Below are positions 1 through 64,000 of a stretch of 64,000 bases of DNA, piece after piece; positions within the stretch are counted from its first letter, which is position 1; each line of letters opens with the position of its first letter. The DNA comes from Tridacna crocea (taxonomy: Eukaryota; Mollusca; Bivalvia; Cardiida; Cardiidae), in the NCBI GenBank assembly GCA_943736015.1, contig OX031073.1:23463210-23527209 (forward strand), given 5' to 3'. Position numbers and translations under genes: made by a program. The notes below the pieces were generated by a model. It was not told the DNA's origin, made no database searches, and was given only the letters and a program-made list of their open reading frames with translations.

Positions 1-210
1 ATTGTACTGTAGTCCAAATTGAAAGCATTATGGCGCAAAAATTGAAAATTGTTTTAGGAAGGGTAGAAAAGATTGTGGAAAAAGGAGAAAAGGAGAAAAT
101 GCTGGTTTTGGGGGCCAACTTTTGCTGGTTACCAGCATTTTCCCCTTTTCCTGCGATGTCTACAATGTTTCAGGGTCGTTAAAAGTCGGGATTGTGTGGA
201 AAAGAGTTAA
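1..210 (-). mobile_element. HP225-A copy, cut by window start
   Basis: The right part is intact to GTCGGGATTGTGTGG and TTAA; the outer arm is missing beyond the window edge. The hairpin carries extra bases at its centre. Confidence 0.75.
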
Positions 211-381
211 CCCTTTCCCAAACAAGCCCGGATTTTTACATGTCTGCAGTAAAAGTCTTTTCTCACAGTGTTTTCTACCTTGTTTGAGAACTCTCTGGCA
301 TTTTCTCCAAGTCTAAAATTGTCGTCTGCATACTCTTTCGGTTTGGAAGAGTCCAAAATTCATTGTTTGGGAAAGGGTTAA
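207..381 (+). mobile_element. HP225-C copy without hairpin
   Basis: Starts TTAACCCTTTCCCAAACAAG and ends GTTTGGGAAAGGGTTAA. The left half of the central palindrome has been lost. It shares its first TTAA with the preceding copy. Confidence 0.75.
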
Positions 382-563
382 CTGGTCAATTGACCTGGTT
401 TCATTTCTAAAGTTGATACTATGTTTTTAGCCACTTCAAAGCTACCTGTATATTGAATTTTGTTCCTTTTGTACCAACTCAAAATGTATGGTTTCATTCA
501 ACCCTTTGCTGGCACAGTCTTGCATGGTCATTTCAATGAAACAGTTCAAATGAGTTCCCACCA

Positions 564-793
564 CTAAGATTTTACTGCAAAGCAGAATTTTAGACCTATC
601 CAAATTGAAAGTATTTGTAGATGATAATTTCATAGTGCCTCAAATGATGCAATATTTCTTTGATAGAGTTGAAAACTTTGAGGGAAAAGGAGAAAATGCT
701 GGTTGCCAGCATTTTCTCCTTTTCCCACAAAATTTTCAAAGGCTTTTTTTCTCGGGGGGCGTAATAAGTTGTCATTGTGTGGTAAAGGGTTAA
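564..793 (-). mobile_element. HP225-A4 copy
   Basis: The hairpin core is present (GCTGGTTGCCAGC). The arm TTTGATAGAGTTGAAAAC marks A4. The right end is GGTAAAGGGTTAA; the left end is eroded. Confidence 0.8.
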
Positions 794-840
794 TAAAGAA
801 CTGATGTTACTTTGGGTTTGATTACAGCCACATGCCCGGG

Positions 841-1075
841 GTCCTGCATGGCTCGGTGGTAAAGTGTGTGACTTGTAACCAGGAGACCTGGGGTTTAAGC
901 CTCACAAAAAGACTAAGTCTTGTTTTTTTTGTGGGAGTGTCCTTGGGCAAGACACTTAAGCGCCCTAGCCTGGTAGTAATGGTGTAGCCCAGGACATGAA
1001 TAAACAAGCTGTGGCCATGATCTGACCACAATAATGTTGAAAGTAGTGTCAAACACCATTCAATGAAATCAACCA
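841..1075 (+). mobile_element. tRNA-derived SINE, type 1
   Basis: The head has an A-box-like TGGCTCGGTGG and a B-box-like GGGTTTAAGCC, followed by a body with GGGCAAGACACTTAAGCGCC. A related copy is at 45939-46085. The 3' end is unclear. Confidence 0.6.
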
Positions 1076-1427
1076 CCACATCTCCACCTCTCATTTCACT
1101 ATTTTCTTTTGTACTTTTGGACTCTAATTGTAACACAGTGTTCTCCCACATTCTGACCTGAGGGATCTTGTGCCTTTGCATTTTCATCTTTTTACTGCAA
1201 CAGTTTTTTTGGGGTCAAAGTTGGCTGCACATTGATTCTCTTTCTGACATATACTTCTATTTTTGATATCTTTCTTCATTCTTATTGTTTTCTTCCATTC
1301 TTGTTTTCCTTCATCCTTATTATTTTCTTTGTATATTGTTGTTATATCTTGGTGGAAAAACAATAAACCAATAATGACCTTTACCTCTCTTAGAATGAAA
1401 GTTTTATTATATCCCTGGAAAAGGAAT

Positions 1428-1945
1428 GTTTTCAGGGGTATACTGGAATCAGCCAGTCCGTCCATGTGTCCGCCCGTCTGTGTGTCCGTCTGTGTACAAA
1501 ATACTAGTAATTTTGTGTCGCGAACTCCTCCTTTAGTTTTCCTTCAATTGTATTGAAACTTTGCACATAGACTGATCATGTATTGAAGATTTGTAAGACA
1601 CAATTTTCAAGTGTCAACTCTTCCTGGTTGAGGAATTATCTCCCCTTGGACTTGACACTTTTTTCTGTCAAAATGCTGGCGGGGGCATTAACCCTTTACC
1701 AAACAAAAAAATTTTAGACTGGTCCAAATCGAAAGCAATTGCAGATGACAAAATAACCACAACTAAAAAATTGAAATTTGTTACCAGCAGAGTAGAAAAC
1801 ATTGTGGGAAAAGGAGAAAATGCTGGTTACCAGCATTTTCTCCTTTTCCCACAATGTTTTCAAAAGGCTTCATTCTCAGGGTCGTTAAAAGTCGGGATTG
1901 TGTGGTAAAGAGTTAAGTCACATTCAATGGCAGCTCTAGTTTAGT
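1428..1945. mobile_element. Interspersed element split by an HP225 insertion
   Basis: Starts around TTCAGGGGTATACTGGAATC and resumes after the HP225 copy with TCACATTCAATGGCAGCTC. A second copy (55064-55185) carries the same joint unbroken around one TTAA at 55155-55158. Family not identified. Confidence 0.65.
1688..1916 (-). mobile_element. HP225-A3 full copy, 229 bp
   Basis: TTAA at both ends and an intact hairpin with T at its centre. It is inserted in the 1428-1945 element, whose unoccupied copy is at 55155. Confidence 0.95.
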
Positions 1946-1993
1946 CTGTTTTCGATGAATATATGATTACGGTTATTTCTTGTCTACTTTCAG

Positions 1994-2032
1994 GTTGTAA
2001 CATCATGTGTTCCACAGATCAATCATGAACTG
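1994..2032 (+). CDS. tns: Tensin candidate microexon (13 codons)
   Basis: A 39-bp phase-0 exon reading VVTSCVPQINHEL, between a pyrimidine-rich acceptor (tctactttcag) and a strong donor (gtaagttt). It is in phase with the next exon about 23 kb downstream, but its sequence is not recognisable as a tensin domain. It could be an alternative or N-terminal exon. RNA evidence would be needed for certainty; the call rests on splice sites and phase. Confidence 0.5.
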
Positions 2033-2066
2033 GTAAGTTTAAAATCTTCCTTTTGTTACATATTCT

Positions 2067-2235
2067 TCAACTCTTTCCGTCACATTCCCGAATTTTAAAG
2101 ACCCTGAGAAAGAAAACTTTTGAAAACATTGTGGGAAAATGCTGGTTACCAGCATTTTCTCCCTTTTCCCACAATGTTTTCAAAAGGCTTCTACCTCAAG
2201 GGCGTTAAAGTCAGGATTGTATGGTAAAGAGTTAA
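2067..2235. mobile_element. HP225-A copy with two left arms (L/L)
   Basis: Both outer arms are of the ACAATCCC type, so the unit is almost a complete inverted repeat with a shortened stem. The 3' end is AAAGAGTTAA. Confidence 0.7.
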
Positions 2236-2257
2236 GTGAATGTATTTTATGATGCAG

Positions 2258-2389
2258 CTTTTCCCACAACGTTTTCTACCCTTTCCAATTCAAAATTCAA
2301 TTTCTGATTCACATTTTATTTTGTCGTCTGCAAGTGCTTTCAATTTGGACAGGACTTGTCCAATATTTTGTCGTTTGGTAAAGAATTGA
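2258..2389 (+). mobile_element. HP225-A2 right half
   Basis: Starts in the right side of the stem (TTTTCCCACAACG) and runs to GTCGTTTGGTAAAGAATTGA; the left arm is absent. Confidence 0.65.
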
Positions 2390-2500
2390 CCCTGATCCTG
2401 CTAAGTTAGTGAAATTAAATTTATTAGCTGGTAATAAAAACCTTAATTTTGCTTTTTTCGAAGGTATTTTTTGCGGAAAAGATATCGCCTTACTCGACCA

Positions 2501-2592
2501 TGTAGATCAATCTCGGACTGCACTTTCTGTGCAGTTTGATCTTGATCTGCAAAAGGTCACTCATGGGTAATGTTTAGTTGTCTAAGGGTTAA
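2501..2592. mobile_element. GATCAGACTGCA palindrome element
   Basis: Degenerate inverted pair TAGATCAATCTCGGACTGCA / TGCAGTTTGATCTTGATCT, then AAAAGGTCACT and CTAAGGGTTAA. Confidence 0.55.
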
Positions 2593-2797
2593 TGTGTTAA
2601 TGTACTCCACCCATTCAGACCATGTGATGTGTGGGAGTCTTGGTCATTGTAAACGCCTCTTTAGTAAGCATCTGTTTGAAATAGATTAGTTCCTGTTTAA
2701 CTCATTACCTCCTGCAGACTTCTTTTTCGTTGTGCAGCAGACCACATGTGATCCATGGGCTGCTAAATCATGATTCATTTACCTTTTGCGCACAGTT

Positions 2798-2840
2798 TAG
2801 ATCCAAGATCAGACTGCATAGAACATGCATAATTTAGATC
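2798..2840. mobile_element. GATCAGACTGCA palindrome element (core)
   Basis: TAGATCCAAGATCAGACTGC faces a decayed right arm ending TTAGATCT. Confidence 0.45.
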
Positions 2841-2968
2841 TTTATAATCGACTAAAAAATGTCACACTCTGTAGATTAATCTATTGAGTGTAAACGAACA
2901 AAACTGATCCTTTCAGTATTTGAGAAAAAGCTAAGCTATTGCTTTCTCAAGGTCATCTGTTTTGTTAC

Positions 2969-3022
2969 AATATGTTATGAAATAGTGGACCTTGAATATG
3001 TTATAAAATAGTGGACCTTGAA
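2969..3022. repeat. Two-copy 27-bp tandem repeat
   Basis: The unit with AATAGTGGACCTTGAA is repeated twice, directly before another palindrome element. Confidence 0.6.
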
Positions 3023-3073
3023 GATCAAAGATCAGGCTGCAGATTTTGTGCAGTTAAATCACAATCTATACTG
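3021..3073. mobile_element. GATCAGACTGCA palindrome element (decayed)
   Basis: AAGATCAAAGATCAGGCTGC followed by a weak complement to ATCACAATCTA. Confidence 0.4.
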
Positions 3074-3140
3074 TAAGCTTAAACTTAAACTTGTTGGCAA
3101 GAGCAACTACTCTGAAGTTCAACTAGGTTGAATATTAATT

Positions 3141-3335
3141 TTATGCTTTACCAAATGACAGTAATTAAGACTTGTCCAAATTGAAAGCATTTGCAGATTG
3201 CCAAACTCATGTAACTCCAAAATTGAAAACTGTTTTGGAAAGGATAGAAATCTGGTTACCAGCATTTCCTCCTTTCCTACAATGATTTTTGTTGCCATGG
3301 ATGTTAAAACTCGGGATTAAATGGTAAATAGTTAA
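3141..3335 (-). mobile_element. HP225-A2 copy with shortened stem
   Basis: The right arm comes first (ACTTGTCCAAATTGAAAGC). The left side of the stem is largely missing. Ends GTAAATAGTTAA. Confidence 0.7.
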
Positions 3336-3487
3336 ATATGTGTAACATACAGTATATCACCTAATTAGTGCTCACTCCCTAAAAGTAGCTCCCTCAACAA
3401 TATTTCTTACCCCAGACAACCCACACCATACCATAACTGACAGTCGACCACTAGAGTGACAAACTTCCAAATGCAAGATAACTTCAC

Positions 3488-3716
3488 TTAACACTGTACC
3501 AAACAACAGTATTTTAGGCTTGTCCAAATGGAAGGATTTTGCAGATGACAAAATAAAAGTGACTGAAAATTTGAAATTTGTGTTGTGAAGAGTTGAAAAC
3601 ATTGTGGGAAAAGGAGAAAATGCTGGTTACCAGCATTTTCTCCTTTTCCCATAATGTTTTCTAAAGGCTTCTTTCTCAAGGTTGTCAAAAGTAGGGATTG
3701 TGTGGTAATGGGTTAA
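3488..3716 (-). mobile_element. HP225-A1 full copy, 229 bp
   Basis: TTAA on both sides; the right-arm marker is AAAGTGACTGAAAATTTGAA and the end is AAAAGTAGGGATTGTGTGG. Confidence 0.93.
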
Positions 3717-6700
3717 AGACACACTGATGAAATTATTGATGACATATCTTATAAATAAACATATAAATCGATGTTCTTAAAGCCTGACTATCCAAATATA
3801 CATACAAATCCAATACCATTATAAATTCCTGGCAACAGAGAATTAATGTCATCTGTCTTAAAAAAAAAAAAATCAAAGTACTGATAGTACTGAAGGCCAG
3901 GAAATTGAGGATACAAAAGAACACAAGAGGTCAATTTTAATTAATACAAACAGGTAGACGGACAGAGATACAAGCGGATTCCACTAAGCCCCTGGAATTC
4001 TTGGTTTTAACTGATACTAGAAAGCACCAGCCAGAAACTAATTAAGCCAGAGCTAGGCATGTGCTCACAGTTATGGAGTGCTTGATAATGGCTTAGAATA
4101 CTTAGTGATTTGTCGTGCTTGTAAACAATCCCAAGTCAAAATTGAACTATTCAATCGGTGCAATACCAACTTTGATTATCTAAATTTTCTGAGACATGTG
4201 ATGTCTTGTAGTCCTGAATGACGTTATTTTTTACATTTATGACGCAAGAACATATTTATTTTTATTGATTTCAATGAAAATACATGTAAGATAGATATCA
4301 ATGTAAAATGTAATGAATAATAAAGATTGGAGTGATATGGCAGTTAGTCATGTTGTCTCTACCTTCCACAAGTCGAAGACATTTCGAACTGGTCATATTT
4401 GAAGGAAGTTGTAGATGAAAATCCTAAGTAGTTCTTCGTGTATATTGAAAAGTAAGATTTTGGGGAAATTGGGAGGAATTGATTGTTACAAGCAAATTCT
4501 CTTTTAGCCAAAATATTTTCTCAATAAAATACTGTGAAAAGGTTGGATTGTTTTGGGAAAAAGATTAGGCTCGGTTTACCTATTTTACTTGCCTATTTTA
4601 CGGACAAGTCACAGTGACTTGAGCTTCGATACTTATATCTACATAATATAAAAAGACGTTAATCCTAATTCATAATCGTTGTCCAAGGACAACTTGTGTC
4701 AAGCCCGCGAACACTTGACTCTCAAGCTTGACCTAGACCCTGGACCTGAATAAATGTTTCAAAGGGAACTTCTGCTCATGATGGAGAACAATGCATTATG
4801 CTAATTTATAACGGAATCTATCCAAAATAGAAGGAGTTATGGTTCGGGACGAAAAATTGGCCTTCAATGTGGCCTTGATCTTCAACCTACTTCAACAGAT
4901 ATTTCAAATGGCACATTTATTCGTGACGGGGAGGTCAATTGTGCAAATTATTTTGAAATCCATTCACAATTGTAGAAATTATGAACCGGAAATATTCGGA
5001 TGCACACAAGCCCTAGTGAACACTAGAAATATGTGTGTCAGAGACACTGATGCCCCTGCTAAATGGTATTGGTCACGGGTATGTCATATGACACTTGTAG
5101 AGAGAAAGATAAAAAATACATTAAATGACAAGCGAACGACTACAGAAAAAAAAAATATAAGCATTTATTTGGTTTCAAATCAAAGTCAATCAAAGACATT
5201 TTTAAAAACCACACAGGTGTAATCTATTTGTGACAGGTGTAAAAGGTGTGAAATACATCCTATCAATGTGAAATAGGCTGTCTATACCGATGTACATACA
5301 AAAAAAAAAAACTTTCAAAAATATTTTTATAGACAACTTGATTAACGATTGATGAAATTTGACGTTGGGGTCGATTATTCTAAAATTTTATTTGGGGACG
5401 ATTTCACCAAAGAAATCGTCTCCAGGTGACGATTTCTCCAGAGTGATAAACATAACATGGGCCAAGCAGTTTGGGGATTATTTCTCCAGGGGCCGATTTC
5501 TCCAGCATTCCGCTGAAGTACCCTAGATTTAGTCGATATACATATGAAAAAGTGATAAGCATAACATGGGCCAATATTCTTATTATGTAGTTTGCTTTAT
5601 TAACAATCGCATTTTAGCGGAGACGCGTTTTGTGACACATATGCTCAAATGTCAACACAACGTTATAGACAAATTCCGAGCAGAGTTGTCGTTCGTTACT
5701 CTCACAATACATGAATGTGAATGATCCGGAGTGCAAGAGAGAGCATTATAGATATTAACCGTATATAGCGCGTAGGAATACACAACTGTTGGATATAGCT
5801 AAGTTTATTAGTTTACGCCTTTATTAGGTCAGTGTTAATGACAAAAACGGGATAAAAATTACATAATCATCAGTTATGAAAGGGTTGTAATACCCTTGCA
5901 ATTCTATGGCATTTTGCAGATGAAAGCTTTGAGGATAGGAAAGCATTTACACCGTGTGATAAGCAATCTCTGTAATATACTTGGGAAACTAGTTGTTTTG
6001 GCGGACTCAGCGATATAGAGTGGACACACCGTCCAACATTTTTGTCTGAATAGGCAACTTACGATCCCTATAGGCAAGAGAATCCCTTGAGGGATTCCCT
6101 GGCCTAATAAAGTCAAGTATCCAAACTAATGTTCCATATAAGTTGTGAATGTCATTTCTTGTCCAAATGAATCATGATTGGCAGTAGAATTGATACATTG
6201 TAGTACAGCAGGTTGATGCATTAGTACAGCAGGTCTTTCAAATGGCGACCATTTTGCAGATGGCACTAGTTAAAATCTGGAGACTAAATACTGTATTAAC
6301 TCTACATGATGGCCCTGAAATTTCAGGAAATTTGCTATGAAATAAGAAAGCCATCATAATAGTGTTTTGTATCATGCCCCAGTGTGTTAATTAGGTAGAG
6401 ATATGGTATGTCAAATGTCAATCTATTTTAGTTTATTGCAATTGTATTTTCTGTCAACAAAGTTTCAGAGTTGGCCATAACACTAAATGAAAGATAATAT
6501 TCAACTAGCATTATCTGTTTGGATCATACAAGCATATCATATGCTAGATTATCTCCAGGTCAACAGATGTGTACCTGTTGTATTTTGCATTTCTACCGAA
6601 AAGATTATCATCATGTTACATTGTAGTGGTATGTGCTTGCAGAATGTTATCTAAGAAGTTGGCAAAGTTTTTTTTTAGAAGATCCTGTTTTGTAACCATC

Positions 6701-6850
6701 TGCACTATTTTCACCTTGATCTATTCGGCAATAAATACCAGATAAGAAGGAGTAGACTTACAAATTTCAAATGCATTAGTAGCTGATAAACTGGCTAAAT
6801 GTTTATGCAACTTGCCTTAGATTGCATGGAAAACATCGTTGGAAAGGCAG
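3717..6850. other. 3.1-kb intronic stretch free of HP225
   Basis: AT-rich with no supported gene. A heavily decayed HP225 remnant may lie at 4380-4565. A short direct repeat (GTGATAA.CATAACATGGGCC) occurs near 5437 and 5551 with GACGATTTC.CCAG motifs around it. A 127-codon open frame at 4839-5222 has no recognisable features. Confidence 0.5.
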
Positions 6851-7081
6851 TCAACCCTTTTACCAAACAATCTCTGGTTTTTATAACTCTTGAGATAGAA
6901 GCCTTTGGAAAACATTGTGGGAAAAGGAGAAAATACTGGTAAACAGCATTTTCTCCCTTTTTCCACAATGTTTTCTACCTTGCTGGAAACAAATTTCAAT
7001 GTTTGAGTAACGTTTATTTTGTCGTCTGCAAGTGCTTCCAATATTGACCACTCTAAAATTTTGTTGTTTGGTAAAGATTGA
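6851..7081 (+). mobile_element. HP225-A3 copy
   Basis: The left arm has AACAATCTCTGGTTTTTATA and the right arm GCTGGAAACAAATTTCAATG. The terminal TTAAs have decayed to TCAA and TTGA. Confidence 0.85.
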
Positions 7082-7450
7082 ATGTTGGTGGTTTCCAGCA
7101 GTGGTACCATTATGCCATCCTCGGATACCCCGGGGTCTCCCTATTTGCTACGCTACATCGACCCCTGGGACAACTGACTAATAAAACTTTGAATCAGCCG
7201 CCGAAAATCGATACGAAACGTCATAGCGTACAGTCCACTCGCCCATCACAAAATGATGATGGAACCAATGAAAAGCCAGCATTCGGCCAGCGGTAAAGCG
7301 AGGGAAATTCAATTAATTGTCCCAGGGGTCGATGTAGTGTAGCAAATAGGGAGACCCCGGGGTATCCGAGGATGCCATTATGCTTGTTGCTTGCATTTTC
7401 TGCTCTTTCTACAATGTTTTCAAAAGCTTTTTTCTGTGGAATAATTAAAT
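7082..7450 (-). mobile_element. Decayed HP225-A3 copy interrupted by a 259-bp MITE
   Basis: GTTTCCAGCAGTGG before the insertion and GCATTTTCTGCTC...ACAATGTTTTCAAAAGC after it match consecutive parts of A3. Its left side of the stem is missing. Confidence 0.55.
7107..7383. mobile_element. 259-bp MITE with 58-bp inverted repeats and 9-bp target duplication
   Basis: The element body is 7116-7374. The left terminus CATCCTCGGATACCCCGGGG is matched in inverse at the right end for about 58 bp with one mismatch. CCATTATGC flanks both sides (7107-7115, 7375-7383). Long inverted repeats with a 9-bp duplication fit a Mutator-type (MULE) mobiliser. There is no coding capacity. Confidence 0.88.
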
Positions 7451-7672
7451 TTTTTGCTTAATGGTTTAGTTCAAGAGTGCCATGAACCCAGAAAAGGGCA
7501 TAATGTGAAGTACCTAATGTCTTACCTGTATGTTCATCTTCACGAGCCATGCGGTTAGGATCACTACATGGATCTTACCTTGGCAGATCTTACCTTGGCA
7601 GATCGAGCCAGATTTCGAGATTCCTGCGATATGCCCCCATTGGATGCTGGTTAATATCTCCCTTCATTTCAC

Positions 7673-7898
7673 TTAAACTCATTACCGCATGACAAAATGT
7701 AGGCTTGCCCAAATTGAAAGTATTTGCAGACGACAAAATAAAAGTGACTGAAATTTTGAAATTTGCTTTGCAAAGGGTAGAAAACATTGTGGGAAAAGGA
7801 GAAAATGCTGGATACCAGTATTTTCTCCTTTTCCTACAATGTTTTCTAAAGGCTTCTTTCTCAGGGTCCAAAGTAGGGATTGTGTGGTTATCGGTTAA
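7673..7898 (-). mobile_element. HP225-A1 full copy
   Basis: TTAA to TTAA; stem tip altered to GCTGGATACCAG. It is 3 bp short of the standard length. Confidence 0.92.
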
Positions 7899-8138
7899 CA
7901 GAAAGATTAACAGTTGACATGTGAAGCAAGTACATTTCTAAGGACACCATTCCTACGTGGTACGAGGGGGGGGGGTAACAAGCCAGCATTTGTCACATGA
8001 ATCATACAGTGTGTTACCAAAATGAAACGGACATTTATGTGGAAAGGAGCCGGTCAAGTCCATAACCAACTAATTATTTATCACCTTTCCCTGATGATAA
8101 AACAATTAGGAGGGCAGCCATTCCCCTGTGTCGTGTTT

Positions 8139-8640
8139 ATGAATTCTTCATGAACATTTCATGAAAACAACATGAAGTGTTCATGAGTTGAATTCATGAA
8201 TACTTCATGAATAAGAAGTGAACAGAAAATGAGACAAATTCATGAAAAAATCGTGAAATGATGGTTCATGAATTGTTCATGAAGGATAAAATGCATAAAA
8301 CATTCATAATTCAAGAACACATACAAGTTCTTAAAAAAATCATGAATGAAGCATTGGTTTATCTTCATGAAAAATTCATGAATTTTTTATGAACATACAT
8401 TTTTCATGAAGTTTTCATGCATTTTTTTATTCATAAATTCAATGTCTCATTTTCTGTTCACTTCTTCTTCATGAATTCTTCATGAATTAATATTCTTGAA
8501 ATTTCATGAATATTGTCTAGTAGAGTATTCATGAATACTTCATGAAAACAAGTAGTTTTTAAATTGGTCAAATTCATGAATACTTCATGAATATGAGGCA
8601 AGCTGAAGATGTGCAAAATGCATTAAAATCTCATGAAATG
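8139..8640. repeat. TTCATGAA-rich fold-back block
   Basis: Dozens of TTCATGAA/ATTCATGAATACTTCATGA motifs on both strands. A perfect 24-bp inverted pair lies within (8213-8236 and 8443-8466, GAAGTGAACAGAAAATGAGA and its complement). Confidence 0.7.
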
Positions 8641-8837
8641 TGGATTGATTGAATTGTGTTTTACGCTGTTTTCAACAGTATTTCAGGCATGAAATAGAGA
8701 TTCAAGAACAATTCATACAGTAGAATATTTCCTTTTTTAATTTATGGTGATAGTGACCATTATGGCCTAGCTGACCATGGTCTAACTGAAACTGCTCATT
8801 GATCTAACACAAAAATACAACTAGAGCGGTCACTGAA

Positions 8838-9127
8838 TGTGATTTGAATTTTTTCTTCAGTTTCCTCTTCATGGGACTTATAAGCAGCTCACTTTGTTCT
8901 TCTCCACCTTCTTCATAGGAGTGTTTAAAACTTGGGATTGTTTGGTTACCATCAAATCGGACTGTAAGATTTATCTTCATCTGTATTCTCATTTTTCCTG
9001 AATTTTTTCTTTATTAACTGGATTTTCTCCGTCATCTGTTTTTTCTAAAATCTGTGAATTTTTTCTTCAGTTTCCTCTTCATGGGGCTTATTAGCAGCTC
9101 ATTTGTTCTTCTCTACCTTTTTGTCAT
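8838..9127. repeat. Direct repeat pair of about 80 bp
   Basis: GAATTTTTTCTTCAGTTTCC...CTTCATGG.ACTTAT.AGCAGCTC occurs at 8845-8920 and again at 9055-9127 with a few differences. Confidence 0.7.
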
Positions 9128-9387
9128 GTTTGAGCAGATTCAGTAAGCCTTTAGTATTCCTGGTTCTATGTCACGAATTTGCGACCAAGAGTGGACTCTT
9201 CACAACTGCACTGTAAAAATCAAATTAAAACAGTGATTCGTTTGTTTGAATTTGAAGTCAAGTCTGATATGTACAACTCTTACAATATGTGAGTCAACTT
9301 CATGCAACGTTTGTTGAGGTTGCACCTAGTAAAAATAAGCCCCCCCCCCCTTTGGCTGCCATGGTTTAAAAAAAAATCAGACAATTT

Positions 9388-9594
9388 CTAACCCTTAACC
9401 AAACAATCCCTGAGATAGAAGCCTCTGGAAAACATTGTGGGAAAAGGAGAAAATACTGGTTACCATCATTTTCTCCTTTTCCCAATGTTTTCTACCCTGC
9501 TGGAAACAAGTTTCAGTGTTAGAGTTCCATTTAATTTGTGTGCAAGTGCTTCAATTTGGACATCTAATATTTCCTTGTTTGGTAACTAGTTTAA
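9388..9594 (+). mobile_element. HP225-A3 copy, shortened
   Basis: About 20 bp are missing in the left arm. The stem centre is T, opposite to that expected for this orientation. Ends TTAA, shared with the next copy. Confidence 0.85.
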
Positions 9595-9828
9595 CCCTTT
9601 ACTCCATAGATACTCATTTTTACGCGTTGCTTGTAGGAGTCTTTAGAAAACATTACGGCAGAAGGTGAAATTGCTCGCGAGTCATGACGAGCAATTCCAC
9701 CTTTTGTCGCAATGTTTTCTATGCTATCAAAAGGTGTCATATACACATAAGAAATGGTGTCATCCTTGCTGTTATTTAGGGTCAATTAGAGATACCATAG
9801 AAATACCTTATGGGGTAAAGCCGGTTAA
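9591..9828 (+). mobile_element. HP225-B full copy
   Basis: TTAACCCTTTACTCCATAGA start, a stem built on GGTGAAATTGCTCG, then TTTAGGGTCAATTAGAGATA and GGTTAA. The stem centre has a small insertion. Confidence 0.88.
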
Positions 9829-10859
9829 AAGGGTTCACAACAGTATTTAGTGAACTACAAAATCATTTCAAAATCTGGCGATTGGTTACAGAGAATGATT
9901 TTTAATATTTTACAGGTTCCCTTGTTCTACCCATTGTCCAATCAGCCACTTCAAATTGCCTTTTCAGTTTTTTTATTGATTGTAAGCAATAGATTTACAT
10001 AAGTATCTTAATATAACGGACCTTTTTGCTGCAAATTTTTAATATGGATTGCTTTACCCCTGGATGGGAACCATTAGTGCTATACCCTCTAATATGAAAT
10101 CTTACCCACAGATTTTTAGCCTAGGGGCAAGTGAACATTTGATTTAAAAAATTAGTGGGAATACCGATCTTATGTACACAGACTTCTTAGAATGAAGTGG
10201 AAAGAAAAACTTGCAGCTCTGGCATGCATTCATTTTTATAACTGTTAAATAAACAACAAAAGTTAGAGACTCAATCTTGTTCCAGACATTTGCAGAAATC
10301 TAAATTTAGTCATTTTTTTTGTCTATTTACTTCTTCTCTGATATTTTGTTTATTAAGTGCTTATGCTGTAAAACAAGAAGGTCCAACCTCCATTCTTTCC
10401 GCATCCTCATCTAATCCATTGGTTGTTACATATTTTCATTCCAAATGCGACCACAGTTTTTCGTAATTTTTATACTGATAATGCTTTAAACATGAATTTG
10501 TGTACACCATGTTATTTACTCTTGAAATCCATCATAAAAAATGAAAAGATAGTTTTAAGTGCCCCTGATGATCAGTCGATGTTTGAAAAATTTTGTCAAC
10601 TGTCTATCAAATGTTTCAGGAAAAAAAAAAACTATTAAAATATAGATAAATGATGATTCATGCTTACCATAGTCCTATCTTATCCTCTCCACATGTTCAG
10701 ATGCCTCTAACTCATTCTCCATCAAGACAACATCGACGAAATCTTGTAAATATGCACCTTTCTCTGTTACATAATCTTAATCTGAAATAAATGCATACAA
10801 CTATATCTTGGCTGTGACAACGTAGCCTTTGCTTGTATATTGTATCAAGCTGGTGCATC
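9829..10859. other. Intronic stretch without recognised repeats
   Basis: AT-rich, no splice-bounded coding segment found. A 71-codon frame at 10423-10638 ends in a poly-A run and is not credible. Confidence 0.4.
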
Positions 10860-10995
10860 GGTCGACACAATTGCAGACAAAAAATTAAAACTGTCTCAAA
10901 ATTGGTTTTTACCTTTGGAAGGGTACAAGCATTTTCTTCTTTTTCCGCAATGTATTCATAAGCCTATAATGTCTAGGTTGTTAAATCTGGAAACT
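10860..10995 (-). mobile_element. Decayed HP225-A fragment
   Basis: TTGCAGACAAAAAATTAAAAC, GGAAGGGTACAAGCATTTTC and CCGCAATGTATTC follow the A-family order with most of the stem lost. Confidence 0.4.
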
Positions 10996-11094
10996 GATTA
11001 GTGTAGAAATAAATGAAATGTAATTTTCAGGCAGAAAAAAATGGCAAAAATGTGGCTTCTTTTATCTTATTTTGGTAAAAATATGGACATAGTT

Positions 11095-11140
11095 GATTTA
11101 AGATCAGACTGCACTTACTTTTAGTCTGATCTTTGTTTAC
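11095..11140. mobile_element. GATCAGACTGCA palindrome element
   Basis: AAGATCAGACTGCA and TAGTCTGATCTT in inverted order. Confidence 0.5.
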
Positions 11141-11154
11141 TTTTACAACAAAAA

Positions 11155-11326
11155 TTACTTTACCAAAGGACAAAAATTTTAGACTGGTCCAATATGAAAG
11201 CACTACCAGACGACAAAATAAACGTAACTCAAAAATTGACATTTGTTACCAGCAGGTTAGAAAACATTGTGAGAAAAGGAGAAGATGCTGGGTCGTCAAA
11301 GTCGGGACTGTGTGGTAAAGGTTTAA
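11155..11326 (-). mobile_element. HP225-A3 copy lacking half the hairpin
   Basis: The right arm is complete; the sequence jumps from GAAGATGCTGG to GTCGTCAAAGTCGGGAC, so half the stem and part of the left arm are gone. Confidence 0.75.
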
Positions 11327-11560
11327 TCAAAATATTTACCCCAATAAATGAGACTTGCAAGTTACTGGAATCCAATGTATTAGCAAGTCATTATGATCTG
11401 AGCCAGTCGCTCGCTCGCTCTTCATCCATAAATGTCTGTGACAGGTGTTGAAACAACCCCGTTTGTGTGAAATTTACACTAGCAAGAATGACATGGCAAT
11501 CAAACAACACTTGTATTTCTTACTAGTTTGCTAAGCCTGACTCACTGATCGTTTAAAGCT

Positions 11561-11616
11561 AGTGTAGGTTATGATCAGACTGCACAGAACGTGCAATCTG
11601 ATCTTAGATCTACACT
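11561..11616. mobile_element. GATCAGACTGCA palindrome element
   Basis: GATCAGACTGCACAGAACGT then GCAATCTGATC, with AGTGTAG and CTACACT outside. Confidence 0.65.
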
Positions 11617-12621
11617 CTCAAAGGAAGTATTATCATTCCCTAAAAAATACGTTAAAAACAACTAAATTTGAATTTTTCTATCGGTTTGAGTTTCATTTCA
11701 CCCATTAAGCAGGAAAGGGGGTAAATAAAATACTTAGAAGATAAAAGGAAAAAGGTTTTAAAGTTGACATCTTGAATTTATATTTCCAACATGAACTTTG
11801 GTACGATTTCTCCAGAGAATTGGTTCCCAATCAAATTGGGGTGATAACTCAAGGGGGCGAATACTTACACCAAGAAATCCACTTACAGTTTTTGTAGTCC
11901 GCTATTAGAGCTTGATAAACAATTCCATTAAATCTCGTCTATGTCCTGTCTCCTTCCATCGGTGTTTGCAACAGCCAAGCATTTTCTTGGGTCCAAATCG
12001 TCAGGAAATGTATTCGAAAGTTCTGTTTCTTTGCTACGACAGGACCCGCTTCGAGTTTGAACACATGGTAAATGTCGGAAATTGCCGAAACTTTCCGAGG
12101 TAATTTCTTTAATTTCATTTGGAAAGGAATGCCGTGAAAATGTGAATTAATACGAGATTTCTATCGAAAAAAATGATACAAACACTAAGAGAAGTTTAAC
12201 AGGTGCAAAATATGATCTGTTTGAAACGGTTACCCGCATATTGGCTAAAAACAATATCCGGTGTAATGTTCGTCATCTATTTACGTCGTCCAAGAGTCAC
12301 GGAGATGAGTGATGTAAAACATCGAAAGGTCTTGCTACAATGTGTAAAAAGGCGATTTATCAGAAGAAAAATTTCAACGTCTGTAAGCATTTGCTTTGGC
12401 CGACACATGGTATTACTTTCATAAATCTTTGTATGGCGAACACGGGTAAAATGGTAGGAATACATTCGTCCCTATTTTCGTTTGCGTTCATTTTTTTGCT
12501 AATCCATTCCATTCGCAGTATCTTTTACTTGCTCACGAGTGACCCGGCACCCTACTAAACTTGGCTGGCACCCATTCTTAATCAATGATTATGAAATATA
12601 AATACTTAAGCAAAATATCCT
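11617..12621. other. Intronic stretch free of HP225
   Basis: No recognised repeat. Several overlapping open frames of 60-73 codons occur on both strands, with occasional donor-like sites (GAGgtaatt near 12101, ctgtaagc near 12381). None shows family features, so nothing is called. Confidence 0.35.
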
Positions 12622-12850
12622 TTAACTCATTACCACACGAGAAAATTTTAGACTTGTCCAAATTGAAAGCATTTGCAGACGAAAAAATAAAGGTGACTGA
12701 AAAATAGAAATTTGTTCTGAAAAAGGTAGAAAACACTGTGGGAAAAGGAGAAAATGCTGGTTACCAGCATTTTCTCCTTTTCCCACAGTGTTTTCAAAAG
12801 GCTTCTTTCTCAGGGGCGTCAAAAGTAGGGATTGAGTGGTAATGGGTTAA
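12622..12850 (-). mobile_element. HP225-A1 full copy, 229 bp
   Basis: TTAA at both ends. The stem is AAAACACTGTGGG paired with CCCACAGTGTTTT, a matched two-sided variant. Confidence 0.95.
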
Positions 12851-13185
12851 AATGTCAAAAAGTTTTATTTCACTTCCGAAATGTTACATTTTTCCGTCAA
12901 GAATTAGTGATTTTTGCTGGAAAATAAGCAAAATCCTTGTTGGTCAATCAAATTCAGGCTTCCAAGAGCCTCTTGTTCTTCACAACACTTAATCCAGGAC
13001 ACAAAGCTAAGCTTTATTGTGGCAGTTTTTTAATTTTATTGAAGACTAATACCAATTTGCTACTTCTCAACTCGTGAATTATGGAATCAAAATCACAATC
13101 AACTGCAAAGGCATTATGCACTGTTATGTCAGGATCTACATGTAGGAAAAAAAAAATTGGTATGCTTACATCACATGATTCAAAT

Positions 13186-13860
13186 GCTGGGATTTGTAAC
13201 CTTAAGATAGAAAACATTGTTGGAAATTGAGAAAACACCTGTATACAGCAATTTCTTCTTTTCTGCTTTTGTCTTTTACTGCTCAAGCGGAGCTTTTAGT
13301 CCTGATCACCCGGTGTCCGTCATGCGTCGTCAACAATTCTTTAAACATCAACTCCTCCTAAACCACTGGGCCAATTTGGACCAAACTTGGCTGGAATGTT
13401 CCTTGGGAGGTCCTCTTTAAAAAATGTTCACAAAATTTGATGCCATCAAAAACTGTGGTTGCCATGGCAACCAAATGGAATTTTCTACAAATTTTTTTTA
13501 AAGATCTTCTCTAAAACCGCAATACAGATTTTGAAATAATTTCTCCGAGATATTCCTTGGGTAACCCGTTCCAAAAAGTGTTCGTGAAATTTTGATGCAT
13601 CATGAAACGTGGCTCTGGTGAATAGGGGCTACTTGCACTATACAGAAATGGAGGAATTCTTAAAAATTATTGTTCTCTGAAACCATGTGTCAGATTTTGA
13701 AATAATTTTAAAGAGATGTTCCTTTTTATGTCTAGAAGGTGAAAATTATAGTATGAAGAGGAGAAAAAACTTGGTATTGGCATTTTTCCCTTTTCTAATG
13801 TTTGCAAAAGCCTAGTTCCTCAGGGTCAGTAAAAGTTCTGAGTCTTTTAAGTATTAAGTG
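13186..13860 (-). mobile_element. Decayed HP225-A copy flanking a GCTCACC-type element
   Basis: ATAGAAAACATTGTTGG at 13208 and GTTTGCAAAAGCC...CAGGGTCAGTAAAAG near 13800 look like two sides of one copy, with the repeat 13276-13735 between them. The join is inferred. Confidence 0.4.
13276..13735 (+). mobile_element. GCTCACC-type element, truncated
   Basis: GCTCAAGCGGAGCTTTTAG, CGTCGTCAACAATTCTTTAA and ATGGCTCTGGTGAAT-like blocks match 53645-54630, with fewer internal units. Confidence 0.75.
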
Positions 13861-13989
13861 TCCAAAAATCAGCTGTGTATTAAATATGAATACAGAAATT
13901 TTTGTAAAATATTTAAAGAATAATTATATAGGATTCATTCATTTATGTAAAACCACCCTTGGTTAATAACACAACTTTCTTAAAACAAT

Positions 13990-14320
13990 TGGCCAACTAC
14001 TTTAGAAATTCATGAATTATTCTTGAAAGGTTGTCCATTTCAGGTTGATGTTAATTTGAAAACTAGTAATTCATGATTCTTGAACTTTTAAGGAACACAT
14101 TTATTCATGAAATATTCAAAAAAAATCCCTGTGATACTATCATGAATACTTCATGAACATTTGGAACTCTTCAATAATTCTTGACCACTTCATGAAGTGG
14201 ATAGTGACATACTTCATGAATAAAACTTCATGAATATGACCTCAAGCATTGATTAAGAATTGTTCATGAAGTATTCTTAAAGGAGTGAAAAATTCTTGAT
14301 TTCATGCATTTTGTTTCGCA
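13990..14320. repeat. Second TTCATGAA-rich block
   Basis: Many ATTCATGAA/TTCATGAAGT motifs in both orientations; no clean unit length. Confidence 0.6.
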
Positions 14321-14333
14321 GGGGTTATAACAC

Positions 14334-14565
14334 TTAACCCATTACCACACAATCCCTACTTTTGACGACCCTGAGAAAGAAGCCTGTAGAAAACATTGTG
14401 GGGGGAAAAGGAGAAAATTTAGATAACCAGCATTTTTTCCTTTTCCCACAATATTTTCTACACTTCCCAGAACAAATTTCAGTTGTTGATTAATATTTAT
14501 GTTGTCGTCTGCAAATGCTTTCAGTTTGGACTAGTCCAAATTTTTGTCATTTGGTAAAGAGTTAA
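14334..14565 (+). mobile_element. HP225-A1/A2 copy
   Basis: TTAA to TTAA. The left arm is A1 (CCCTACTTTTGACG) and the right arm closer to A2 (GTTGATTAATATTTATG). The stem centre is altered. Confidence 0.88.
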
Positions 14566-14795
14566 TGCTGTGCTATCCCACAACATGTGGTTTTAGCGGC
14601 CTTGGAGAAGAATTTTTCAAAAAAACATTGTGGGAAAAAGAGAAAATGGTGGTAACCAGCATTTTCTCCTTTTTCCACAATGTTTTCTACTCTGTCTGAA
14701 AGGAATGCCAACATTTGAGAAACATTTATTTGTCCTTGTAAAATGGTTTCAATTTAGAAAATTCCACGATTTTGTCATCTGTGTCAGTAAGTCTT
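14566..14795 (+). mobile_element. Diverged HP225-A3-like copy
   Basis: ACATTGTGGGAAAAAGAG with the GGTAACCAGC centre is intact; both arms are heavily changed and the ends are lost. Confidence 0.6.
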
Positions 14796-14842
14796 GAATT
14801 TTAAGGTTGGTTTGACAAGGATGTATTACAAAGTAGCAGATA

Positions 14843-14898
14843 GTGTAGGTCTGAGATCAGACTGCTGTGTCTTGTGCAGTTCAGTCTTGATTTGCATT
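14843..14898. mobile_element. GATCAGACTGCA palindrome element
   Basis: GAGATCAGACTGCTG and GTGCAGTTCAGTCTTGATT form the inverted pair. Confidence 0.5.
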
Positions 14899-15270
14899 TT
14901 CTGAAAAGCCAAAGAGCTGTGATAAGGGCTGTGAAACTTGGCAATATTCTGCCATGCCTTTTCTTGATCAATTCTTGCAAAACCCTCCTTGAAGGAGGCA
15001 AAACAACCTTCTTATTACAGTATTATCCTATGAAATCCCTGATGAAAAAAGGCTTTGAAAAGATTGCGAAAGTTACCACTATCCTGCCAGTCAAACATGG
15101 CGCCTTTCTAATGATCAGGGAATACAAGAAGATACTGGTAACCAGCCTTTTCTAGTCCTGACTTTACCTTTTATACATGTTTAAAAGAATCTAAAGCATA
15201 GTACCTATGTTAACCAGCAATTTATCCATTTTCCACTTCGATTAAATAAACTTGATACACCTAGCGTCAT

Positions 15271-15499
15271 TTAACCCATTACCAAACAATCCCTACTTTT
15301 GACGCCCTTGAGAAAGAAAGCTTTAGAAAGCATTGTTGGCAAAGGAGAAAATGCTGGTAACCAGCATTTTCTCCTTTTCCCACAATGCTTTCTACCACTC
15401 ACAAAACAAATTTCAAATTTTCAGTCTCTTTTATTTTGTTGCCTGCAAATGCTTTCAATTTGGGCAAGCCTAAAATATTGTCGTTTGGTAATGAGTTAA
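15271..15499 (+). mobile_element. HP225-A1 full copy, 229 bp
   Basis: TTAACCCATTACCAAACAAT start and GTCGTTTGGTAATGAGTTAA end, with an intact stem. Confidence 0.95.
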
Positions 15500-15589
15500 A
15501 CATGAGGAATGTAAGCAGACACCTTGGTACAGTAAATGTTATGCACACAATCATGACTGCATTTTCACAACCTTAAGGTAGATGGGCTT

Positions 15590-15732
15590 TAAAATGCAAG
15601 CATTGAGGGAAAAGGAGAAAAAGGTGGTTCTTTAATTGGGTAGACCAGCATTTTCTCCTTTTCCTGCAATGTTTTAGTGGCATTCTCTTTCAGCGTTGTT
15701 AGACGTCAGGATTGTGTTGTAAAGGATAAAAG
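15590..15732 (-). mobile_element. HP225-A fragment
   Basis: The stem core is split by an extra CTTTAATTGGGTAG between GGTGGTT and ACCAGC, then CAGCGTTGTTAGACGTCAGG. Confidence 0.5.
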
Positions 15733-15869
15733 TAAGTGTTTGATTGTATTTTTGCTCAGTTTTTGTAAAACGATACATAGGGCTAGGTTCAAAAGGTAAA
15801 ATAGCGGCACCCAAAAGAAAATGGTCTTGAATCACGCAACTGCTATCAATTAGATTATTTTACTTTCTT

Positions 15870-16159
15870 TTAACTCTTTAGTTACCAAATGACAAATTTT
15901 TGGACTGGTCCAAATTGAAAGCACTTGCAGACAAAAAAATAAATGTAGCCAAAAATTGAAATTTTTTCCCTGGAGCAGGGTAAGAAAACATTGTGGGAAA
16001 AGGAGAAAATGCTGGTAACCAGCATTTTCTCCTTTTCCCAAAATGCTTTCTGCTCCCTTCAATACAAATTTAAGATTTTCAGTCACTTCTATTTTGACGT
16101 CTGCAAATGCTTTCAATATGGGCCAGTCTACAATTTTGTCTTTTGGTTAGAAGAGTTAA
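15870..16159. mobile_element. HP225-A copy with two right arms (R/R), 290 bp
   Basis: Starts TTAACTCTTTAGTTACCAAA and ends GGTTAGAAGAGTTAA. Both arms carry the GGACTGGTCCAAATTGAAAG type in inverse order, so the whole unit is a long imperfect palindrome. Confidence 0.88.
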
Positions 16160-16285
16160 GTGACCCTTACTTTCCAAAGAGAGAATTTTGAATTTGTTGA
16201 AGAGGTGTTGAAGTGGAAGAAAAGAGAAATTAATGCAAAGGTTACAGTAAAATTACAGGGGATGAGGGGGATAATTTTCTCCTTA

Positions 16286-16512
16286 TTAACTCTACCACAC
16301 AGTCCCGACTTTTGACGACCCTGAGAAAAAAGCCTTTTGAAAACATTGTAGGATAAGGAGAAAATGCTGGTAACCAGCATTTTCTCCTTTTCCCACAATG
16401 TTTTCTACCCGTCCCATGACAATTTTCAATGTTTGAGCCATACTTAGGTTGTCGTCTGCAAATGCTTTCAATTTAGACTGGTCTACAATTTTGTCATTTG
16501 GTAATGAAATAA
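16286..16512 (+). mobile_element. HP225-A2 copy
   Basis: TTAACTCTACCACACAGTCC start; the right end is eroded (GGTAATGAAATAA). Confidence 0.85.
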
Positions 16513-16769
16513 AAAACGTCGGATGGTGTAATGCTTGTTTGTAAATAGTGATTCTTTAACGCCTACGTAATGTGATTATGTTTAAGTGGCCAAGATAGGG
16601 TAACCACGGAAAATGCATTTTGATGAAAAACAGTGAATTCTTATCTTTTTCCCTTCCCATGGTTTCTGTATTTTTCTACTGTTACATCGTAACGTAACGG
16701 TGTTATAGATATAGCTTCTTAACCCATTGGCACACGACCTTGAGTTTTACGAGTAATGACCTTGAGGTC

Positions 16770-16925
16770 ATTGAGAAAAGCAATCAGTGACTTTGGAAAG
16801 AAATTTGTGTTAGTACTGGTAGTGAGAAAGCCAGGAAACACATGTGTGTCGCTGACTGCCATAATATATATGAACCTAGCTGTCAAAGTGGTGTTAAACC
16901 CCAACACAACCAACCAACCAATTAA
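16770..16925 (+). mobile_element. SINE tail, CCCCAACACAACC type
   Basis: GACTTTGGAAAGAAATTTGT...AGAAAGCCAGGAAACACATG...GTGGTGTTAAACCCCAACAC matches the body and tail of the SINE at 24402. The tRNA head is missing. Confidence 0.65.
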
Positions 16926-17476
16926 TGACTAAAATGAAATTTTCAATTGGCTATAAATAAAAGAATATTGTTGCTTCAAAGTTATGTATTGGGGAATTAT
17001 ATCCATTGTCTGCACATGTCATATTCTTCGAAGATTCGACTGTCTTATATGACGCATCACTAGCCCCGAAAGCGGGCTGACTGTAATATTACGCTTTGTA
17101 ATGAGTAGCAATGTAGAAAATAGCTTTTATCATTACTTTTGACGAGAAATGAGACCTGCTTTAGCTCCAGAGTTCTCTTAACTGCAGATCATAGCTGAGT
17201 GAATTGCAAGAGGTAACATTTTATTGAGTAAACGTTTATTTTAGTTTGAAATTCAAAGTAACGGTTGTCGCATAGGAAAGTGGGTCGGTTCTGTACCCAG
17301 GATGCCCAAATTAGATAGATGAGTATTTATAGAATGCCATCTAGGGAAATAATGATCAAAGTGGTGTTAAACCCCAACACAACCAACCAACCAATTAATA
17401 ACTAAAATGAAATTTTCAATTGCATATAAATAAAAGAATATTGCTTCTTCAAAGTTATGTATTGGGGAATAATATC
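16885..17476 (+). repeat. Local direct duplication of about 115 bp
   Basis: The SINE tail plus following DNA (16885-17002) recurs at 17359-17476 with a few changes, sharing GTGGTGTTAAACCCCAACAC and GTTATGTATTGGGGAAT. Confidence 0.75.
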
Positions 17477-17481
17477 TTCTT

Positions 17482-17562
17482 GTCAAACAGTGTAGATTGA
17501 AGATCAGAGTGCACTGACCTAGACTGTCCATAAAAGGTCAGTGAGTCGCGCTTAGTAGCCAA
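17482..17562. mobile_element. GATCAGACTGCA element, partial
   Basis: ACAGTGTAGATTGAAGATCA then AAAAGGTCAGTGAGTCGCGC and CCAAAGGGTT; the inner palindrome is eroded. Confidence 0.55.
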
Positions 17563-17721
17563 AGGGTTGGAATGAAGGTCACATGAGAAAAAAAGGATTC
17601 AGGGTTGGACTGTGAGAAAAAAACATACATCACCTTCAAAAGACCCTGGCTGTCATTATAAAGCTTTTAACTTTTTGTGCAAGTCATTGATAAAGTATGA
17701 TCTTCAGATAAATATTATTTT

Positions 17722-17854
17722 TTAACCTTTTACCATGTGAACCTTCACTATAGTTACCCTAAAAAAGAAAGCTTTTGAAAACATTGTGTAAAAAGGAGAA
17801 AATGCTGGTAACCAGCATTTTCTCCTTTTCACACAATTGTTTTCAACCCTTTAA
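17722..17854 (+). mobile_element. HP225-A left part, truncated
   Basis: Left arm and stem only (…ACACAATTGTTTTCAACCC), then the next copy's TTAA. Confidence 0.7.
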
Positions 17855-18079
17855 CCCATTACCACTCAATCCCTACTTTTGACGCCCCTGAGAAAGAAGC
17901 CTTTTGAAAACACTGTGGGAAAAGGAGAAAATGCTGGTAACCAGCATTTTCTCCTTTTCCCACAGTGTTTTCTACCCTTTCCAGAACAAATTTCTATTTT
18001 TCAGTCACCTTTATTTTGTCGTCTGCAAATGCTTTCAATTTGGACCAGTCCAAAATTATCTCGTGTGGTAATGAGTTAA
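17851..18079 (+). mobile_element. HP225-A1 full copy, reference example of the family
   Basis: A non-autonomous DNA element with no coding gene of its own. Order: TTAA; terminus CCCATTACCACTCAATCCC; left arm with GAGAAAGAAGCC; 65-bp palindrome (17907-17971) with 32-bp arms AAAACACTGTGGGAAAAGG... and one unpaired centre base in GGT-A-ACC; right arm with TTTTCAGTCACC and GTCGTCTGCAAATGCTTTC; terminus GTGTGGTAATGAG; TTAA. The outer 13 bp are inverted repeats. TTAA targets and CCY ends are known from piggyBac transposons, so mobilisation by such a transposase is inferred. A denatured or transcribed copy would fold into a very stable hairpin. Confidence 0.97.
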
Positions 18080-18220
18080 GAACAAAATATTGTAATATGA
18101 AAAACATTATGAAATTTTGTCTGTAATAATATTTGACGATTTTTAAAATTTTGCATTTTGGTAAAGGTCTAAGTCTTAGCTTGTAAAGGAGGACAATAAT
18201 ATGCTTTGATTTGGGAACAA

Positions 18221-18270
18221 TGTAGATTGAGATTAGACTGCGCAGATTTTGCAGTCTGATTGTTGATAAA
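18221..18270. mobile_element. GATCAGACTGCA palindrome element
   Basis: GTAGATTGAGATTAGACTGC faces GCAGTCTGATTGTTGAT. Confidence 0.55.
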
Positions 18271-18336
18271 TATTCTTCTTTACTATTAGAGATATTTTCT
18301 TGTTAAAATAGCCTTGAGGTTCATATTAAGTTGAGT

Positions 18337-18475
18337 AACCAGCATTTTCTCCTTTTCTCACAATGTTTTCCATACTTCCCAAAACAGATTTCAATTTTTT
18401 TATTTACATTCATTTTGTAGTCTACAAGTACTTTGAATTCAGAACAGTCTAAGATTTTGTTATGTAAAGAGTTAA
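18337..18475 (+). mobile_element. HP225-A2 right half
   Basis: Begins at the stem centre (GTAACCAGC) and runs to AAAGAGTTAA. Confidence 0.75.
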
Positions 18476-18700
18476 CCCATTACCACACAATCCCTACTTT
18501 TGACGCCCCTGAGAAAGAAGCCTTTTGAAAACACTATGGGAAAAGGAGAAAATGCTGGTAATCAGCATTTTCTACTTTTCCCATAGTGTTTTCTACCCTT
18601 CATTGAACAAATTTCTATTTTTCAGTCACCTTTATTTTGTCGTCTGCAAATGCTTTCAATTTGGACCAGTCTGAAATTTTCTTGTGTGGTGAAGGGTTCA
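18472..18700 (+). mobile_element. HP225-A1 full copy, 229 bp
   Basis: The stem carries a matched double change: ACACTATGGG on the left and CCCATAGTGT on the right. The right end has decayed to TTCA. Confidence 0.93.
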
Positions 18701-19276
18701 TCGAATCCCACACTGTACTTTATAGAGTGATTCATATTCAGTGTTTCAGTATATTGACCTAATACGTAGGAGTTTCAACTCTTTTGCCCATAATACGCGT
18801 AAATTTACATTTGACAACATTTTTTTCAATAACTAAGTTAAATACAACAATTTCCCATTGAATTGAGAGGAATTTACATCATCATTTAGAATAAAATAGC
18901 AGCTGGGTAGACTGTTTGCATTCAAAATCTTCTCTTTTAAAAGTTTGATTTTTATCTGAAGTTATGTGTGCAGTGTGCAAGTTTTATGTTTTTGGGCAAT
19001 TGAAGGAAGAAACTTGAAAATGTTTTGCTTCAGTAGGTTTGAAATGCCCCCTCGATAGTTGTATGCCAAATTAAACAAATATCATAGGAAGAGATTGTAC
19101 CCCGGGTCTGCTATGAAAGAAAAAATAAGAACTTTATTTGATTTGGCTACTGAAATATTTTGTATGTGGTTTTTCAGGGTTTATATTTCTTACAGATAGA
19201 TGGTAGATCTGTAATTGCTGTTTACTCGAAAAAAAAATTGGACTTGTTCGAAAAAATAATTTGGACTTGTTCTAAT
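18701..19276. other. Intronic stretch, nothing recognised
   Basis: AT-rich single-copy-looking DNA with no repeat or exon signal found. Confidence 0.4.
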
Positions 19277-19498
19277 TTAACTCTTTACCACACAATCCCG
19301 ACTTTTAATGACCCTGAGAGAAAAAGCCATTGAAAACACTGTAGGAAAAGGAGAAAATGCTGTTAACCAGCATTTTCTCCTTTTCCCACAATGTTTTCTA
19401 CCCTTCCCAACTCAAATTTCAATTTTTGGATCATAGTTATTCTGTCATCTGCAAATGCTTTCAATTTGAAGAAGTATGTAATTTTGTTGTTTGGATAA
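19277..19498 (+). mobile_element. HP225-A2 copy
   Basis: TTAACTCTTTACCACACAAT start; the right end runs into the next copy through a decayed ATAA. Confidence 0.88.
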
Positions 19499-19682
19499 CC
19501 CTTTACCCGACAATCCCTGGTTTTTACGGCCCTGAGAGAGAAGCCTTTTGAAAACATTGTGGGAAAAGGAGAAAATGCTGATAGCCAGCATTTTCTCCTT
19601 TCCCCACAATGTTTTTTTCCCTGCTGGAAACAAATTTTGCTTTCTGAGTAACATTAATTTTGCCCTCTTGCTTTCAATTGTC
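19495..19682 (+). mobile_element. HP225-A3 copy, 3' truncated
   Basis: AATCCCTGGTTTTTACGGCC left arm; breaks off in the right arm after CTTGCTTTCAATTG. Confidence 0.82.
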
Positions 19683-19997
19683 ATAGCCTCGCTGGGAGTT
19701 GCGACCTTATACAACCTGTTGTCGCTCCGTTAACGACCTCACGCTTTCACCCCCCTTTCGCTCCTCTCCCTGGGTGCCATACTGTAGATGACTAAAGAAT
19801 TTATTGTACCTACACCAGGAGGTCTTCAAATGCGAAATGATGATATGATATATGATGACTGTAGGATTAAGGTCCTTCTGTGCTTGAAGGATATATGGGA
19901 TGGACCATTAGAGAAAAAGAATGGGATACAAGGAAATCTGTGTACAAGCCCCGAGCTCTTCTGTGAATAGATCTCCTTGGTTCCTTAATGTGCCTGG

Positions 19998-20160
19998 TGT
20001 AAAGCTCTGATACAAGCAAGGCTACTTCTGGGTTCCAAACCAGTTCATCTCTAGTTGGATGGGAAACACAAGGTGTCTCAGAAAAGTCCTGGTTGGGCCA
20101 GGTATTGAACCTTTGGTGTCGGAATTGAAAGTCTGGCATTTTACCACTGCACTAACGGTC
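19998..20160 (-). mobile_element. tRNA-derived SINE
   Basis: On the minus strand, GTGCAGTGGTAAAATGCCAG and AGGTTCAATACC are A- and B-box-like, followed by CAGGACTTTTCTGAGACACC. Confidence 0.55.
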
Positions 20161-20233
20161 CATTCTGAAATGATGGTAGCCGAGATTGACACTCTTTTAT
20201 ATAGTAGACACTCTTTTATATAGTCCTCCAAAA

Positions 20234-20365
20234 GCACAAAAGGAGCGCCATTATATCACTACTTAATCATAATGGAGCGCTATCCTATTGCCACTTGATT
20301 GTAACAGAGCACTATCATATCGCCACTTGACTGTATTGGAGCGCGATCATATCACCACATAATTA
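20234..20365. repeat. 32-bp tandem repeat, about four units
   Basis: GGAGCGCTATCATATCGCCA recurs every 32 bp with substitutions. Related GGACGCTATTGG pieces continue to about 20415. Confidence 0.7.
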
Positions 20366-21055
20366 ATAGCAATTGATTGCTACTGTATCTCTATTGGACG
20401 CTATTGGATCACATAGGAGCACAACGACCGGCATACTTGGGGAACATTTGTGCTCTTGAGCGATCCAGTAATGCTCCATTTACGCTGTTTACGTTCAAGT
20501 TGCATTTTGATAGTGATTTAAGCAATTAAGTAGCGATGCGATGGCGTCCTGAACAGATAGCCACGGATCTTAATTTATGCAAAGTAGAATGATGGCGATC
20601 TTGGCAATCCGTTAAAGATCTGTTAAAGTTCTTGGCGTTCATTGGCGCTATGCATGGCAATCAACGGCGCCTAGTGGAATGGTGGATTTAAGTTTAAATA
20701 TTTTGAAATAGGCTTTTATGCATTATAGTATGTTTAAGTTATAATATAGTGGGTAACAAAAAGGTTGTTTTGATACAAAATAAGGAGATAATTTGACAGC
20801 AATATTGCGTGACTGAGAGTGACAACCGTCTAATACCAACCTAATTGTATCTAAAGGGACTACTTTCTTTGATCTAGACAAACTTTTAAATATTTTATCA
20901 TACCCATTTCTTTACAAGGATGACAGTTTATATTGCCTTTGTAGATGAATAAAACTATTACACACATTTTGTATAGAATTCTTTCAAAGCCACTGGCTGC
21001 TTTCCAACATTGTCCATACAATGAACTGTTTGAATCCTTTGGCAAAAACAGTATC
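20366..21055. other. Intronic stretch with short repeat traces
   Basis: No gene seen. It contains the 30-bp segment GTTGTTTTGATACAAAATAA... (20764-20793) that recurs inside the HP225 copy at 21386. Confidence 0.4.
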
Positions 21056-21267
21056 ATAAACCCTTCGTATAGTCCCAAGAAAGAAGACTTGTGGAAACAT
21101 CATGGGAAAAGGAGAAAATGCTGGTAACCAGCATTTTCTCCTTTTCCCACAATATTTTCTACCCTTCCCAAAACAAATTTCAATTTTTGATTCACTTTAA
21201 TTTTGTTGTCTGCAAAATGCTTCCAGTTTGGACTAGTCTAAAAATACGTTGTTTGTAAAAGAATTAA
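21056..21267 (+). mobile_element. HP225-A2 copy
   Basis: Intact stem core and right arm; left terminus eroded; ends GAATTAA. Confidence 0.8.
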
Positions 21268-21279
21268 CGAAGAAAAGAA

Positions 21280-21385
21280 AGTTGTCAAGTTGGGGACTCG
21301 AACCACCCACTCTAGGATTTCAAACCCAGTTCACTATATGCACTGAGCCTTCCCGCTTGGACGCAGCTTTCCTGTGTATTTCCTT
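21280..21385 (-). mobile_element. tRNA-derived SINE head
   Basis: GGGGACTCGAACCACCCACT reads on the minus strand as a B-box region, with CACTGAGCCTTCCCGC as A-box side. It abuts the next HP225 TTAA. Confidence 0.5.
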
Positions 21386-21648
21386 TTAACCCATTTACAA
21401 AACAACAAAATGTTGTTTTGATACAAAATAAGGAGATAATTGGTCTAAATGGAAAGTTGTTGCAGATGACAAAATAAATATGACTGAAAACCTGAAATTT
21501 GTACTTTATAAATGATAGAAAACATCGTTGAATAAGAAAAACATAATGGTTACCAGCATTTTCTTCTTTTTCCACAATGTTTTCAAAAGCTTTCTTTCTC
21601 ATGATCGTTGAAAGTTGGGATTGACCAGGTTTTTAAGAATGGTAAAGA
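21386..21648 (-). mobile_element. HP225-A copy with 30-bp filler
   Basis: After TTAACCCATTTACAAAACAA the right arm is interrupted at 21412-21441 by a segment identical to 20764-20793, then resumes at TTGGTCTAAATGG. The 3' end is blurred. Confidence 0.75.
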
Positions 21649-21701
21649 TCAAGATCAGACTGCCCCAAATGTGCAGTCTGATCTTGATCTGTACTATGAT
21701 C
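21649..21701. mobile_element. GATCAGACTGCA palindrome element
   Basis: GATCAAGATCAGACTGCCCC and TGTGCAGTCTGATCTTGATC. Confidence 0.7.
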
Positions 21702-21842
21702 ATAACTAGATAGGCCTATAAATTTAGATACTTCCCGAGTTTCAGTATATTGTATGTAAGGGAGTTGATTTATTTTGGGCCGAAAGAGTTTATGTATGAA
21801 GTACAAGTAATTCTTTAGACTTGCATAGAATTAATGATATAA

Positions 21843-22071
21843 TTAACCCTTTACTCCATAGATACTCATTTCTTCACATTGCTTGTAGGAGCCTTTGAAA
21901 AACATTGTGGCAAAAGGTGAAATTGCTCGTGACGAGCAATTTCACCTTTTGCCACAATGTTTTCTACACTATCAAAAGGTGTCATATACACATAAGAAAC
22001 AGCTTCATCCTTGCTGTTATTTAGAGTCAGTTTGAGATACCTTAGAAATGCCTTATGAGGTAAAGGGTTAA
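21843..22071 (+). mobile_element. HP225-B full copy, 229 bp
   Basis: TTAA both ends; the stem is AAACATTGTGGCAAAAGGTG against CACCTTTTGCCACAATG, tip TTGCTCGTGACGAGCAA. Confidence 0.96.
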
Positions 22072-22175
22072 CCAAACATTTTCATTTGTGATGAAATTAG
22101 CATATTTATGGACTGTAGAAAACATAAATGGTGGAGAATAGAGATTTTTATATGGTAAATGCTCTTTCCACCTCA

Positions 22176-22303
22176 CAGAACCCCTCACCAAATAATACAG
22201 ACTTTAAACAACCGTAAGAAAGGAAGCTTTTGAAAACATTTTGGGAAATGCTTATGACCAGTATTTTCTCTTCTTTTCCCAATGTTTTCAAAAAACTTCT
22301 TAA
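22176..22303 (+). mobile_element. HP225-A left part, truncated
   Basis: CCCCTCACCAAATAATAC left arm and a decayed stem; stops at the TTAA of the next copy. Confidence 0.65.
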
Positions 22304-22528
22304 CCCTTCACCACACAATCCCGACTTTTCATGACCCTGAGAAAGAAGCCTTCTGAAAACATTGAGGGAAAAGAAGAGAATGCTGGTAACTAGCATTCTC
22401 TCCTTTTCCCACAATGTTTTCTTCCCTTCCCAAAGGAAATTTTAATATTAAAATCTCTTTTATTTAGTCGTCTGCAAATGCTTTCAATTTGGACCAGTCT
22501 AAAATTTTGTCGTTGGGTACAGAGTTAA
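22300..22528 (+). mobile_element. HP225-A2 full copy, 229 bp
   Basis: TTAA both ends; stem slightly mismatched (GAGGGAAAAG). Confidence 0.92.
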
Positions 22529-22726
22529 TTGGATATATGTTGATAGACTGTATGGTGTTTAAAATTGTTTTCAACATTCTTTCAATGAAATTGTGCCAGA
22601 CAGTGTACCTACCCATGCTTTTCCAGAGGTTCTGTTCTTTGCACAGTATTCTTCTCAAGCCAATGGCTCAGGTTTCCTACATATATCATAGAAACAGTGA
22701 TCAATGGCTTAAGAAGAATTAATCCT

Positions 22727-22954
22727 TTAACCCTTTCTAAAACAAGCCCTGGTTTTTACATGTCTGCAGTAAAAGTGCTTTGAAAACACTGTGGGAAAAG
22801 GAGAAATTGCTCGTAACGAGCAATTTCTCCTTTTTCCACAGTGTTTTCTACCCTTTTTGAGAACTCTCTGCCATTTTCTCAAAATCTAGAATTGTTATCT
22901 GCAAACTCTTTCAGTTTGGATGTGTCCAAGATTTGTTGTTTGGGAAAGGGTTAA
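22727..22954 (+). mobile_element. HP225-C full copy
   Basis: TTAACCCTTTCTAAAACAAG start, TACATGTCTGCAGTAAAAGT left arm, stem AAAACACTGTGGG with tip TTGCTCGTAACGAGCAA, end GTTTGGGAAAGGGTTAA. Confidence 0.95.
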
Positions 22955-22967
22955 CCCTTTAAATTAG

Positions 22968-23075
22968 TGTGGTGTCCATGGTTGTGAGGTAGAGCATTTG
23001 CCTGGTAACCTAAAAGTCCTCAGTTAGATACCTGGGAGCGAGTGTCAACTTTCGGATTTTTCATTGGCCCTCACA
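22968..23075 (+). mobile_element. tRNA-derived SINE head
   Basis: TTGTGAGGTAGAGCATTTGC and CAGTTAGATACCTGGGAGC are A/B-box-like; body unclear. Confidence 0.45.
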
Positions 23076-23414
23076 TTTGGCGCGAGTACTGGTGTCGTTC
23101 CCAGGAAGCAGAATCGAGAGAGCTAGATTAGCATAACATTAGATAAGTTGTAAGAACTAGCTTGTTTCTCAATTGATGTAAAATAAGTAAGTTTAAACTA
23201 AACCCTTTACCAGTAGAAAACAATTGCAAGTTTTTATACAGCAGAAATGATTAACTAAATGAATGGTATATATTAATGTCATTCAACCCCTTAGTATAAA
23301 AATATGACTTTTAATGTACAGAACAGAACAAAAATTTTATTTTGCAACAAGAAAACAGTTGTTCATTATAGTCAATGAAAATTCAAAAATAATAAAAATG
23401 AAAAATCACCTTCA

Positions 23415-23490
23415 TGCCTCATGACTTTTTATGCCCCATAACATTTTTTATACCCCATGACTTTTTTATGCCCCATGACTTCTTATGGCC
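23415..23490. repeat. Short tandem repeat, ATGCCCCATGACTTTTT type
   Basis: About four units of 18-20 bp. Confidence 0.65.
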
Positions 23491-23607
23491 CTGTGATAAA
23501 CTTTCTAAAAAATTGTGGTGTAAGTGATAACTTGTTACAAGTACCGCTGCAGGGTGTGGTATCCATGCCGCTTTGGTATCCATACTTCTTGAAAAAATGA
23601 TACATAC

Positions 23608-23823
23608 CTCCAACCAATTTGTTTTTTGACTTAGACAAAGTTGGTACATACCTCCAACCAATTTGTTCTTTGACTTGGACAAAGTTGGTACATACCTCCA
23701 ACCAATTTGTTCTTTGACTTGGACAAAATTGGTACATACCGTACCTCTGACCAATTTGTTTTTTTGATTTAGACAAAGTTGGTACATACTTCCAACCAAT
23801 TTGTTTTTTGACTTGGACAAAGT
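23608..23823. repeat. 45-bp minisatellite, about five units
   Basis: Units begin CCTCCAACCAATTTGTTCTT and contain GACTTGGACAAAGTTGGTAC. The repeat stays open in two minus-strand frames, which explains a 133-codon open frame there. Confidence 0.8.
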
Positions 23824-23939
23824 TGGTGGTCTATCTTAATACTTACTTTGATAAATAAGTGAAATTAAATTTTCAAGCTGATAGTGGAAAAAAAACAACA
23901 GATTTTCTTCGTCAAAGGTATTTTTTTGGGGAAATATCT

Positions 23940-23990
23940 TATTGGACAGTGTTGGTCCAAGATCAGACTGAACTAAATTTCAGACCTCGC
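23940..23990. mobile_element. GATCAGACTGCA element, partial
   Basis: GGACAGTGTTGGTCCAAGAT and CAGACTGAAC; the right arm is lost. Confidence 0.45.
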
Positions 23991-24028
23991 CATATTGCAA
24001 GCATTTTGCAGACAGCAAGCTCACAAGT

Positions 24029-24258
24029 TTAAACTCCTTACCAAATGACAAAATTTAAGACAAGTCCAGATCAAAAGCATATGCAGAGGACAAACTAAAT
24101 GTGAATCAAAATTGAAATTCGATTTGGGAAGGATAGAAAACATTGTAGGAAAAGGAGAAAATGCTGGTTACCCAGCATTTTCTCCTTTTCCCACAATGTT
24201 TTCAAAAGCTTGCTTTCTCAGGGTTGTTATAAGTCGGTATTGTGTGCTAACGAGTTAA
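24029..24258 (-). mobile_element. HP225-A2 full copy
   Basis: TTAA both ends; one extra C at the stem centre. Confidence 0.92.
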
Positions 24259-24261
24259 ATG

Positions 24262-24395
24262 ATGGGATTTGTTGTATAGAAGGGTGGAAAACCTTTTTGG
24301 AAAAGGAGAAAATGCTTAGGTTTACCAGCACTTTCTCCTTTTTTCCAAAATGTTTTCAAAAGTCCATACTCCCCAGGATCATAATAGTTGTTCCA
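24262..24395 (-). mobile_element. HP225-A fragment, stem region
   Basis: GAAGGGTGGAAAACC, GGAAAAGGAGAAAATGC and CTTTCTCC pieces in A order; ends missing. Confidence 0.5.
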
Positions 24396-24401
24396 CTGTT
24401 A

Positions 24402-24664
24402 CGGGGCCAGTCCAGGCGGCTCAGTGGTGTCTGTGTGTCGGACTCATGTCCTTGTAGTTGTGAGTTCGATACCCAGTTGAGGCAAACTGTCTTTCCGGCA
24501 TATTTTCACCTCTCACCTCTGCATGTGAGAAAAGTAGTCAATGGCTTTGGAAAGAAAGTTGTAGTACTGGTGTGAGAAAACCAGGAATCACATGTGCGTC
24601 ACCAACTGCCATGATATGACCTTAGCTGTTAAAATGGCGTTAAGTCCCAACACAACCAACCATT
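24402..24664 (+). mobile_element. tRNA-derived SINE with CCCAACACAACC tail
   Basis: Head GGCGGCTCAGTGGTGTCTG and B-box-like GTGAGTTCGATACCC. The body has CACCTCTCACCTCTGCATG and CAATGGCTTTGGAAAG; the tail is GGCGTTAAGTCCCAACACAA. Relatives at 16770 and 17359. Confidence 0.75.
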
Positions 24665-25031
24665 CCACTTTTACATGAAGGAACTGAATTCATTCATGAA
24701 TTCAGTTGTTTGGTCATTCATTACTATATCCGCTCGCTCATTCACTCTCCATGACCAAACTATGGGATAATTATGGCTTTTGCATAATGTCATGTCTATT
24801 TTATGATGTTTATGTGCCTTTTTTACCTCACCTGTTTGTTGTGTTCATGTCTATTTTGCTAAGCATTGCTACAGTAACAGAATATCTGCACTTATCCATG
24901 GGGAAGCAGCAGGGTTAGGAAATGTATTTAGCAGCAAAGGGCTGATCATTGAAACCCCAGAATAGATTTGATACAGTTTTCAGAAGTCTCATTCTTTGGG
25001 GTTGAAAAACAGGGAACAATTAGGCACAGAG

Positions 25032-25263
25032 TTAACTCTATATCCAAAATGACAAAATTTCAGAATGGTCCAAATTGAAAGCATATGCAGACAAAGATAT
25101 GAATGTGAGTGAAAAATAAAAATTTGTTTTTGGAAGGGTAGAAAACTTTGTGAGAAAAGGAGAAAATGCTGGTTACCAGCATTTTCTCCTTTTTTCCCAC
25201 AATGTTTTCAAAAGGTGTATTCCCAGGGTTGTTAAAAGTCGGGATTGTGTGGTAAAGAGTTAA
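25032..25263 (-). mobile_element. HP225-A2 full copy
   Basis: TTAA both ends, ending 99 bp upstream of the microexon at 25363. Confidence 0.93.
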
Positions 25264-25362
25264 GATTCATATTGTTTCTGGTCCATATTGTGTTGACTAA
25301 AGACTCTTATACATGTATTATGCTTTGAAATGTTTATTGGATTCGTTCTTTTATAATTTCAG

Positions 25363-25407
25363 AACAATGACATCTTGAACCAAAACCATTCCGGATATCC
25401 CAAAGTT
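25363..25407 (+). CDS. tns: Tensin candidate microexon (15 codons)
   Basis: A 45-bp phase-0 exon reading NNDILNQNHSGYPKV, with acceptor ttataatttcag and donor gtaagta. It lies upstream of the phosphatase domain in the variable N-terminal region. A diverged copy of its last 24 bp with the donor and following intron recurs at 26771-26829, which suggests local duplication. Function is not known from sequence. Confidence 0.55.
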
Positions 25408-25445
25408 GTAAGTATAATTATGATTATCATGTTTTGATTGAAGAG

Positions 25446-25674
25446 TTAACCCATTACCACACAATCCCTACTTTTGACGCCCCTCAGAATGAAGCTTCTA
25501 TAAAACATTGTGGGAAAAGGAGAAAATGCTGATAACCAGCATTTTCTCCTTTTCCCACAACGTTTTCTACCCTTCACAAAACAAATTTAAAATTTTCAGT
25601 CACTTTTATTTTGTCGTCTGCAAATGCTTTCAATTTGGACCAGTGTAACATTTTGTCGTTTGGTAATGGGTTAA
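25446..25674 (+). mobile_element. HP225-A1 full copy, 229 bp
   Basis: TTAA both ends, first in a two-copy chain. It starts 38 bp after the microexon donor. Confidence 0.95.
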
Positions 25675-25941
25675 CCCTTTCCAAAACAACAAATTTTGGA
25701 CTCTTCCAAACGGAAAGAGTTTGCAGACGACAATTTTAGATTTTGAGAAAATGCCAGAAAGTTCTCAAAAAGGGTAGAAAACACTGTGGGAAAAGGAGAA
25801 ATTGCTCATTATGACAAATTTCTCCTTTTCCCAGAGTGTTTTCAAAAGACTTTTTGAGCAATTTCTATTTTTCCCACAGTGTTTTCAAAAGACTTGTACT
25901 GCAGACACGTAAAAACCAGGGCTTGTTTGGGAAAGGGTTAA
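25671..25941 (-). mobile_element. HP225-C copy with internal duplication
   Basis: The right half of the stem and GTTTTCAAAAGACTT is present twice in tandem (about 43 bp), making it longer than standard. Confidence 0.9.
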
Positions 25942-26010
25942 CTTTCATCCGGCTAAATAACTTTAATTAAATTGCGAACACCCAAATATTGATATTTCAA
26001 ACATTTGTTT

Positions 26011-26139
26011 TGGGGAATAATATCTCCTTTTTGGACAGTGTAGATCCAAGATCAGACTGCTAGTTCTGTGCAGTCTGATCTTGGATCTACTCTGTCTGCA
26101 AAAGGTCAGCGAGTCGCACTTAGCAGCCTAAGGATTAAC
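26011..26139. mobile_element. GATCAGACTGCA element with flanks and TTAA end
   Basis: TTGGGGAATAATATCTCC, GATCCAAGATCAGACTGC, GCAGTCTGATCTTGGATC, CTGCAAAAGGTCAGCGAGTC and GCCTAAGGATTAA in order. Its TTAA is also the start of the next HP225. Confidence 0.75.
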
Positions 26140-26362
26140 TCATTACCAAACAACAATATTTTAGGTTTGTCCCAATCAAAGACATTTGCAGACGACAAAA
26201 TAAAAGTGACTGAAAATTTGAAATTTGTTTTGTAAAGGGTAGAAAACATTGTGGAAAAAGGAGAAAATGCTGGTTACCAGCATTTTCTCCTTTTCCCACT
26301 ATGTTTTCTAAAGGTTTCTTTGTCAGAGTGTCTAAAGTAGGGATTGTGTGGTAATGGGTTAA
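26135..26362 (-). mobile_element. HP225-A1 full copy
   Basis: TTAA both ends; stem right arm reads CCCACTATG. Confidence 0.93.
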
Positions 26363-26541
26363 CTGTCTCGCAGTTCTTGAGCAAATCTATTGACATGCAT
26401 CACCTGTGAAAGCAACTGCATAAAAGACATGTTGAAAAATTGCCCATCAATAAAGTTCAATAGGTTTTTGTTGAACAGTAAATTTTTCTTCACATTTTCC
26501 TTTTTGCCATTTATTTATTCAACCTATGAAAAAAATTCACT

Positions 26542-26769
26542 TTAACCCATTACCACACAATCCCTACTTTTGATGCCTTAAGAAAGAAGCCTTTTGAAAA
26601 CACTGTAGGAAAAGGAGAAAATGCTGGTAGCCAGCATTTTCTCCTTTTCCCACAGTGTTTTCTACCCTACCCAGAACAAATTTCAATTTTTCAGTCACCT
26701 TTATTTTGTGGTCTGCAAATGCTTTCAGTTTGAACCAGTCTAGAATTTTGTTGTGTGGTCAAGAGTTAA
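26542..26769 (+). mobile_element. HP225-A1 full copy
   Basis: TTAA both ends; directly followed by the duplicated exon fragment at 26771. Confidence 0.93.
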
Positions 26770-26770
26770 T

Positions 26771-26829
26771 AACCATTCTGGATATCCCAAGGTTGTAAGT
26801 ATAATTATAATCATCATGTTTTGATTAGA
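26771..26829 (+). repeat. Duplicate of tensin exon end plus donor site
   Basis: AACCATTCTGGATATCCCAA then GGTTGTAAGT matches 25384-25440 (last 24 bp of the 45-bp exon plus about 33 bp of intron) with a handful of changes. The copied donor is intact but no acceptor precedes it. Confidence 0.85.
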
Positions 26830-26848
26830 GTTGTTGTGTGGTAAAGAG

Positions 26849-27076
26849 TTAACTCTTTACCACACAATCCCGACTTTTAACGACCCTGAGAAAGAAACTT
26901 TTTGAAAACTTTTTGAAAACATTGTGGGAAAAGGAGAAAATGCTGGTCTGCTTTTCCCACAATGTTTTTTACCCTTCCCAGAACCAATTTTTATTTTTCA
27001 GTCACATTTTTTTTGTTGTCTGCAAATGCTTTAAATTTGGACCAGTCTAAGATTTTGTCGTTTGGTAATGAGTTAA
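26849..27076 (+). mobile_element. HP225-A2/A1 copy with damaged stem
   Basis: ACTTTTTGAAA is duplicated before the stem, and half the stem tip is missing. TTAA both ends. A 20-bp HP225 terminus remnant sits before it. Confidence 0.85.
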
Positions 27077-27383
27077 TAACGAATAAATTAAGTACGAAGT
27101 TGCGGGATGCTTATTGTGGGGGAAAAAAAAAATATATGCAAGGGAAGTAACACATTAAATTATGTTGAAAGTATCATAAGTTACCTCCCTTGTATAAGGG
27201 GAAATATGCAGTCCAAATGTATGAGCAGATTTTTTTCAGGGTATTTTCCTGATGTAATGGTCAGTGGAATTACTTTATTCCTTTTTGACCCAAGGAATAG
27301 TGGAATTGCTTTTCATGCAAGCTTGTGGAAAAAAAAAAAACAACTAATTATAATTGAAGATTTTAAGTTCCCTGACTGCAGAG

Positions 27384-27482
27384 TCAATTCAATATCAAAC
27401 GACAAAATTCTAAACTATCATTTGTGTGTGACAAAATAATTGTAACTCATTCTTTTTCTGAGGGGTAGAAAACATTGTGGGA
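27384..27482 (-). mobile_element. HP225-A fragment
   Basis: TATCAAACGACAAAATTCTA and GGGGTAGAAAACATTGTGGG; stops at the stem. Confidence 0.5.
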
Positions 27483-27594
27483 AAGTGGTGCAAAACAACA
27501 TTTAGTCAATCAATCAACCAAAATATGCTATGAGTTTGGATGGGGTTTGGGAAAAAATAAACTTGAGCTCTCAACCATTTTATTATCACAACCC

Positions 27595-27790
27595 TAAAGC
27601 CATTACCACACGCTATGTCTATGCATTGTTTGTAGGAGCCTTTGGAAAACATTGTGGCAAAAGGTGTAATTGCTCGTTACCTCTATGCTATCAAAAGGTG
27701 TCATATACACATAGGACACAGTTTCATCATTGCTCTTAATTAGGGTCAATTAGAGATACCATAGAAATGCCTTATGGGATAAAGGGTTAA
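27595..27790 (+). mobile_element. HP225-B copy lacking right stem arm
   Basis: The sequence jumps from ATTGCTCGTTA to CCTCTATGCTATCAAAAGG. Ends AAAGGGTTAA. Confidence 0.82.
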
Positions 27791-27911
27791 AAAACACATT
27801 ATAAACCAAATTCACACAAACACATTAAATTTTGTCTGCAAATACTTTTTGTATAGGCAAGATGTATGATTTTGTTATTTTGTGTTGTTTTGAACAGGTT
27901 TGAATAAGCTT

Positions 27912-28145
27912 TTAACTCTTTATAACACAATCCTGACTTTTAACGACCTTGATTGAGAAAGCTTTTGAAAACATTGTTAGACGAGGAGAATATGCTGGTA
28001 ACCAGAATTTTTCTCCTTTTCCCACAATGTTTTCTATCCTTCCCCAAGCAAATTTCAATGTTTAGGTCAAATTCATTTTGTCGTCTGCAAACGCTTTCAA
28101 TTTTGACAAGTCTTTAAATTTGTCGTTTGGTAGAGAGTTGGTTAA
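27912..28145 (+). mobile_element. HP225-A2 copy
   Basis: TTAA start; ends GTTGGTTAA 34 bp before the acceptor of the exon at 28180. Confidence 0.88.
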
Positions 28146-28179
28146 TTTTAATTATTGGTAATTTTCTTTCGCCTTGCAG

Positions 28180-28318
28180 CAAGCAGTACCAGGCGTGACA
28201 CAACAAAGAGGACTCACCAACATGTCCAACATGAACGAGATGTTGAATCGTGACCACGTGGACGGAGGGGAAGGAGACACAATCCTTGACCTTGTCTACA
28301 TAACGGAACGCATCATCT
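28180..28318 (+). CDS. tns: Tensin exon: start of phosphatase domain
   Basis: Opens in phase 0 after gccttgcag and reads QAVPGVTQQRG..., then DTILDLVYITERII. The LDLVYITERII stretch is the tensin signature at the start of the phosphatase domain (vertebrate form ELDLVYVTERII). It ends in a split codon (T) completed by CG of the next exon to give Ser. An internal ATG series (MSNMNEM) could serve as an alternative start. The acceptor is only about 35 bp from the end of the HP225 copy at 27912, and an oppositely oriented copy begins about 130 bp after the donor. Confidence 0.92.
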
Positions 28319-28446
28319 GTAAGTTTGGCCGAAGGAACCTATACCTAACAAACACATATCTATATAACGGAACACATCATTCTGTATGTTGGGCTCAAGG
28401 ACGCTTTACCAAACAAGTCTTTGTTTATTATATATATAAACATATC

Positions 28447-28675
28447 TTAACTCTCTACCCAACGTCAAACTGTTGGACAAGTCCAAATTGAAAGCATTTG
28501 CAGACGACAAAATAAATGTGAATCAAAAATTTAATTTTGATTATGGAAGGGTAGAAAACATTGTGGGAAAAGGAGAAAATGCTGGTTACCAGCATTTTCT
28601 CCTTTTCCCTCAATGTTTTCAAAAGGCTTCCTTCCCAGGGTCGTCAAAAGTCAGGATTGTGTGGTAATGGGTTAA
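28447..28675 (-). mobile_element. HP225-A2 full copy, 229 bp
   Basis: TTAA both ends; opposite orientation to the copy before the exon at 28180-28318. Confidence 0.95.
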
Positions 28676-28814
28676 GAGAAAGTGTTTTGAAAACATTATG
28701 GAAAAGAAGAAAATTCTGGTGACTAGCATTGTCTTCTTTTTCCAACTGTTTTCTAGTCCTTCAAAAGCAAACTTCAATATTGGATCTACATCTTGTTTGC
28801 CGTCTGCTAATACT
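28673..28814 (+). mobile_element. HP225-A fragment
   Basis: TTTTGAAAACATTATGG, TGGTGACTAGCATTG and GCCGTCTGCTAATACTG; left terminus absent. Confidence 0.6.
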
Positions 28815-28965
28815 GTAACTCTTTAATAAGCAATCCCGACTTTAACAACCTTGGAAAAAGAAGCCTTTTGAAAACATTGAGGGAAAAGGAAAAAATGCTG
28901 GTAACTAAAGTTTTCTACTGTTATCAAATCAAATTTTAGTTGAAATTTTCAGTCACATTTTTTAT
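28815..28965 (+). mobile_element. HP225-A left part with broken stem
   Basis: TAACTCTTTAATAAGCAATC start; decays after GGTAACTAAAG and CAGTCACATTTTT. Confidence 0.6.
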
Positions 28966-29059
28966 TCCTTCAACAGATTTGAAGAAGCTTTCGGAAATGA
29001 AAATCCTTATAACCTGGGCTAATGTACATACTCAATTCTCTTCCCCGCCCCCAACCCCC

Positions 29060-29222
29060 CAGGTTCAAAACACTGTGGGAAAAAGAGAGGAAATCAGCAA
29101 TTTCTCCTTTCCTCAGTGTGTTTTCTTACCTTGAAAAGACAAATAACCAAGTCGTACTGAATTTGTTGTCTCCAGATGCGTTTATATTGGACAAGTCTAA
29201 AAATTTGTTATTGGGTAGAGAG
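29060..29222 (+). mobile_element. Diverged HP225-C-like copy
   Basis: CAAAACACTGTGGGAAAAAG, AGCAATTTCTCC and TGGACAAGTCTAAAAATTTG in the expected order; ends lost. Confidence 0.45.
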
Positions 29223-29395
29223 TGACTTAGATTTATCACGTAAACTCGGGTAATAAGCAGAATGACTCTGCAAATGTTGTTGTAAAATATTGAGAATTAT
29301 CATATTCTAAGGTTGAATACATGACCATGATATTTGAAAGCAACTCGATGCAAGAAACATTTGTGGAAAAAATGTTGCCCCTCAATGATTTCCAC

Positions 29396-29625
29396 TTAGC
29401 CCATTACCACACAATCCCTACTTTTTGACGCCCCTGAGAAAAAAGCCTTTAGAAAACATTGTCAGAAAAGGAGAAAATGCTGGTAACCAGCATTTTCTCC
29501 TTTTCCCACAATGTTTTCTACCCTTCCCAGGACAAATTTCAATTTTTCAGTCACTTTTATTTTGTCGTCTGCAAATGCTTTCAATGTGGACCAGTCTAAA
29601 ATTTTGTTTTATGGTAATGAGTTAA
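29396..29625 (+). mobile_element. HP225-A1 full copy
   Basis: First target decayed to TTAG, second TTAA intact; 92 bp before the exon at 29717. Confidence 0.92.
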
Positions 29626-29716
29626 TACACTTCAAAAGTAGTGATTGCAAGACTTGAAAGTTTTGTTTAGAGAAAGATAATGAATAAACCACTCTAACAA
29701 ACATTTTGTGTTACAG

Positions 29717-29814
29717 CGATGTCGTTTGCGTCAGAAGAACACGAGACCACCTACAAGTACAACCTAAAGGAAGTTACACGCATGTTAAAAACTAAACACC
29801 ATGACAACTATCTG
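29717..29814 (+). CDS. tns: Tensin exon: phosphatase domain, second segment
   Basis: Reads MSFASEEHETTYKYNLKEV and continues TRMLKTKHHDNYL, closely matching the tensin segment between LVYITERII and the NLSE/NISDKR strand. Acceptor is gtgttacag and donor gtacgt. It ends in phase 0 before VINISDKR. Confidence 0.95.
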
Positions 29815-30116
29815 GTACGTATGAAACCGTCATGTGAAGTTAAACCTTTTTACAGCGATGTACAGTTAAACCTGTGTTAGAGACCATCTGTATTAAGAGA
29901 CCTCCTGCTTTAAGAGACCATCGTTCTGATACAACCACCCTTTTTACATCAACCTAATATAACCTGTATTTAAAGACCACCTGCTGTAAGAGACCAATTT
30001 CAGTACTCCTTGAGTGTTCTCTGAATACAGGTTGTACTGTACATGCAATTCCATGTCGGTGTAAGCAGGCAGTGTGTCAAGTTTGTAGATGATCACAATT
30101 TGTGATAATTCGCAAT

Positions 30117-30310
30117 TATAACCACACAATCCCTACTTTTGACGATCCTGAGCAAAAAAGCCTGTAGAAAACTTTGTGGGAAAAGGAGAAAATGCTGGCA
30201 ACCAGCATTTTCTCCTTTTCCCACAATGTTTTCTAGCCTCCACAAAACAAATTCCAGATTTTCAGTCACTTTTAGTTTGTCATCTGCAAAATTAATGCTT
30301 TCGATTTGAA
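30117..30310 (+). mobile_element. HP225-A1 copy, both ends trimmed
   Basis: Begins at ACCACACAATCCCTAC and fades after ATCTGCAAAATTAATGC. Confidence 0.78.
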
Positions 30311-30390
30311 AATCAATCTATCTGTATATCTAGATACGAACTGGAGCTGTGTGTTGGCACCTGCAATGCCATGCTCCTGTAATTATTTAT

Positions 30391-30812
30391 TTAACTCTTT
30401 ACCACACAATCCAGACTTTAACCCTTTACCACACAATAACGACTTTTAACACCCCTGAGGAAGAAGCCTTTTGAAAACATTGTGGGAAAAGGAGAAAATG
30501 CTGGTAACCAGCATTTTCTCCTTTTCCCACAAAGTTTTCTACCCAATCAAAGCAAAAATGCATCATTGGAACCACTTTAGAATTGGTGTCTGCAAATGCT
30601 TTCAATTTGGATAGGTCTAAAAGTTTGCTGTGCGGTAACGGGTTAAACAACCCTGAGAAAGAGAGCTTTTGAAAATATTGTGGGAAAAGGAGAAAATGCT
30701 GTTTCCTACCTTTCTCAAATCAGATTTCAGTTTTTGAATAACATCTTTTTGTCGTCTGCAAATGCTTTCAATTTGAACCAGTCCAATATTTTGTTGTGTG
30801 GTATAGTTTTAA
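30391..30812 (+). mobile_element. HP225-A2 copy split by a nested HP225-A4
   Basis: The left piece ends CAGACTTTAA at 30421; the right piece resumes ACAACCCTGAGAAAGAGAGC at 30647. Half of its stem is missing. Ends TTAA. Confidence 0.88.
30418..30646 (+). mobile_element. HP225-A4 full copy nested in an A2 copy, 229 bp
   Basis: TTAA both ends; the left arm has ATAACGACTTTTAACACC and GAGGAAGAAGCC, the right arm CCAATCAAAGCAAAAATGC. Confidence 0.95.
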
Positions 30813-31158
30813 CCCTTTACCAAATGACAAAATTTGCGACTGGTCTAAATTCAAAGCCTTTACGGACAGCAACATCAATGAGACTAAAAAATTGAAATTC
30901 AGTTTTGAGAGTATAGAAAACAGTATGGGAAAAGGAGAAAATGCTGGTTACAATTTTAGACTGGTCCAAATTGAAATCCTTTACAGACAACAACATCAGT
31001 GAGACTGAAAAATTGAAATTCAGTTTTGAAAGGTTAAAAAACAGTATAGGAAAAGGAGAAAATGCTGGTTACCAGCATTTTCTCATTTTCCAATATTGTT
31101 TTCAAAAGGCTTCTCTCTCGGCGTCGGTAAAAGTACCGATTGTGTGGTAAAGAGTTGA
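30809..31158 (-). mobile_element. HP225-A2 copy with tandemly repeated right arm
   Basis: The block from ATTTTAGACTGGTCC to AAATGCTGGTTAC occurs twice (about 30830-30950 and 30951-31071). Ends AGTTGA. Confidence 0.9.
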
Positions 31159-31319
31159 ATGTTTACATCATCATCGTTGTACCAAGTCTGCTGCTTCTAA
31201 TAAAAGGGGCAAAAAAAACCCCCCAGAGTGATGATAAATAGGGGGTACAGAGATGTTACTGACCACAGTGTTACAGGAGACCACTCCTTCATGCATGGCT
31301 TCGTCCCGGGTTACATACA

Positions 31320-31690
31320 ATACCTAACAACTGCGTTGTGGAGATATCTCTTCGGCTCAGTGGTTAACCCTTTACCACACAGCAAAATTTTAGACCTATC
31401 AAAATTGAAAAAAATTGCAGACGACAATTTCATAGTTGCTCAAATGATGTAAATGTTCTTTGATAGGGTAGAAAACTTTGTGGGAAAAGGAGAAAATGCT
31501 GGTTACCAGCATTTTCTCCTTTTCCCACAATGTTTTCAACAGGCGTTTCTCTAAAGGTCGTTAAAAGGCGTCATTGTGTGGTAAAGGGTTAAGGTTTCGG
31601 CCTTTCGTCCAGGCATTCTAGGGTTTAAATCCTGCCTGGTCTCTTATCTCTACCATGCATTTGTTCATTTGTTTGTTTGTAATGGACTTT
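31320..31690 (+). mobile_element. tRNA-derived SINE split by an HP225 copy
   Basis: The A-box side TCGGCTCAGTGGTTAA is before the insertion; GGTTTCGGCCTTTCGTCC and the B-box-like GGGTTTAAATCC come after. Without the insert the joint reads CAGTGGTTAAGGTTTCGGCC. Confidence 0.75.
31364..31592 (-). mobile_element. HP225-A4 full copy inside a SINE, 229 bp
   Basis: TTAA both ends, intact stem. The interrupted SINE shows one TTAA in its ancestral form. Confidence 0.96.
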
Positions 31691-31784
31691 GTTTGTAAGA
31701 ACAGTGTTATAGATATTTCTCTTTGAGTACTTTCTCAACCTGCCACAATATTAGTGATGGAGATACTTTGGTTTCCTTTTTCAG

Positions 31785-32023
31785 GTTATAAATATATCAG
31801 ATAAGCGCCAAGACCTTGCCAAATACTGTCCCAAAGTCCTGGAATATGGTTGGCCAGAGAATTTAGCCCCGCCCCTAGAGAGGTTATGCAGCATTTGCAA
31901 GGCCATTGACAATTGGCTGGAACAAGATGCAAGCAATGTAGTTGTGGTACATTGTAAAGGAGGGCGGGGCAGAATAGCAGTTGTCATAGCAGCCTATATG
32001 AGATATAGTAATATTTGTGCAAG
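31785..32023 (+). CDS. tns: Tensin exon: phosphatase catalytic loop
   Basis: Reads VINISDKRQDLAKY..., then YGWPENLAPPLERLCSICKA and VVVVHCKGGRGRIAVVIAAY. The P-loop HCxxGxxR is complete: Cys codon TGT at 31953-31955, Arg seven residues along. The tryptophan-proline loop is WPE (31851-31859) where many phosphatases have WPD. Vertebrate tensin-1 carries Asn at the Cys position (HNKGNRGR, recalled), so this protein keeps a residue lost there. Whether it is active cannot be read from sequence, because Asp-to-Glu in the acid loop may weaken catalysis. It ends in a split Ser codon. Confidence 0.97.
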
Positions 32024-32092
32024 GTAATGTTTTTAACCAAAGCATGACATTAACAATATTTAGAACTCTGCAAAACAAGTAGAAAAAGGAAC

Positions 32093-32261
32093 TTTACTCT
32101 TTGCCACACAATCCTGACTTTTAACGACCTTGAGAAAGAAGCCTTTTGAAAACATGGTGAGAAAAGGAGAAAACGCTGGTAACCAGCATTTTCTCCTTTT
32201 ATCACAATGTTTTCTACCCTTCTCAAATCAAATTTCAATTTTTCAGTCAGATTTATTTTAC
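32093..32261 (+). mobile_element. HP225-A2 copy, 3' truncated
   Basis: TTTACTCTTTGCCACACAAT start; breaks off after TCAGTCAGATTTATTTTA, before the next copy. Confidence 0.8.
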
Positions 32262-32275
32262 ATGAAATATTTATA

Positions 32276-32486
32276 ACAAAATTTTGGACTGGTCCAAATT
32301 GAAAGGATTTGCAGACGACAAAATTAACATGACCCAAAAATTGAAATTTGTTTCCAGTAGGGTAGAAAACATTGTGGGAAAAGGAGAAAATGCTGGTTAC
32401 CAGCATTTTCTCCTTTTACCACAATGTTTTCTAAAAGCTTCTTTCTCAGGGTTGTAAAAACCAGGGATTGTTTGGTAATGGGTTAA
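32276..32486 (-). mobile_element. HP225-A3 copy, 5' trimmed
   Basis: Begins AACAAAATTTTGGACTGGTC; GTTTCCAGTAGGGTAG marks A3; ends GGTTAA. Confidence 0.85.
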
Positions 32487-32656
32487 AAAAGAGTATAGAC
32501 ATTATGATATGTTTACAAATAATTGCACAATTTTCTTTGCCAGTTGTTGTGGGTGGAACATTTTAACTAAATGGTCAGTGAACAAATTATTGCAATCAAA
32601 TTACTTCCTGAAGTTGTAGGTGGTATCTTTGAAACCAGAGAAAGACCTGCACATTA

Positions 32657-32885
32657 ATAACCCATTACCACACAATCCTTATTTTTGACGACGCTGAGAA
32701 AGAAGCCTTTACAAAACATTGTTTGAAAAGGAGAAAATGCTGGTAACCAGCATTTTCTCCATATCTCACAATGTTTTCTATCCTTTACAAAACAAATTTC
32801 AAATTGCCAGTCAATTTTATTTTGTCGTCTGCAAATCCTTTAAATTTGGACAAATAAAAAATTTTGTCGTTTGGTAATGAGGTAA
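32657..32885 (+). mobile_element. HP225-A1 full copy
   Basis: ATAACCCATTACCACACAAT start; ends GTAATGAGGTAA. The stem right arm is decayed (CTCCATATCTCAC). Confidence 0.87.
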
Positions 32886-33336
32886 CACTTTACCTCACAA
32901 TCTTGTCTTAACTCTTTACCAAACGACAAAAATTTTAGACTGGTCCAAGTTCAAAGCATTTGCAGACAACAAAATAAAAGTGACTGAAAATTTTAAATTT
33001 GTTTTGGGAAGGATAGAAAAAAAATTGTGGGAAAAGGAGAAAATGCTGGTTACCACCAATTTCTCCTTTTCCCTCAATGTTATCAGAAGTTGTTTTTTTT
33101 TTCTCAGAGTCGTAAAGTCGGGATTGTGTGGTAAAGAGTTAAAATGACCCTGAGGAGGAAGGCTTTTGAAAACTTTGTCAGAAAAAGGAGAAAATGCTGG
33201 TAACTAGCATTTTCTCCTTTTCCAGCAATGTTTTCTACCCGTTCACAACCAAACAGGCATGATTCAAACCACACGTGAATTTCAAATTTTGAAATGCTTT
33301 CAATTTGGGTATCTAAACTTTTGTCATTTGGCAAAT
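32882..33336 (+). mobile_element. HP225-A copy split by a nested HP225-A2
   Basis: ACACTTTACCTCACAATCTT before the insert; AATGACCCTGAGGAGGAAGG and the full stem after it. The terminus is decayed. Confidence 0.82.
32908..33142 (-). mobile_element. HP225-A2 copy nested in another copy
   Basis: TTAA both ends; T-rich expansion in the left arm (AGTTGTTTTTTTTTCTC). Confidence 0.9.
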
Positions 33337-33367
33337 TTTCCTGTTGTTCTTAAAGAAAAGCTTGATT

Positions 33368-33704
33368 TTAAGGTAAGACCTGTGTAATGCACTTTCAGTG
33401 AACATGGGGCAAAATTTTTAATTGGTTGATAAATGAGGATAAATAAGGATTTATGCAGAAATAATATTTTTGCACATTTCTAACAAATCAGAAATTCCAT
33501 TTATGCCTCAATTTTGAAATTATTTTTTGATACTTTTGTTAGTTTTCTGAAAAGGGAGGTAATTATCATCTCTTTTTAAATTGAGAACATAGTGGTAATT
33601 GAGAACAATGTAGTTCAATAATACTCATTTTTTATTATAGCTAATTTTGCCTGATGATATTTTAGTGAAAATAGCTGTTTTCCATTACACAGGTCTTACC
33701 TTAA
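33368..33704. mobile_element. 329-bp TTAA element with 18-bp inverted ends
   Basis: GGTAAGACCTGTGTAATG (33372-33389) and its exact complement (33683-33700) are bounded by TTAA at 33368-33371 and 33701-33704. No coding capacity; unrelated to HP225 apart from the TTAA target. Confidence 0.85.
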
Positions 33705-33929
33705 CCCAGTACCACACAATCTCTACTTTTGACGCCCCTGAGAAAGAAGCCTTTAGAAAACACAGTGGGAAAAGGAGAAAATGCTGGTAACCAGCATTTT
33801 CTCCTTTTCCCACCATGTTTACTACCCTTCCCTACACAAATTTCAAATTTTCAGTCACTTTTATTTTGTCGTCTGCGAATGCTTTCAATTTGGATAAACC
33901 TAAAATTTTGTCGTGTGGTAATGAGTTAA
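33701..33929 (+). mobile_element. HP225-A1 full copy, 229 bp
   Basis: TTAA both ends; the first TTAA is the right target duplication of the 33368-33704 element. Confidence 0.95.
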
Positions 33930-34180
33930 CAGCAGTTACTTAGTATTTGGCTAGCATGTAAATTCCTTGTGCCTTTTAGGAATCGCTGAATGTGCTGGCT
34001 TTTGACCTACTTTTTGGCATCGATAACAAATGAATGAATAAAAATTTGAGATTGGTAAAAAAATGTAGGCATGTTTATTCTAATGCCTGCTGCCTATTTG
34101 CTTTCAAATTTACTCAGTTTGTCTTTTTTATAAGAAATTAAATTTTGTTAATAAGATATATCTTGCTTTTCTTATTTCAG

Positions 34181-34264
34181 CGCTGACCAGGCTCTTGATA
34201 GGTTTGCAATGAAGCGTTTCTATGACGATAAGCTTGGAGGACTTCCCCAGCCCTCACAGAGAAG
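34181..34264 (+). CDS. tns: Tensin exon: end of phosphatase domain
   Basis: Completes ASADQALDRFAMKRFYDDK and continues to LPQPSQRR, nearly identical to vertebrate tensin in this helix pair. Acceptor is cttatttcag and donor gtacga. A fold-back repeat begins about 10 bp after the donor (34274). Confidence 0.96.
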
Positions 34265-34273
34265 GTACGAGTA

Positions 34274-34518
34274 TATGGCTTGCAACACACGAAAAGGGGC
34301 ATTCGGACATCTGCGTAAAGTGTCGTTTTCGGATCAGCCTGTGCAGTCCGCGCAGGCTAATCTGAAACGACACTTTCCATTTTTATGCAATTTTCTGTTT
34401 TGCACAAGTGTACTGTAGCACAAAATCAAATGCAATCGTGAAGTGCCGTCTTGGATTGATCCGAGACAACACTTTACGCAAATGTCGGAATGTCCTTTTT
34501 CCCATGTTGCAAGCCATA
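34274..34518. mobile_element. Fold-back element, TATGGCTTGCAACA ends
   Basis: Ends TATGGCTTGCAACA and TGTTGCAAGCCATA; inside are CATTCGGACATCTGCGTAAA with an inverse at the other end, and the palindromic CAGCCTGTGCAGTCCGCGCA. A second member is at 59337-59601. Starts 9 bp after a tensin donor. Confidence 0.8.
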
Positions 34519-34582
34519 AAGAAATGAGCTTTACTCTGGCAAAAAGGGGAGCATAATGCAATCTCCATGATCCTTGGTAGAA

Positions 34583-34999
34583 AGTAACTCGTTACCAAAA
34601 GACAAGATGATGGACTTATCTACATTGAAAGCATTTGGAGGCAAAAAATTTAATGTTGCTAAGATGCCAAATTCTGTATCTGATAGGGTAGAAAAGACAT
34701 TGTGGGAAATGGAGAAAATGCTAGCCTTTTCTTTTAGGGTAATTAACTCTACCAAACAATCCCGACTTTTACAAACCTGAGAAGAAAGCCTTTTGAAAAC
34801 ATTGGGGGAAAAGGAGAAAATGCTGGTAAATGGCATTTTCTCTTTTGCCGGCAATGTTTTCTACCCTCCCCCCCCAAAAAAAATTCAATTTTTCAGTCAT
34901 ATTTATTTTGTTGTCTGCAAATGCTTTCCATTTTGACCATTCTAAAATTTTCTTGTATGGTAAAGAGTTCAAGGTTGGAATTATGTGGTAAAGACTTAA
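34583..34999 (-). mobile_element. HP225-A4-like copy split by a nested HP225-A2
   Basis: GTAACTCGTTACCAAAAGAC to TTTTAGGGTAA, then resumes after the insert as GGTTGGAATTATGTGGTAAA. Half the stem is missing. Confidence 0.78.
34743..34971 (+). mobile_element. HP225-A2 full copy, nested, 229 bp
   Basis: TTAA on the left, TTCA on the right; a C/A-rich slip in the right arm (CCCTCCCCCCCCAAAA). Confidence 0.88.
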
Positions 35000-35036
35000 T
35001 GTGGCACACATGATTTGATTTTTTTGTACAAAAGCT

Positions 35037-35265
35037 TTAACCCTTTACCCCATGAGGCATTTCTGTGGTATCTCTAATTGACCCTAAAAATCAGCAAGGA
35101 TGAAGCCGCTTCTTATGTGTATATGACACCTTTTGATAGCATAGAAAACATTGTGACAAAAGGTGAAATTGCCCGTCACGAGCAATTTCACCTTTTGCCA
35201 CAATGTTTTCCAAAGGCTCCTACAAGCAATGTGTAGAAATGAGTATCTATGGAGTAAAGGGTTAA
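35037..35265 (-). mobile_element. HP225-B full copy, 229 bp
   Basis: TTAACCCTTTACCCCATGAG to GGAGTAAAGGGTTAA. Confidence 0.95.
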
Positions 35266-35384
35266 ATACACTGTTGGAAAAAGGAGACGATGCTGGTTAC
35301 CAGCATTTTCTTCTATTTTCCACATTGTTTTCAAAGGCTTTTACACTACCTCAAGGTGGTTAAAACGGGGATTTGTTTTGTGAA
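35262..35384 (-). mobile_element. HP225-A right part, truncated
   Basis: ACTGTTGGAAAAAGGAG stem and left arm AAAACGGGGATTTGTTTTG; the other arm is absent. Confidence 0.7.
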
Positions 35385-35608
35385 CCCTTTACCACTTGGC
35401 AAAACTTTAGACGTATCCAAATGAAAGGATTTGCTGACAACAATGTCATAGTGGCTCACATGACGCAGCTTCCCTTTGATAGAGTCGAAAACTTTGTGGG
35501 AAAAGGAGAAAATGCTGGTTACCAGCATTTTCTCCTTTTCCCACATTGTTTTCAAAAGGCTTCTTCCTCAGGGTCGTCAAATGTTGTTGTTTTGTGGTTA
35601 AGGGTTAA
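35381..35608 (-). mobile_element. HP225-A4 full copy
   Basis: TGAACCCTTTACCACTTGGC to AGGGTTAA; TTTGATAGAGTCGAAAAC arm. Confidence 0.93.
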
Positions 35609-35791
35609 AGGTTAGAGAAATGGTGGATATGTTTGTTATCTGTCATCTGTGTGATAGATTAGGGAAAAATTATTTCCTGCAAGGAATGGCAACATCCAGC
35701 CATCTATCAATTTCTGTTGACATTGGCAGCCATTTATGTAATTTGACCATTCCTATAGTTCTTACCTGATGAAGCAATGAGGGAAATTGCA

Positions 35792-36021
35792 TTAACCCTT
35801 AACCAAACAATCCTGACTTTTATCAACCCTGAGAAAGAAGCCTTTTAAAAACTTTGTGGCAAAAAGGAGAAAATGCTGGTAACCAGTGTTTTCTCTTTTT
35901 CCAACAATGTTTTCTACCCTTTACAAAACAAATTTCAAATTTTCAGTCACTTTTATTTTGTCGTCTGGAAATGCTTTTGATTTGGGACAAGCCTAAAATA
36001 TTATGTTTGGTAATGAGTTAA
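35792..36021 (+). mobile_element. HP225-A1 full copy
   Basis: TTAA both ends; stem left arm reads TTTGTGGCAAAAAGG. Confidence 0.93.
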
Positions 36022-36053
36022 ATGACCCTGATGAAGAAAGGAGGGAAATTATA

Positions 36054-36269
36054 TTAAACCTTTACTAAACAATCCAGACTTTTAATCACCCTGAGAAAGA
36101 AGCCTTTTAAAGACATTGTGGCAAAAGGAGAAAATGTTGGTAACCAGCATTTTCTCCTTTTCCCACAATAGTTTCTACCCTTTACAAAACAAATTTCAAA
36201 TTGTCAGTCACTTTTATTTTGTCGTCCGGAAATGCTTTTGATTTGGACAATTCTAAAATATTGTTTTAA
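36054..36269 (+). mobile_element. HP225-A1 copy, 3' terminus missing
   Basis: TTAAACCTTTACTAAACAAT start; the last 12 bp before the TTAA are absent. Confidence 0.85.
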
Positions 36270-36498
36270 AAGAATACTTGCACAAGGAAATCTTGGTTTT
36301 GTTGTGGCTAAAAAATTGATAAAATATGGGATTGTGTTTGGTAATGTACTGCAGAGCCCCAGCTTGGTACTTTTGATTTCTAGGAAAGACAAGTAAGCTG
36401 ATGCTGTGATGTGATTGCAATGCTTGGTTTTCATGACTTTGTTCATTGAATCACCTTGGAATTTTTTAGTTAACTTCTTGATTAAATTATATTCACAG

Positions 36499-36672
36499 AT
36501 ATGTTCATTATTTTGCGGGTCTACTCTCCGGTGCAATACAGATCAACAACAGCGCCCTCTACCTTCACCACATACTGATACACGGCGTACCAAATTTCGA
36601 CACAAAAGGTGGCTGTCGCCCTTTCATCAAGGTGTACCAGGGAATGCACCCCATCTTCACATCCGGCGTCTA
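36499..36672 (+). CDS. tns: Tensin exon: phosphatase to C2 junction
   Basis: Reads [20 protein letters not shown], then [20 protein letters not shown] and [16 protein letters not shown]. The segments [15 protein letters not shown] and the YQ.M.P.(Y/F)TSG block are the first C2 strands of the PTEN/tensin C2 domain. It ends in split codon TA, completed by C (Tyr). Confidence 0.97.
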
Positions 36673-36727
36673 GTAAGTATTGGTCACCATTGAAAAGTTA
36701 CGCATACAATACCACTATAAGTTTGAT

Positions 36728-36843
36728 TTAACCTTGTACCACACAATCCCAAGTTTTAACGACCCCTGGAAAAAAGCCTTTTGAAAACATTGTGGGAAAA
36801 GGAGAAAACGCTGTTAACCACAATGTTTTCTTTTCTGTCAAGT
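36728..36843 (+). mobile_element. HP225-A2 copy, truncated
   Basis: TTAACCTTGTACCACACAAT start; stem tip and right arm missing. Confidence 0.72.
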
Positions 36844-36865
36844 TTTATGGAAGTATTATATTGTC

Positions 36866-37094
36866 TTAACTGTTTACCAAACGACAAAATTTCGGACTGG
36901 TTCTAATTGAAAGCACTTGCAGACGCCAAATTAAACATAACTCAAAGATTGAAATTTGTTTCTAGCAGGGTAGAAAACATTGTGGGAAAAGGAGAAAATG
37001 CTGGTTACCAGCATTTTCTCCTTTTCCCACAATGTTGTAAAAAGGATTCTATCTCAGGGTTGTGAAAACCAGCAATTGTTTGGTAAAGGGTTAA
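36866..37094 (-). mobile_element. HP225-A3 full copy, 229 bp
   Basis: TTAA both ends; intact stem except one change before TTGTAAAAAGG. Confidence 0.95.
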
Positions 37095-37099
37095 ATTTT

Positions 37100-37146
37100 A
37101 TTTAATTTAGACTGGCTCAAAATGTGTCTGTTTAGTAAAGAGTTAA
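37100..37146 (+). mobile_element. HP225-A right terminus remnant
   Basis: TTTAGACTGGCTCAAAATGT to GTAAAGAGTTAA only. Confidence 0.55.
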
Positions 37147-37367
37147 CCCATTACCACACAGTCCCTACTTTTGAAGACCCTGAGAAAGAAGTCTTCAGAA
37201 AACATGGTGAGAAAATGCTGGTAACCAGCATTTTCTCCTTTTCCCACAATGTTTTCTACCCTTCACAAAACAAATTTCAAATTTTTAGTCACTTTTATTT
37301 TGCTGTCTGCAAATGCTTTCAATTTGGACCAGTGAAAAATTTTGTTGTTCAGTAGAGAAAGAGTTAA
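37143..37367 (+). mobile_element. HP225-A1 copy, short stem
   Basis: Part of the left stem is missing (GTGAGAAAATGCTGG); TTAA both ends. Confidence 0.9.
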
Positions 37368-37643
37368 TATCTATACTATTCACATATGTGGCTTTCCCAT
37401 GGTTAATGTCTGTAAACAATGTGAAAACTGGTCCATATAAATGTCTAAATTGTTGTTTAAGTTTTTGATTTATCTATTTTTGTAGACTGGATTTCACAGC
37501 CCAGGAAATATTATTGACATTTAGTGCACTGTTTAATTCTTTCTTTCTTGATTATTGAAAGATAGGTTTGAAATGTTCTATTTTAATACGCTATTTGATT
37601 GGCTGCACATGTTTTCATCGCCTCCAACCCTTTGTGTGGTGAA

Positions 37644-38037
37644 CTAAACCTTTACCTCACAATTCCAGTGACCCTGAGGAAAATTATTTTGAAAGCATTA
37701 TGGGAAAAGGAGAAAATGCTGGTAACCAGCATTTTCTCCTTTTCCCATAATGTTTTCTATCCTATCAAAAACAAAGTCAATTCTATTAGTCAAGGTCATT
37801 ATTCAATATTTGATGTCTGCAAAGACTTACAGTTTGGATTAGTCTATAATTTTCAAACAGAGCTCCAGATAAGAGGGAATGATGGCATTACAAAACCCAC
37901 TGTTGTGGGTACTCATTAGAATCTTCTTATGAGTATCCACAGCATAGGGTTTAGCATGAAATTGATATTGTCAAGTTTTGAAATCGAAATCTCTCCGCCT
38001 GTCATGAGCTCTGATTTAGTTGTTTTGTAAAGGGTTA
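37644..38037 (+). mobile_element. HP225-A4 copy interrupted by another element
   Basis: Runs to GTCTATAATTTTCAAA, then foreign DNA, then TTGTTTTGTAAAGGGTTAA. The stem has matched changes GCATTATGGG / CCCATAATG. Confidence 0.82.
37858..38012. mobile_element. Insertion of about 155 bp with CAGAGCTC ends
   Basis: CAGAGCTCCAGATAAGAGG at one side and GAGCTCTG at the other give an 8-bp inverted terminus. Target duplication unclear. Family not identified. Confidence 0.5.
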
Positions 38038-38052
38038 ATAAGATCAACATTT

Positions 38053-38282
38053 TTAAATCTTTACCACACAATCCTGACTTTTAACGACCCTGAGAATGAA
38101 GCCTTCTGAAAACACTGTGGAAAAAGGAGAAAATGCTGGTAACCAGCATTTTCTCCTTTTCTAACGATGTTTTCTTCCCTTCTGAAAATAAATTTCAAAT
38201 TTCTGGTCATTTTTATCTTGTTATCTGCAAAATGTTTTCCATTTGGACCAGTCTAAAATTTTGTCGATTGGTAAAGAGTTAA
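38053..38282 (+). mobile_element. HP225-A2 full copy
   Basis: TTAAATCTTTACCACACAAT to GTCGATTGGTAAAGAGTTAA. Confidence 0.92.
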
Positions 38283-38342
38283 TTAGGAAGAACAGAAGAA
38301 TGTTTCAATTTGTTTTGGCCAGAATTTGATGTAGGGTAGTTG

Positions 38343-38403
38343 ACAATGTAAACTTAAGATCAGACTATAGGTTTTTGTGCAGTCTGATTGTGATCTAAAC
38401 TGT
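38343..38403. mobile_element. GATCAGACTGCA palindrome element
   Basis: TAAGATCAGACTATAGG and TGCAGTCTGATTGTGATCTA. Confidence 0.55.
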
Positions 38404-38435
38404 CGTTAAAGCCAACAATTTATATACGGTAGTTG

Positions 38436-38599
38436 TTAATCTTTTGGCTGTTAAGCGTAACTCACTGACTTTTTGCGAACTGTGTAGATCAAGATCAGAC
38501 TGCTCAGAACGTGCAGTCTGATCTTTGATCTACTCTGTCTGATAAGGAGATATTATTCCCCAAAACGTAACTTTGAGGCAGCAATATTTGGGTTTTTAA
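38436..38599. mobile_element. GATCAGACTGCA element bounded by TTAA
   Basis: TTAATCTTTTGGCTGTTAAG, then GATCAAGATCAGACTGCTCA with its complement, then AAGGAGATATTATTCCCCAA, ending at the TTAA shared with the next HP225. Confidence 0.72.
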
Positions 38600-38822
38600 C
38601 CCTTTACCAAACAAAAAATTTTAGACCAGTCTAAACTGAAAGCTCCTGCAGACAACAAAATAAACGTAACTCAAAAATTGAAGTTCGTTTCCAGCATGGT
38701 AGAAAACATTTTGGGAAAAGGAGAAAATGCTGGCTACCAGCATTTTCTCCTTTTCCCACAATGTTTTCAAAAGATTTCTATATAAAGGTTGTAAAAACCA
38801 GGGATTGTTTAGTAACGGTTAA
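38596..38822 (-). mobile_element. HP225-A3 full copy
   Basis: TTAA both ends; stem centre GGCTACC. Confidence 0.93.
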
Positions 38823-39122
38823 TAGAGCTCTAAGGGATAACAAAGATAGGTGAAATCGTGAATGCATCAAATTGTATTTTATTAAAGATAATGAAAAGGA
38901 TAATAAATCAGAGAAACGGAAATTTGTTTTTCTGCACGGGGGCAGGTACAGGTAATTTAATTTTGAAATTTGTTGAGTTTTCAGCCTTGGCCTGGTATTT
39001 TGACTCAAGCTATTTTTAGACTTCAATCAATTATGGTACCGGCTATTTATAAACATTGCTCAGATTAGTACAATGAAATTTATGAGATCATTTAATTAAA
39101 AGAAAGGAAAGATATTGTCCCC
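38823..39122. other. Intronic stretch, nothing recognised
   Basis: AT-rich; no repeat or exon identified. Confidence 0.4.
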
Positions 39123-39342
39123 TTAACTCTTTAACAAACGACAAAATTTTAGACTGTTCCAAGTTGAAAGGATTTGCAGAGAAGAAAATTAACAGGACGT
39201 AAAAATCGAAATTTGTTCTGGAAAGGGAAGAAAACATTGTGGGAAAAGGAGAAAATGCTGGTCACCAGCATTTTCTCCTTTTCCCACAATGTTTTCAAAA
39301 GGTTTGGCTGTAAAAACCAGGGATTGTTTGGGAAAGGGTTAA
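39123..39342 (-). mobile_element. HP225-A3 copy
   Basis: TTAACTCTTTAACAAACGAC to GGGAAAGGGTTAA; the left arm is shortened by about 10 bp. Confidence 0.9.
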
Positions 39343-39416
39343 CTCTTTATGACATGATACTGAGTTTTGACGTCCTTGAGAGTGAAGGTTTTTGAAAACA
39401 TTGTGGGAAAAGGAGC
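39339..39416 (+). mobile_element. HP225-A left part joined to a SINE
   Basis: Left arm and half stem end at GGAAAAGGAG, followed directly by SINE sequence. Confidence 0.7.
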
Positions 39417-39650
39417 ATATGCGCAGCTCAGCCGATATGTTGCAGGGGGTTTGATGTTAGCCATTGCAACAGGACCCCATCAACTGTCGGTGCATATCAG
39501 TATTTCGATGGTTATGTTGAAAAACATCCAGTTGCTTTGGAGGAATATGTTGAAAGGTATTGGAGAATGAAACTGAAGGAAAACATTGATAGGTACTGAA
39601 GGAAAACATTGATAGGTGCTCTGGCCTGCATGATATAGAATATTAGAAAT
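39417..39650 (+). mobile_element. SINE body, CAACAGGATTCATTCC type
   Basis: GCCATTGCAACAGGACCCCA, TTGCTTTGGAGGAATATG and GATAGGTGCTCTGGCCTGCA align in order with 42846-43170. GGAAAACATTGATAGGT is doubled. Confidence 0.6.
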
Positions 39651-39727
39651 GACTTTTAACAGAATACAAACAAAACGCTAATGAAATTTCATGTCCAAAT
39701 AAGAGAAGAAAACTAGAAACAATGAAG

Positions 39728-39959
39728 TTCATTCGTTACCAAATGGAAAAAATTATATACTGGTCCAAATTGAAACCATTTGCAGACAACAAAATAAATG
39801 TGGCTCAAAAATTAAAAATTGCTTTGGAAAGGGTAGAAAACATTGTGGGAAAAGGAGAAAATGCTGGTTAACCAGCATTTTCTCCTTTTCCCACAATGTT
39901 TCAAAAAGGTTTCATTTGCAGGGTCGATAAAAGTTGGGTTTGTGTGGTAAACGAGTTAA
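39728..39959 (-). mobile_element. HP225-A2 full copy
   Basis: TTCATTCGTTACCAAATGGA to ACGAGTTAA; one extra base at the stem centre (GGTTAACC). Confidence 0.9.
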
Positions 39960-40130
39960 GTCACATCAAGGATGCAGTTATTTTTCTTTGCCTTCAAAGA
40001 TTTTTCTTACACTTTTTTTCAAGAAAAAAATGGAAGCCTTTGGCATCTGTACAAATCTTTGCCATTTTGCTGGAGATAAGTACAGACTTTCTTGTATCTC
40101 AGTTTATCAGATACCTGATGGATGATTCTA

Positions 40131-40195
40131 AACCCTTTACCTCCCAGTCCAATGTTTCAACAACCCACTACAAGAAATCTTTTGAGAAAAAAAAT
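40131..40195 (+). mobile_element. HP225-A left arm fragment
   Basis: AACCCTTTACCTCCCAGTCC...CAACCCACTACAAGAAATC only. Confidence 0.4.
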
Positions 40196-40216
40196 GTGAA
40201 TAAAGAAAAAGAAACC

Positions 40217-40420
40217 TGGGCCCGTATTCACCAACCATTCTTAAGAACGTTCTTTGTCTTGTTCTCCAGATTTTTCTACATTTGTATGTAACACAACTTC
40301 TGATAGGCTAAACCATTCTGGTTTAGCCTATCAGAAGTTTTGTTACTTACAAATGTAAAAAAATCTTGGAGAATAAGACTAAGAATATTCTCAAGAATGG
40401 TTGGTAAATACTGGCCCTGG
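40217..40420. mobile_element. Fold-back element, CTTCTGATTGGCTAAACC family, copy 1
   Basis: CCCGTATTCACCAACCATTC at one end and GAATGGTTGGTAAATACTGG at the other, with CTTCTGATAGGCTAAACC inverted around 40315: an almost complete 200-bp palindrome. Confidence 0.85.
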
Positions 40421-40432
40421 TAGCTTCATTGT

Positions 40433-40505
40433 TTTCTACCATTAAAAAGATACAAAATAACTTTTTGAGATACAAAGAATTTTTAGTCTGCAAATCCTTT
40501 CAGTT
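40433..40505 (+). mobile_element. HP225-A right-arm fragment
   Basis: GTTTTCTACC and TTAGTCTGCAAATCCTTTCA; stops at the next copy. Confidence 0.5.
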
Positions 40506-40735
40506 TAAACCTTTACCACAGTCCTGACTTTTAAGAAGCTCCGAGAAAGATTTTAAGCCTTTGAAAACATTGTGGGAAAAGGAGAAAATAATGGTAACCA
40601 GTATTTTCTCCTCTCCCACAATGTTTTCTACTATTTCCAAATCAAATTTCAATTTTTGATTCACTTTTATTTTGTTGTCTGCAAATGCTTTCAATTTGGA
40701 CTGGTCCACTATTTTGGCATTTGGTAAAGAGTTAA
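40505..40735 (+). mobile_element. HP225-A2 full copy
   Basis: TTAAACCTTTACCACAGTCC to GGTAAAGAGTTAA; extra bases in the left arm. Confidence 0.9.
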
Positions 40736-40879
40736 AGAAGAGTTATTCTTTCATTAAACAGAGATGAATTAATATGATTATTATAGTGGGCAATTCTTAT
40801 TATTGTGGGCACTGCACCTATCTTATATGGTCCTAAATTTTCTATGACAACAAATTAAATCTTGGAAATAATGATGATT

Positions 40880-41016
40880 TCTGACTTTGATAGAGGAGAA
40901 AATATTTTAGGAATAGAAAATTCTGGTTACCAGCATTTTCTACTTTTCCCCCAGTGTTTGCTACATCCTCCTTTCTCAGGGTCATTAAAAGTCCGGATTG
41001 TGTGGTAAAGGGTTTC
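40880..41016 (-). mobile_element. HP225-A right part, decayed
   Basis: GAAAATTCTGGTTACCAGCA and AAAAGTCCGGATTGTGTGG; the outer right arm is lost. Confidence 0.6.
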
Positions 41017-41168
41017 AAGTGAATTTATTGGAAAATGCCTGTATAACTGATGCATGCCAGCCTAATTTCTTGTAAGCTTTTTAGCTGCCAACTTTTCAAA
41101 CAAAACCCTGATAAACAGACAGTGTTTGTTTATAAAGAACCCAAATTGTCTAAATAGTCTAACATTGT

Positions 41169-41335
41169 TGGCGTTGCTCACTCGGGCTGCTTCTTCATTG
41201 GAAATGACCTATGCTCAGTAAAAAAGGGGGTTCAATTCATCTGGAAAAAGTGTCCACATTAATTAGTGATGCTGGCGAGGTTCATACGGGCTGCTTCTTC
41301 GTTGGGAATGATCCATGCTCTTCGAAAAGGGGGTT
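41169..41335. repeat. Direct repeat pair of about 60 bp
   Basis: CGGGCTGCTTCTTC.TTGG.AATGA and CTATGCTC...AAAAAGGGGGTT occur at 41169-41230 and 41271-41335. The second is followed by an HP225 insertion. Confidence 0.7.
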
Positions 41336-41567
41336 TAACCCTTTACCACACAATGACGACTTTTGACGACCTTTGGAAAGAAACCTTTTGAAAACATTGT
41401 AGGAAAAGGAGAAAAAGCTGGTAACCAGCATTTTCTCCTTTTCCTGTAATGTTTTCTACCCTATCAACTAGCAGTTGCACTATTTGAGTCACATTGAAAT
41501 TGTTGTCTGCAAATGCTTTCAATTTGGACCAGTCAAAAATTTTGTCATTTGCATGGTTATAAGTTAA
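41335..41567 (+). mobile_element. HP225-A4 full copy
   Basis: TTAACCCTTTACCACACAAT to TTATAAGTTAA. Confidence 0.92.
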
Positions 41568-41744
41568 TGTGTCTGCCAAAAGTTTTTACCCAAAGTTTCG
41601 CAAAAGGTTTTGCTGTCTGTGCAGGCTGAACTAGGCCAAAACCTCCTGCTATTGGTCAATTTTCTTGCATGTCGAAGGACCATTGTTCATCATAATTCAT
41701 TTAATTGTTAGACAAACAGAAATTTTTGGATCCGTAATCCTGTG

Positions 41745-41968
41745 ATAACTCTCTACCAAATGACAAAATTTCTAGACTTGTCCAAATCATTTGCAGATGA
41801 CAAAATAATAGTGACTGAAAGTTTGAAATTCGTTTTGAGGAGATTAGAAACATTGTGGGAAAAGGAGAAAATGCTGGTTACCAGCATTTTCTCTTTTTCC
41901 CACAATGTTTTCTAAAGGCATCTTTCTCAGGGTCATCAAAAAGTAGGGATTGTGTGGAAATGGGTTAA
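41745..41968 (-). mobile_element. HP225-A1 copy
   Basis: ATAACTCTCTACCAAATGAC to GGAAATGGGTTAA; a small gap in the right arm. Confidence 0.9.
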
Positions 41969-41998
41969 CTTGCTTAGAATCAAGTATCACGGAGATGC

Positions 41999-42228
41999 AT
42001 AACTCTTCACTGCACAATACAGACATTTTACGACCCATGGAAAGAAGCCTTTTGAAATATTGTGGGGAAAAGGGGAAAATAGTGGTAACCAGCTTTTTCT
42101 CCTTTTCCCACAATGTGTACTGCCCTATCAAAGAAAAATTTGCAGCATTTAAACCACTTTGAAATCGTCGTCTGCAAATGCTTTTAATTTGGACAAGGCT
42201 AAAATTTTATTGGCTGGTAAAGTGTTCA
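41999..42228 (+). mobile_element. HP225-A4 full copy
   Basis: ATAACTCTTCACTGCACAAT to GTAAAGTGTTCA. Confidence 0.88.
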
Positions 42229-42260
42229 GCCCCCTTTTGCTGGAGCAAGGCACATATGTA

Positions 42261-42489
42261 TTAACCCATTACCACTCAATCCCTACTTTTGACGCCCCAG
42301 AGAAAGAAGCCTTTTGAAAACACTGTGGGAAAAGGAGAAAATGCTGGTAACCAGCATTTTCTCCTTTTCCCACAATGTTTTCTACTCTTCACAAAACAAA
42401 TTTCAAATTTTCATTCACTTTTATTTTGTCGTCTGCAAATGCTTTCTATTTGGACAAGCCTAAAATTTTGTCGTTTGGTAATGAGTTAA
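42261..42489 (+). mobile_element. HP225-A1 full copy, 229 bp
   Basis: TTAA both ends, intact stem. The second TTAA starts the next copy. Confidence 0.96.
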
Positions 42490-42695
42490 CCCTTATCCCC
42501 ATAAGACATTTCTATGGTATCTCTTATTGACCCTAAATAACAGCAAGGAGGAAGCTTATGTGTATATGAAACCTTTTGATAGCATAGAAGACATTGTGGC
42601 AAAAGGTGAAATTGCTCGTCACCTTTTGCCACAACGTTTTCAAAAGGCTCCTACAAGCAATGCTTAGAAATGAGTATCTGTGGAGTAAGGGTTAA
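42486..42695 (-). mobile_element. HP225-B copy, short stem
   Basis: The tip and part of the right stem are missing (TTGCTCGTCACC). Confidence 0.9.
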
Positions 42696-42845
42696 GATGA
42701 AAGAGAAATAGCTGTCATCAACTTGTGTAATTAGTTTAGTGAAATAACTAAATGTACCCTCAATCTGATTTCAATCCCAGATGTTTTTACAGAGATTACA
42801 AATCGCAGATTACAAGTAAACAAATTTATGTACTACTATGAAATG

Positions 42846-43170
42846 CCTAGCCCGGGTAGTTCGTTCTGAGTCAATTGCATGTAAGACTGGAGAACATGGG
42901 GTCCAGGGTTCAATCCCTCCTACGACCCCTGGCTCTGCCAATTTCTTTCCTAGGATTGATGATAGTCACTGCAACAGGATTCATTCCTCTCCAACAGCTG
43001 ACCATTGTTTTCGACAATGATCATGTGGGAAAGCAGCCAGTGGCTTGGAAAGAAAATTGTGCAAAGCATTGGTAACAGAATCTCCAGGAATGCATGGATA
43101 GGTGCACTGGCCGTCGTGATATAACTGAAATAATGTTGAAAACAGCATTTAAAACAACACAATCAACTAT
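42846..43170 (+). mobile_element. tRNA-derived SINE, CAACAGGATTCATTCC type
   Basis: Head TAGCCCGGGTAGTTCG, B-box-like GGGTTCAATCC, body CAACAGGATTCATTCCTCTC and GGATAGGTGCACTGGCCGTC, end near AACAACACAATCAAC. Most complete copy of this type; others at 39417, 55551 and 56797 (minus). Confidence 0.78.
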
Positions 43171-43265
43171 TCTGAAGTAGCCTGGGTTCCAGTTCATTCA
43201 TTTTTGTACGCCCAAAGGGTAGTGTCATGTTATGGCCGTTGCAGTCCATCCCTCTGTCAATCTGT

Positions 43266-43497
43266 CCATTGGCACAATCCAGACTTTCAAACAATCGTGG
43301 GAAAGAAGTCTGTTGAAAACGTTGTGGGAAAAGGAGAAAATGCTGGTTACCAGCATTTTCCCCTTTTCCCACAAATTGTTTTCAACCCTATTAATGAGAA
43401 ATTGCACTACATGAGCCACATTGAATTGTCATCAGCAAATGCTTTTTAATTTGGACAATGCTAAAATATTTTCATCACGTACATTGTAAAGACTTAG
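43266..43497 (+). mobile_element. HP225-A4 copy, ends eroded
   Basis: GCACAATCCAGACTTTCAAA to CATTGTAAAGACTTA. The stem centre is T although the arms read plus. Confidence 0.82.
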
Positions 43498-43680
43498 TAC
43501 AGATCTGACTACATGAATATATTATTACTTGAAGTGGTGTGTTCAGGCACTTTTTGTAGACAAATGATGAAAGTGGACAGATGATCTACTTAACTATATT
43601 AGACAGCACCTCATTAGATATGCACCTGTAAAGTTTCTAACCAGTAGAACACCAATATAATGCAGTCTACAGAAGAGGCC

Positions 43681-43892
43681 TTAACCCTTTTGATGCCATA
43701 GGTGAAAACTGACTTTTTGCAGACAACATAAGATTGAGATCAGAATGCACAGAACATGCAGTCTGATCTTGATTTATTCTGATCGCTTGTTTAGTCAAGC
43801 TTAAACGATCAAAAGTTTTGTAAGTTTCAATGGATCATATTGATAGCTGTCGAAAGAGGTCCTGTGTATTCTTTTGGTGCTGAAAGAGTTAA
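43681..43892. mobile_element. GATCAGACTGCA-related element bounded by TTAA
   Basis: TTAACCCTTTTGATGCC and GGTGCTGAAAGAGTTAA are inverted termini; the core is GAGATCAGAATGCACAGAAC with its complement. Confidence 0.72.
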
Positions 43893-43952
43893 TGTTGGAA
43901 TTCACCTTTTAATGTTGGAATTCACCTTTTAATGTTGGAATTCACCTTTTAA
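43889..43952 (+). repeat. 21-bp tandem repeat, three units
   Basis: TTAATGTTGGAATTCACCTT three times in perfect register, ending at the next HP225 TTAA. Confidence 0.9.
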
Positions 43953-44173
43953 CCCTTTACCACACAATGCAAACTTTTAATTACCCTGGGAAAGGAGCCG
44001 TTTGAAAATATTTTTAGGAAAAAGAGAAAACGCTGATTACCAGCATTTTCCCTTTTTCCCACATAATTTTCTACCGTATCAAAGAAAAATTGCACCATTC
44101 AAGCCACATTAAAATGATCTGCAATTGCTTTCACTTTGCACAGCTAAAATTTTATTGTGTGGTAAAGGGTTAA
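43949..44173 (+). mobile_element. HP225-A4 full copy
   Basis: TTAA both ends; stem with several mismatches; centre T. Confidence 0.9.
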
Positions 44174-44244
44174 CTGATTAATGCTATGTTAATAACCTTG
44201 AGGAAAGATGACATTGTTTTAAAAGGAGAAAAAGCGATAAAATA

Positions 44245-44402
44245 AACTTGACACAAAAATTAAAATTTGTTTTGGGAATGCTTAAAACCGTTGTTTGGAA
44301 AGGAGAAAAATGTTGGTAACATGCCTTTTGTCTTTTTCCACAATGTTTTCAAAAGTTTTCTTTTTCAGGGTTATTATAGGTTGAGATTGTGTGGTCAAGG
44401 AA
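44245..44402 (-). mobile_element. HP225-A decayed copy
   Basis: AAATTTGTTTTGGGAATGC, TGTTGGTAACATGCC and GAGATTGTGTGGTCAAGG; ends lost. Confidence 0.55.
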
Positions 44403-44577
44403 CATAAGGGTTTATGATACTGATCTTTAGAGAGATCTCGATATAAGCCAATTCTTTGGGCTGGTAGTCCAGACATTTTATGTATCCAATTATGTAATGG
44501 ATGACTTTTTTTCTGAAAATTTTATAGTCCCTGGAAACCAGTGTCAACATATTCCATCAGACCACTTTTTGTGACAT

Positions 44578-45035
44578 TTAACCCATTACCACCCAATCCC
44601 TACTTTTGACGACCCTGACAAAGAAGCCTCAACTCTTTACCGCACAATCCCGATTTTCACTGACCCTGAGAAAGAAGCCTTTTGAAAATATTGTGGAAAA
44701 AAGGAGAAAATGCTGGTAACCAGCATTTTCTCCTTTTCCCACAATGTTTTCTACCCTGCTGGAAACAAATTTCAGTTATTGTTGAGTTACATTAATTTTG
44801 TCATCTGCAAATGCTTTCAAATTGGACCGGACTGAAATTTTGTCATTTGGTAAAGATTCAGGAAAACATCATGGGAATACGGGGAAATGCTGATAACCAG
44901 TATTTTCTCCTTTTCCTGCAATGTTTTCTACTCTTCACAGAACAAATTTCAAATTTTCAGTCACTTTTATTTTGTCGTCTGCAAATGCATTCAGATTGGA
45001 CCAGTCTTTAATTTTGTCATTTGGTAATGAGTTAA
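44578..45035 (+). mobile_element. HP225-A1 copy split by a nested HP225
   Basis: The left piece ends AAAGAAGCC; the right piece resumes GGAAAACATCATGGG and runs through the stem to GGTAATGAGTTAA. Confidence 0.88.
44629..44860 (+). mobile_element. HP225-A2/A3 full copy, nested
   Basis: TCAACTCTTTACCGCACAAT to GGTAAAGATTCA; the right arm has GCTGGAAACAAATTTCAG (A3), the left arm is A2. Confidence 0.88.
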
Positions 45036-45036
45036 G

Positions 45037-45073
45037 CAGAAGGAGAAATTGCTCATAATAAGCAATTTTCTCT
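45037..45073. mobile_element. HP225-C stem fragment
   Basis: AGGAGAAATTGCTCATAATA and AGCAATTTTCTC only. Confidence 0.4.
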
Positions 45074-45152
45074 CGACCTACGAAATCTCTAAACCAATCA
45101 GAGATTGTTTTTCATCCAAAGATTTACAATGATGAATTTTGTCTATTTCCAG

Positions 45153-45355
45153 CAATGTGACGGACAACATGCAGAAAGTGTGCATCTCTATCTCTCCGGG
45201 AATTCCATTGAAAGGGGATATCCTCATCAAATGTTACCATAAAAAGAACAAAGCCGGACAGAGAGAGATTATGTGGGGATGCCAGTTCCAGACCTGTGCT
45301 ATCTCCCATAATTCCCTGGTATTCAGCAAAAACGAACTTGACTATGCCATAAACG
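45153..45355 (+). CDS. tns: Tensin exon: C2 domain core
   Basis: Reads NVTDNMQKVCISISPGIPLK, then GDILIKCYHKKNKAGQREIM and WGCQFQTCAISHNSLVFSKN. LKGDILIKCYHKK is the C2 lipid-facing segment shared with PTEN and tensins. It follows an 8.5-kb intron, the longest inside the domain. The donor gtaggt is followed within 36 bp by an A4 HP225 copy. Confidence 0.97.
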
Positions 45356-45390
45356 GTAGGTTTTTTCAAAGGTTTTCTCTTTCCAAGCCT

Positions 45391-45598
45391 TTAATCCGTT
45401 ACCACACTGCAAAATTTTAGATCTATTCAAATTTCAAAGTGGCTCAGATGGTGCAAATTTGCTTTGGTACTGGGTAGAAAACTTTGTGGGAAAAGGAGAA
45501 AATGCTGGTTACCAGCATTTTCTCCTTTTCCCACTAAGTTTTCAAAAGGTTTCTTCCCAAGGGGCACTAAAAGTCATCATTGTGGGGTAAAGGGTGAA
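45391..45598 (-). mobile_element. HP225-A4 copy
   Basis: TTAATCCGTTACCACACTGC to AAAGGGTGAA; begins 36 bp after the C2-core exon. Confidence 0.9.
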
Positions 45599-45713
45599 CC
45601 CATTACACCCAGTCCCTAAACAAATTTCAAATTTTCAGTCAAATTTATTTTGTTGTCTGCAAATGCTTTCGATTTGGACAAGTCTGAAATATTGTCATTT
45701 GGTAATGAGTTAA
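45595..45713 (+). mobile_element. HP225-A1 copy lacking the whole hairpin
   Basis: CCCATTACACCCAGTCCC joins straight to AAACAAATTTCAAATTTTCA, so the stem is cleanly absent. Confidence 0.85.
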
Positions 45714-45938
45714 CCCTTTCCCAAACGACAAACTTTGGACTCTTCCAAATCAAAAGAGTTTCCAGACGACAATTTCAGATTTGGAGAAAATGCCAGAAAG
45801 TTCTCAAAAAGGGTAGAAAACACTGTGGGAAAAGGAGAAATTGCTCGTTATGAGCAATTTCTTCTTTTCCCACAAGTGTTTTCAAAAGACTGTTCGTGCA
45901 GACACGCAAAAACCAGGGCTTGTTTGGGAAAGGGTTAA
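45710..45938 (-). mobile_element. HP225-C full copy, 229 bp
   Basis: TTAACCCTTTCCCAAACGAC to GGGAAAGGGTTAA; tip TTGCTCGTTATGAGCAA. Confidence 0.95.
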
Positions 45939-46085
45939 AGGTCAAGCATGGCTCTGTGGTAAAGTGTAGGACTTGTGACCTGAGGGTACCAGTTTGAGCC
46001 CAATTGGACTCCATTGGACTTTATTTGGGACTGTTCTTTGGTGGGGCTTTTCAGAGCCCTAGCCTAGTATTGGTTAAAAAAGCAT
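45939..46085 (+). mobile_element. tRNA-derived SINE, type 1
   Basis: GGTCAAGCATGGCTCTGTGG and CCAGTTTGAGCCCAA boxes as in 841-1075; shortened body. Confidence 0.55.
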
Positions 46086-46162
46086 CGGAATAGTATTTTG
46101 CTTACATGTACAAGAAGGCATTCTTTACCTGGGCTATTTGAAGTAGTCACAAGTCGAACTCT

Positions 46163-46391
46163 TTAACTCTTTACCAACTGACAAAGTTATGGACTTGTCC
46201 AAATTGAAAGCATTTGCAGACAACAATATAAATGTTACTCAGAAATTGAAATTTGTTTTGGGAAGGGTAGAAAACATTGTGGGAAAAGGAGAAAATGCTG
46301 GTTACCAGCATTTCCTCCTTTTCTTACAATGTTTTCAAAAGGCTTTTTCCTCAGAGTCATTAAAAGTCAAGTTTGTGTTGTAAAGAGTCAA
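46163..46391 (-). mobile_element. HP225-A2 full copy, 229 bp
   Basis: TTAACTCTTTACCAACTGAC to AAAGAGTCAA. Confidence 0.94.
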
Positions 46392-46399
46392 TGAAAAAT

Positions 46400-46566
46400 A
46401 ATTTTAGACTAGTCCAAATTGAGAGCGTTCTTTTGATTAAAGGATTCAAGAAAGCCACTTAAAAGCCAGTTCTTAAACTTTTACTAAACAACAAAGTTTT
46501 AGACAATCATGTCCAGCTTTGTCCAGAGTAAAGGCACTTGCAGACAACAAAATATTTTGTTACTTA
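46400..46566 (-). mobile_element. HP225-A right-arm fragments
   Basis: TTTTAGACTAGTCCAAATTG at 46400 and CTAAACAACAAAGTTTTAGA with GGCACTTGCAGACAACAAAA near 46490-46550. Confidence 0.5.
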
Positions 46567-46793
46567 ACCCTTTACTCCATAGATACTCATTTCTACGCAT
46601 TGCTTGTAGGAGCCTTTAGAAAACATTGTGGCAAAAGATGAAATTGCTTGTGATGAGCAATTTCACCTTTTTGTCACAATGTTTTTTATGCTATCAAAAG
46701 GTGTCATATACACATAAGAAACAGCTTCATCCTTGCTGTTATTTAGGGTCAATTAGAGATACCATAGAAATGCCTTATGGGGTAAAGGGTTAA
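46564..46793 (+). mobile_element. HP225-B full copy
   Basis: TTAA both ends; complete stem with one extra T. Confidence 0.95.
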
Positions 46794-46799
46794 AACTTG

Positions 46800-46935
46800 A
46801 AAATACTTTATTCGGAAGAATAAGAGGGAAGGAGAAAATGCTGGTCTCAAGCATTATCTTCTTTTCCCACTGAGTTTTCAAAAGATTTCTTCCTCCGGCT
46901 CATCAAAACTCTTGATTGTGCGCTAAAAGGCTAAA
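46800..46935 (-). mobile_element. HP225-A decayed copy
   Basis: GGAAGGAGAAAATGCTGG, CTTTTCCCACTGAGTTTTC and CAAAACTCTTGATTGTG. Confidence 0.5.
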
Positions 46936-47056
46936 AATGATACAACATGCTTTTGACTACAGAGTGGAAAAGGGAGAAATTGCCATAAATTTTACCTTTT
47001 CCAACAATGTTTTTCTGCAATTCCATGTTTCAAAGTTTTTATTTTTCTTCCAACAG

Positions 47057-47125
47057 ATCCGAGATTCCCAGATGTTGGCAAGGTTGAGTTTGTTTTTGGT
47101 AACAATTCTGAGGGTTTAGTGCAAG
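47057..47125 (+). CDS. tns: Tensin exon: end of C2 domain
   Basis: The split Asp codon plus PRFPDVGKVEFVFGNNSEGL matches the tensin motif DRFP.YGKVEFVF at the last C2 strand. Acceptor is cttccaacag and donor gtaagt. Confidence 0.95.
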
Positions 47126-47250
47126 GTAAGTTAGCTTTGGTTAATTAATTGATTAGTTTAATTAAATCTGCAAACAGGTGTAGACTTTATTTCAAAGCGT
47201 GGCAAAAAAGGAAAACCAGTTTCACAGAAATTACAAGCATTTTATCAGCA

Positions 47251-47480
47251 TTGAACTGTTTACTAAACAACAAAATTTTGGACTAGACCAAATTGAAAGC
47301 ATTAGCAGACGACAAAATAAAGGTAACTCGAAAATTTAAATTTGTGTCCAGCAGAGTAGAAAACATTGTGGGATAAGGAGAAAGTGTTGGTTACCAGCAT
47401 TTTCTCCTTTTCCCTCAATGTTTTCAAAAAGCTCCTATCTCAGGGTCGTAAAAACCAGGGATTGTTTGGTAAAGGGTAAA
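47251..47480 (-). mobile_element. HP225-A3 full copy
   Basis: TTGAACTGTTTACTAAACAA to TTTGGTAAAGGGTAAA; starts 126 bp after the exon at 47057. Confidence 0.92.
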
Positions 47481-47526
47481 TAATTATGTCCCCTGAAAAT
47501 GCTTTGAATTTGGACAAGTCTGAGAT

Positions 47527-47808
47527 TTAACTCATTACCAAACGACAAAATTTCAGGTTTGTCCTAATCGAAAGTATTTGCAGATGGCAAAATAAAAGTG
47601 ACTGAAAATTTCAAATTTTCTTTTTTCTGAAGGGTAGAAAACATTGTGGGAAAAGGAGAAAATGCTGGTAACCAGCATTTTCTCCTTTTCCCACAATGTT
47701 TTCTACCCTGCTGGACACAAATTTTAACTTTGGAGTTTTCCCACAATATTTTCGAAAAGCTTCTTTCTCGGGGGCGTCAAAAATAGGGATTTTGTGGTAA
47801 TGGGTTAA
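47527..47808 (-). mobile_element. HP225 mosaic copy (A1 arms with A3 segment)
   Basis: A1 outer arms, but the stem is followed by CTACCCTGCTGGACACAAAT (A3 right arm) before a second partial stem and the A1 left arm; 282 bp. Confidence 0.88.
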
Positions 47809-47918
47809 AAAGTTTTGAAGATGTTGGTAAAAGATAAGATAGTGAAAACCATGTAGAAAATCATAAGCAATTTACATTATACAGGTTTGGTATTTATGGT
47901 AACCATAAGCCTTATGTA

Positions 47919-48373
47919 TAAACCCTTCACAACACAGCAAAATTTAAGACCCAACCAAATTGAAAGCATTTTACTGATGACAATTTCTTAGTGGCTCAAA
48001 TGTAGCAACTTTCCTTTGATAGGGTAGAAAACTTTGTGGGAAAAGGAGAAAATGCTGGTTTCCAGCATTTCCTCCGTTTCCCACAGTGTTTTCAAAAGGC
48101 CTCTTCCACAGGGTCATTAACCCTTTACTCCATAGATACTCATTTCTACACATTGCTTGTAGGAGCCTTTAGAAACCATTGTGGCAAAAGGTGAAATTGC
48201 TCGTGACGAGCAATTTCACCTTTTGCCACAATGTTTTCTATGCTATCAAAAGGTGTCATATACACATAAGAAACTGCTTCATCCTTGCTGTTATTTAGGG
48301 TCAGTTAGAGATACCATAGAAATGCATTATGGGGTAAAGGGTTAAAAGGCATCATTGTATGGTATGGGGTTAA
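47919..48373 (-). mobile_element. HP225-A4 copy split by a nested HP225-B
   Basis: Runs to CACAGGGTCATTAA, then resumes AAGGCATCATTGTATGG to GGGGTTAA. Confidence 0.9.
48117..48345 (+). mobile_element. HP225-B full copy, nested, 229 bp
   Basis: TTAA both ends; intact stem. Confidence 0.96.
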
Positions 48374-48697
48374 ATATCTGTCAGAAATGTTAAACAGACT
48401 AAATGGGTTTGTTCTTACATAGCTGTTGGAGCTTGGGATGGGATTAGGAAAAGCTGAAAGATAGGGAACATATTATGTCAAGGTTTGGCTTATTATAAAG
48501 AATTTATTATTGAATTATTTCATGAAGTTGATCAGATTGTAAATTTACAGGTGTGAAAATAGCTTGAAAATTCTTTATTCTGCAATGCAAATTTTTAAAA
48601 TTGGCTAGCATGATATGAAGATACGACTGCAACAGGACTATTAATACTTAAGGTAAATCTGTACATGAAATTGTTATTAGAACAATCCAATAAATAA
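48374..48697. other. Intronic stretch, nothing recognised
   Basis: AT-rich; no repeat or exon signal seen. Confidence 0.4.
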
Positions 48698-48931
48698 TTA
48701 ACCCTTTACCAAACAATCCCGGGTTTTTACGACCCCGAGATGGAAGCCTTTTGAAAACATTGCAGGAAAAGAATAGGAGAAAATGCTGGTAACCAGCACT
48801 TTCTTCTTTTCCCACAATGTTTTTAACTGTGCTGGAAACAAATTCCAGTTTTTGAGTTGCGTTTATTTTGTTGTCTGAAAGTGCTTTCAATTGGAACCAG
48901 TCTAAAATTTTGTTGTTTGGTAAAGAGTTAA
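48698..48931 (+). mobile_element. HP225-A3 full copy
   Basis: TTAA both ends; a 6-bp slip in the left stem (GGAAAAGAATAGGAG). Confidence 0.92.
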
Positions 48932-49238
48932 GTGACATTCTGCATGGTTACAGATCTGGTAAAGGAAAAAATCAGGCTTATAATATTTTCCTTGCTTTGT
49001 TCTGTCATGTTGAAAAAAGGTAATGTAAATGGCACTAATGCACATATGAAATGGCACTTTGCTGATTGTTGTGAATGGCATTTGTACTCACCGATAAAAA
49101 TGTTTTTTTTTTTTATGTAAATGCAATTTGTAGAAACTGGTTGCAAAAGAAATTCTACAGAAGGATGTTAGTGGCATTAATTTTGTTAACAGATCTTAGT
49201 AGCATTAATTTTGTATGCACAGAGTGTGAATGGCATCA

Positions 49239-49464
49239 TTAACTCTTATAATACCACACAATCCTGACCTTTAACAACCCTGAGAAAAAAGCCTGCAGAA
49301 AACATTGTGGGGAAAGGAGAAAATGCTGGTAACCAGCATTTTCTCCTTTTTCTACAATATTTTCTACCCTATCAAAGTCATAAATCATCATATTAACGAG
49401 ATTTTATTTGCAGGTGCTTTGAGTTTGGTCCAGTCCGAAAATTTGTTGTTTGGCAAAGAGTTAA
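49239..49464 (+). mobile_element. HP225-A2/A4 copy
   Basis: TTAACTCTTATAATACCACA start; the right arm begins CTATCAAAGTCATAAATC; ends TTAA shared with the next copy. Confidence 0.9.
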
Positions 49465-49682
49465 CCCTTTACTCCATAGATACTCATTTCTACGCATTGC
49501 TTGTAGGAGCCTTTGGAAAACATTGTGGCAAAAGGTGAAATTGCTCATGACGAGCAATTTCACCTTTTGTCACAATGTTTTCTATGCTATAAAAAGGTGT
49601 CATATACAGATAAGAAACGGTTTCATCCTTGTTGTTATTAAGGGTCAATTAGAGATACCATAGAAATGCCTTATGGGGTTAA
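49461..49682 (+). mobile_element. HP225-B copy
   Basis: TTAACCCTTTACTCCATAGA to CTTATGGGGTTAA; the last few terminal bases are missing. Ends 57 bp before a tensin exon. Confidence 0.93.
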
Positions 49683-49739
49683 ACTGATGTAGCTGGCATT
49701 TGTAGATTGGACTGTAAATAACCAAGTGTTTGACAACAG

Positions 49740-49850
49740 TTTCAGATTTCAAATCTGATGTAACAGTGCCCGTAGACGACTCCACTGATGCTTTAACTAG
49801 ATGGGACTCCTATGAGAACTTTGGTAAAGGAGACAGCAAGATGCAAACAG
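49740..49850 (+). CDS. tns: Tensin exon: post-C2 segment with RWDSYENF
   Basis: Reads VSDFKSDVTVPVDDSTDALT, then RWDSYENFGKGDSKMQTG. Vertebrate tensins have [21 protein letters not shown] here, so it is the last widely conserved motif before the disordered middle. The donor is gtaaga, phase 1. No later exon was recognised in the window. Confidence 0.93.
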
Positions 49851-50034
49851 GTAAGAATGCTACTCCTTCTTCGTGTATCATCCTTAACCCCCTTTCTCTT
49901 GCTTATTCTGTTTTCCAAATTATTGTATCAAGGCATCAAGGCATCCTTTGTAACAAAAAAGTTCAGGTTGTATGTTTACCAACCTTTCAGAATTTCATCA
50001 TAAGTCTTATGAAATAGGAAATAACACAACTTCT

Positions 50035-50230
50035 GGGTCCGTATTCACCAACCATTCTTGAGAATATTCTTACTCATTCTCAAAGGTTTTCTAATTTTGT
50101 AAGTAACACAACTTCTGATTGGCTAAACCGAATGGTTTAGCCAATCAGAAGTTGTTTTACTTACAAATGTTGAAAATTCTGGAGAATAAGACAAAGAATG
50201 TTCTTTAGAATGGTTGGTGAATACTGGCCC
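50035..50230. mobile_element. Fold-back element, CTTCTGATTGGCTAAACC family, copy 2
   Basis: GGTCCGTATTCACCAACCAT and GGTTGGTGAATACTGGCCC at the ends; the centre is ACTTCTGATTGGCTAAACCG with its complement. Confidence 0.87.
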
Positions 50231-50337
50231 TGATTGGCTAAACCATTTAGTTTAACCAATCAAAAGTATTATTTTCAGATCTAGAAAAGTTCTTGTGAAT
50301 AACTGTAAGAATATTGTTACAAATGGTCGGTGGTTAT
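50231..50337. mobile_element. Fold-back family, partial copy 3
   Basis: TGATTGGCTAAACCATTTAG...GTTTAACCAATCAAAAG, then one decayed arm. Confidence 0.6.
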
Positions 50338-50839
50338 GCATAAAGGTGTAGGAGCAAGTTTTGACAAATGACCTTTCTGCTGATTATGATGGATAGGTGT
50401 TCCAATGTCTTAACAGCCAATGAAAACGTATCATTTGGCATCATGTAAACAAAAAAGCCCGACACAATTTGTTATAGATATGCGATAATTTGATCGTATC
50501 TATGAATTATCAAAACAGCCAACACTATTCGAATTGAAAAGAAAGTTTGGGAAAAAAACTGTTGTAATTAACCTAGAGCAAAATATTAGCTAGAATAAAA
50601 CTAAAATAAATGCTCTTTCTCTTTGTAATCAACACCATTTTCTGGTTAGCTTGTCGGGCTTGACAACCGATGTATCACATTACTAAGGGGGGAGGGGGGG
50701 TTGGGGGTGGCATGCCAACTTGTGTTTACAGAAAGGTCAGTTGGTGGAATGGTTGATGTAAAAGGCACTTTTCTCAGATCTTAAAATCAATGAATGAAGC
50801 AGGAAGCATGGACAAGTGAAAGGTTTTTTGGATTTTGCT
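50338..50839. other. Intronic stretch with a G-rich run
   Basis: No gene or MITE seen. GGGGGGAGGGGGGGTTGGGG near 50684-50707 could form a G-quadruplex. Confidence 0.45.
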
Positions 50840-51009
50840 GAATTGCCAAACGACAAAATTTCGGATTAGTCCGAATTCAAAGCAATCGCATACAACAAAA
50901 TATGCGACTCCGAAATAGAAATTTGATTTTGGAAGGGTAGAAAATATTGTGGGAAAGGGCTTCTATCTTAGGGCCATATAAACCAGGGATTGTTTGGTAA
51001 ATGGTCAAT
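50840..51009 (-). mobile_element. HP225-A3 copy lacking the hairpin
   Basis: GCCAAACGACAAAATTTCGG, GTAGAAAATATTGTGGGAAA, then directly GGGCTTCTATCTTAG. Confidence 0.75.
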
Positions 51010-51011
51010 TA

Positions 51012-51162
51012 TTGCAAGGGAATTTTGAAAACATTGTGGAATAAAGGAGAAAAAGCCTGTTCTTCTGTTACCAAAAAAGTTTCTTTCCTGGCCCTTAATT
51101 TGTTGTCAGCTAATGCTTTCAAGCCGGAAAAGTCAGGAATTTGTCATCTGGTAAAAGATTAA
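51012..51162 (+). mobile_element. HP225-A decayed copy
   Basis: TTTTGAAAACATTGTGGAAT, a broken tip, TTTGTTGTCAGCTAATGC, then AAAAGATTAA. Confidence 0.6.
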
Positions 51163-51260
51163 CCTTGTGCCACACAGCTCTACTAGATAACAACCCTGAC
51201 ACAGAAAGCTTTTGAATATGTTGTGGGAAAAGTAGAAAATATTTGCTACCAGAAAGACCT
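51159..51260 (+). mobile_element. HP225-A left part, truncated
   Basis: TTAACCTTGTGCCACACAGC and half a stem. Confidence 0.6.
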
Positions 51261-51286
51261 GATGGAGTGGAGATTAATTAGTTTTG

Positions 51287-51470
51287 TCAAGGTCCATATT
51301 CTTGACAACATTTTTAGTTTCATTTGCCAGAATTATTCCAATTTTGAAAGTAACACAACATGATTAGTTTGGCCAGTTGGAATTTAAGTGACTTTCAAAT
51401 GCAGAAAATCTTAGGAAAGAAAAACAAGAATGCGTTTTTGAGAATAGTGAGACAATATGGACCTTGATTT
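51287..51470. mobile_element. Fold-back family, decayed copy 4
   Basis: GTAACACAACATGATTAGTT and TGGCCAGTTGGAATTTAAGT resemble the centre; TTTTTGAGAATAGTGAGACA the end. Confidence 0.45.
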
Positions 51471-51496
51471 TACTCACATTGTCAAGCAAAAATCAC

Positions 51497-51954
51497 TTAA
51501 CCCATTACCATACAATCCCTACTTTTGACACCCCTGAGAAAGTAGCCTTTAGAAAAAACTGTGGGAAAAGGAGAAAATGCTGGTAAAACCAGCATTTTCT
51601 CCTTTTCCCACAATGCTTTCTACCCTTAAGTCTTTACCACACGAAAATTATTAGACCGGTCCAAATTGAAAGCATTTGCAGACTACAAATTAAATGTAAC
51701 TGAAAAAATGAAATTTGGTTTTGGAAGGGTAGAAAACATTGTGGGAAAAGGAGAAAATGCTAGTGACCAGCATTTTCTCCTTTTCCCACAATGTTTTCAA
51801 AAGGCTTCTTTCTCCTGGGTCGTTAAAAGTCGGGATTTTGTGGTAAAGGGTTAACAAAACAAATTTCAAATTTTCAGTCACTTTTATTTTGTCTTCTGCA
51901 AATGCTTTCAATTTGGCTTGAAGTCTAAAATTCTGTCGCCTGGTTATGAGCTAA
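51497..51954 (+). mobile_element. HP225-A1 copy split by a nested HP225-A2
   Basis: Left arm and stem to TTTCTACCCTTAA; resumes CAAAACAAATTTCAAATTTT and ends CTGGTTATGAGCTAA. Confidence 0.92.
51626..51854 (-). mobile_element. HP225-A2 full copy, nested, 229 bp
   Basis: TTAA both ends; inserted just after the host hairpin. Confidence 0.95.
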
Positions 51955-52127
51955 AACATGTTGTTTCAATGGTACATTAGTCTTTTTACCATTATGATCA
52001 GAACATGTTCCAGTTTTCATAAAAGAATGTTGTGTTTAGTAGACTTTGCCAAGTTCCTATGGAGAACATGTGGCTGGTTATGTAGACATGATTTATATTA
52101 AACAAATATTGATGGAATACTGTTTAG

Positions 52128-52331
52128 CATTAACTGTTTACAAAAGAGCATTTTCTCCTTTTTGTAATGTGTTTTCAAAACCTGTCTTGAAAGGATAGAA
52201 TGATAGCATTGTGGGTAAAGGAGAAAATGCTGTTTTTCAGTTTTTTTCTCCGATTCCAACAACATTTTCAAAAGCCCTCTGTTAGCCCTCTGGCATGGAT
52301 AGAACTTAGGATTGTTTAGTAATGAGTTCAC
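52128..52331 (-). mobile_element. HP225-A rearranged copy
   Basis: Contains two partly inverted stem pieces (GCATTTTCTCC and GTAAAGGAGAAAATGC) and ends GTTTAGTAATGAGTTCA; arms are scrambled. Confidence 0.55.
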
Positions 52332-52531
52332 AGGCCAAGTTTATATAACCTGAAATTATTAATGGCAAATGTCAAAACATGGGTTTGTCTAAGATGAGTT
52401 TAGCCAAGCAATTGTATGATTCTTTTTTTTTTTCCAACCATCATCCTGTTCTGTTTTTCTGTCTGTATGTATTTTTTTTTCTCAAAAATCTCAATAGGGA
52501 GGTAGAAGAAAAGAAGATGATTTCCTTGATA

Positions 52532-52682
52532 GTTAAAAGCATGTAAAAAATTTCAGACTTGTCCAGATTGAAAACATTCGCAGACAATGATTAGAATATC
52601 GGCTCGAATGATTTCATTTGTTTCTGAAAGAGTAGGAAGCATTGTGGGAAAAGGAAGAAGGAAAGGAAGATGATTCCTTTAA
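52532..52682 (-). mobile_element. HP225-like fragment, duplicated unit 1
   Basis: TTAAAAGCATGTAAAAAATT, CAGACTTGTCCAGATTGAAA, stem left arm GCATTGTGGGAAAAGG, then GAAGATGATTCCTTTAA. Confidence 0.7.
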
Positions 52683-52907
52683 CCATTTACCACACAATCC
52701 CTACCTTTGACGACCCTGAGAAAGAAGCCTTTAGAAAACATTGTGGGAAAAGAAGACAATGCTGGTTACCAGCATTGTCTCCTCTTCCCACAATGTTTTC
52801 TGCCATACTGGAAACAAATTGCAATTTCTGAGGTACGTTTATTTTGTCGTCTGCAATTGATTCCAATTTGGACCAGTCTAAAATTTTGTTGTTTGGTAAA
52901 GAGTTAA
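52679..52907 (+). mobile_element. HP225-A1/A3 full copy, 229 bp
   Basis: TTAA both ends; left arm A1, right arm A3 (TGGAAACAAATTGCAATTTC). The stem has matched changes GACAATGCTGG / CCAGCATTGTC. The centre base is T despite plus arms. Confidence 0.93.
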
Positions 52908-53054
52908 CAGCACGTAAAAATCTTTCAGACTTGTCCAAATTGAAAACATTGGCAGACAATGATTAAAATATCAACTCAAATGAGTTCATTTGTTTCTGAA
53001 AGAGCAGGAAGCATTGTGGGAAAAAGAAGAAGGAAAGGAAGATGATTCCTTTAA
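52905..53054 (-). mobile_element. HP225-like fragment, duplicated unit 2
   Basis: Same order and private AGGAAAGGAAGATGATTCC end as 52532-52682. Confidence 0.7.
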
Positions 53055-53279
53055 CTTATTACCAAACGACAAAACTTTTGGTTTGTCCAAATCGAAAGTA
53101 TTTGCAGATGACAAAATAAAAGTAACTGAAAATTTGAAATTTTTTTTATGAATGGTAGAAAACATTGTGGGAAAAGGAGAAAATGCTGGTAACCAGCATT
53201 TTCTCCTTTTCCCACAATGTTTTCTAAATGCTTCTTTCTGAGGGTCATCAAAAGTCGGGATTGTGTGGTAATGGGTTAC
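53051..53279 (-). mobile_element. HP225-A1 full copy, 229 bp
   Basis: TTAACTTATTACCAAACGAC to GGTAATGGGTTAC; the centre base is A despite minus arms. Confidence 0.93.
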
Positions 53280-53503
53280 ACCTTTACCGACTGACAAAAT
53301 TTTGGACTAATATTCAAACTGAAAGCATTTATAAGCAGATGATATTGTTAAGATATGACTCAAGTGATATTTATTTCTGAAAGAGCAGAAAATTTGGTGG
53401 GAAAAGAAGAAAATGCTGGTTACTGGCATTTACTCCATTTTCCACAATGTTTTCAAATGGTCTCTTCCTTCGGGGTCCTTAAAACTGGGTGAATAGAGCT
53501 TAA
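53276..53503 (-). mobile_element. HP225-A variant full copy
   Basis: TTACACCTTTACCGACTGAC start; the right arm resembles the fragments at 52532 and 52905 (TTTCTGAAAGAGCAG); a weak stem; ends TTAA. Confidence 0.8.
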
Positions 53504-53564
53504 ATACAAACAGGAAAAACTTTAATTATGACAATGATAGGTATCTGATAGATATCTGTTCCTG

Positions 53565-54665
53565 TAAACTTGTAAAATCACAAGCATTGCAAATTGTCCT
53601 CTTCTCACAATGATTTCAATTGGCCTCTTTCTTTGGGGTCATTAGCTCACCTGAGCACAACGTGCTCAAGGGGAGCTTTTAGGATCACTGGGTGTCCGTC
53701 GTGTGTCGTCAACAATTCTTTAAACATCAACTCCTCCTAAACCACAGGGCCAATTTGGACCAAACTTGGCTGGAATGTTCCTTGGGAGGTCCTCTTTGAA
53801 ATTTGTTCACAGAATTTGATTCCGTCAAAAACTCCGGTTGCCATGGCAACGAAATGGAATTTTCTAGGAAATTCTTTGAAAATCTTCTCCTCTGAAACCG
53901 CTGGTCAGATTTTAAAATAATTTCACAGAGATGTTCCTTGGGTGACCCTTTTCAAAAATTGTTCGTTAAATTTTGATACGTCAAGAAACATGGCTCTGGT
54001 GAATGGGGGCTTCTTGCACTATACAGAAATAAAGGAATTCTTAAAAATTCTTCTTCTCTGAAACGGCAGGTCAGATTTTGAAATAATTTCACAGAGATGT
54101 TCCTTGGATGACCCTTTTCAAAAATTGTTCGCGAAAGTTTGATTCGTCAAAAAATGTGGCTCTGGTGAATGGGGGCTACTTGCACTAAAGGGAAATGAAG
54201 AAATTCTTAAAAATTCTTCTTCTCTGAAACCGCTGGTCAGATTTTGAAATTATTTCAGAGATGTTCCTTGGGTGACCCTTTTCAAAAGGTGTTCATGAAA
54301 GTTTGATTCGTCAATAAACATGGCTCTGGTGAATGGGGGCTACTTGCAATATATGGCCATGAAGAAATTTTTTAAAATTCTTCTCTGAAACTGCTGATCA
54401 GGTTCTGAAATAATTTCACATGAATGTATCTTAGTTGACCCTTTTCAAAAATTACTCGAAATATTTTGATCCATGGCTCTGATGGCTGTGGGCTATTTAC
54501 ACTATACAGACATGAAGAAATTCTTAAAAATTCTTCTTCTCTGAAATGGTTGTTTAGATTGTGAAAAAATTGGCTATGATCCTCTCAAAAATTCAGGTGA
54601 GCGAACCAGAGCCATCTTGGCCCTCTTGTTTAAAGTCGGGATTGTGTGGTACAGGGCTGAAATAT
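53565..54665 (-). mobile_element. HP225-A copy split by a GCTCACC element
   Basis: TCTTCTCACAATGATTTCAA and TTTCTTTGGGGTCATTA before, AAAGTCGGGATTGTGTGG after. The right arm is not seen. Confidence 0.65.
53645..54630 (+). mobile_element. GCTCACC element with internal tandem units
   Basis: Starts GCTCACCTGAGCACAACGTG and ends AGCCATCTTGGCCCTCTTGT. Inside, blocks of roughly 180 bp with TCTCTGAAACCGCTGGTCAG, ATTTCACAGAGATGTTCCTT and ATGGCTCTGGTGAATGGGGG repeat about four to five times. No coding gene. The GAGCACAACGTGCTC near the start can form a hairpin. Common in mollusc DNA as I recall; class unknown. Confidence 0.85.
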
Positions 54666-55063
54666 GAATGGAAAAACACATTGACAAAGATATGTATCAG
54701 ACACATATCTGTCTGTGAGGCCATCTGTCTGGGTTAACTTGTAAAATCACTGGCAAATCTGTCTGATTTCTGAGATCACTGTGCCTTTATCCAGAATGTA
54801 TTTTATTTTGTGAATGAGTGATAAGACCCGGAGATAAAGAAGAGGCTGGTGTATGTCAAAAAATAGGATTTTTTTATGGATAAATGATACTATTTTTAGG
54901 TTAGAAGTGAAGTCTTTTGTGCAAGATTTAGAGCAAGACTTCAAACTCATTGTCTTCACTGAATCTACCAATCAGATTTTGAATTGGAATTTTGACTTGT
55001 CAATGTCATTTTATTGGCTATGTATTATAAACACCCCCACCCCACCCCCTGCAAAATGTTTTT

Positions 55064-55185
55064 AGGGTATATTGGAATCGGCCTGTCTGTTTGTGTGTCC
55101 GCCAATGTGTCTGTGTGTCAGTCCGAGTACAAAATCAAAGCGCTTGCAGGGGTATTAAATCACATTCAGTGACAGCTCTAGTTTC
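55064..55185. mobile_element. Second copy of the 1428-1945 element (unoccupied)
   Basis: TTTTTAGGGTATATTGGAAT to CAGTGACAGCTCTAGTTT, with single TTAA at 55155-55158 where the other copy has an HP225. Confidence 0.7.
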
Positions 55186-55414
55186 ATAATTCATTACCAA
55201 ATGACAGTATTTTAGACTTTTCCAAATCTTGAGCATTTGCAGACGACAAAATATAAATGACTAAAATTTTAAAATTTGTTTTATGAAGGGTAGAAAACAT
55301 TGTGGGAAAAGGAGAAAATGTTGGTGACCAGCATTTTCTCCTTTTCCCACAATGTTTTCAAATGGCTTCTTTTCCAGGAGTGTCAAAAGTAGGGATTGTG
55401 TGGTAATGGGTTTA
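55186..55414 (-). mobile_element. HP225-A1 full copy
   Basis: TTCATTACCAAATGACAGTA to GGTAATGGGTTTA; terminal targets decayed. Confidence 0.9.
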
Positions 55415-55550
55415 CCAATGTAAACAAAATGTTGTTATTATACTCCTCAAAGTGAACTGATTGGGTAGTTTTATTGTCAGCTTGCAATAGTTTCACTAAT
55501 TCATGAAAAGTAAGACTGACGTGAGACGAAAATTCACCCAGTTAGTGAAG

Positions 55551-55772
55551 AGGCGTGGTAACTTAGTTGGTGGAGTACGGAACTTGAGAACATGGGTTTT
55601 CTGGCTCAGCCAGTTTCCTTCTGAGAATTGACCATACTCATTACAACAGGATTCATTCCTCTCTCATTACTGGTCATTGTTTCGATGATGGTGATGAGGG
55701 AAAGCAGCCAGGGGCTTGGAAAGAATATTGCATGGAGTACTGGTAAAAGGAACTCCAGGAAAGCATGGATAG
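55551..55772 (+). mobile_element. SINE, CAACAGGATTCATTCC type
   Basis: GTAACTTAGTTGGTGGAGTA head, ACAACAGGATTCATTCCTCT body, GCATGGATAGGCATAG end. Confidence 0.68.
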
Positions 55773-55800
55773 GCATAGAAACTTACAGCATTAACCGCTG

Positions 55801-56083
55801 TACACTGTCAGATGTTGCTTTGAAAAGTGACACTGTCAGATGTAGGTTTGAAAAGTGACACTGTCAGATGTTGCTTTGAAAAGTGACACTATCAGATGTT
55901 GCTTCAAAAAGTGACACTGTCTGATGTTGGTTTGAAAAGTGACACTGTCAGATGTTGCTTTGAAAAGTGACACTGTCAGATGTTGCTTTGAAAAGTGACA
56001 CTATCAGATGTTGCTTCAAAAAGTGACACTGTCTGATGTTGCTTTGAAAAGTGACACTGTTAGATGTTGCTTTGAAAAGACTA
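55801..56083. repeat. 28-bp minisatellite, ten units
   Basis: Unit CACTGTCAGATGTTGCTTTG plus AAAAGTGA. Variant units CACTATC...TTCAAAAAG and CACTGTCTG recur in the same order, giving a 112-bp higher-order period. Confidence 0.92.
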
Positions 56084-56430
56084 TCAGCTAGCATCGATTG
56101 TTGCATGATACACCATGAACAGGCAATAAATTTCTAAAAACAATGTAGGAATGAGAGATACATTGCAGTAGATAAATGTGGAATGCTGGGAAAATTAGGC
56201 CAAATGTCTGGTTTAATTACTGATAAGCCCAAAAAAGTTGTTGAGTTGTAAGGTCTTGCCAGGAAGTCAAAGGTTGTTGGCACCAACAGATAACTGATCT
56301 TCCTCTGAAACAAACTTACAGAATAAAGAAAATATTTCTTGAAAATAGAGAGTCAAAAGCAGTGCTGATGAAAGTTTGAAAACTCAAAGATCTACATTCG
56401 AAAAGTTTTGAGGAAAAGACATTGTTAGAA

Positions 56431-56663
56431 TTAGCCCTTTACCAATCCATCCCTGATTTTTACAACCCAGATGAAGAAGACTTCTGAAAGCATCAATTGT
56501 GGGAAAAGGAGAAAATGCTGGTAACCAGCATTTTCTCCTTTTCCTACAATGTTTTCTACCCTTCACAAATCAAATTTCAAATTTTCAGTTACTTTTATTT
56601 TGTTGTCTGCAAATGCTTTTGATTTGGACAAACCTAAAATTTCGTCGTTTGGCAACGAGTTAA
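56431..56663 (+). mobile_element. HP225-A1/A3 full copy
   Basis: TTAGCCCTTTACCAATCCAT to GGCAACGAGTTAA; the left arm is A3-like, the right arm A1. Confidence 0.9.
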
Positions 56664-56796
56664 AAAGGAAACTGTTCCAATTTCTAAGGGCAACTTTTGT
56701 TACTTTACTTCAAAGGTATATAAAAGGCAGACAGATTGTATGTTTATATTTTTGTATGGTCTGTATCACCTTTTTCAATGTTATATCAGTCATATT

Positions 56797-56990
56797 GCTG
56801 TGGCCAGTGCAGCTATCCATGATTTCCTGGAGTTCCTATAACTAGTACTTTGCACAATATTCTTCCCAAGGTACTTGCTACTTTCCCACATAACCATTGA
56901 TAAAGCTATGATTAGCTGACAATAAATCCCCTCACAATGACTGCACTCAAACCTTGGCAAGAAATTGGCAAAGCTGGGGATGTGTTTAAG
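56797..56990 (-). mobile_element. SINE, CAACAGGATTCATTCC type, minus strand
   Basis: GCCAGTGCAGCTATCCATGA and TTTCCTGGAGTTCC read as the complement of the body at 43080-43120; CTTGGCAAGAAATTGGCAAA near the head side. Confidence 0.6.
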
Positions 56991-57200
56991 ACATTGCCAC
57001 ACAGTCCCTACTTCTGATGACCCTGAGAAAGAAGCCTTTAGAAAACATTGTGGAAAAAGGAGAAAATGCTGGTAACCAGCATTTTCTCCTTTCCCCACAA
57101 TGTTTTCTACCCTTCACAAAACAAATTTCAAATTTTCAGTTGTCTGCAAATGCTGTCAATTTGGACAAACCTAAAATTCTGTCATTTGGTAATGATTTAA
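56985..57200 (+). mobile_element. HP225-A1 copy
   Basis: TTAA both ends; about 14 bp missing in the right arm. Confidence 0.92.
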
Positions 57201-57309
57201 TAAATCTTTTAGTCCCAAGTCCTGTCGGCTACTTACCACACTTTCGGGCTAGGCATTTGCAGAAAAATATTTTATTCTTTTCAATGGAAAATAGAAAACA
57301 TCGCATTAG

Positions 57310-57565
57310 AATGCAACAAAAACTGTACCCTGACGACAAAAATTTAGACTATCCAATAGAAAGCATTTGCAGATGCCTAATTGAATTTTGCACAAAACAT
57401 GGGATTCATATCTGAAATGATAGAAAACATTGTAGGAAAAGGAGAAAATGCTGGTAAGCAGCATTTTCTCCTTTTCCCACAATGTTTTAAGAACCCATTT
57501 ATGGTCGTCTGCAAATGCCTTGGATTTGGGCAAACCTAAAATTTTGGCATTTGGTAATGAGTTAA
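57310..57565. mobile_element. HP225-A copy with two right arms (R/R)
   Basis: AGACTATCCAATAGAAAGCA on one side and GCCTTGGATTTGGGCAAACC on the other are both right-arm type. Intact stem; ends GAGTTAA. Confidence 0.8.
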
Positions 57566-58305
57566 ACCATAGAGGGTATAAATGTGGAAATTTTAGACTT
57601 CCAAGATCTTGTAAATTTTTATGACATTTTGGAGCCCACAAATCTTATTTTATAGGTTCAACTCTATCAGACTTAAATAAACCATTTTGATAAGGAAGGT
57701 AGAAGAATTTTATGAGAATTATACACAGCCAGAGAAAAAGTATTACTTCTAAAGGTGCAAAGCACAACTAAACAATCTTTTGTGGATTATTTAGATCAAG
57801 ATCAGATGGTACAGAGAATGTGTCCGATTAGATGGTATTTTTCCCCCCAACAATTAATTCGGATATTTCTATTGGATGGAAAGTTTAGTTTTATTTATTT
57901 TGGAAGGTTAAGGGTCAAATCATTTCTCTGAGGACTATAATAATAGTAAACTAGTTGTATAAGACTTTATGGATTTATGGAACAGCATCCCCCCCACCCC
58001 CTATAATGTTTGACATTACCTTTAATCAAGAGATTTTTCTTTTTTGAAGAGAAAATTGTTATCAAGAGGGACTGCTAGTTATCAATGGTTGTGTCCTGTT
58101 CTACCATTTATCAAAAAGCCTTTTTTACTCCTGATGGAGAAATGGTGAAGACAAAAAATAGTTTAGTAAAGAGTTGCATGTTAATCCAGGTGTGATCATT
58201 TTAATTAGTTCCAAGTGCTCATGCTATTAGAAACACTTGGTAATCCGGTACACTTCCTGTTCTACAACTGTACATAATAGTATTATAGCCTTATCCCCAT
58301 GGGCC
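57566..58305. other. Intronic or flanking stretch
   Basis: Contains one decayed GATCAGACTGCA core (57788-57835, TAGATCAAGATCAGATGGTA). Otherwise nothing recognised. Confidence 0.45.
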
Positions 58306-58425
58306 TGAGGGTGGACCAATAGTGCAGTGGTAAAGCACTGGACTATCAATCCCGAGGCCCGAGGTTTGATGTACTGACAGCCATGATATGAACTAATATT
58401 TTAAAGCGGCATTAAACTCCAATAA
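58306..58425 (+). mobile_element. tRNA-derived SINE, short
   Basis: ATAGTGCAGTGGTAAAGCAC and CGAGGTTTGATGTACTGACA boxes, then CGGCATTAAACTCCAATAAC tail. Confidence 0.6.
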
Positions 58426-58593
58426 CGTTACATTATGAAGAAAATAACCCATACAATCAGGATTTTTTTGTGGGAAGGGGGCTGGGGGGGGGGGGGGGGG
58501 GGAATCTGCAAATTATCAATCTGGCAATGTAGCTGGGAAATAGTCTAGAACTAAAGGAGTAAGGCATAACAGGTCAATCTTCCAGTCTATCCT

Positions 58594-58825
58594 TTAACTG
58601 TTTACCACACGAGAAAATTTTAGACTGGTCCAAATAGAAAGCATTTGCAGACAACAAAATAAAGGTGACTGAAACATTAAATTTTGGTTTGGGAAGGGTT
58701 GAAAACACTCTGGGAAAAAGGAGAAAATGATGTTTACCAGCATTTTCTCCTTTTCCCACAGTGTTTTCAAAAGGCGTCTTTCTCAACATCGTTAAAAGTC
58801 GGGATTGTGTGGTAAAGTCAGTTAA
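58594..58825 (-). mobile_element. HP225-A2 full copy, first of a three-copy chain
   Basis: TTAACTGTTTACCACACGAG to GTCAGTTAA. Confidence 0.93.
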
Positions 58826-59051
58826 CTCATTACCAAACAACAAAATTTTAGGTTTGTCCAAATCGAAAGCATTTGCAAACGACAAAATAAAAGTGACTGA
58901 ATATTTGAAAATTGTTATGTGAAGGGTAGAAAACATTGTGGGAAAAGGAGAAAATGCTGGTAACCAGCATTTTCTCCTTTTCATACAATGTTTTCAAAAA
59001 GGCTTCTTTCTCAGGGTCGTCAAAAGTAGGGATTGTGTGGTAATGGGTTAA
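58822..59051 (-). mobile_element. HP225-A1 full copy, second of chain
   Basis: TTAACTCATTACCAAACAAC to AATGGGTTAA; centre base A despite minus arms. Confidence 0.94.
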
Positions 59052-59275
59052 CTCTCTACCAAACGACAAAATTGAAGACCAGTCCAAATAGAAAGCATTT
59101 GCAGACGACAATGTGCGTATGGTTCAAAAGTTGAAATTGGTCTTGTGAAGGGTAGAAAACATTGTGGGAAAAGGAGAAAATGCTGATAATCAGCATTTTC
59201 CCCTTTTCCCATAATGTTTTCAAGAGCTTCTTTCCTGGGGTCGGTAAAAGTCGGGATTGTGTGGTAAAGGCTTTA
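59048..59275 (-). mobile_element. HP225-A2 full copy, third of chain
   Basis: TTAACTCTCTACCAAACGAC to GTAAAGGCTTTA; stem right arm CCCATAATG without matching change on the left. Confidence 0.92.
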
Positions 59276-59336
59276 TAAGAGCGCCTAATAAACCCAAAAG
59301 ACTATTTATATCCAGATATTAGAGATAAAATTGAAA

Positions 59337-59601
59337 TATGGCTTTCAACACGGGAAAGGGGGCATTCGGACATTTGCGTAAAATGTCGTCTCGGATCAGC
59401 CTGCGCAGTCCGCGCAGGCTAATCCGAGACGGCACTTTACGACTACATTAGATTTTGTGCTTTAGTAGACTTTTGCGAAACAGAAAAATCACATTAGAAC
59501 TGAAATTGTTGTTTCAGATTAGCCTGCTTAGACAGCCCAGGCTGATCCGAGACGACATTTTACGCACATGTCTGAATGCCCCTATTCGCGTGTTGGTTGC
59601 A
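59337..59601. mobile_element. Fold-back element, second member of the 34274 family
   Basis: TATGGCTTTCAACACGGGAA, CATTCGGACATTTGCGTAAA, GCCTGCGCAGTCCGCGCAGG, then an inverse half ending ATTCGCGTGTTGGTTGCA. Confidence 0.78.
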
Positions 59602-59635
59602 TTTGTCAAAAGTGTCTCAGGAAAGCAGTCAGTGT

Positions 59636-59690
59636 AAATCAAAGATCAGACTGCATGCTTCAAATAGTCTGATCTTGATCCGCAGTGGAT
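59636..59690. mobile_element. GATCAGACTGCA palindrome element
   Basis: AAATCAAAGATCAGACTGCA and ATAGTCTGATCTTGATC. Confidence 0.6.
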
Positions 59691-59720
59691 GCAAAGGAAA
59701 CTGTAGTTGTGAAAGGGGCT

Positions 59721-60121
59721 TTAATGTCGACTTTTGACAACTCCTGTGAAAGAAAGCTATTGAAAACATTGTGGGAAAAGGAGAAAATGCTGGTAACCAG
59801 CATTTTCTCCCTTTTCCACAATGTTTTCTACCCTTCCCAATTTGATTTTCATTTTTTATCCACTTTCATTTCGTTGTCTGCAAATGCTTTGAATTTGGAC
59901 CAGTCTAAAATTTTGTCATTTTGACGACTCCTGTGAAAGAAAGCTATTGAAAACATTGTGGGAAAAGGAGAAAATGCTGGTAACCAGCATTTTCTCCCTT
60001 TCCCACAATGTTTTCTACCCTTCCCGATTTGATTTTCATTTTTGATCCACATTCATTTCGTTGTCTGCAAATGCTTTGAATTTGGACCAGTCTAAAATTT
60101 TGTCGTTTGGTAAAGGCTTAA
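59721..60121 (+). mobile_element. HP225-A2 copy with the body duplicated in tandem
   Basis: One TTAA at each end but two complete bodies in direct order, units starting at 59734 and 59921 (187-bp period), nearly identical. Confidence 0.92.
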
Positions 60122-60227
60122 GAATGAAAGTACCAAATAAGCCCAACACCCTATTTCCTGTCTATAAAGACAGTGACACATGCAAGGTCAATGTTGCCTT
60201 TCTCCTGAGTGTCCTAGCAAAGAGGAG

Positions 60228-60280
60228 AGTAAGATCAAAGATCAGATAAACATATTTTGTGCAGTCTGTTCCTTGGTTTA
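60228..60280. mobile_element. GATCAGACTGCA element, decayed
   Basis: AAGATCAAAGATCAGATAAA and GTGCAGTCTGTTCCTTGG. Confidence 0.4.
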
Positions 60281-60486
60281 CATAGGCTACATAGGCAAAA
60301 GGTAAACAATAGAAGGAAGGCAATAACAGTATATCCTGCTAATTAGTGTGAGCCAGGCATTAATTATATAGATATCAGATGGAAGGCAAGAACACCATAC
60401 CTGCTGTTGGTCATTAGCAACAAACCTTAGAGCTCCCTTTTGAACACTTTTCCGGACAATCTGGTGTTCTAGCTCTCCAGAAAGGA

Positions 60487-60675
60487 GGCCGACTGTTGTA
60501 AACATTGTGGGGGAATAAGGACAATAATGCTGGTCAACAGCATTTTATCCTTTTCCCACAATGTTTTCTACCCTTCACAGAACAAATTTCAAGTTTTTAG
60601 TGGCTTTTATTTTGCTGTCTGCAAATGCTTTCAATGTGGACAGGCCTAAAATATAGTCATTTGGTATTGAGTTAA
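60487..60675 (+). mobile_element. HP225-A1 copy, 5' truncated
   Basis: Starts around GGCCGACTGTTGTAAACATT; the stem has the tip GGTCAACAGC; ends GTATTGAGTTAA. Confidence 0.82.
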
Positions 60676-61230
60676 TAATACATCCATCTTTTCCCACTGT
60701 AAGTTCACTGAACTGATGTAAAAAGATATCAGTGAGTAATTATACTAGTTTAATCCGCTGCTGTATGTGTCTTCAAATACTGTGAAGAATGTAGATTCCC
60801 TGTTAACATTCATAAGTGATGTAGTTACAACAAGGGTACTGTTCTGTTGTGCCCTCCCTTGCTCTGATTCTCTTCCAGAATAAGGTTCTGCTTGCCCAGG
60901 TAATGTAAAAGTGTTGTACCATACCTGGAATGAAGGTGGCATGTAGTGTTTTTTTGCAGTGATAAGAGCAAGTAATTTATTTTACCTGGATGATGAGTGG
61001 CATTCTATGAGTAGACTCCTGAGATATTTTGGGATGGGTACCGTTTAACTCTGCCCTGTAGTTGGTCTGTAAACTGGAACCAGTCTTGTGTCTCATGAAC
61101 CGCAAACTGTGCTTGTGAGCAAAGTCAGGCTTACCTTCCCAAGAGGTAACCCTGTTCCACATAGTTCCCAGTTTTATGAAACATTCTGAAAATATTGTTT
61201 TCTACCCTTTTAGAGTCAATTGAGCCATGC
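60676..61230. other. Stretch without recognised features
   Basis: A short HP225-like scrap (ATATTGTTTTCTACCC) at about 61190; nothing else seen. Confidence 0.4.
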
Positions 61231-61458
61231 TTAACTCATTACCACACAATCCCTACTTTGATGCTTCTGAGAAACAAGCCTTTAGAAAACATTGTGGGAA
61301 AAGGAGAAAATGCTGGTAACCAGCATTTTCTCCTTTTCCCACAATGTTTTCTACCCTTCACAAAACAATTTTCAAATTTTTAGTCACTTTTATTTTGTCG
61401 TCTGCAAATGCTTTCAATTTGGACAAGTCTAAAATTTGGTAATCTGGTAATGAGTTCA
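61231..61458 (+). mobile_element. HP225-A1 full copy
   Basis: TTAACTCATTACCACACAAT to GGTAATGAGTTCA; intact stem. Confidence 0.94.
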
Positions 61459-61555
61459 CTCTCTACCTTCCTCACGACAAATTTAGAGACTGGTCCAAAT
61501 TGAAAGCGTTTGCAGACAACAAAATAAATGTGACTGAAAAATCGAAATTTGACCA
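61455..61555 (-). mobile_element. HP225-A right arm only
   Basis: TTCACTCTCTACC...GAGACTGGTCCAAATTGAAA to GACTGAAAAATCGAAATTTG; stops before the stem. Confidence 0.7.
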
Positions 61556-61612
61556 AAAAATGCTTTGATATTACAAAATTTGACTTCTGAATAACTATAT
61601 TCCTCTTCATAC

Positions 61613-61672
61613 TACCAAACAACAAAATCTTATAGTAATACAAACTCAAAGCTGCTGCAGATGATAAATTAA
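61613..61672 (-). mobile_element. HP225-A right-arm scrap
   Basis: CTACCAAACAACAAAATCTT and GCTGCAGATGATAAATTAA. Confidence 0.5.
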
Positions 61673-61873
61673 CCCATTATCAGACAAAGCCTACTTTTTA
61701 CAACCCTGGGAAGGAAGCCTTTAGAAAACATTCTGAGAAATGGTAACCTTTCCTACAATGTTTTCTACTCTATCAAAGAAGAATTACTCCATTTGGGTCA
61801 CAATGAAATTGATGTCTGTAAAATGCTTTCAATTGGGACAAGGCTAAAATTTTGTCATCTGGTAAAGGGTTAA
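61669..61873 (+). mobile_element. HP225-A4 copy, hairpin mostly gone
   Basis: TTAACCCATTATCAGACAAA to GGTAAAGGGTTAA; the stem is reduced to TTCTGAGAAATGGTAACC. Confidence 0.82.
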
Positions 61874-63175
61874 GATCAGTCCAAAATTGTGTCTCAACAA
61901 AGTTAATATATGTAGCTAATGTATGTAATTATTCATCCCTCACGTTGTAACTAAGATGAAAAGCTATTTTTCAAAGAGTGTATTTTTAGCGGATTTGCTA
62001 TTGCAAATCTGCTTACTGTGATCGTTTTGACCGGAACCAAATACATCATCCGTAACGACGCATGCGCGCTTAGTTTCAGTTTTGCATGGATGAGTTATAG
62101 GCTAATAACGCAGATCTAGAAATCCGATCAATTCTGACCCTGAACAAACCATACAAATTAAGGTTGATTTCTTTATCGAAATTTCACCAAAACTAAACAA
62201 TTGTCAATCTAAATTACAAAGTTTGTTCTTGTATTTTTCAAAATGTAGCGTATGAACATTATTTACACTGCCCTCGTTTTCATTCAAGAACTTTCATTCA
62301 CAACTTGTTTCATCGGCTGCCAAATAAACAAGGAGATTAAGCAATTTTCCCCCGATAAAATCACATTTTCAACTATGTCTTATTTAAAAAATTGTTCACT
62401 GTTCAGAGAGCCAGCTAGAATTTGGCCATAAATGATATAAAAAGCCCTGTCGATAACGAATATACAGAACCCATAAAGCCGACCTAAACTAGTTGCGGCC
62501 ACTCGTATGACACTCTCGATGAATTTCCGATTTGTTTGAAACATTTTTGCAGAACTTTTGATAGTATGGAGATCGTGCAGTGTATAAAAAAAATGTTTGA
62601 TTTATATGCATCCTGTAGCATAAAGGCTTGGAACCAATGTTTCTCTCTTGTCATCGACGGTAAGAAATAATTTATTTACAAACGGCCCCGATCAAGTACG
62701 AACCCGTGACACGAATTTAACTGAAAGTTTTTGATGGAAAATCGTGTCCTTTTCAGTGAACTAGACATCCACTAACGTGAATCCTTAAGGACTCAGATAG
62801 GCTTCCAATTTGTCTTCAAGATGTAAAACTTCATTTTTAGTCCCTCTGATACCTTGAATTTTATTTTGTGACATTTCAGCAAAAAAAAAAAAGGCCGAGG
62901 TAGTAGATCATTTATGACAAAGGATGCACAGAAATGCATCTATACGTCTTTCTTTTAGACATATAGATTTGACATCTTTGATATATTTCTGATCCTGTTA
63001 ATTAGAAGTGCATTTACAGAGCAAGTTATATAACTATTTTTACTTATTTAAATTCTTATTATGAACTGCAGCTCAGCCCATATTTAAGACAGTGACTGTG
63101 TTTTATGTATTTCAAACCTTAGCGTGAAAGTATGCCTATATAGTTTTTAAACTTTCATAGAGTGACCCAATGCCA
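61874..63175. other. HP225-free flank with a GCGGATTTGC block
   Basis: GCGGATTTGCTATTGCAAAT at 61989 begins a block containing CGTAACGACGCATGCGCGC that looks like the end of another dispersed element, though only one copy is in view. The rest to 63175 is AT-rich with no recognised feature. This could be the edge of the tensin repeat field. Confidence 0.4.
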
Positions 63176-63310
63176 TTAACCCTTAGGCTGATAAGTGCTA
63201 CTCAAGGACCTTTTGCAGAAAGTGTTGATTATGATCAGACTGCACAAAAGTGCAGTCTGATCTTTGATCCATACTGCCTTGTAAGAAAGTACTTTACCCA
63301 AAAGAATTAA
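63176..63310. mobile_element. GATCAGACTGCA element with TTAA end
   Basis: TTAACCCTTAGGCTGATAAG, GGACCTTTTGCAGAAAG, GATCAGACTGCACAAAAGTG with its complement, ending near AAAGAATTAA. Confidence 0.7.
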
Positions 63311-63663
63311 CTTCAAAATAGCAATAATTGGATTTGTACATTCAACTTGAAAGTTTTAATTTAGTTATGTCAAAGTCATTTTTTACTCTGCATGGCAACA
63401 TGTCACACTGAGTGTGATCTTGATCCATTCTGGCTGCAAAACACCGTCTGTCATCACCACCGGAAATAGATTACCGGCGAATCGAAAGTACTCCACATAT
63501 GAACGTGAGTGCTCACAAAAAATGACAATTTTTATCGTAAAAAACAAATGGATTTACAAAACATCACGAGGCATAGTTAGTGGATATAATAAGCTTCCAA
63601 CGTAAGTAGGATTTGTTGTTTATTAGTAAATTTGAAGGGTTTAGCGACTAGAAATCCTTACAG

Positions 63664-64000
63664 ATCTGTCTGGTTGTAGCGAGTACATTGACGATACTAA
63701 CAATATCTATGACGAATTAGTTTCTCTGTTGCCTAAAGTAATTGACACTTTGAAAGAACATGGAAAAATGCAGGAGTTTCTTTCATTCAACAGGCTTTTA
63801 AGTTAAGATAAATTTCCGCTCGATAACATTGCGTTTCTTCTATTCTTAGATGTTGTGAGATGGTTAAGCTTAGAGGAGACTGCAACGCGTATGCGGTATA
63901 GCGACGAAGTGAAATGTTTTTGGCGCACAGGTTTGAGGTTATTTCACGGTCGTTTTCTAAGATTTATGGGAGGACCAAAAAACAAGAAACAGATCGTGTA
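63664..64000 (+). pseudogene. Coding-like stretch of unknown family, cut by window end
   Basis: After a possible acceptor (ccttacag) the frame reads about 110 residues, including ELVSLLPKVIDTLKEHGKMQ, FPLDNIAFLLFLDVVRW and SDEVKCFWRTGLRLFHGRFL. Composition on both halves looks protein-coding, but the frame is interrupted once, so it looks broken. I do not recognise the family; it resembles uncharacterised repeated bivalve proteins as I recall them. It may belong to a mobile element or a dead gene. Confidence 0.4.

Follow-up and report, generated by a model that had tools for sequence, protein, structure and literature searches.

HP225, an element family that recurs throughout the 64-kb stretch of Tridacna crocea DNA analyzed here (the window), is, with a probability of about three in four, a non-autonomous MITE of the piggyBac superfamily that was moved by a transposase of the clade of the resident elements EL and EA, with its central palindrome as a candidate cis-acting site. 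The resident piggyBac clade would supply a DDE_Tnp_1_7 transposase in trans, and this enzyme would recognize a common short TIR together with a subterminal motif at the 55-bp end of HP225. Copies would have inserted at TTAA, duplicating it, and amplification to an estimated 0.6 to 1.3 million copies would have filled about one-fifth of the genome, the window being a dense portion. The 67-bp palindrome, which keeps a fixed distance of 55 bp to one tip and 107 bp to the other, would most likely be the cis site needed for mobilization, plausibly as a putative internal transposase-binding site for both ends.

Within the window, which is rich in HP225 from position 1 to 61873, this one family accounts for 128 palindromes (P), 114 left (L) arms, and 97 right (R) arms. 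Three part models alone cover 36.4% of the window; with a whole-element model added, coverage reaches 40.1% (25,674 of 64,000 bp) with a cutoff of E ≤ 0.01, or 39.2% when the cutoff is E ≤ 1e-5. A single dinucleotide-shuffled control (the window plus 18 samples, 119 kb) yielded 0 matches. The original prediction of about 125 copies covering roughly 40% of the stretch is borne out. Both arms flank the palindrome in the standard order in 77 cases, while three palindromes score as L-P-L and one is R-P-R; 19 of the 128 have no recognizable arm, and the others are one-armed or ambiguous. The left arm flanks the palindrome on both sides at 15882-16148 and 57329-57562, and the right arm does so at 2070-2234; a copy at 47530-47807 (+) contains an exact L-P-L 77-mer (47632-47708) followed by an R arm.

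Under strict bounds, 55 copies are full-length. Those on the forward strand include 3491-3715, 7677-7897, 12625-12849, 24033-24257, 26138-26361, 28450-28674, 31367-31591, 32911-33141, 35384-35607, 36869-37093, 38599-38819, 39126-39341, 41748-41967, 45713-45937, 46166-46388, 47255-47477, 53055-53278, and 55191-55412, as well as 51631-51853, which is nested inside another HP225. Reverse-strand copies include 6856-7077, 14335-14562, 15272-15496, 17852-18076, 18473-18697, 22301-22525, 25447-25671, 26543-26766, 27914-28138, 29398-29622, 30419-30643, 32658-32881, 33702-33926, 37144-37358, 38055-38279, 40507-40732, 42000-42225, 42262-42486, 43950-44170, 44631-44856, 48699-48928, 52680-52904, 56433-56660, 60443-60672, and 61232-61455. 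Shortened copies that retain both ends lie at 3146-3333 (+), 9389-9589 (-), 45396-45595 (+), 56989-57195 (-), and 61670-61870 (-). Some copies are contained in local tandem duplications: a full-length element at 35793-36018 (-) lies within a 261-bp duplication (35765-36262), and a 187-bp unit at 59732-60108 (-) is tandemly duplicated (96% matches) with an HP225 core in each unit.

The HP225 consensus is 229 bp long (TTAA-CTCTTTACC...GGTAAAGGG-TTAA) and consists of 55 bp, a 67-bp palindrome, and 107 bp; 66 of the 67 palindrome positions are symmetric, the exception being the central base. Its longest open stretch, from stop to stop, encodes 74 amino acids, and where a window copy has TTAA close to each of its ends (40 cases), its length is 200 to 235 bp. 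The family is thus small, uniform, and non-coding, as is required of a piggyBac-superfamily MITE. The R tip, CCCTTTACC, has the CC[C/T]T pattern of the piggyBac MITE definition (PMC2872659). At the L tip, CTCTTTACC, base 2 departs from this pattern; the resident EL has CTCTTT at both tips.

TTAA is the target of piggyBac and piggyBat, and it stands exactly at both tips in 63 of 141 near-full-length HP225 copies from the window and fetched loci. Insertion of HP225 duplicates this target site. Among the 5 of 13 alignments inspected, two paralogues, with flanks outside HP225 sequence, are uninterrupted and carry a single TTAA: one on C5, opposite window positions 1688-1916 (the full-length copy at 1691-1915, +), and one in L022, opposite L013 6941-7167. 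The TTAA ends proposed from the first inspection of the stretch are therefore confirmed, with the duplication visible at empty sites.

The palindrome is the best-conserved part of the element, with a mean divergence of 8.3% compared with 20% in the inner arms and 15% to 18% in the TIRs (n = 141, a set found with a whole-element profile that may favor the palindrome). The expectation that long perfect stems had been kept holds for this conservation, but the stems are mostly imperfect: the window contains 53 ungapped 67-mers, of which 7 keep every pair intact and 37 show at most two broken pairs. Part of the window palindromes belong to a second, related MITE family (HP2), which is also 229 bp long and has the same 55/67/107 layout. 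The inner arms of HP2 and HP225 match at near-chance levels (8/27, p = 0.45; 28/79, p = 0.065), while the palindromes differ at four left-arm positions, all four of which are mirrored by complementary right-arm changes. HP2 copies are present at 48117-48345 (+, with the short arm leading; bounds set by the layout and by where the palindrome lies), 49461-49689 (+; bounds from layout) and, with approximate bounds, at 46564-46792 (+), 21843-22071 (+), 9591-9826 (+), 35037-35265 (-), and 42480-42696 (-, shortened); a partial palindrome at 27645-27683, which marks the palindrome part alone and not element ends, clusters with them. A full-length HP225 at 22728-22951 (-) has an intermediate palindrome with two of the four paired changes. 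Because paired changes and a common layout occur in two families with unrelated inner arms, we infer that the palindrome may be a cis-acting site for transposition, at odds somewhat short of even. More tentatively, it could be a symmetric module on which a transposase dimer docks for both ends, evolving in pairs and enabling about a million copies to occupy one-fifth of the genome. The role of internal MITE sequence was left open in the account of coral MITEs (PMC2872659), and the mirrored changes and constant spacing of HP225 and HP2 provide a concrete hypothesis for it.

Symmetry could also arise without selection, through arm-to-arm correction: as the DNA replicates, a template switch or the repair of a hairpin would copy one arm onto the other. 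At the position-28 pair, the sole pair counted genome-wide, 175 copies have two-sided changes compared with 47 expected under independence, and the L-P-L and R-P-R isoforms are expected of palindrome-mediated switching. In 110 ungapped palindromes, partner columns co-change 2.95 times as often as independence predicts, and there are 3.86 broken pairs per copy compared with 4.72 after permutation. However, non-partner columns also show a 1.58-fold excess, attributable to unequal copy age, and most changes at position 28 are one-armed (3,336 left-only and 3,286 right-only, with 231,766 copies unchanged). This one-sided excess of about 38:1 (6,622 versus 175) indicates that correction after insertion is rare at that pair. 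Arm correction alone would also leave unexplained both the 2.5-fold higher conservation of the palindrome relative to the arms and the persistent 55/107 spacing, and we consider it rather unlikely as the source of the symmetry.

HP225 is spread genome-wide, with a locally raised density in the window of 2.3 to 2.8 times the mean; the abundance across the genome is the main surprise. Its 25-bp core has 231,766 exact matches in the genome, and coverage estimated from 18 arbitrary samples (55 kb) is about 19.7% (12% to 29%) of 1.05 Gb, with approximately 0.95 million palindromes (0.6 to 1.3 million) by the same estimate. The window has 39 exact cores versus 14.1 expected from the genome mean (2.76-fold), and L-arm pieces are 2.3 times as dense as the mean. 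The original prediction of an unusual local density is thus supported as to the excess but weakened as to a local peculiarity, since HP225 occurs everywhere and accounts for about 20% of genomic sequence. Either a burst peculiar to the window or an insertion hotspot would be consistent with the core excess, with 40% coverage compared with about 20% genome-wide, and with the tandem duplications that hold some copies. By strand, the window contains 15 forward and 24 reverse cores, and the latter count exceeds the forward-strand maximum of 17 for sliding windows over the 1.15 Mb of C1, for which cores were listed on the forward strand. Against a hotspot, the excess is 2.3- to 2.8-fold in a family found throughout the genome, single samples vary in coverage from 0 to 59%, and 3.9% of 1,090 sliding 64-kb windows on C1 have at least 15 forward-strand cores. 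Further, the nine abutting HP225 tip pairs in the window look compatible, by eye and with no fitted model, with random choice among its 482 TTAA sites, 79 of which are tips of full copies. A special burst or hotspot is unlikely, although the reverse-strand count raises its probability.

Human Alu has about a million copies; should the estimate for HP225 prove right, one non-autonomous DNA element would be comparable with it in number, in a genome one-third the size of the human genome. Wheat Thalos (PMC6200218) and rice MITEs (PMC12550479) are non-coding like HP225 and, as would hold for it too, depend on a transposase in trans. Thalos, the largest wheat family reported in PMC6200218, is represented by 42,321 insertions in the draft genome of bread wheat, and all rice MITEs together make up 6.04% of the genome (PMC12550479); HP225 alone, with 231,766 exact cores and about 20% of 1.05 Gb, exceeds both and is far above the MITE families given in these sources and in PMC2872659. 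The T. crocea assembly report annotates 34.9% of the sequence as 'DNA, unknown' (2,578,864 elements; PMC10858879), which is how a family of this type might appear, a likeness in annotation figures; a bivalve survey (PMC10294476) provides a further comparison. If giant-clam genomes contain HP225, part of this large fraction would be explained.

A link to piggyBac is provided by EL, a 6,376-bp transposon on C7 that was seen as one copy, and by its relative EA, of which five copies have 100% rounded identity and open frames; one pair of EA copies agrees at 99.90% over 7,204 bp. EL is 80% identical to EA, and its frame is also open. Both fit piggyBac in having TIRs, TTAA flanks, and a DDE_Tnp_1_7 transposase (Pfam E = 1.8e-88 for EA and 1.1e-83 for EL), and EA matches piggyBat (E = 1.9e-39) and 6x67 (E = 2.5e-36) in the PDB. 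The EA motifs VDEAMIPF, VYFDNFFTG, and GGVDLHD each contain a conserved D that aligns with piggyBat, and we presume these predicted residues to be catalytic; a putative 5' exon of the EL/EA transposase is a guess. The EL TIRs match at 18 of 18 positions, TTAA counted, and its subterminal units recur at 35-bp spacing, three being alike and the fourth weaker. As predicted, no transposase was found in the window: none of the 118 scored genome matches to DDE_Tnp_1_7 (116 of 196 first-look candidates) lies inside it.

The first 38 bp of EL match the R end of HP225 at 34 positions in the consensus, at a median of 30 in 141 copies, and at all 38 in two copies, the top matches from a family with very many members. 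Sites within three mismatches of this EL end number 11,052 genome-wide, EL among them, with 0 for the reversed control; all five in the window are at HP225 R ends, and the copy at 26850-27073 (-) is within two mismatches. At 40 places carrying the 38-bp end (40 of 451 candidates), 28 are short matches of 38 to 39 bp, and all 8 of the 28 that were fetched are full-length HP225; the other 12 are in the same orientation as, and upstream of, a transposase match, within 9.3 kb. EA, which has near-identical copies, is a poorer R-end match (28/38) than EL. The L end has no match beyond the TIR to the ends of EL and EA (opposite ends 19 and 17 of 38), and a search for the other ends of three further relatives located one, which did not match it. 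No element carrying both HP225 ends and a transposase was found among the piggyBac-type elements examined, nor did the palindrome turn up in EL or EA apart from HP225-like copies that are nested or decayed (the closest likeness, in EL, is a 30-nt half at 77%, L020 1478-1507). Since the two ends are not shared with the same autonomous element, HP225 cannot be regarded as derived from EL or EA by deletion alone; sharing of both ends is no requirement for a cross-mobilized MITE. The original suggestion of a piggyBac-type mobilizer thus stands for a TTAA-duplicating MITE linked to a DDE_Tnp_1_7 transposon, and the full-length element that was to share the terminal 15 to 20 bp does so over 38 bp at one end, but at the other end only within the TIR.

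We infer from these alignments that the EL/EA transposase moved HP225 copies. Alternatively, another TTAA transposase, from Kolobok or a different piggyBac clade, did most of the mobilizing and the 38-bp likeness to EL is a relic. Kolobok elements also duplicate TTAA, the L end of HP225 is unmatched in EL and EA beyond the TIR, and at least four further piggyBac TIR types (TTAACCCTTTATATAC, TTAACCCTAGTCATGC, TTAACCCTTTCAG, and TTAACCCATTTATGCC; the fifth pairing, seen at L011, is open to doubt) are present among 20 loci. However, none of these four continues like HP225 (judged by eye), and the 38-bp likeness is aligned exactly at the tip, in a clade that keeps open frames in several copies, making this alternative distinctly unlikely on the piggyBac comparisons made. 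With an open-frame EL that shares a terminus and near-identical EA copies still present, the outgrowth of a helper by its MITE is directly testable. A role of the hairpin as RNA, for example as a small-RNA precursor, rather than in transposition is very improbable, since the strong fold of one copy (-80.7 kcal/mol, z = -8.8 versus dinucleotide shuffles) is common to any long palindrome and no Rfam family reaches the gathering score in the window.

The ends of HP225 resemble those of piggyBac and piggyBat in the transposase superfamily that would act on them and in the asymmetric placement of internal sequence (55 and 107 bp for the palindrome), as presented in PMC11707139; those elements have a 19-bp copy at each end, whereas HP225 has a single 67-bp palindrome, a putative binding site, between its ends. 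The piggyBac-related CMITE elements of Acropora corals (about 100 bp, with an estimated 1,600 copies in A. millepora; Wang et al. 2010, PMC2872659) are much smaller and rarer than HP225, with its 229 bp and hundreds of thousands of copies. A palindrome with paired changes is a feature of HP225, and none is described for CMITE in the part of that account drawn on here. The conserved 60-bp CMITE center aligned locally with HP225 no better than shuffles did (p = 0.72 and 0.33). Like HP225, CMITE has an inner region better conserved than its TIRs, between families in the coral case (8.3% versus 15% to 18% in HP225), and one CMITE family resembles a resident piggyBac solely at or beside the TIRs (PMC2872659). 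The two also have in common TTAA duplication, CCCTTT-type tips (apart from base 2 of the HP225 L tip), and tandem arrays (PMC2872659); in the window, three HP225 copies lie head-to-tail at 58594-59272 (+), with a single TTAA between those at 58825-59050 and 59051-59272.

Profile searches recovered 128 palindromes, 114 left arms, and 97 right arms of a single element family, HP225, from the window. Together these make up 40.1% of the sequence, while one dinucleotide shuffle used as a control gave 0 matches. The original prediction of a hairpin MITE filling about 40% of 62 kb is thus correct in substance. HP225 is 229 bp long (counting one TTAA per end) and consists of a left arm of 107 bp, a palindrome of 67 bp, and a right arm of 55 bp. 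Units containing HP225 sequence are duplicated in tandem at window positions 59732-60108 (period 187 bp), 35765-36262 (261 bp), and 30831-31072 (121 bp), so some copies are not independent insertions. Three further tandem arrays, by eye unrelated to the MITE, have units of 166 bp (53868-54571), 28 bp (55802-56079), and 44 bp (23601-23827). The stretch at 836-1080 resembles, by eye, a tRNA-derived SINE; no second copy of it was found in the window or the fetched sequence.

The window lies at C18:23463210-23527209 in an assembly of 1,048,827,098 bases in 31 contigs, with 99.96% in 18 large contigs; C31 (29,009 bases) is a large mitochondrial contig whose COX1 is read by invertebrate code 5. Exact copies of the 25-bp core at the centre of the palindrome number 116,011 and 115,755 on the two strands of the genome (reversed control, 0). 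The window contains 39 of these cores (15 forward, 24 reverse), a 2.76-fold excess over the genome mean, and a 34-bp piece of the left arm, with up to 3 mismatches, is in 2.3-fold excess (28 in the window, 199,561 in the genome). In 1.15 Mb of contig C1, sliding 64-kb windows have a mean of 5.6 forward cores and a maximum of 17, and 3.9% of 1,090 windows reach 15, a comparison that rests on the first 100 forward core places among the matches listed. The window is therefore dense for this genome. However, the local peculiarity that had been predicted holds only as this 2.3- to 2.76-fold excess, since the family is genome-wide, and its overall abundance is the larger surprise. Eighteen samples (55 kb), one per chromosome at arbitrary positions picked before the sequence was seen, have an HP225 coverage of 19.7% (bootstrap 12-29%). 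The 50 palindromes in them extrapolate to approximately 0.95 million genome-wide (0.60-1.34 million); at a stricter threshold of E<=1e-5, coverage is 18.9% with 42 palindromes. This abundance estimate is rough, because the density of exact cores in the samples (127 per Mb, 7 matches) is below that of the whole genome (221 per Mb). The genome-wide share is based on these 55 kb and on pattern counts; 20 transposase-centred loci (12.5% coverage) were kept out of it, although their copies enter the set of 141 near-full-length copies used below. One annotation of the T. crocea genome assigns 34.9% of it to unknown DNA transposons (PMC10858879). HP225 appeared in none of the titles and abstract starts listed by a literature search that reached few subscription journals and no repeat library, and viral contigs gave no match to a 29-bp core.

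The palindrome is the most conserved part of the element. Across the 141 copies, 65 of which come from the window, the palindrome has a mean divergence of 8.3%, compared to 20.3% and 20.7% for the two inner arms and 17.9% and 15.0% for the terminal inverted repeats (TIRs); the palindrome differs significantly from the inner arms (Mann-Whitney p=3e-15), although these copies were found by a whole-element profile and subfamilies differing in their arms contribute to the divergence. A second family, HP2, shares the HP225 architecture. Of 284 palindromes in the window and fetched loci, 46 lack HP225 arms, and 16 of these form one cluster, in which the member at window 35268 overlaps its neighbour at 35144. 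The HP2 consensus is a 229-bp TTAA MITE in which a 55-bp and a 107-bp arm flank a 67-bp palindrome (window copies at 48117-48345, 49461-49689, 46564-46792, 21843-22071, 9591-9826, 35037-35265, and 42480-42696). The tips and the bases adjoining the palindrome are alike in the two families, while the inner arms have no clear likeness (8/27, p=0.45; 28/79, p=0.065). Their palindromes are identical at 57 of 67 positions, and all four left-arm differences are mirrored by complementary changes in the right arm (4/4, hypergeometric p=1.2e-4); apart from these, the palindromes differ at the centre base and by a single change that has no partner. Two of the four paired changes are also present in seven of 110 HP225-armed copies, one of which has a third as well, as expected if paired change proceeded stepwise. 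Given the paired changes and the same layout, combined with inner arms of no clear likeness, symmetry and spacing have outlived the inner arms themselves.

The covariation analysis was restricted to palindromes without gaps (53 in the window and 110 of the 141 overall). Contrary to the expectation of long perfect stems in many copies, just 10 of the 110 are perfect, and a mean of 3.9 of 33 pairs is broken, compared to 4.7 after permutation; stems decay once inserted. Compensatory changes account for 55 of 82 two-sided changes in the wider set (27.8 expected) and 35 of 36 in the window (8.4 expected), where the excess is inflated because at least 3 of the 53 palindromes belong to HP2. We tentatively interpret the palindrome as a cis site for transposition (probability roughly 0.4). 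The ends of piggyBac are described as having a palindrome in an asymmetric position relative to the tips, and the transposase dimer as binding palindromes through its cysteine-rich domains (PMC11707139); in HP225, one shared palindrome may serve both ends. Coral CMITEs were also reported to have a conserved internal region, its cause being given as unknown (PMC2872659). Stems could instead be kept symmetric by correction of one arm from the other, and at the one pair counted genome-wide, two-sided changes do exceed expectation (175 versus 47). However, one-sided changes dominate at this pair (3,336 and 3,286, or 6,622 in all, with 231,766 unchanged), so one arm is not strongly repaired from the other there; we reject correction as the principal reason for stem symmetry and retain it as a minor alternative. 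We also searched EL and EA, two resident piggyBac-type transposons, for signs that the palindrome arose by fusion of an autonomous element's subterminal repeats. None was found apart from HP225-like copies, either nested or decayed, and a weak half-likeness of 30 nt.

The genome has 118 scored matches to the DDE_Tnp_1_7 transposase domain, none of them in the window, in agreement with the original observation. Many decayed piggyBac transposase matches are also clustered in spans of 30-130 kb (C13:4481398-4613002, C8:56710742-56757774, and C8:50405490-50437038). Several of the 20 transposase loci fetched with their flanks have other piggyBac TIRs, and one clade, that of EL and EA, fits HP225. 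EL (C7) is 6,376 bp long with an 18/18 TIR, TTAACTCTTTCCCACACA (TTAA counted), and one of its ends (L020 681-813) has direct subterminal units spaced 35 bp apart, of which three are alike and a fourth is weaker; EA has a diverged version of these units. EA (C15, 7,202 bp) is 99.90% identical to a copy on C5 over 7,204 bp, and its five copies have open frames with a protein identity of 100% (rounded). Among known structures, the EA transposase has matches to piggyBat and 6x67, and the EL frame, also open, is 80% identical to that of EA.

The terminal 38 bp of EL, comprising the TIR and the beginning of the first subterminal unit, recur at the right end of HP225 (34/38 in the consensus, a median of 30 over the 141 copies, and 38/38 in two copies); the EA end matches at 28/38. 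Among the matches listed, 28 were short matches to the EL end, and all eight that were fetched are full-length HP225 copies in which the similarity stops near base 38. Genome-wide, 11,052 sites, including EL itself, lie within 3 mismatches of this end. The left end of HP225 has only the TIR in common with EL and EA, so the predicted full-length element with shared termini is found for the right end but not for the left, which also rules out HP225 as a deletion derivative of EL or EA. We clustered 46 palindrome-less arm ends in search of a longer HP225 parent, and by our own reading the only consistent non-HP225 group was the EA/EL right end. We conclude that HP225 has most likely been cross-mobilised by the EL/EA clade and did not arise by simple deletion from either element; the EL/EA transposase would move it in trans. 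HP225 copies are present inside EA (L021 2124 to L049, C15:28711023-28718224), and since this element is 99.9% identical between two chromosomes, the MITEs also ride as cargo of their probable mobiliser.

To look for pre-insertion sites, we took the 78 of the 141 copies that have TTAA close to each end and joined 80 bp of their two flanks. Uninterrupted paralogues in the window and fetched sequence were identified for 13 of the 78, and five of the 13 alignments were inspected. Two are empty sites with a single TTAA outside HP225 sequence (window 1688-1916 versus C5, 90% over 111 bp; L013 6941-7167 versus L022, 89% over 150 bp), and three are in or adjoining other HP225 copies. TTAA is thus the sequence duplicated on insertion, which bears out the proposed target site. 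A preference for insertion at existing HP225 ends was dismissed, as the nine abutting tip pairs are by eye no clear excess.

Some elements have a left arm on both sides of the palindrome. A 77-mer spanning this junction, with up to 3 mismatches, has 4,545 and 4,567 matches on the two strands; it is nearly palindromic, and most sites should count on both, giving about 4,500 sites. Compared to 111,383 matches for the regular left-palindrome-right 79-mer, this is approximately 4%, an upper estimate since some could be altered regular copies. These forms suggest occasional exchange at the palindrome.
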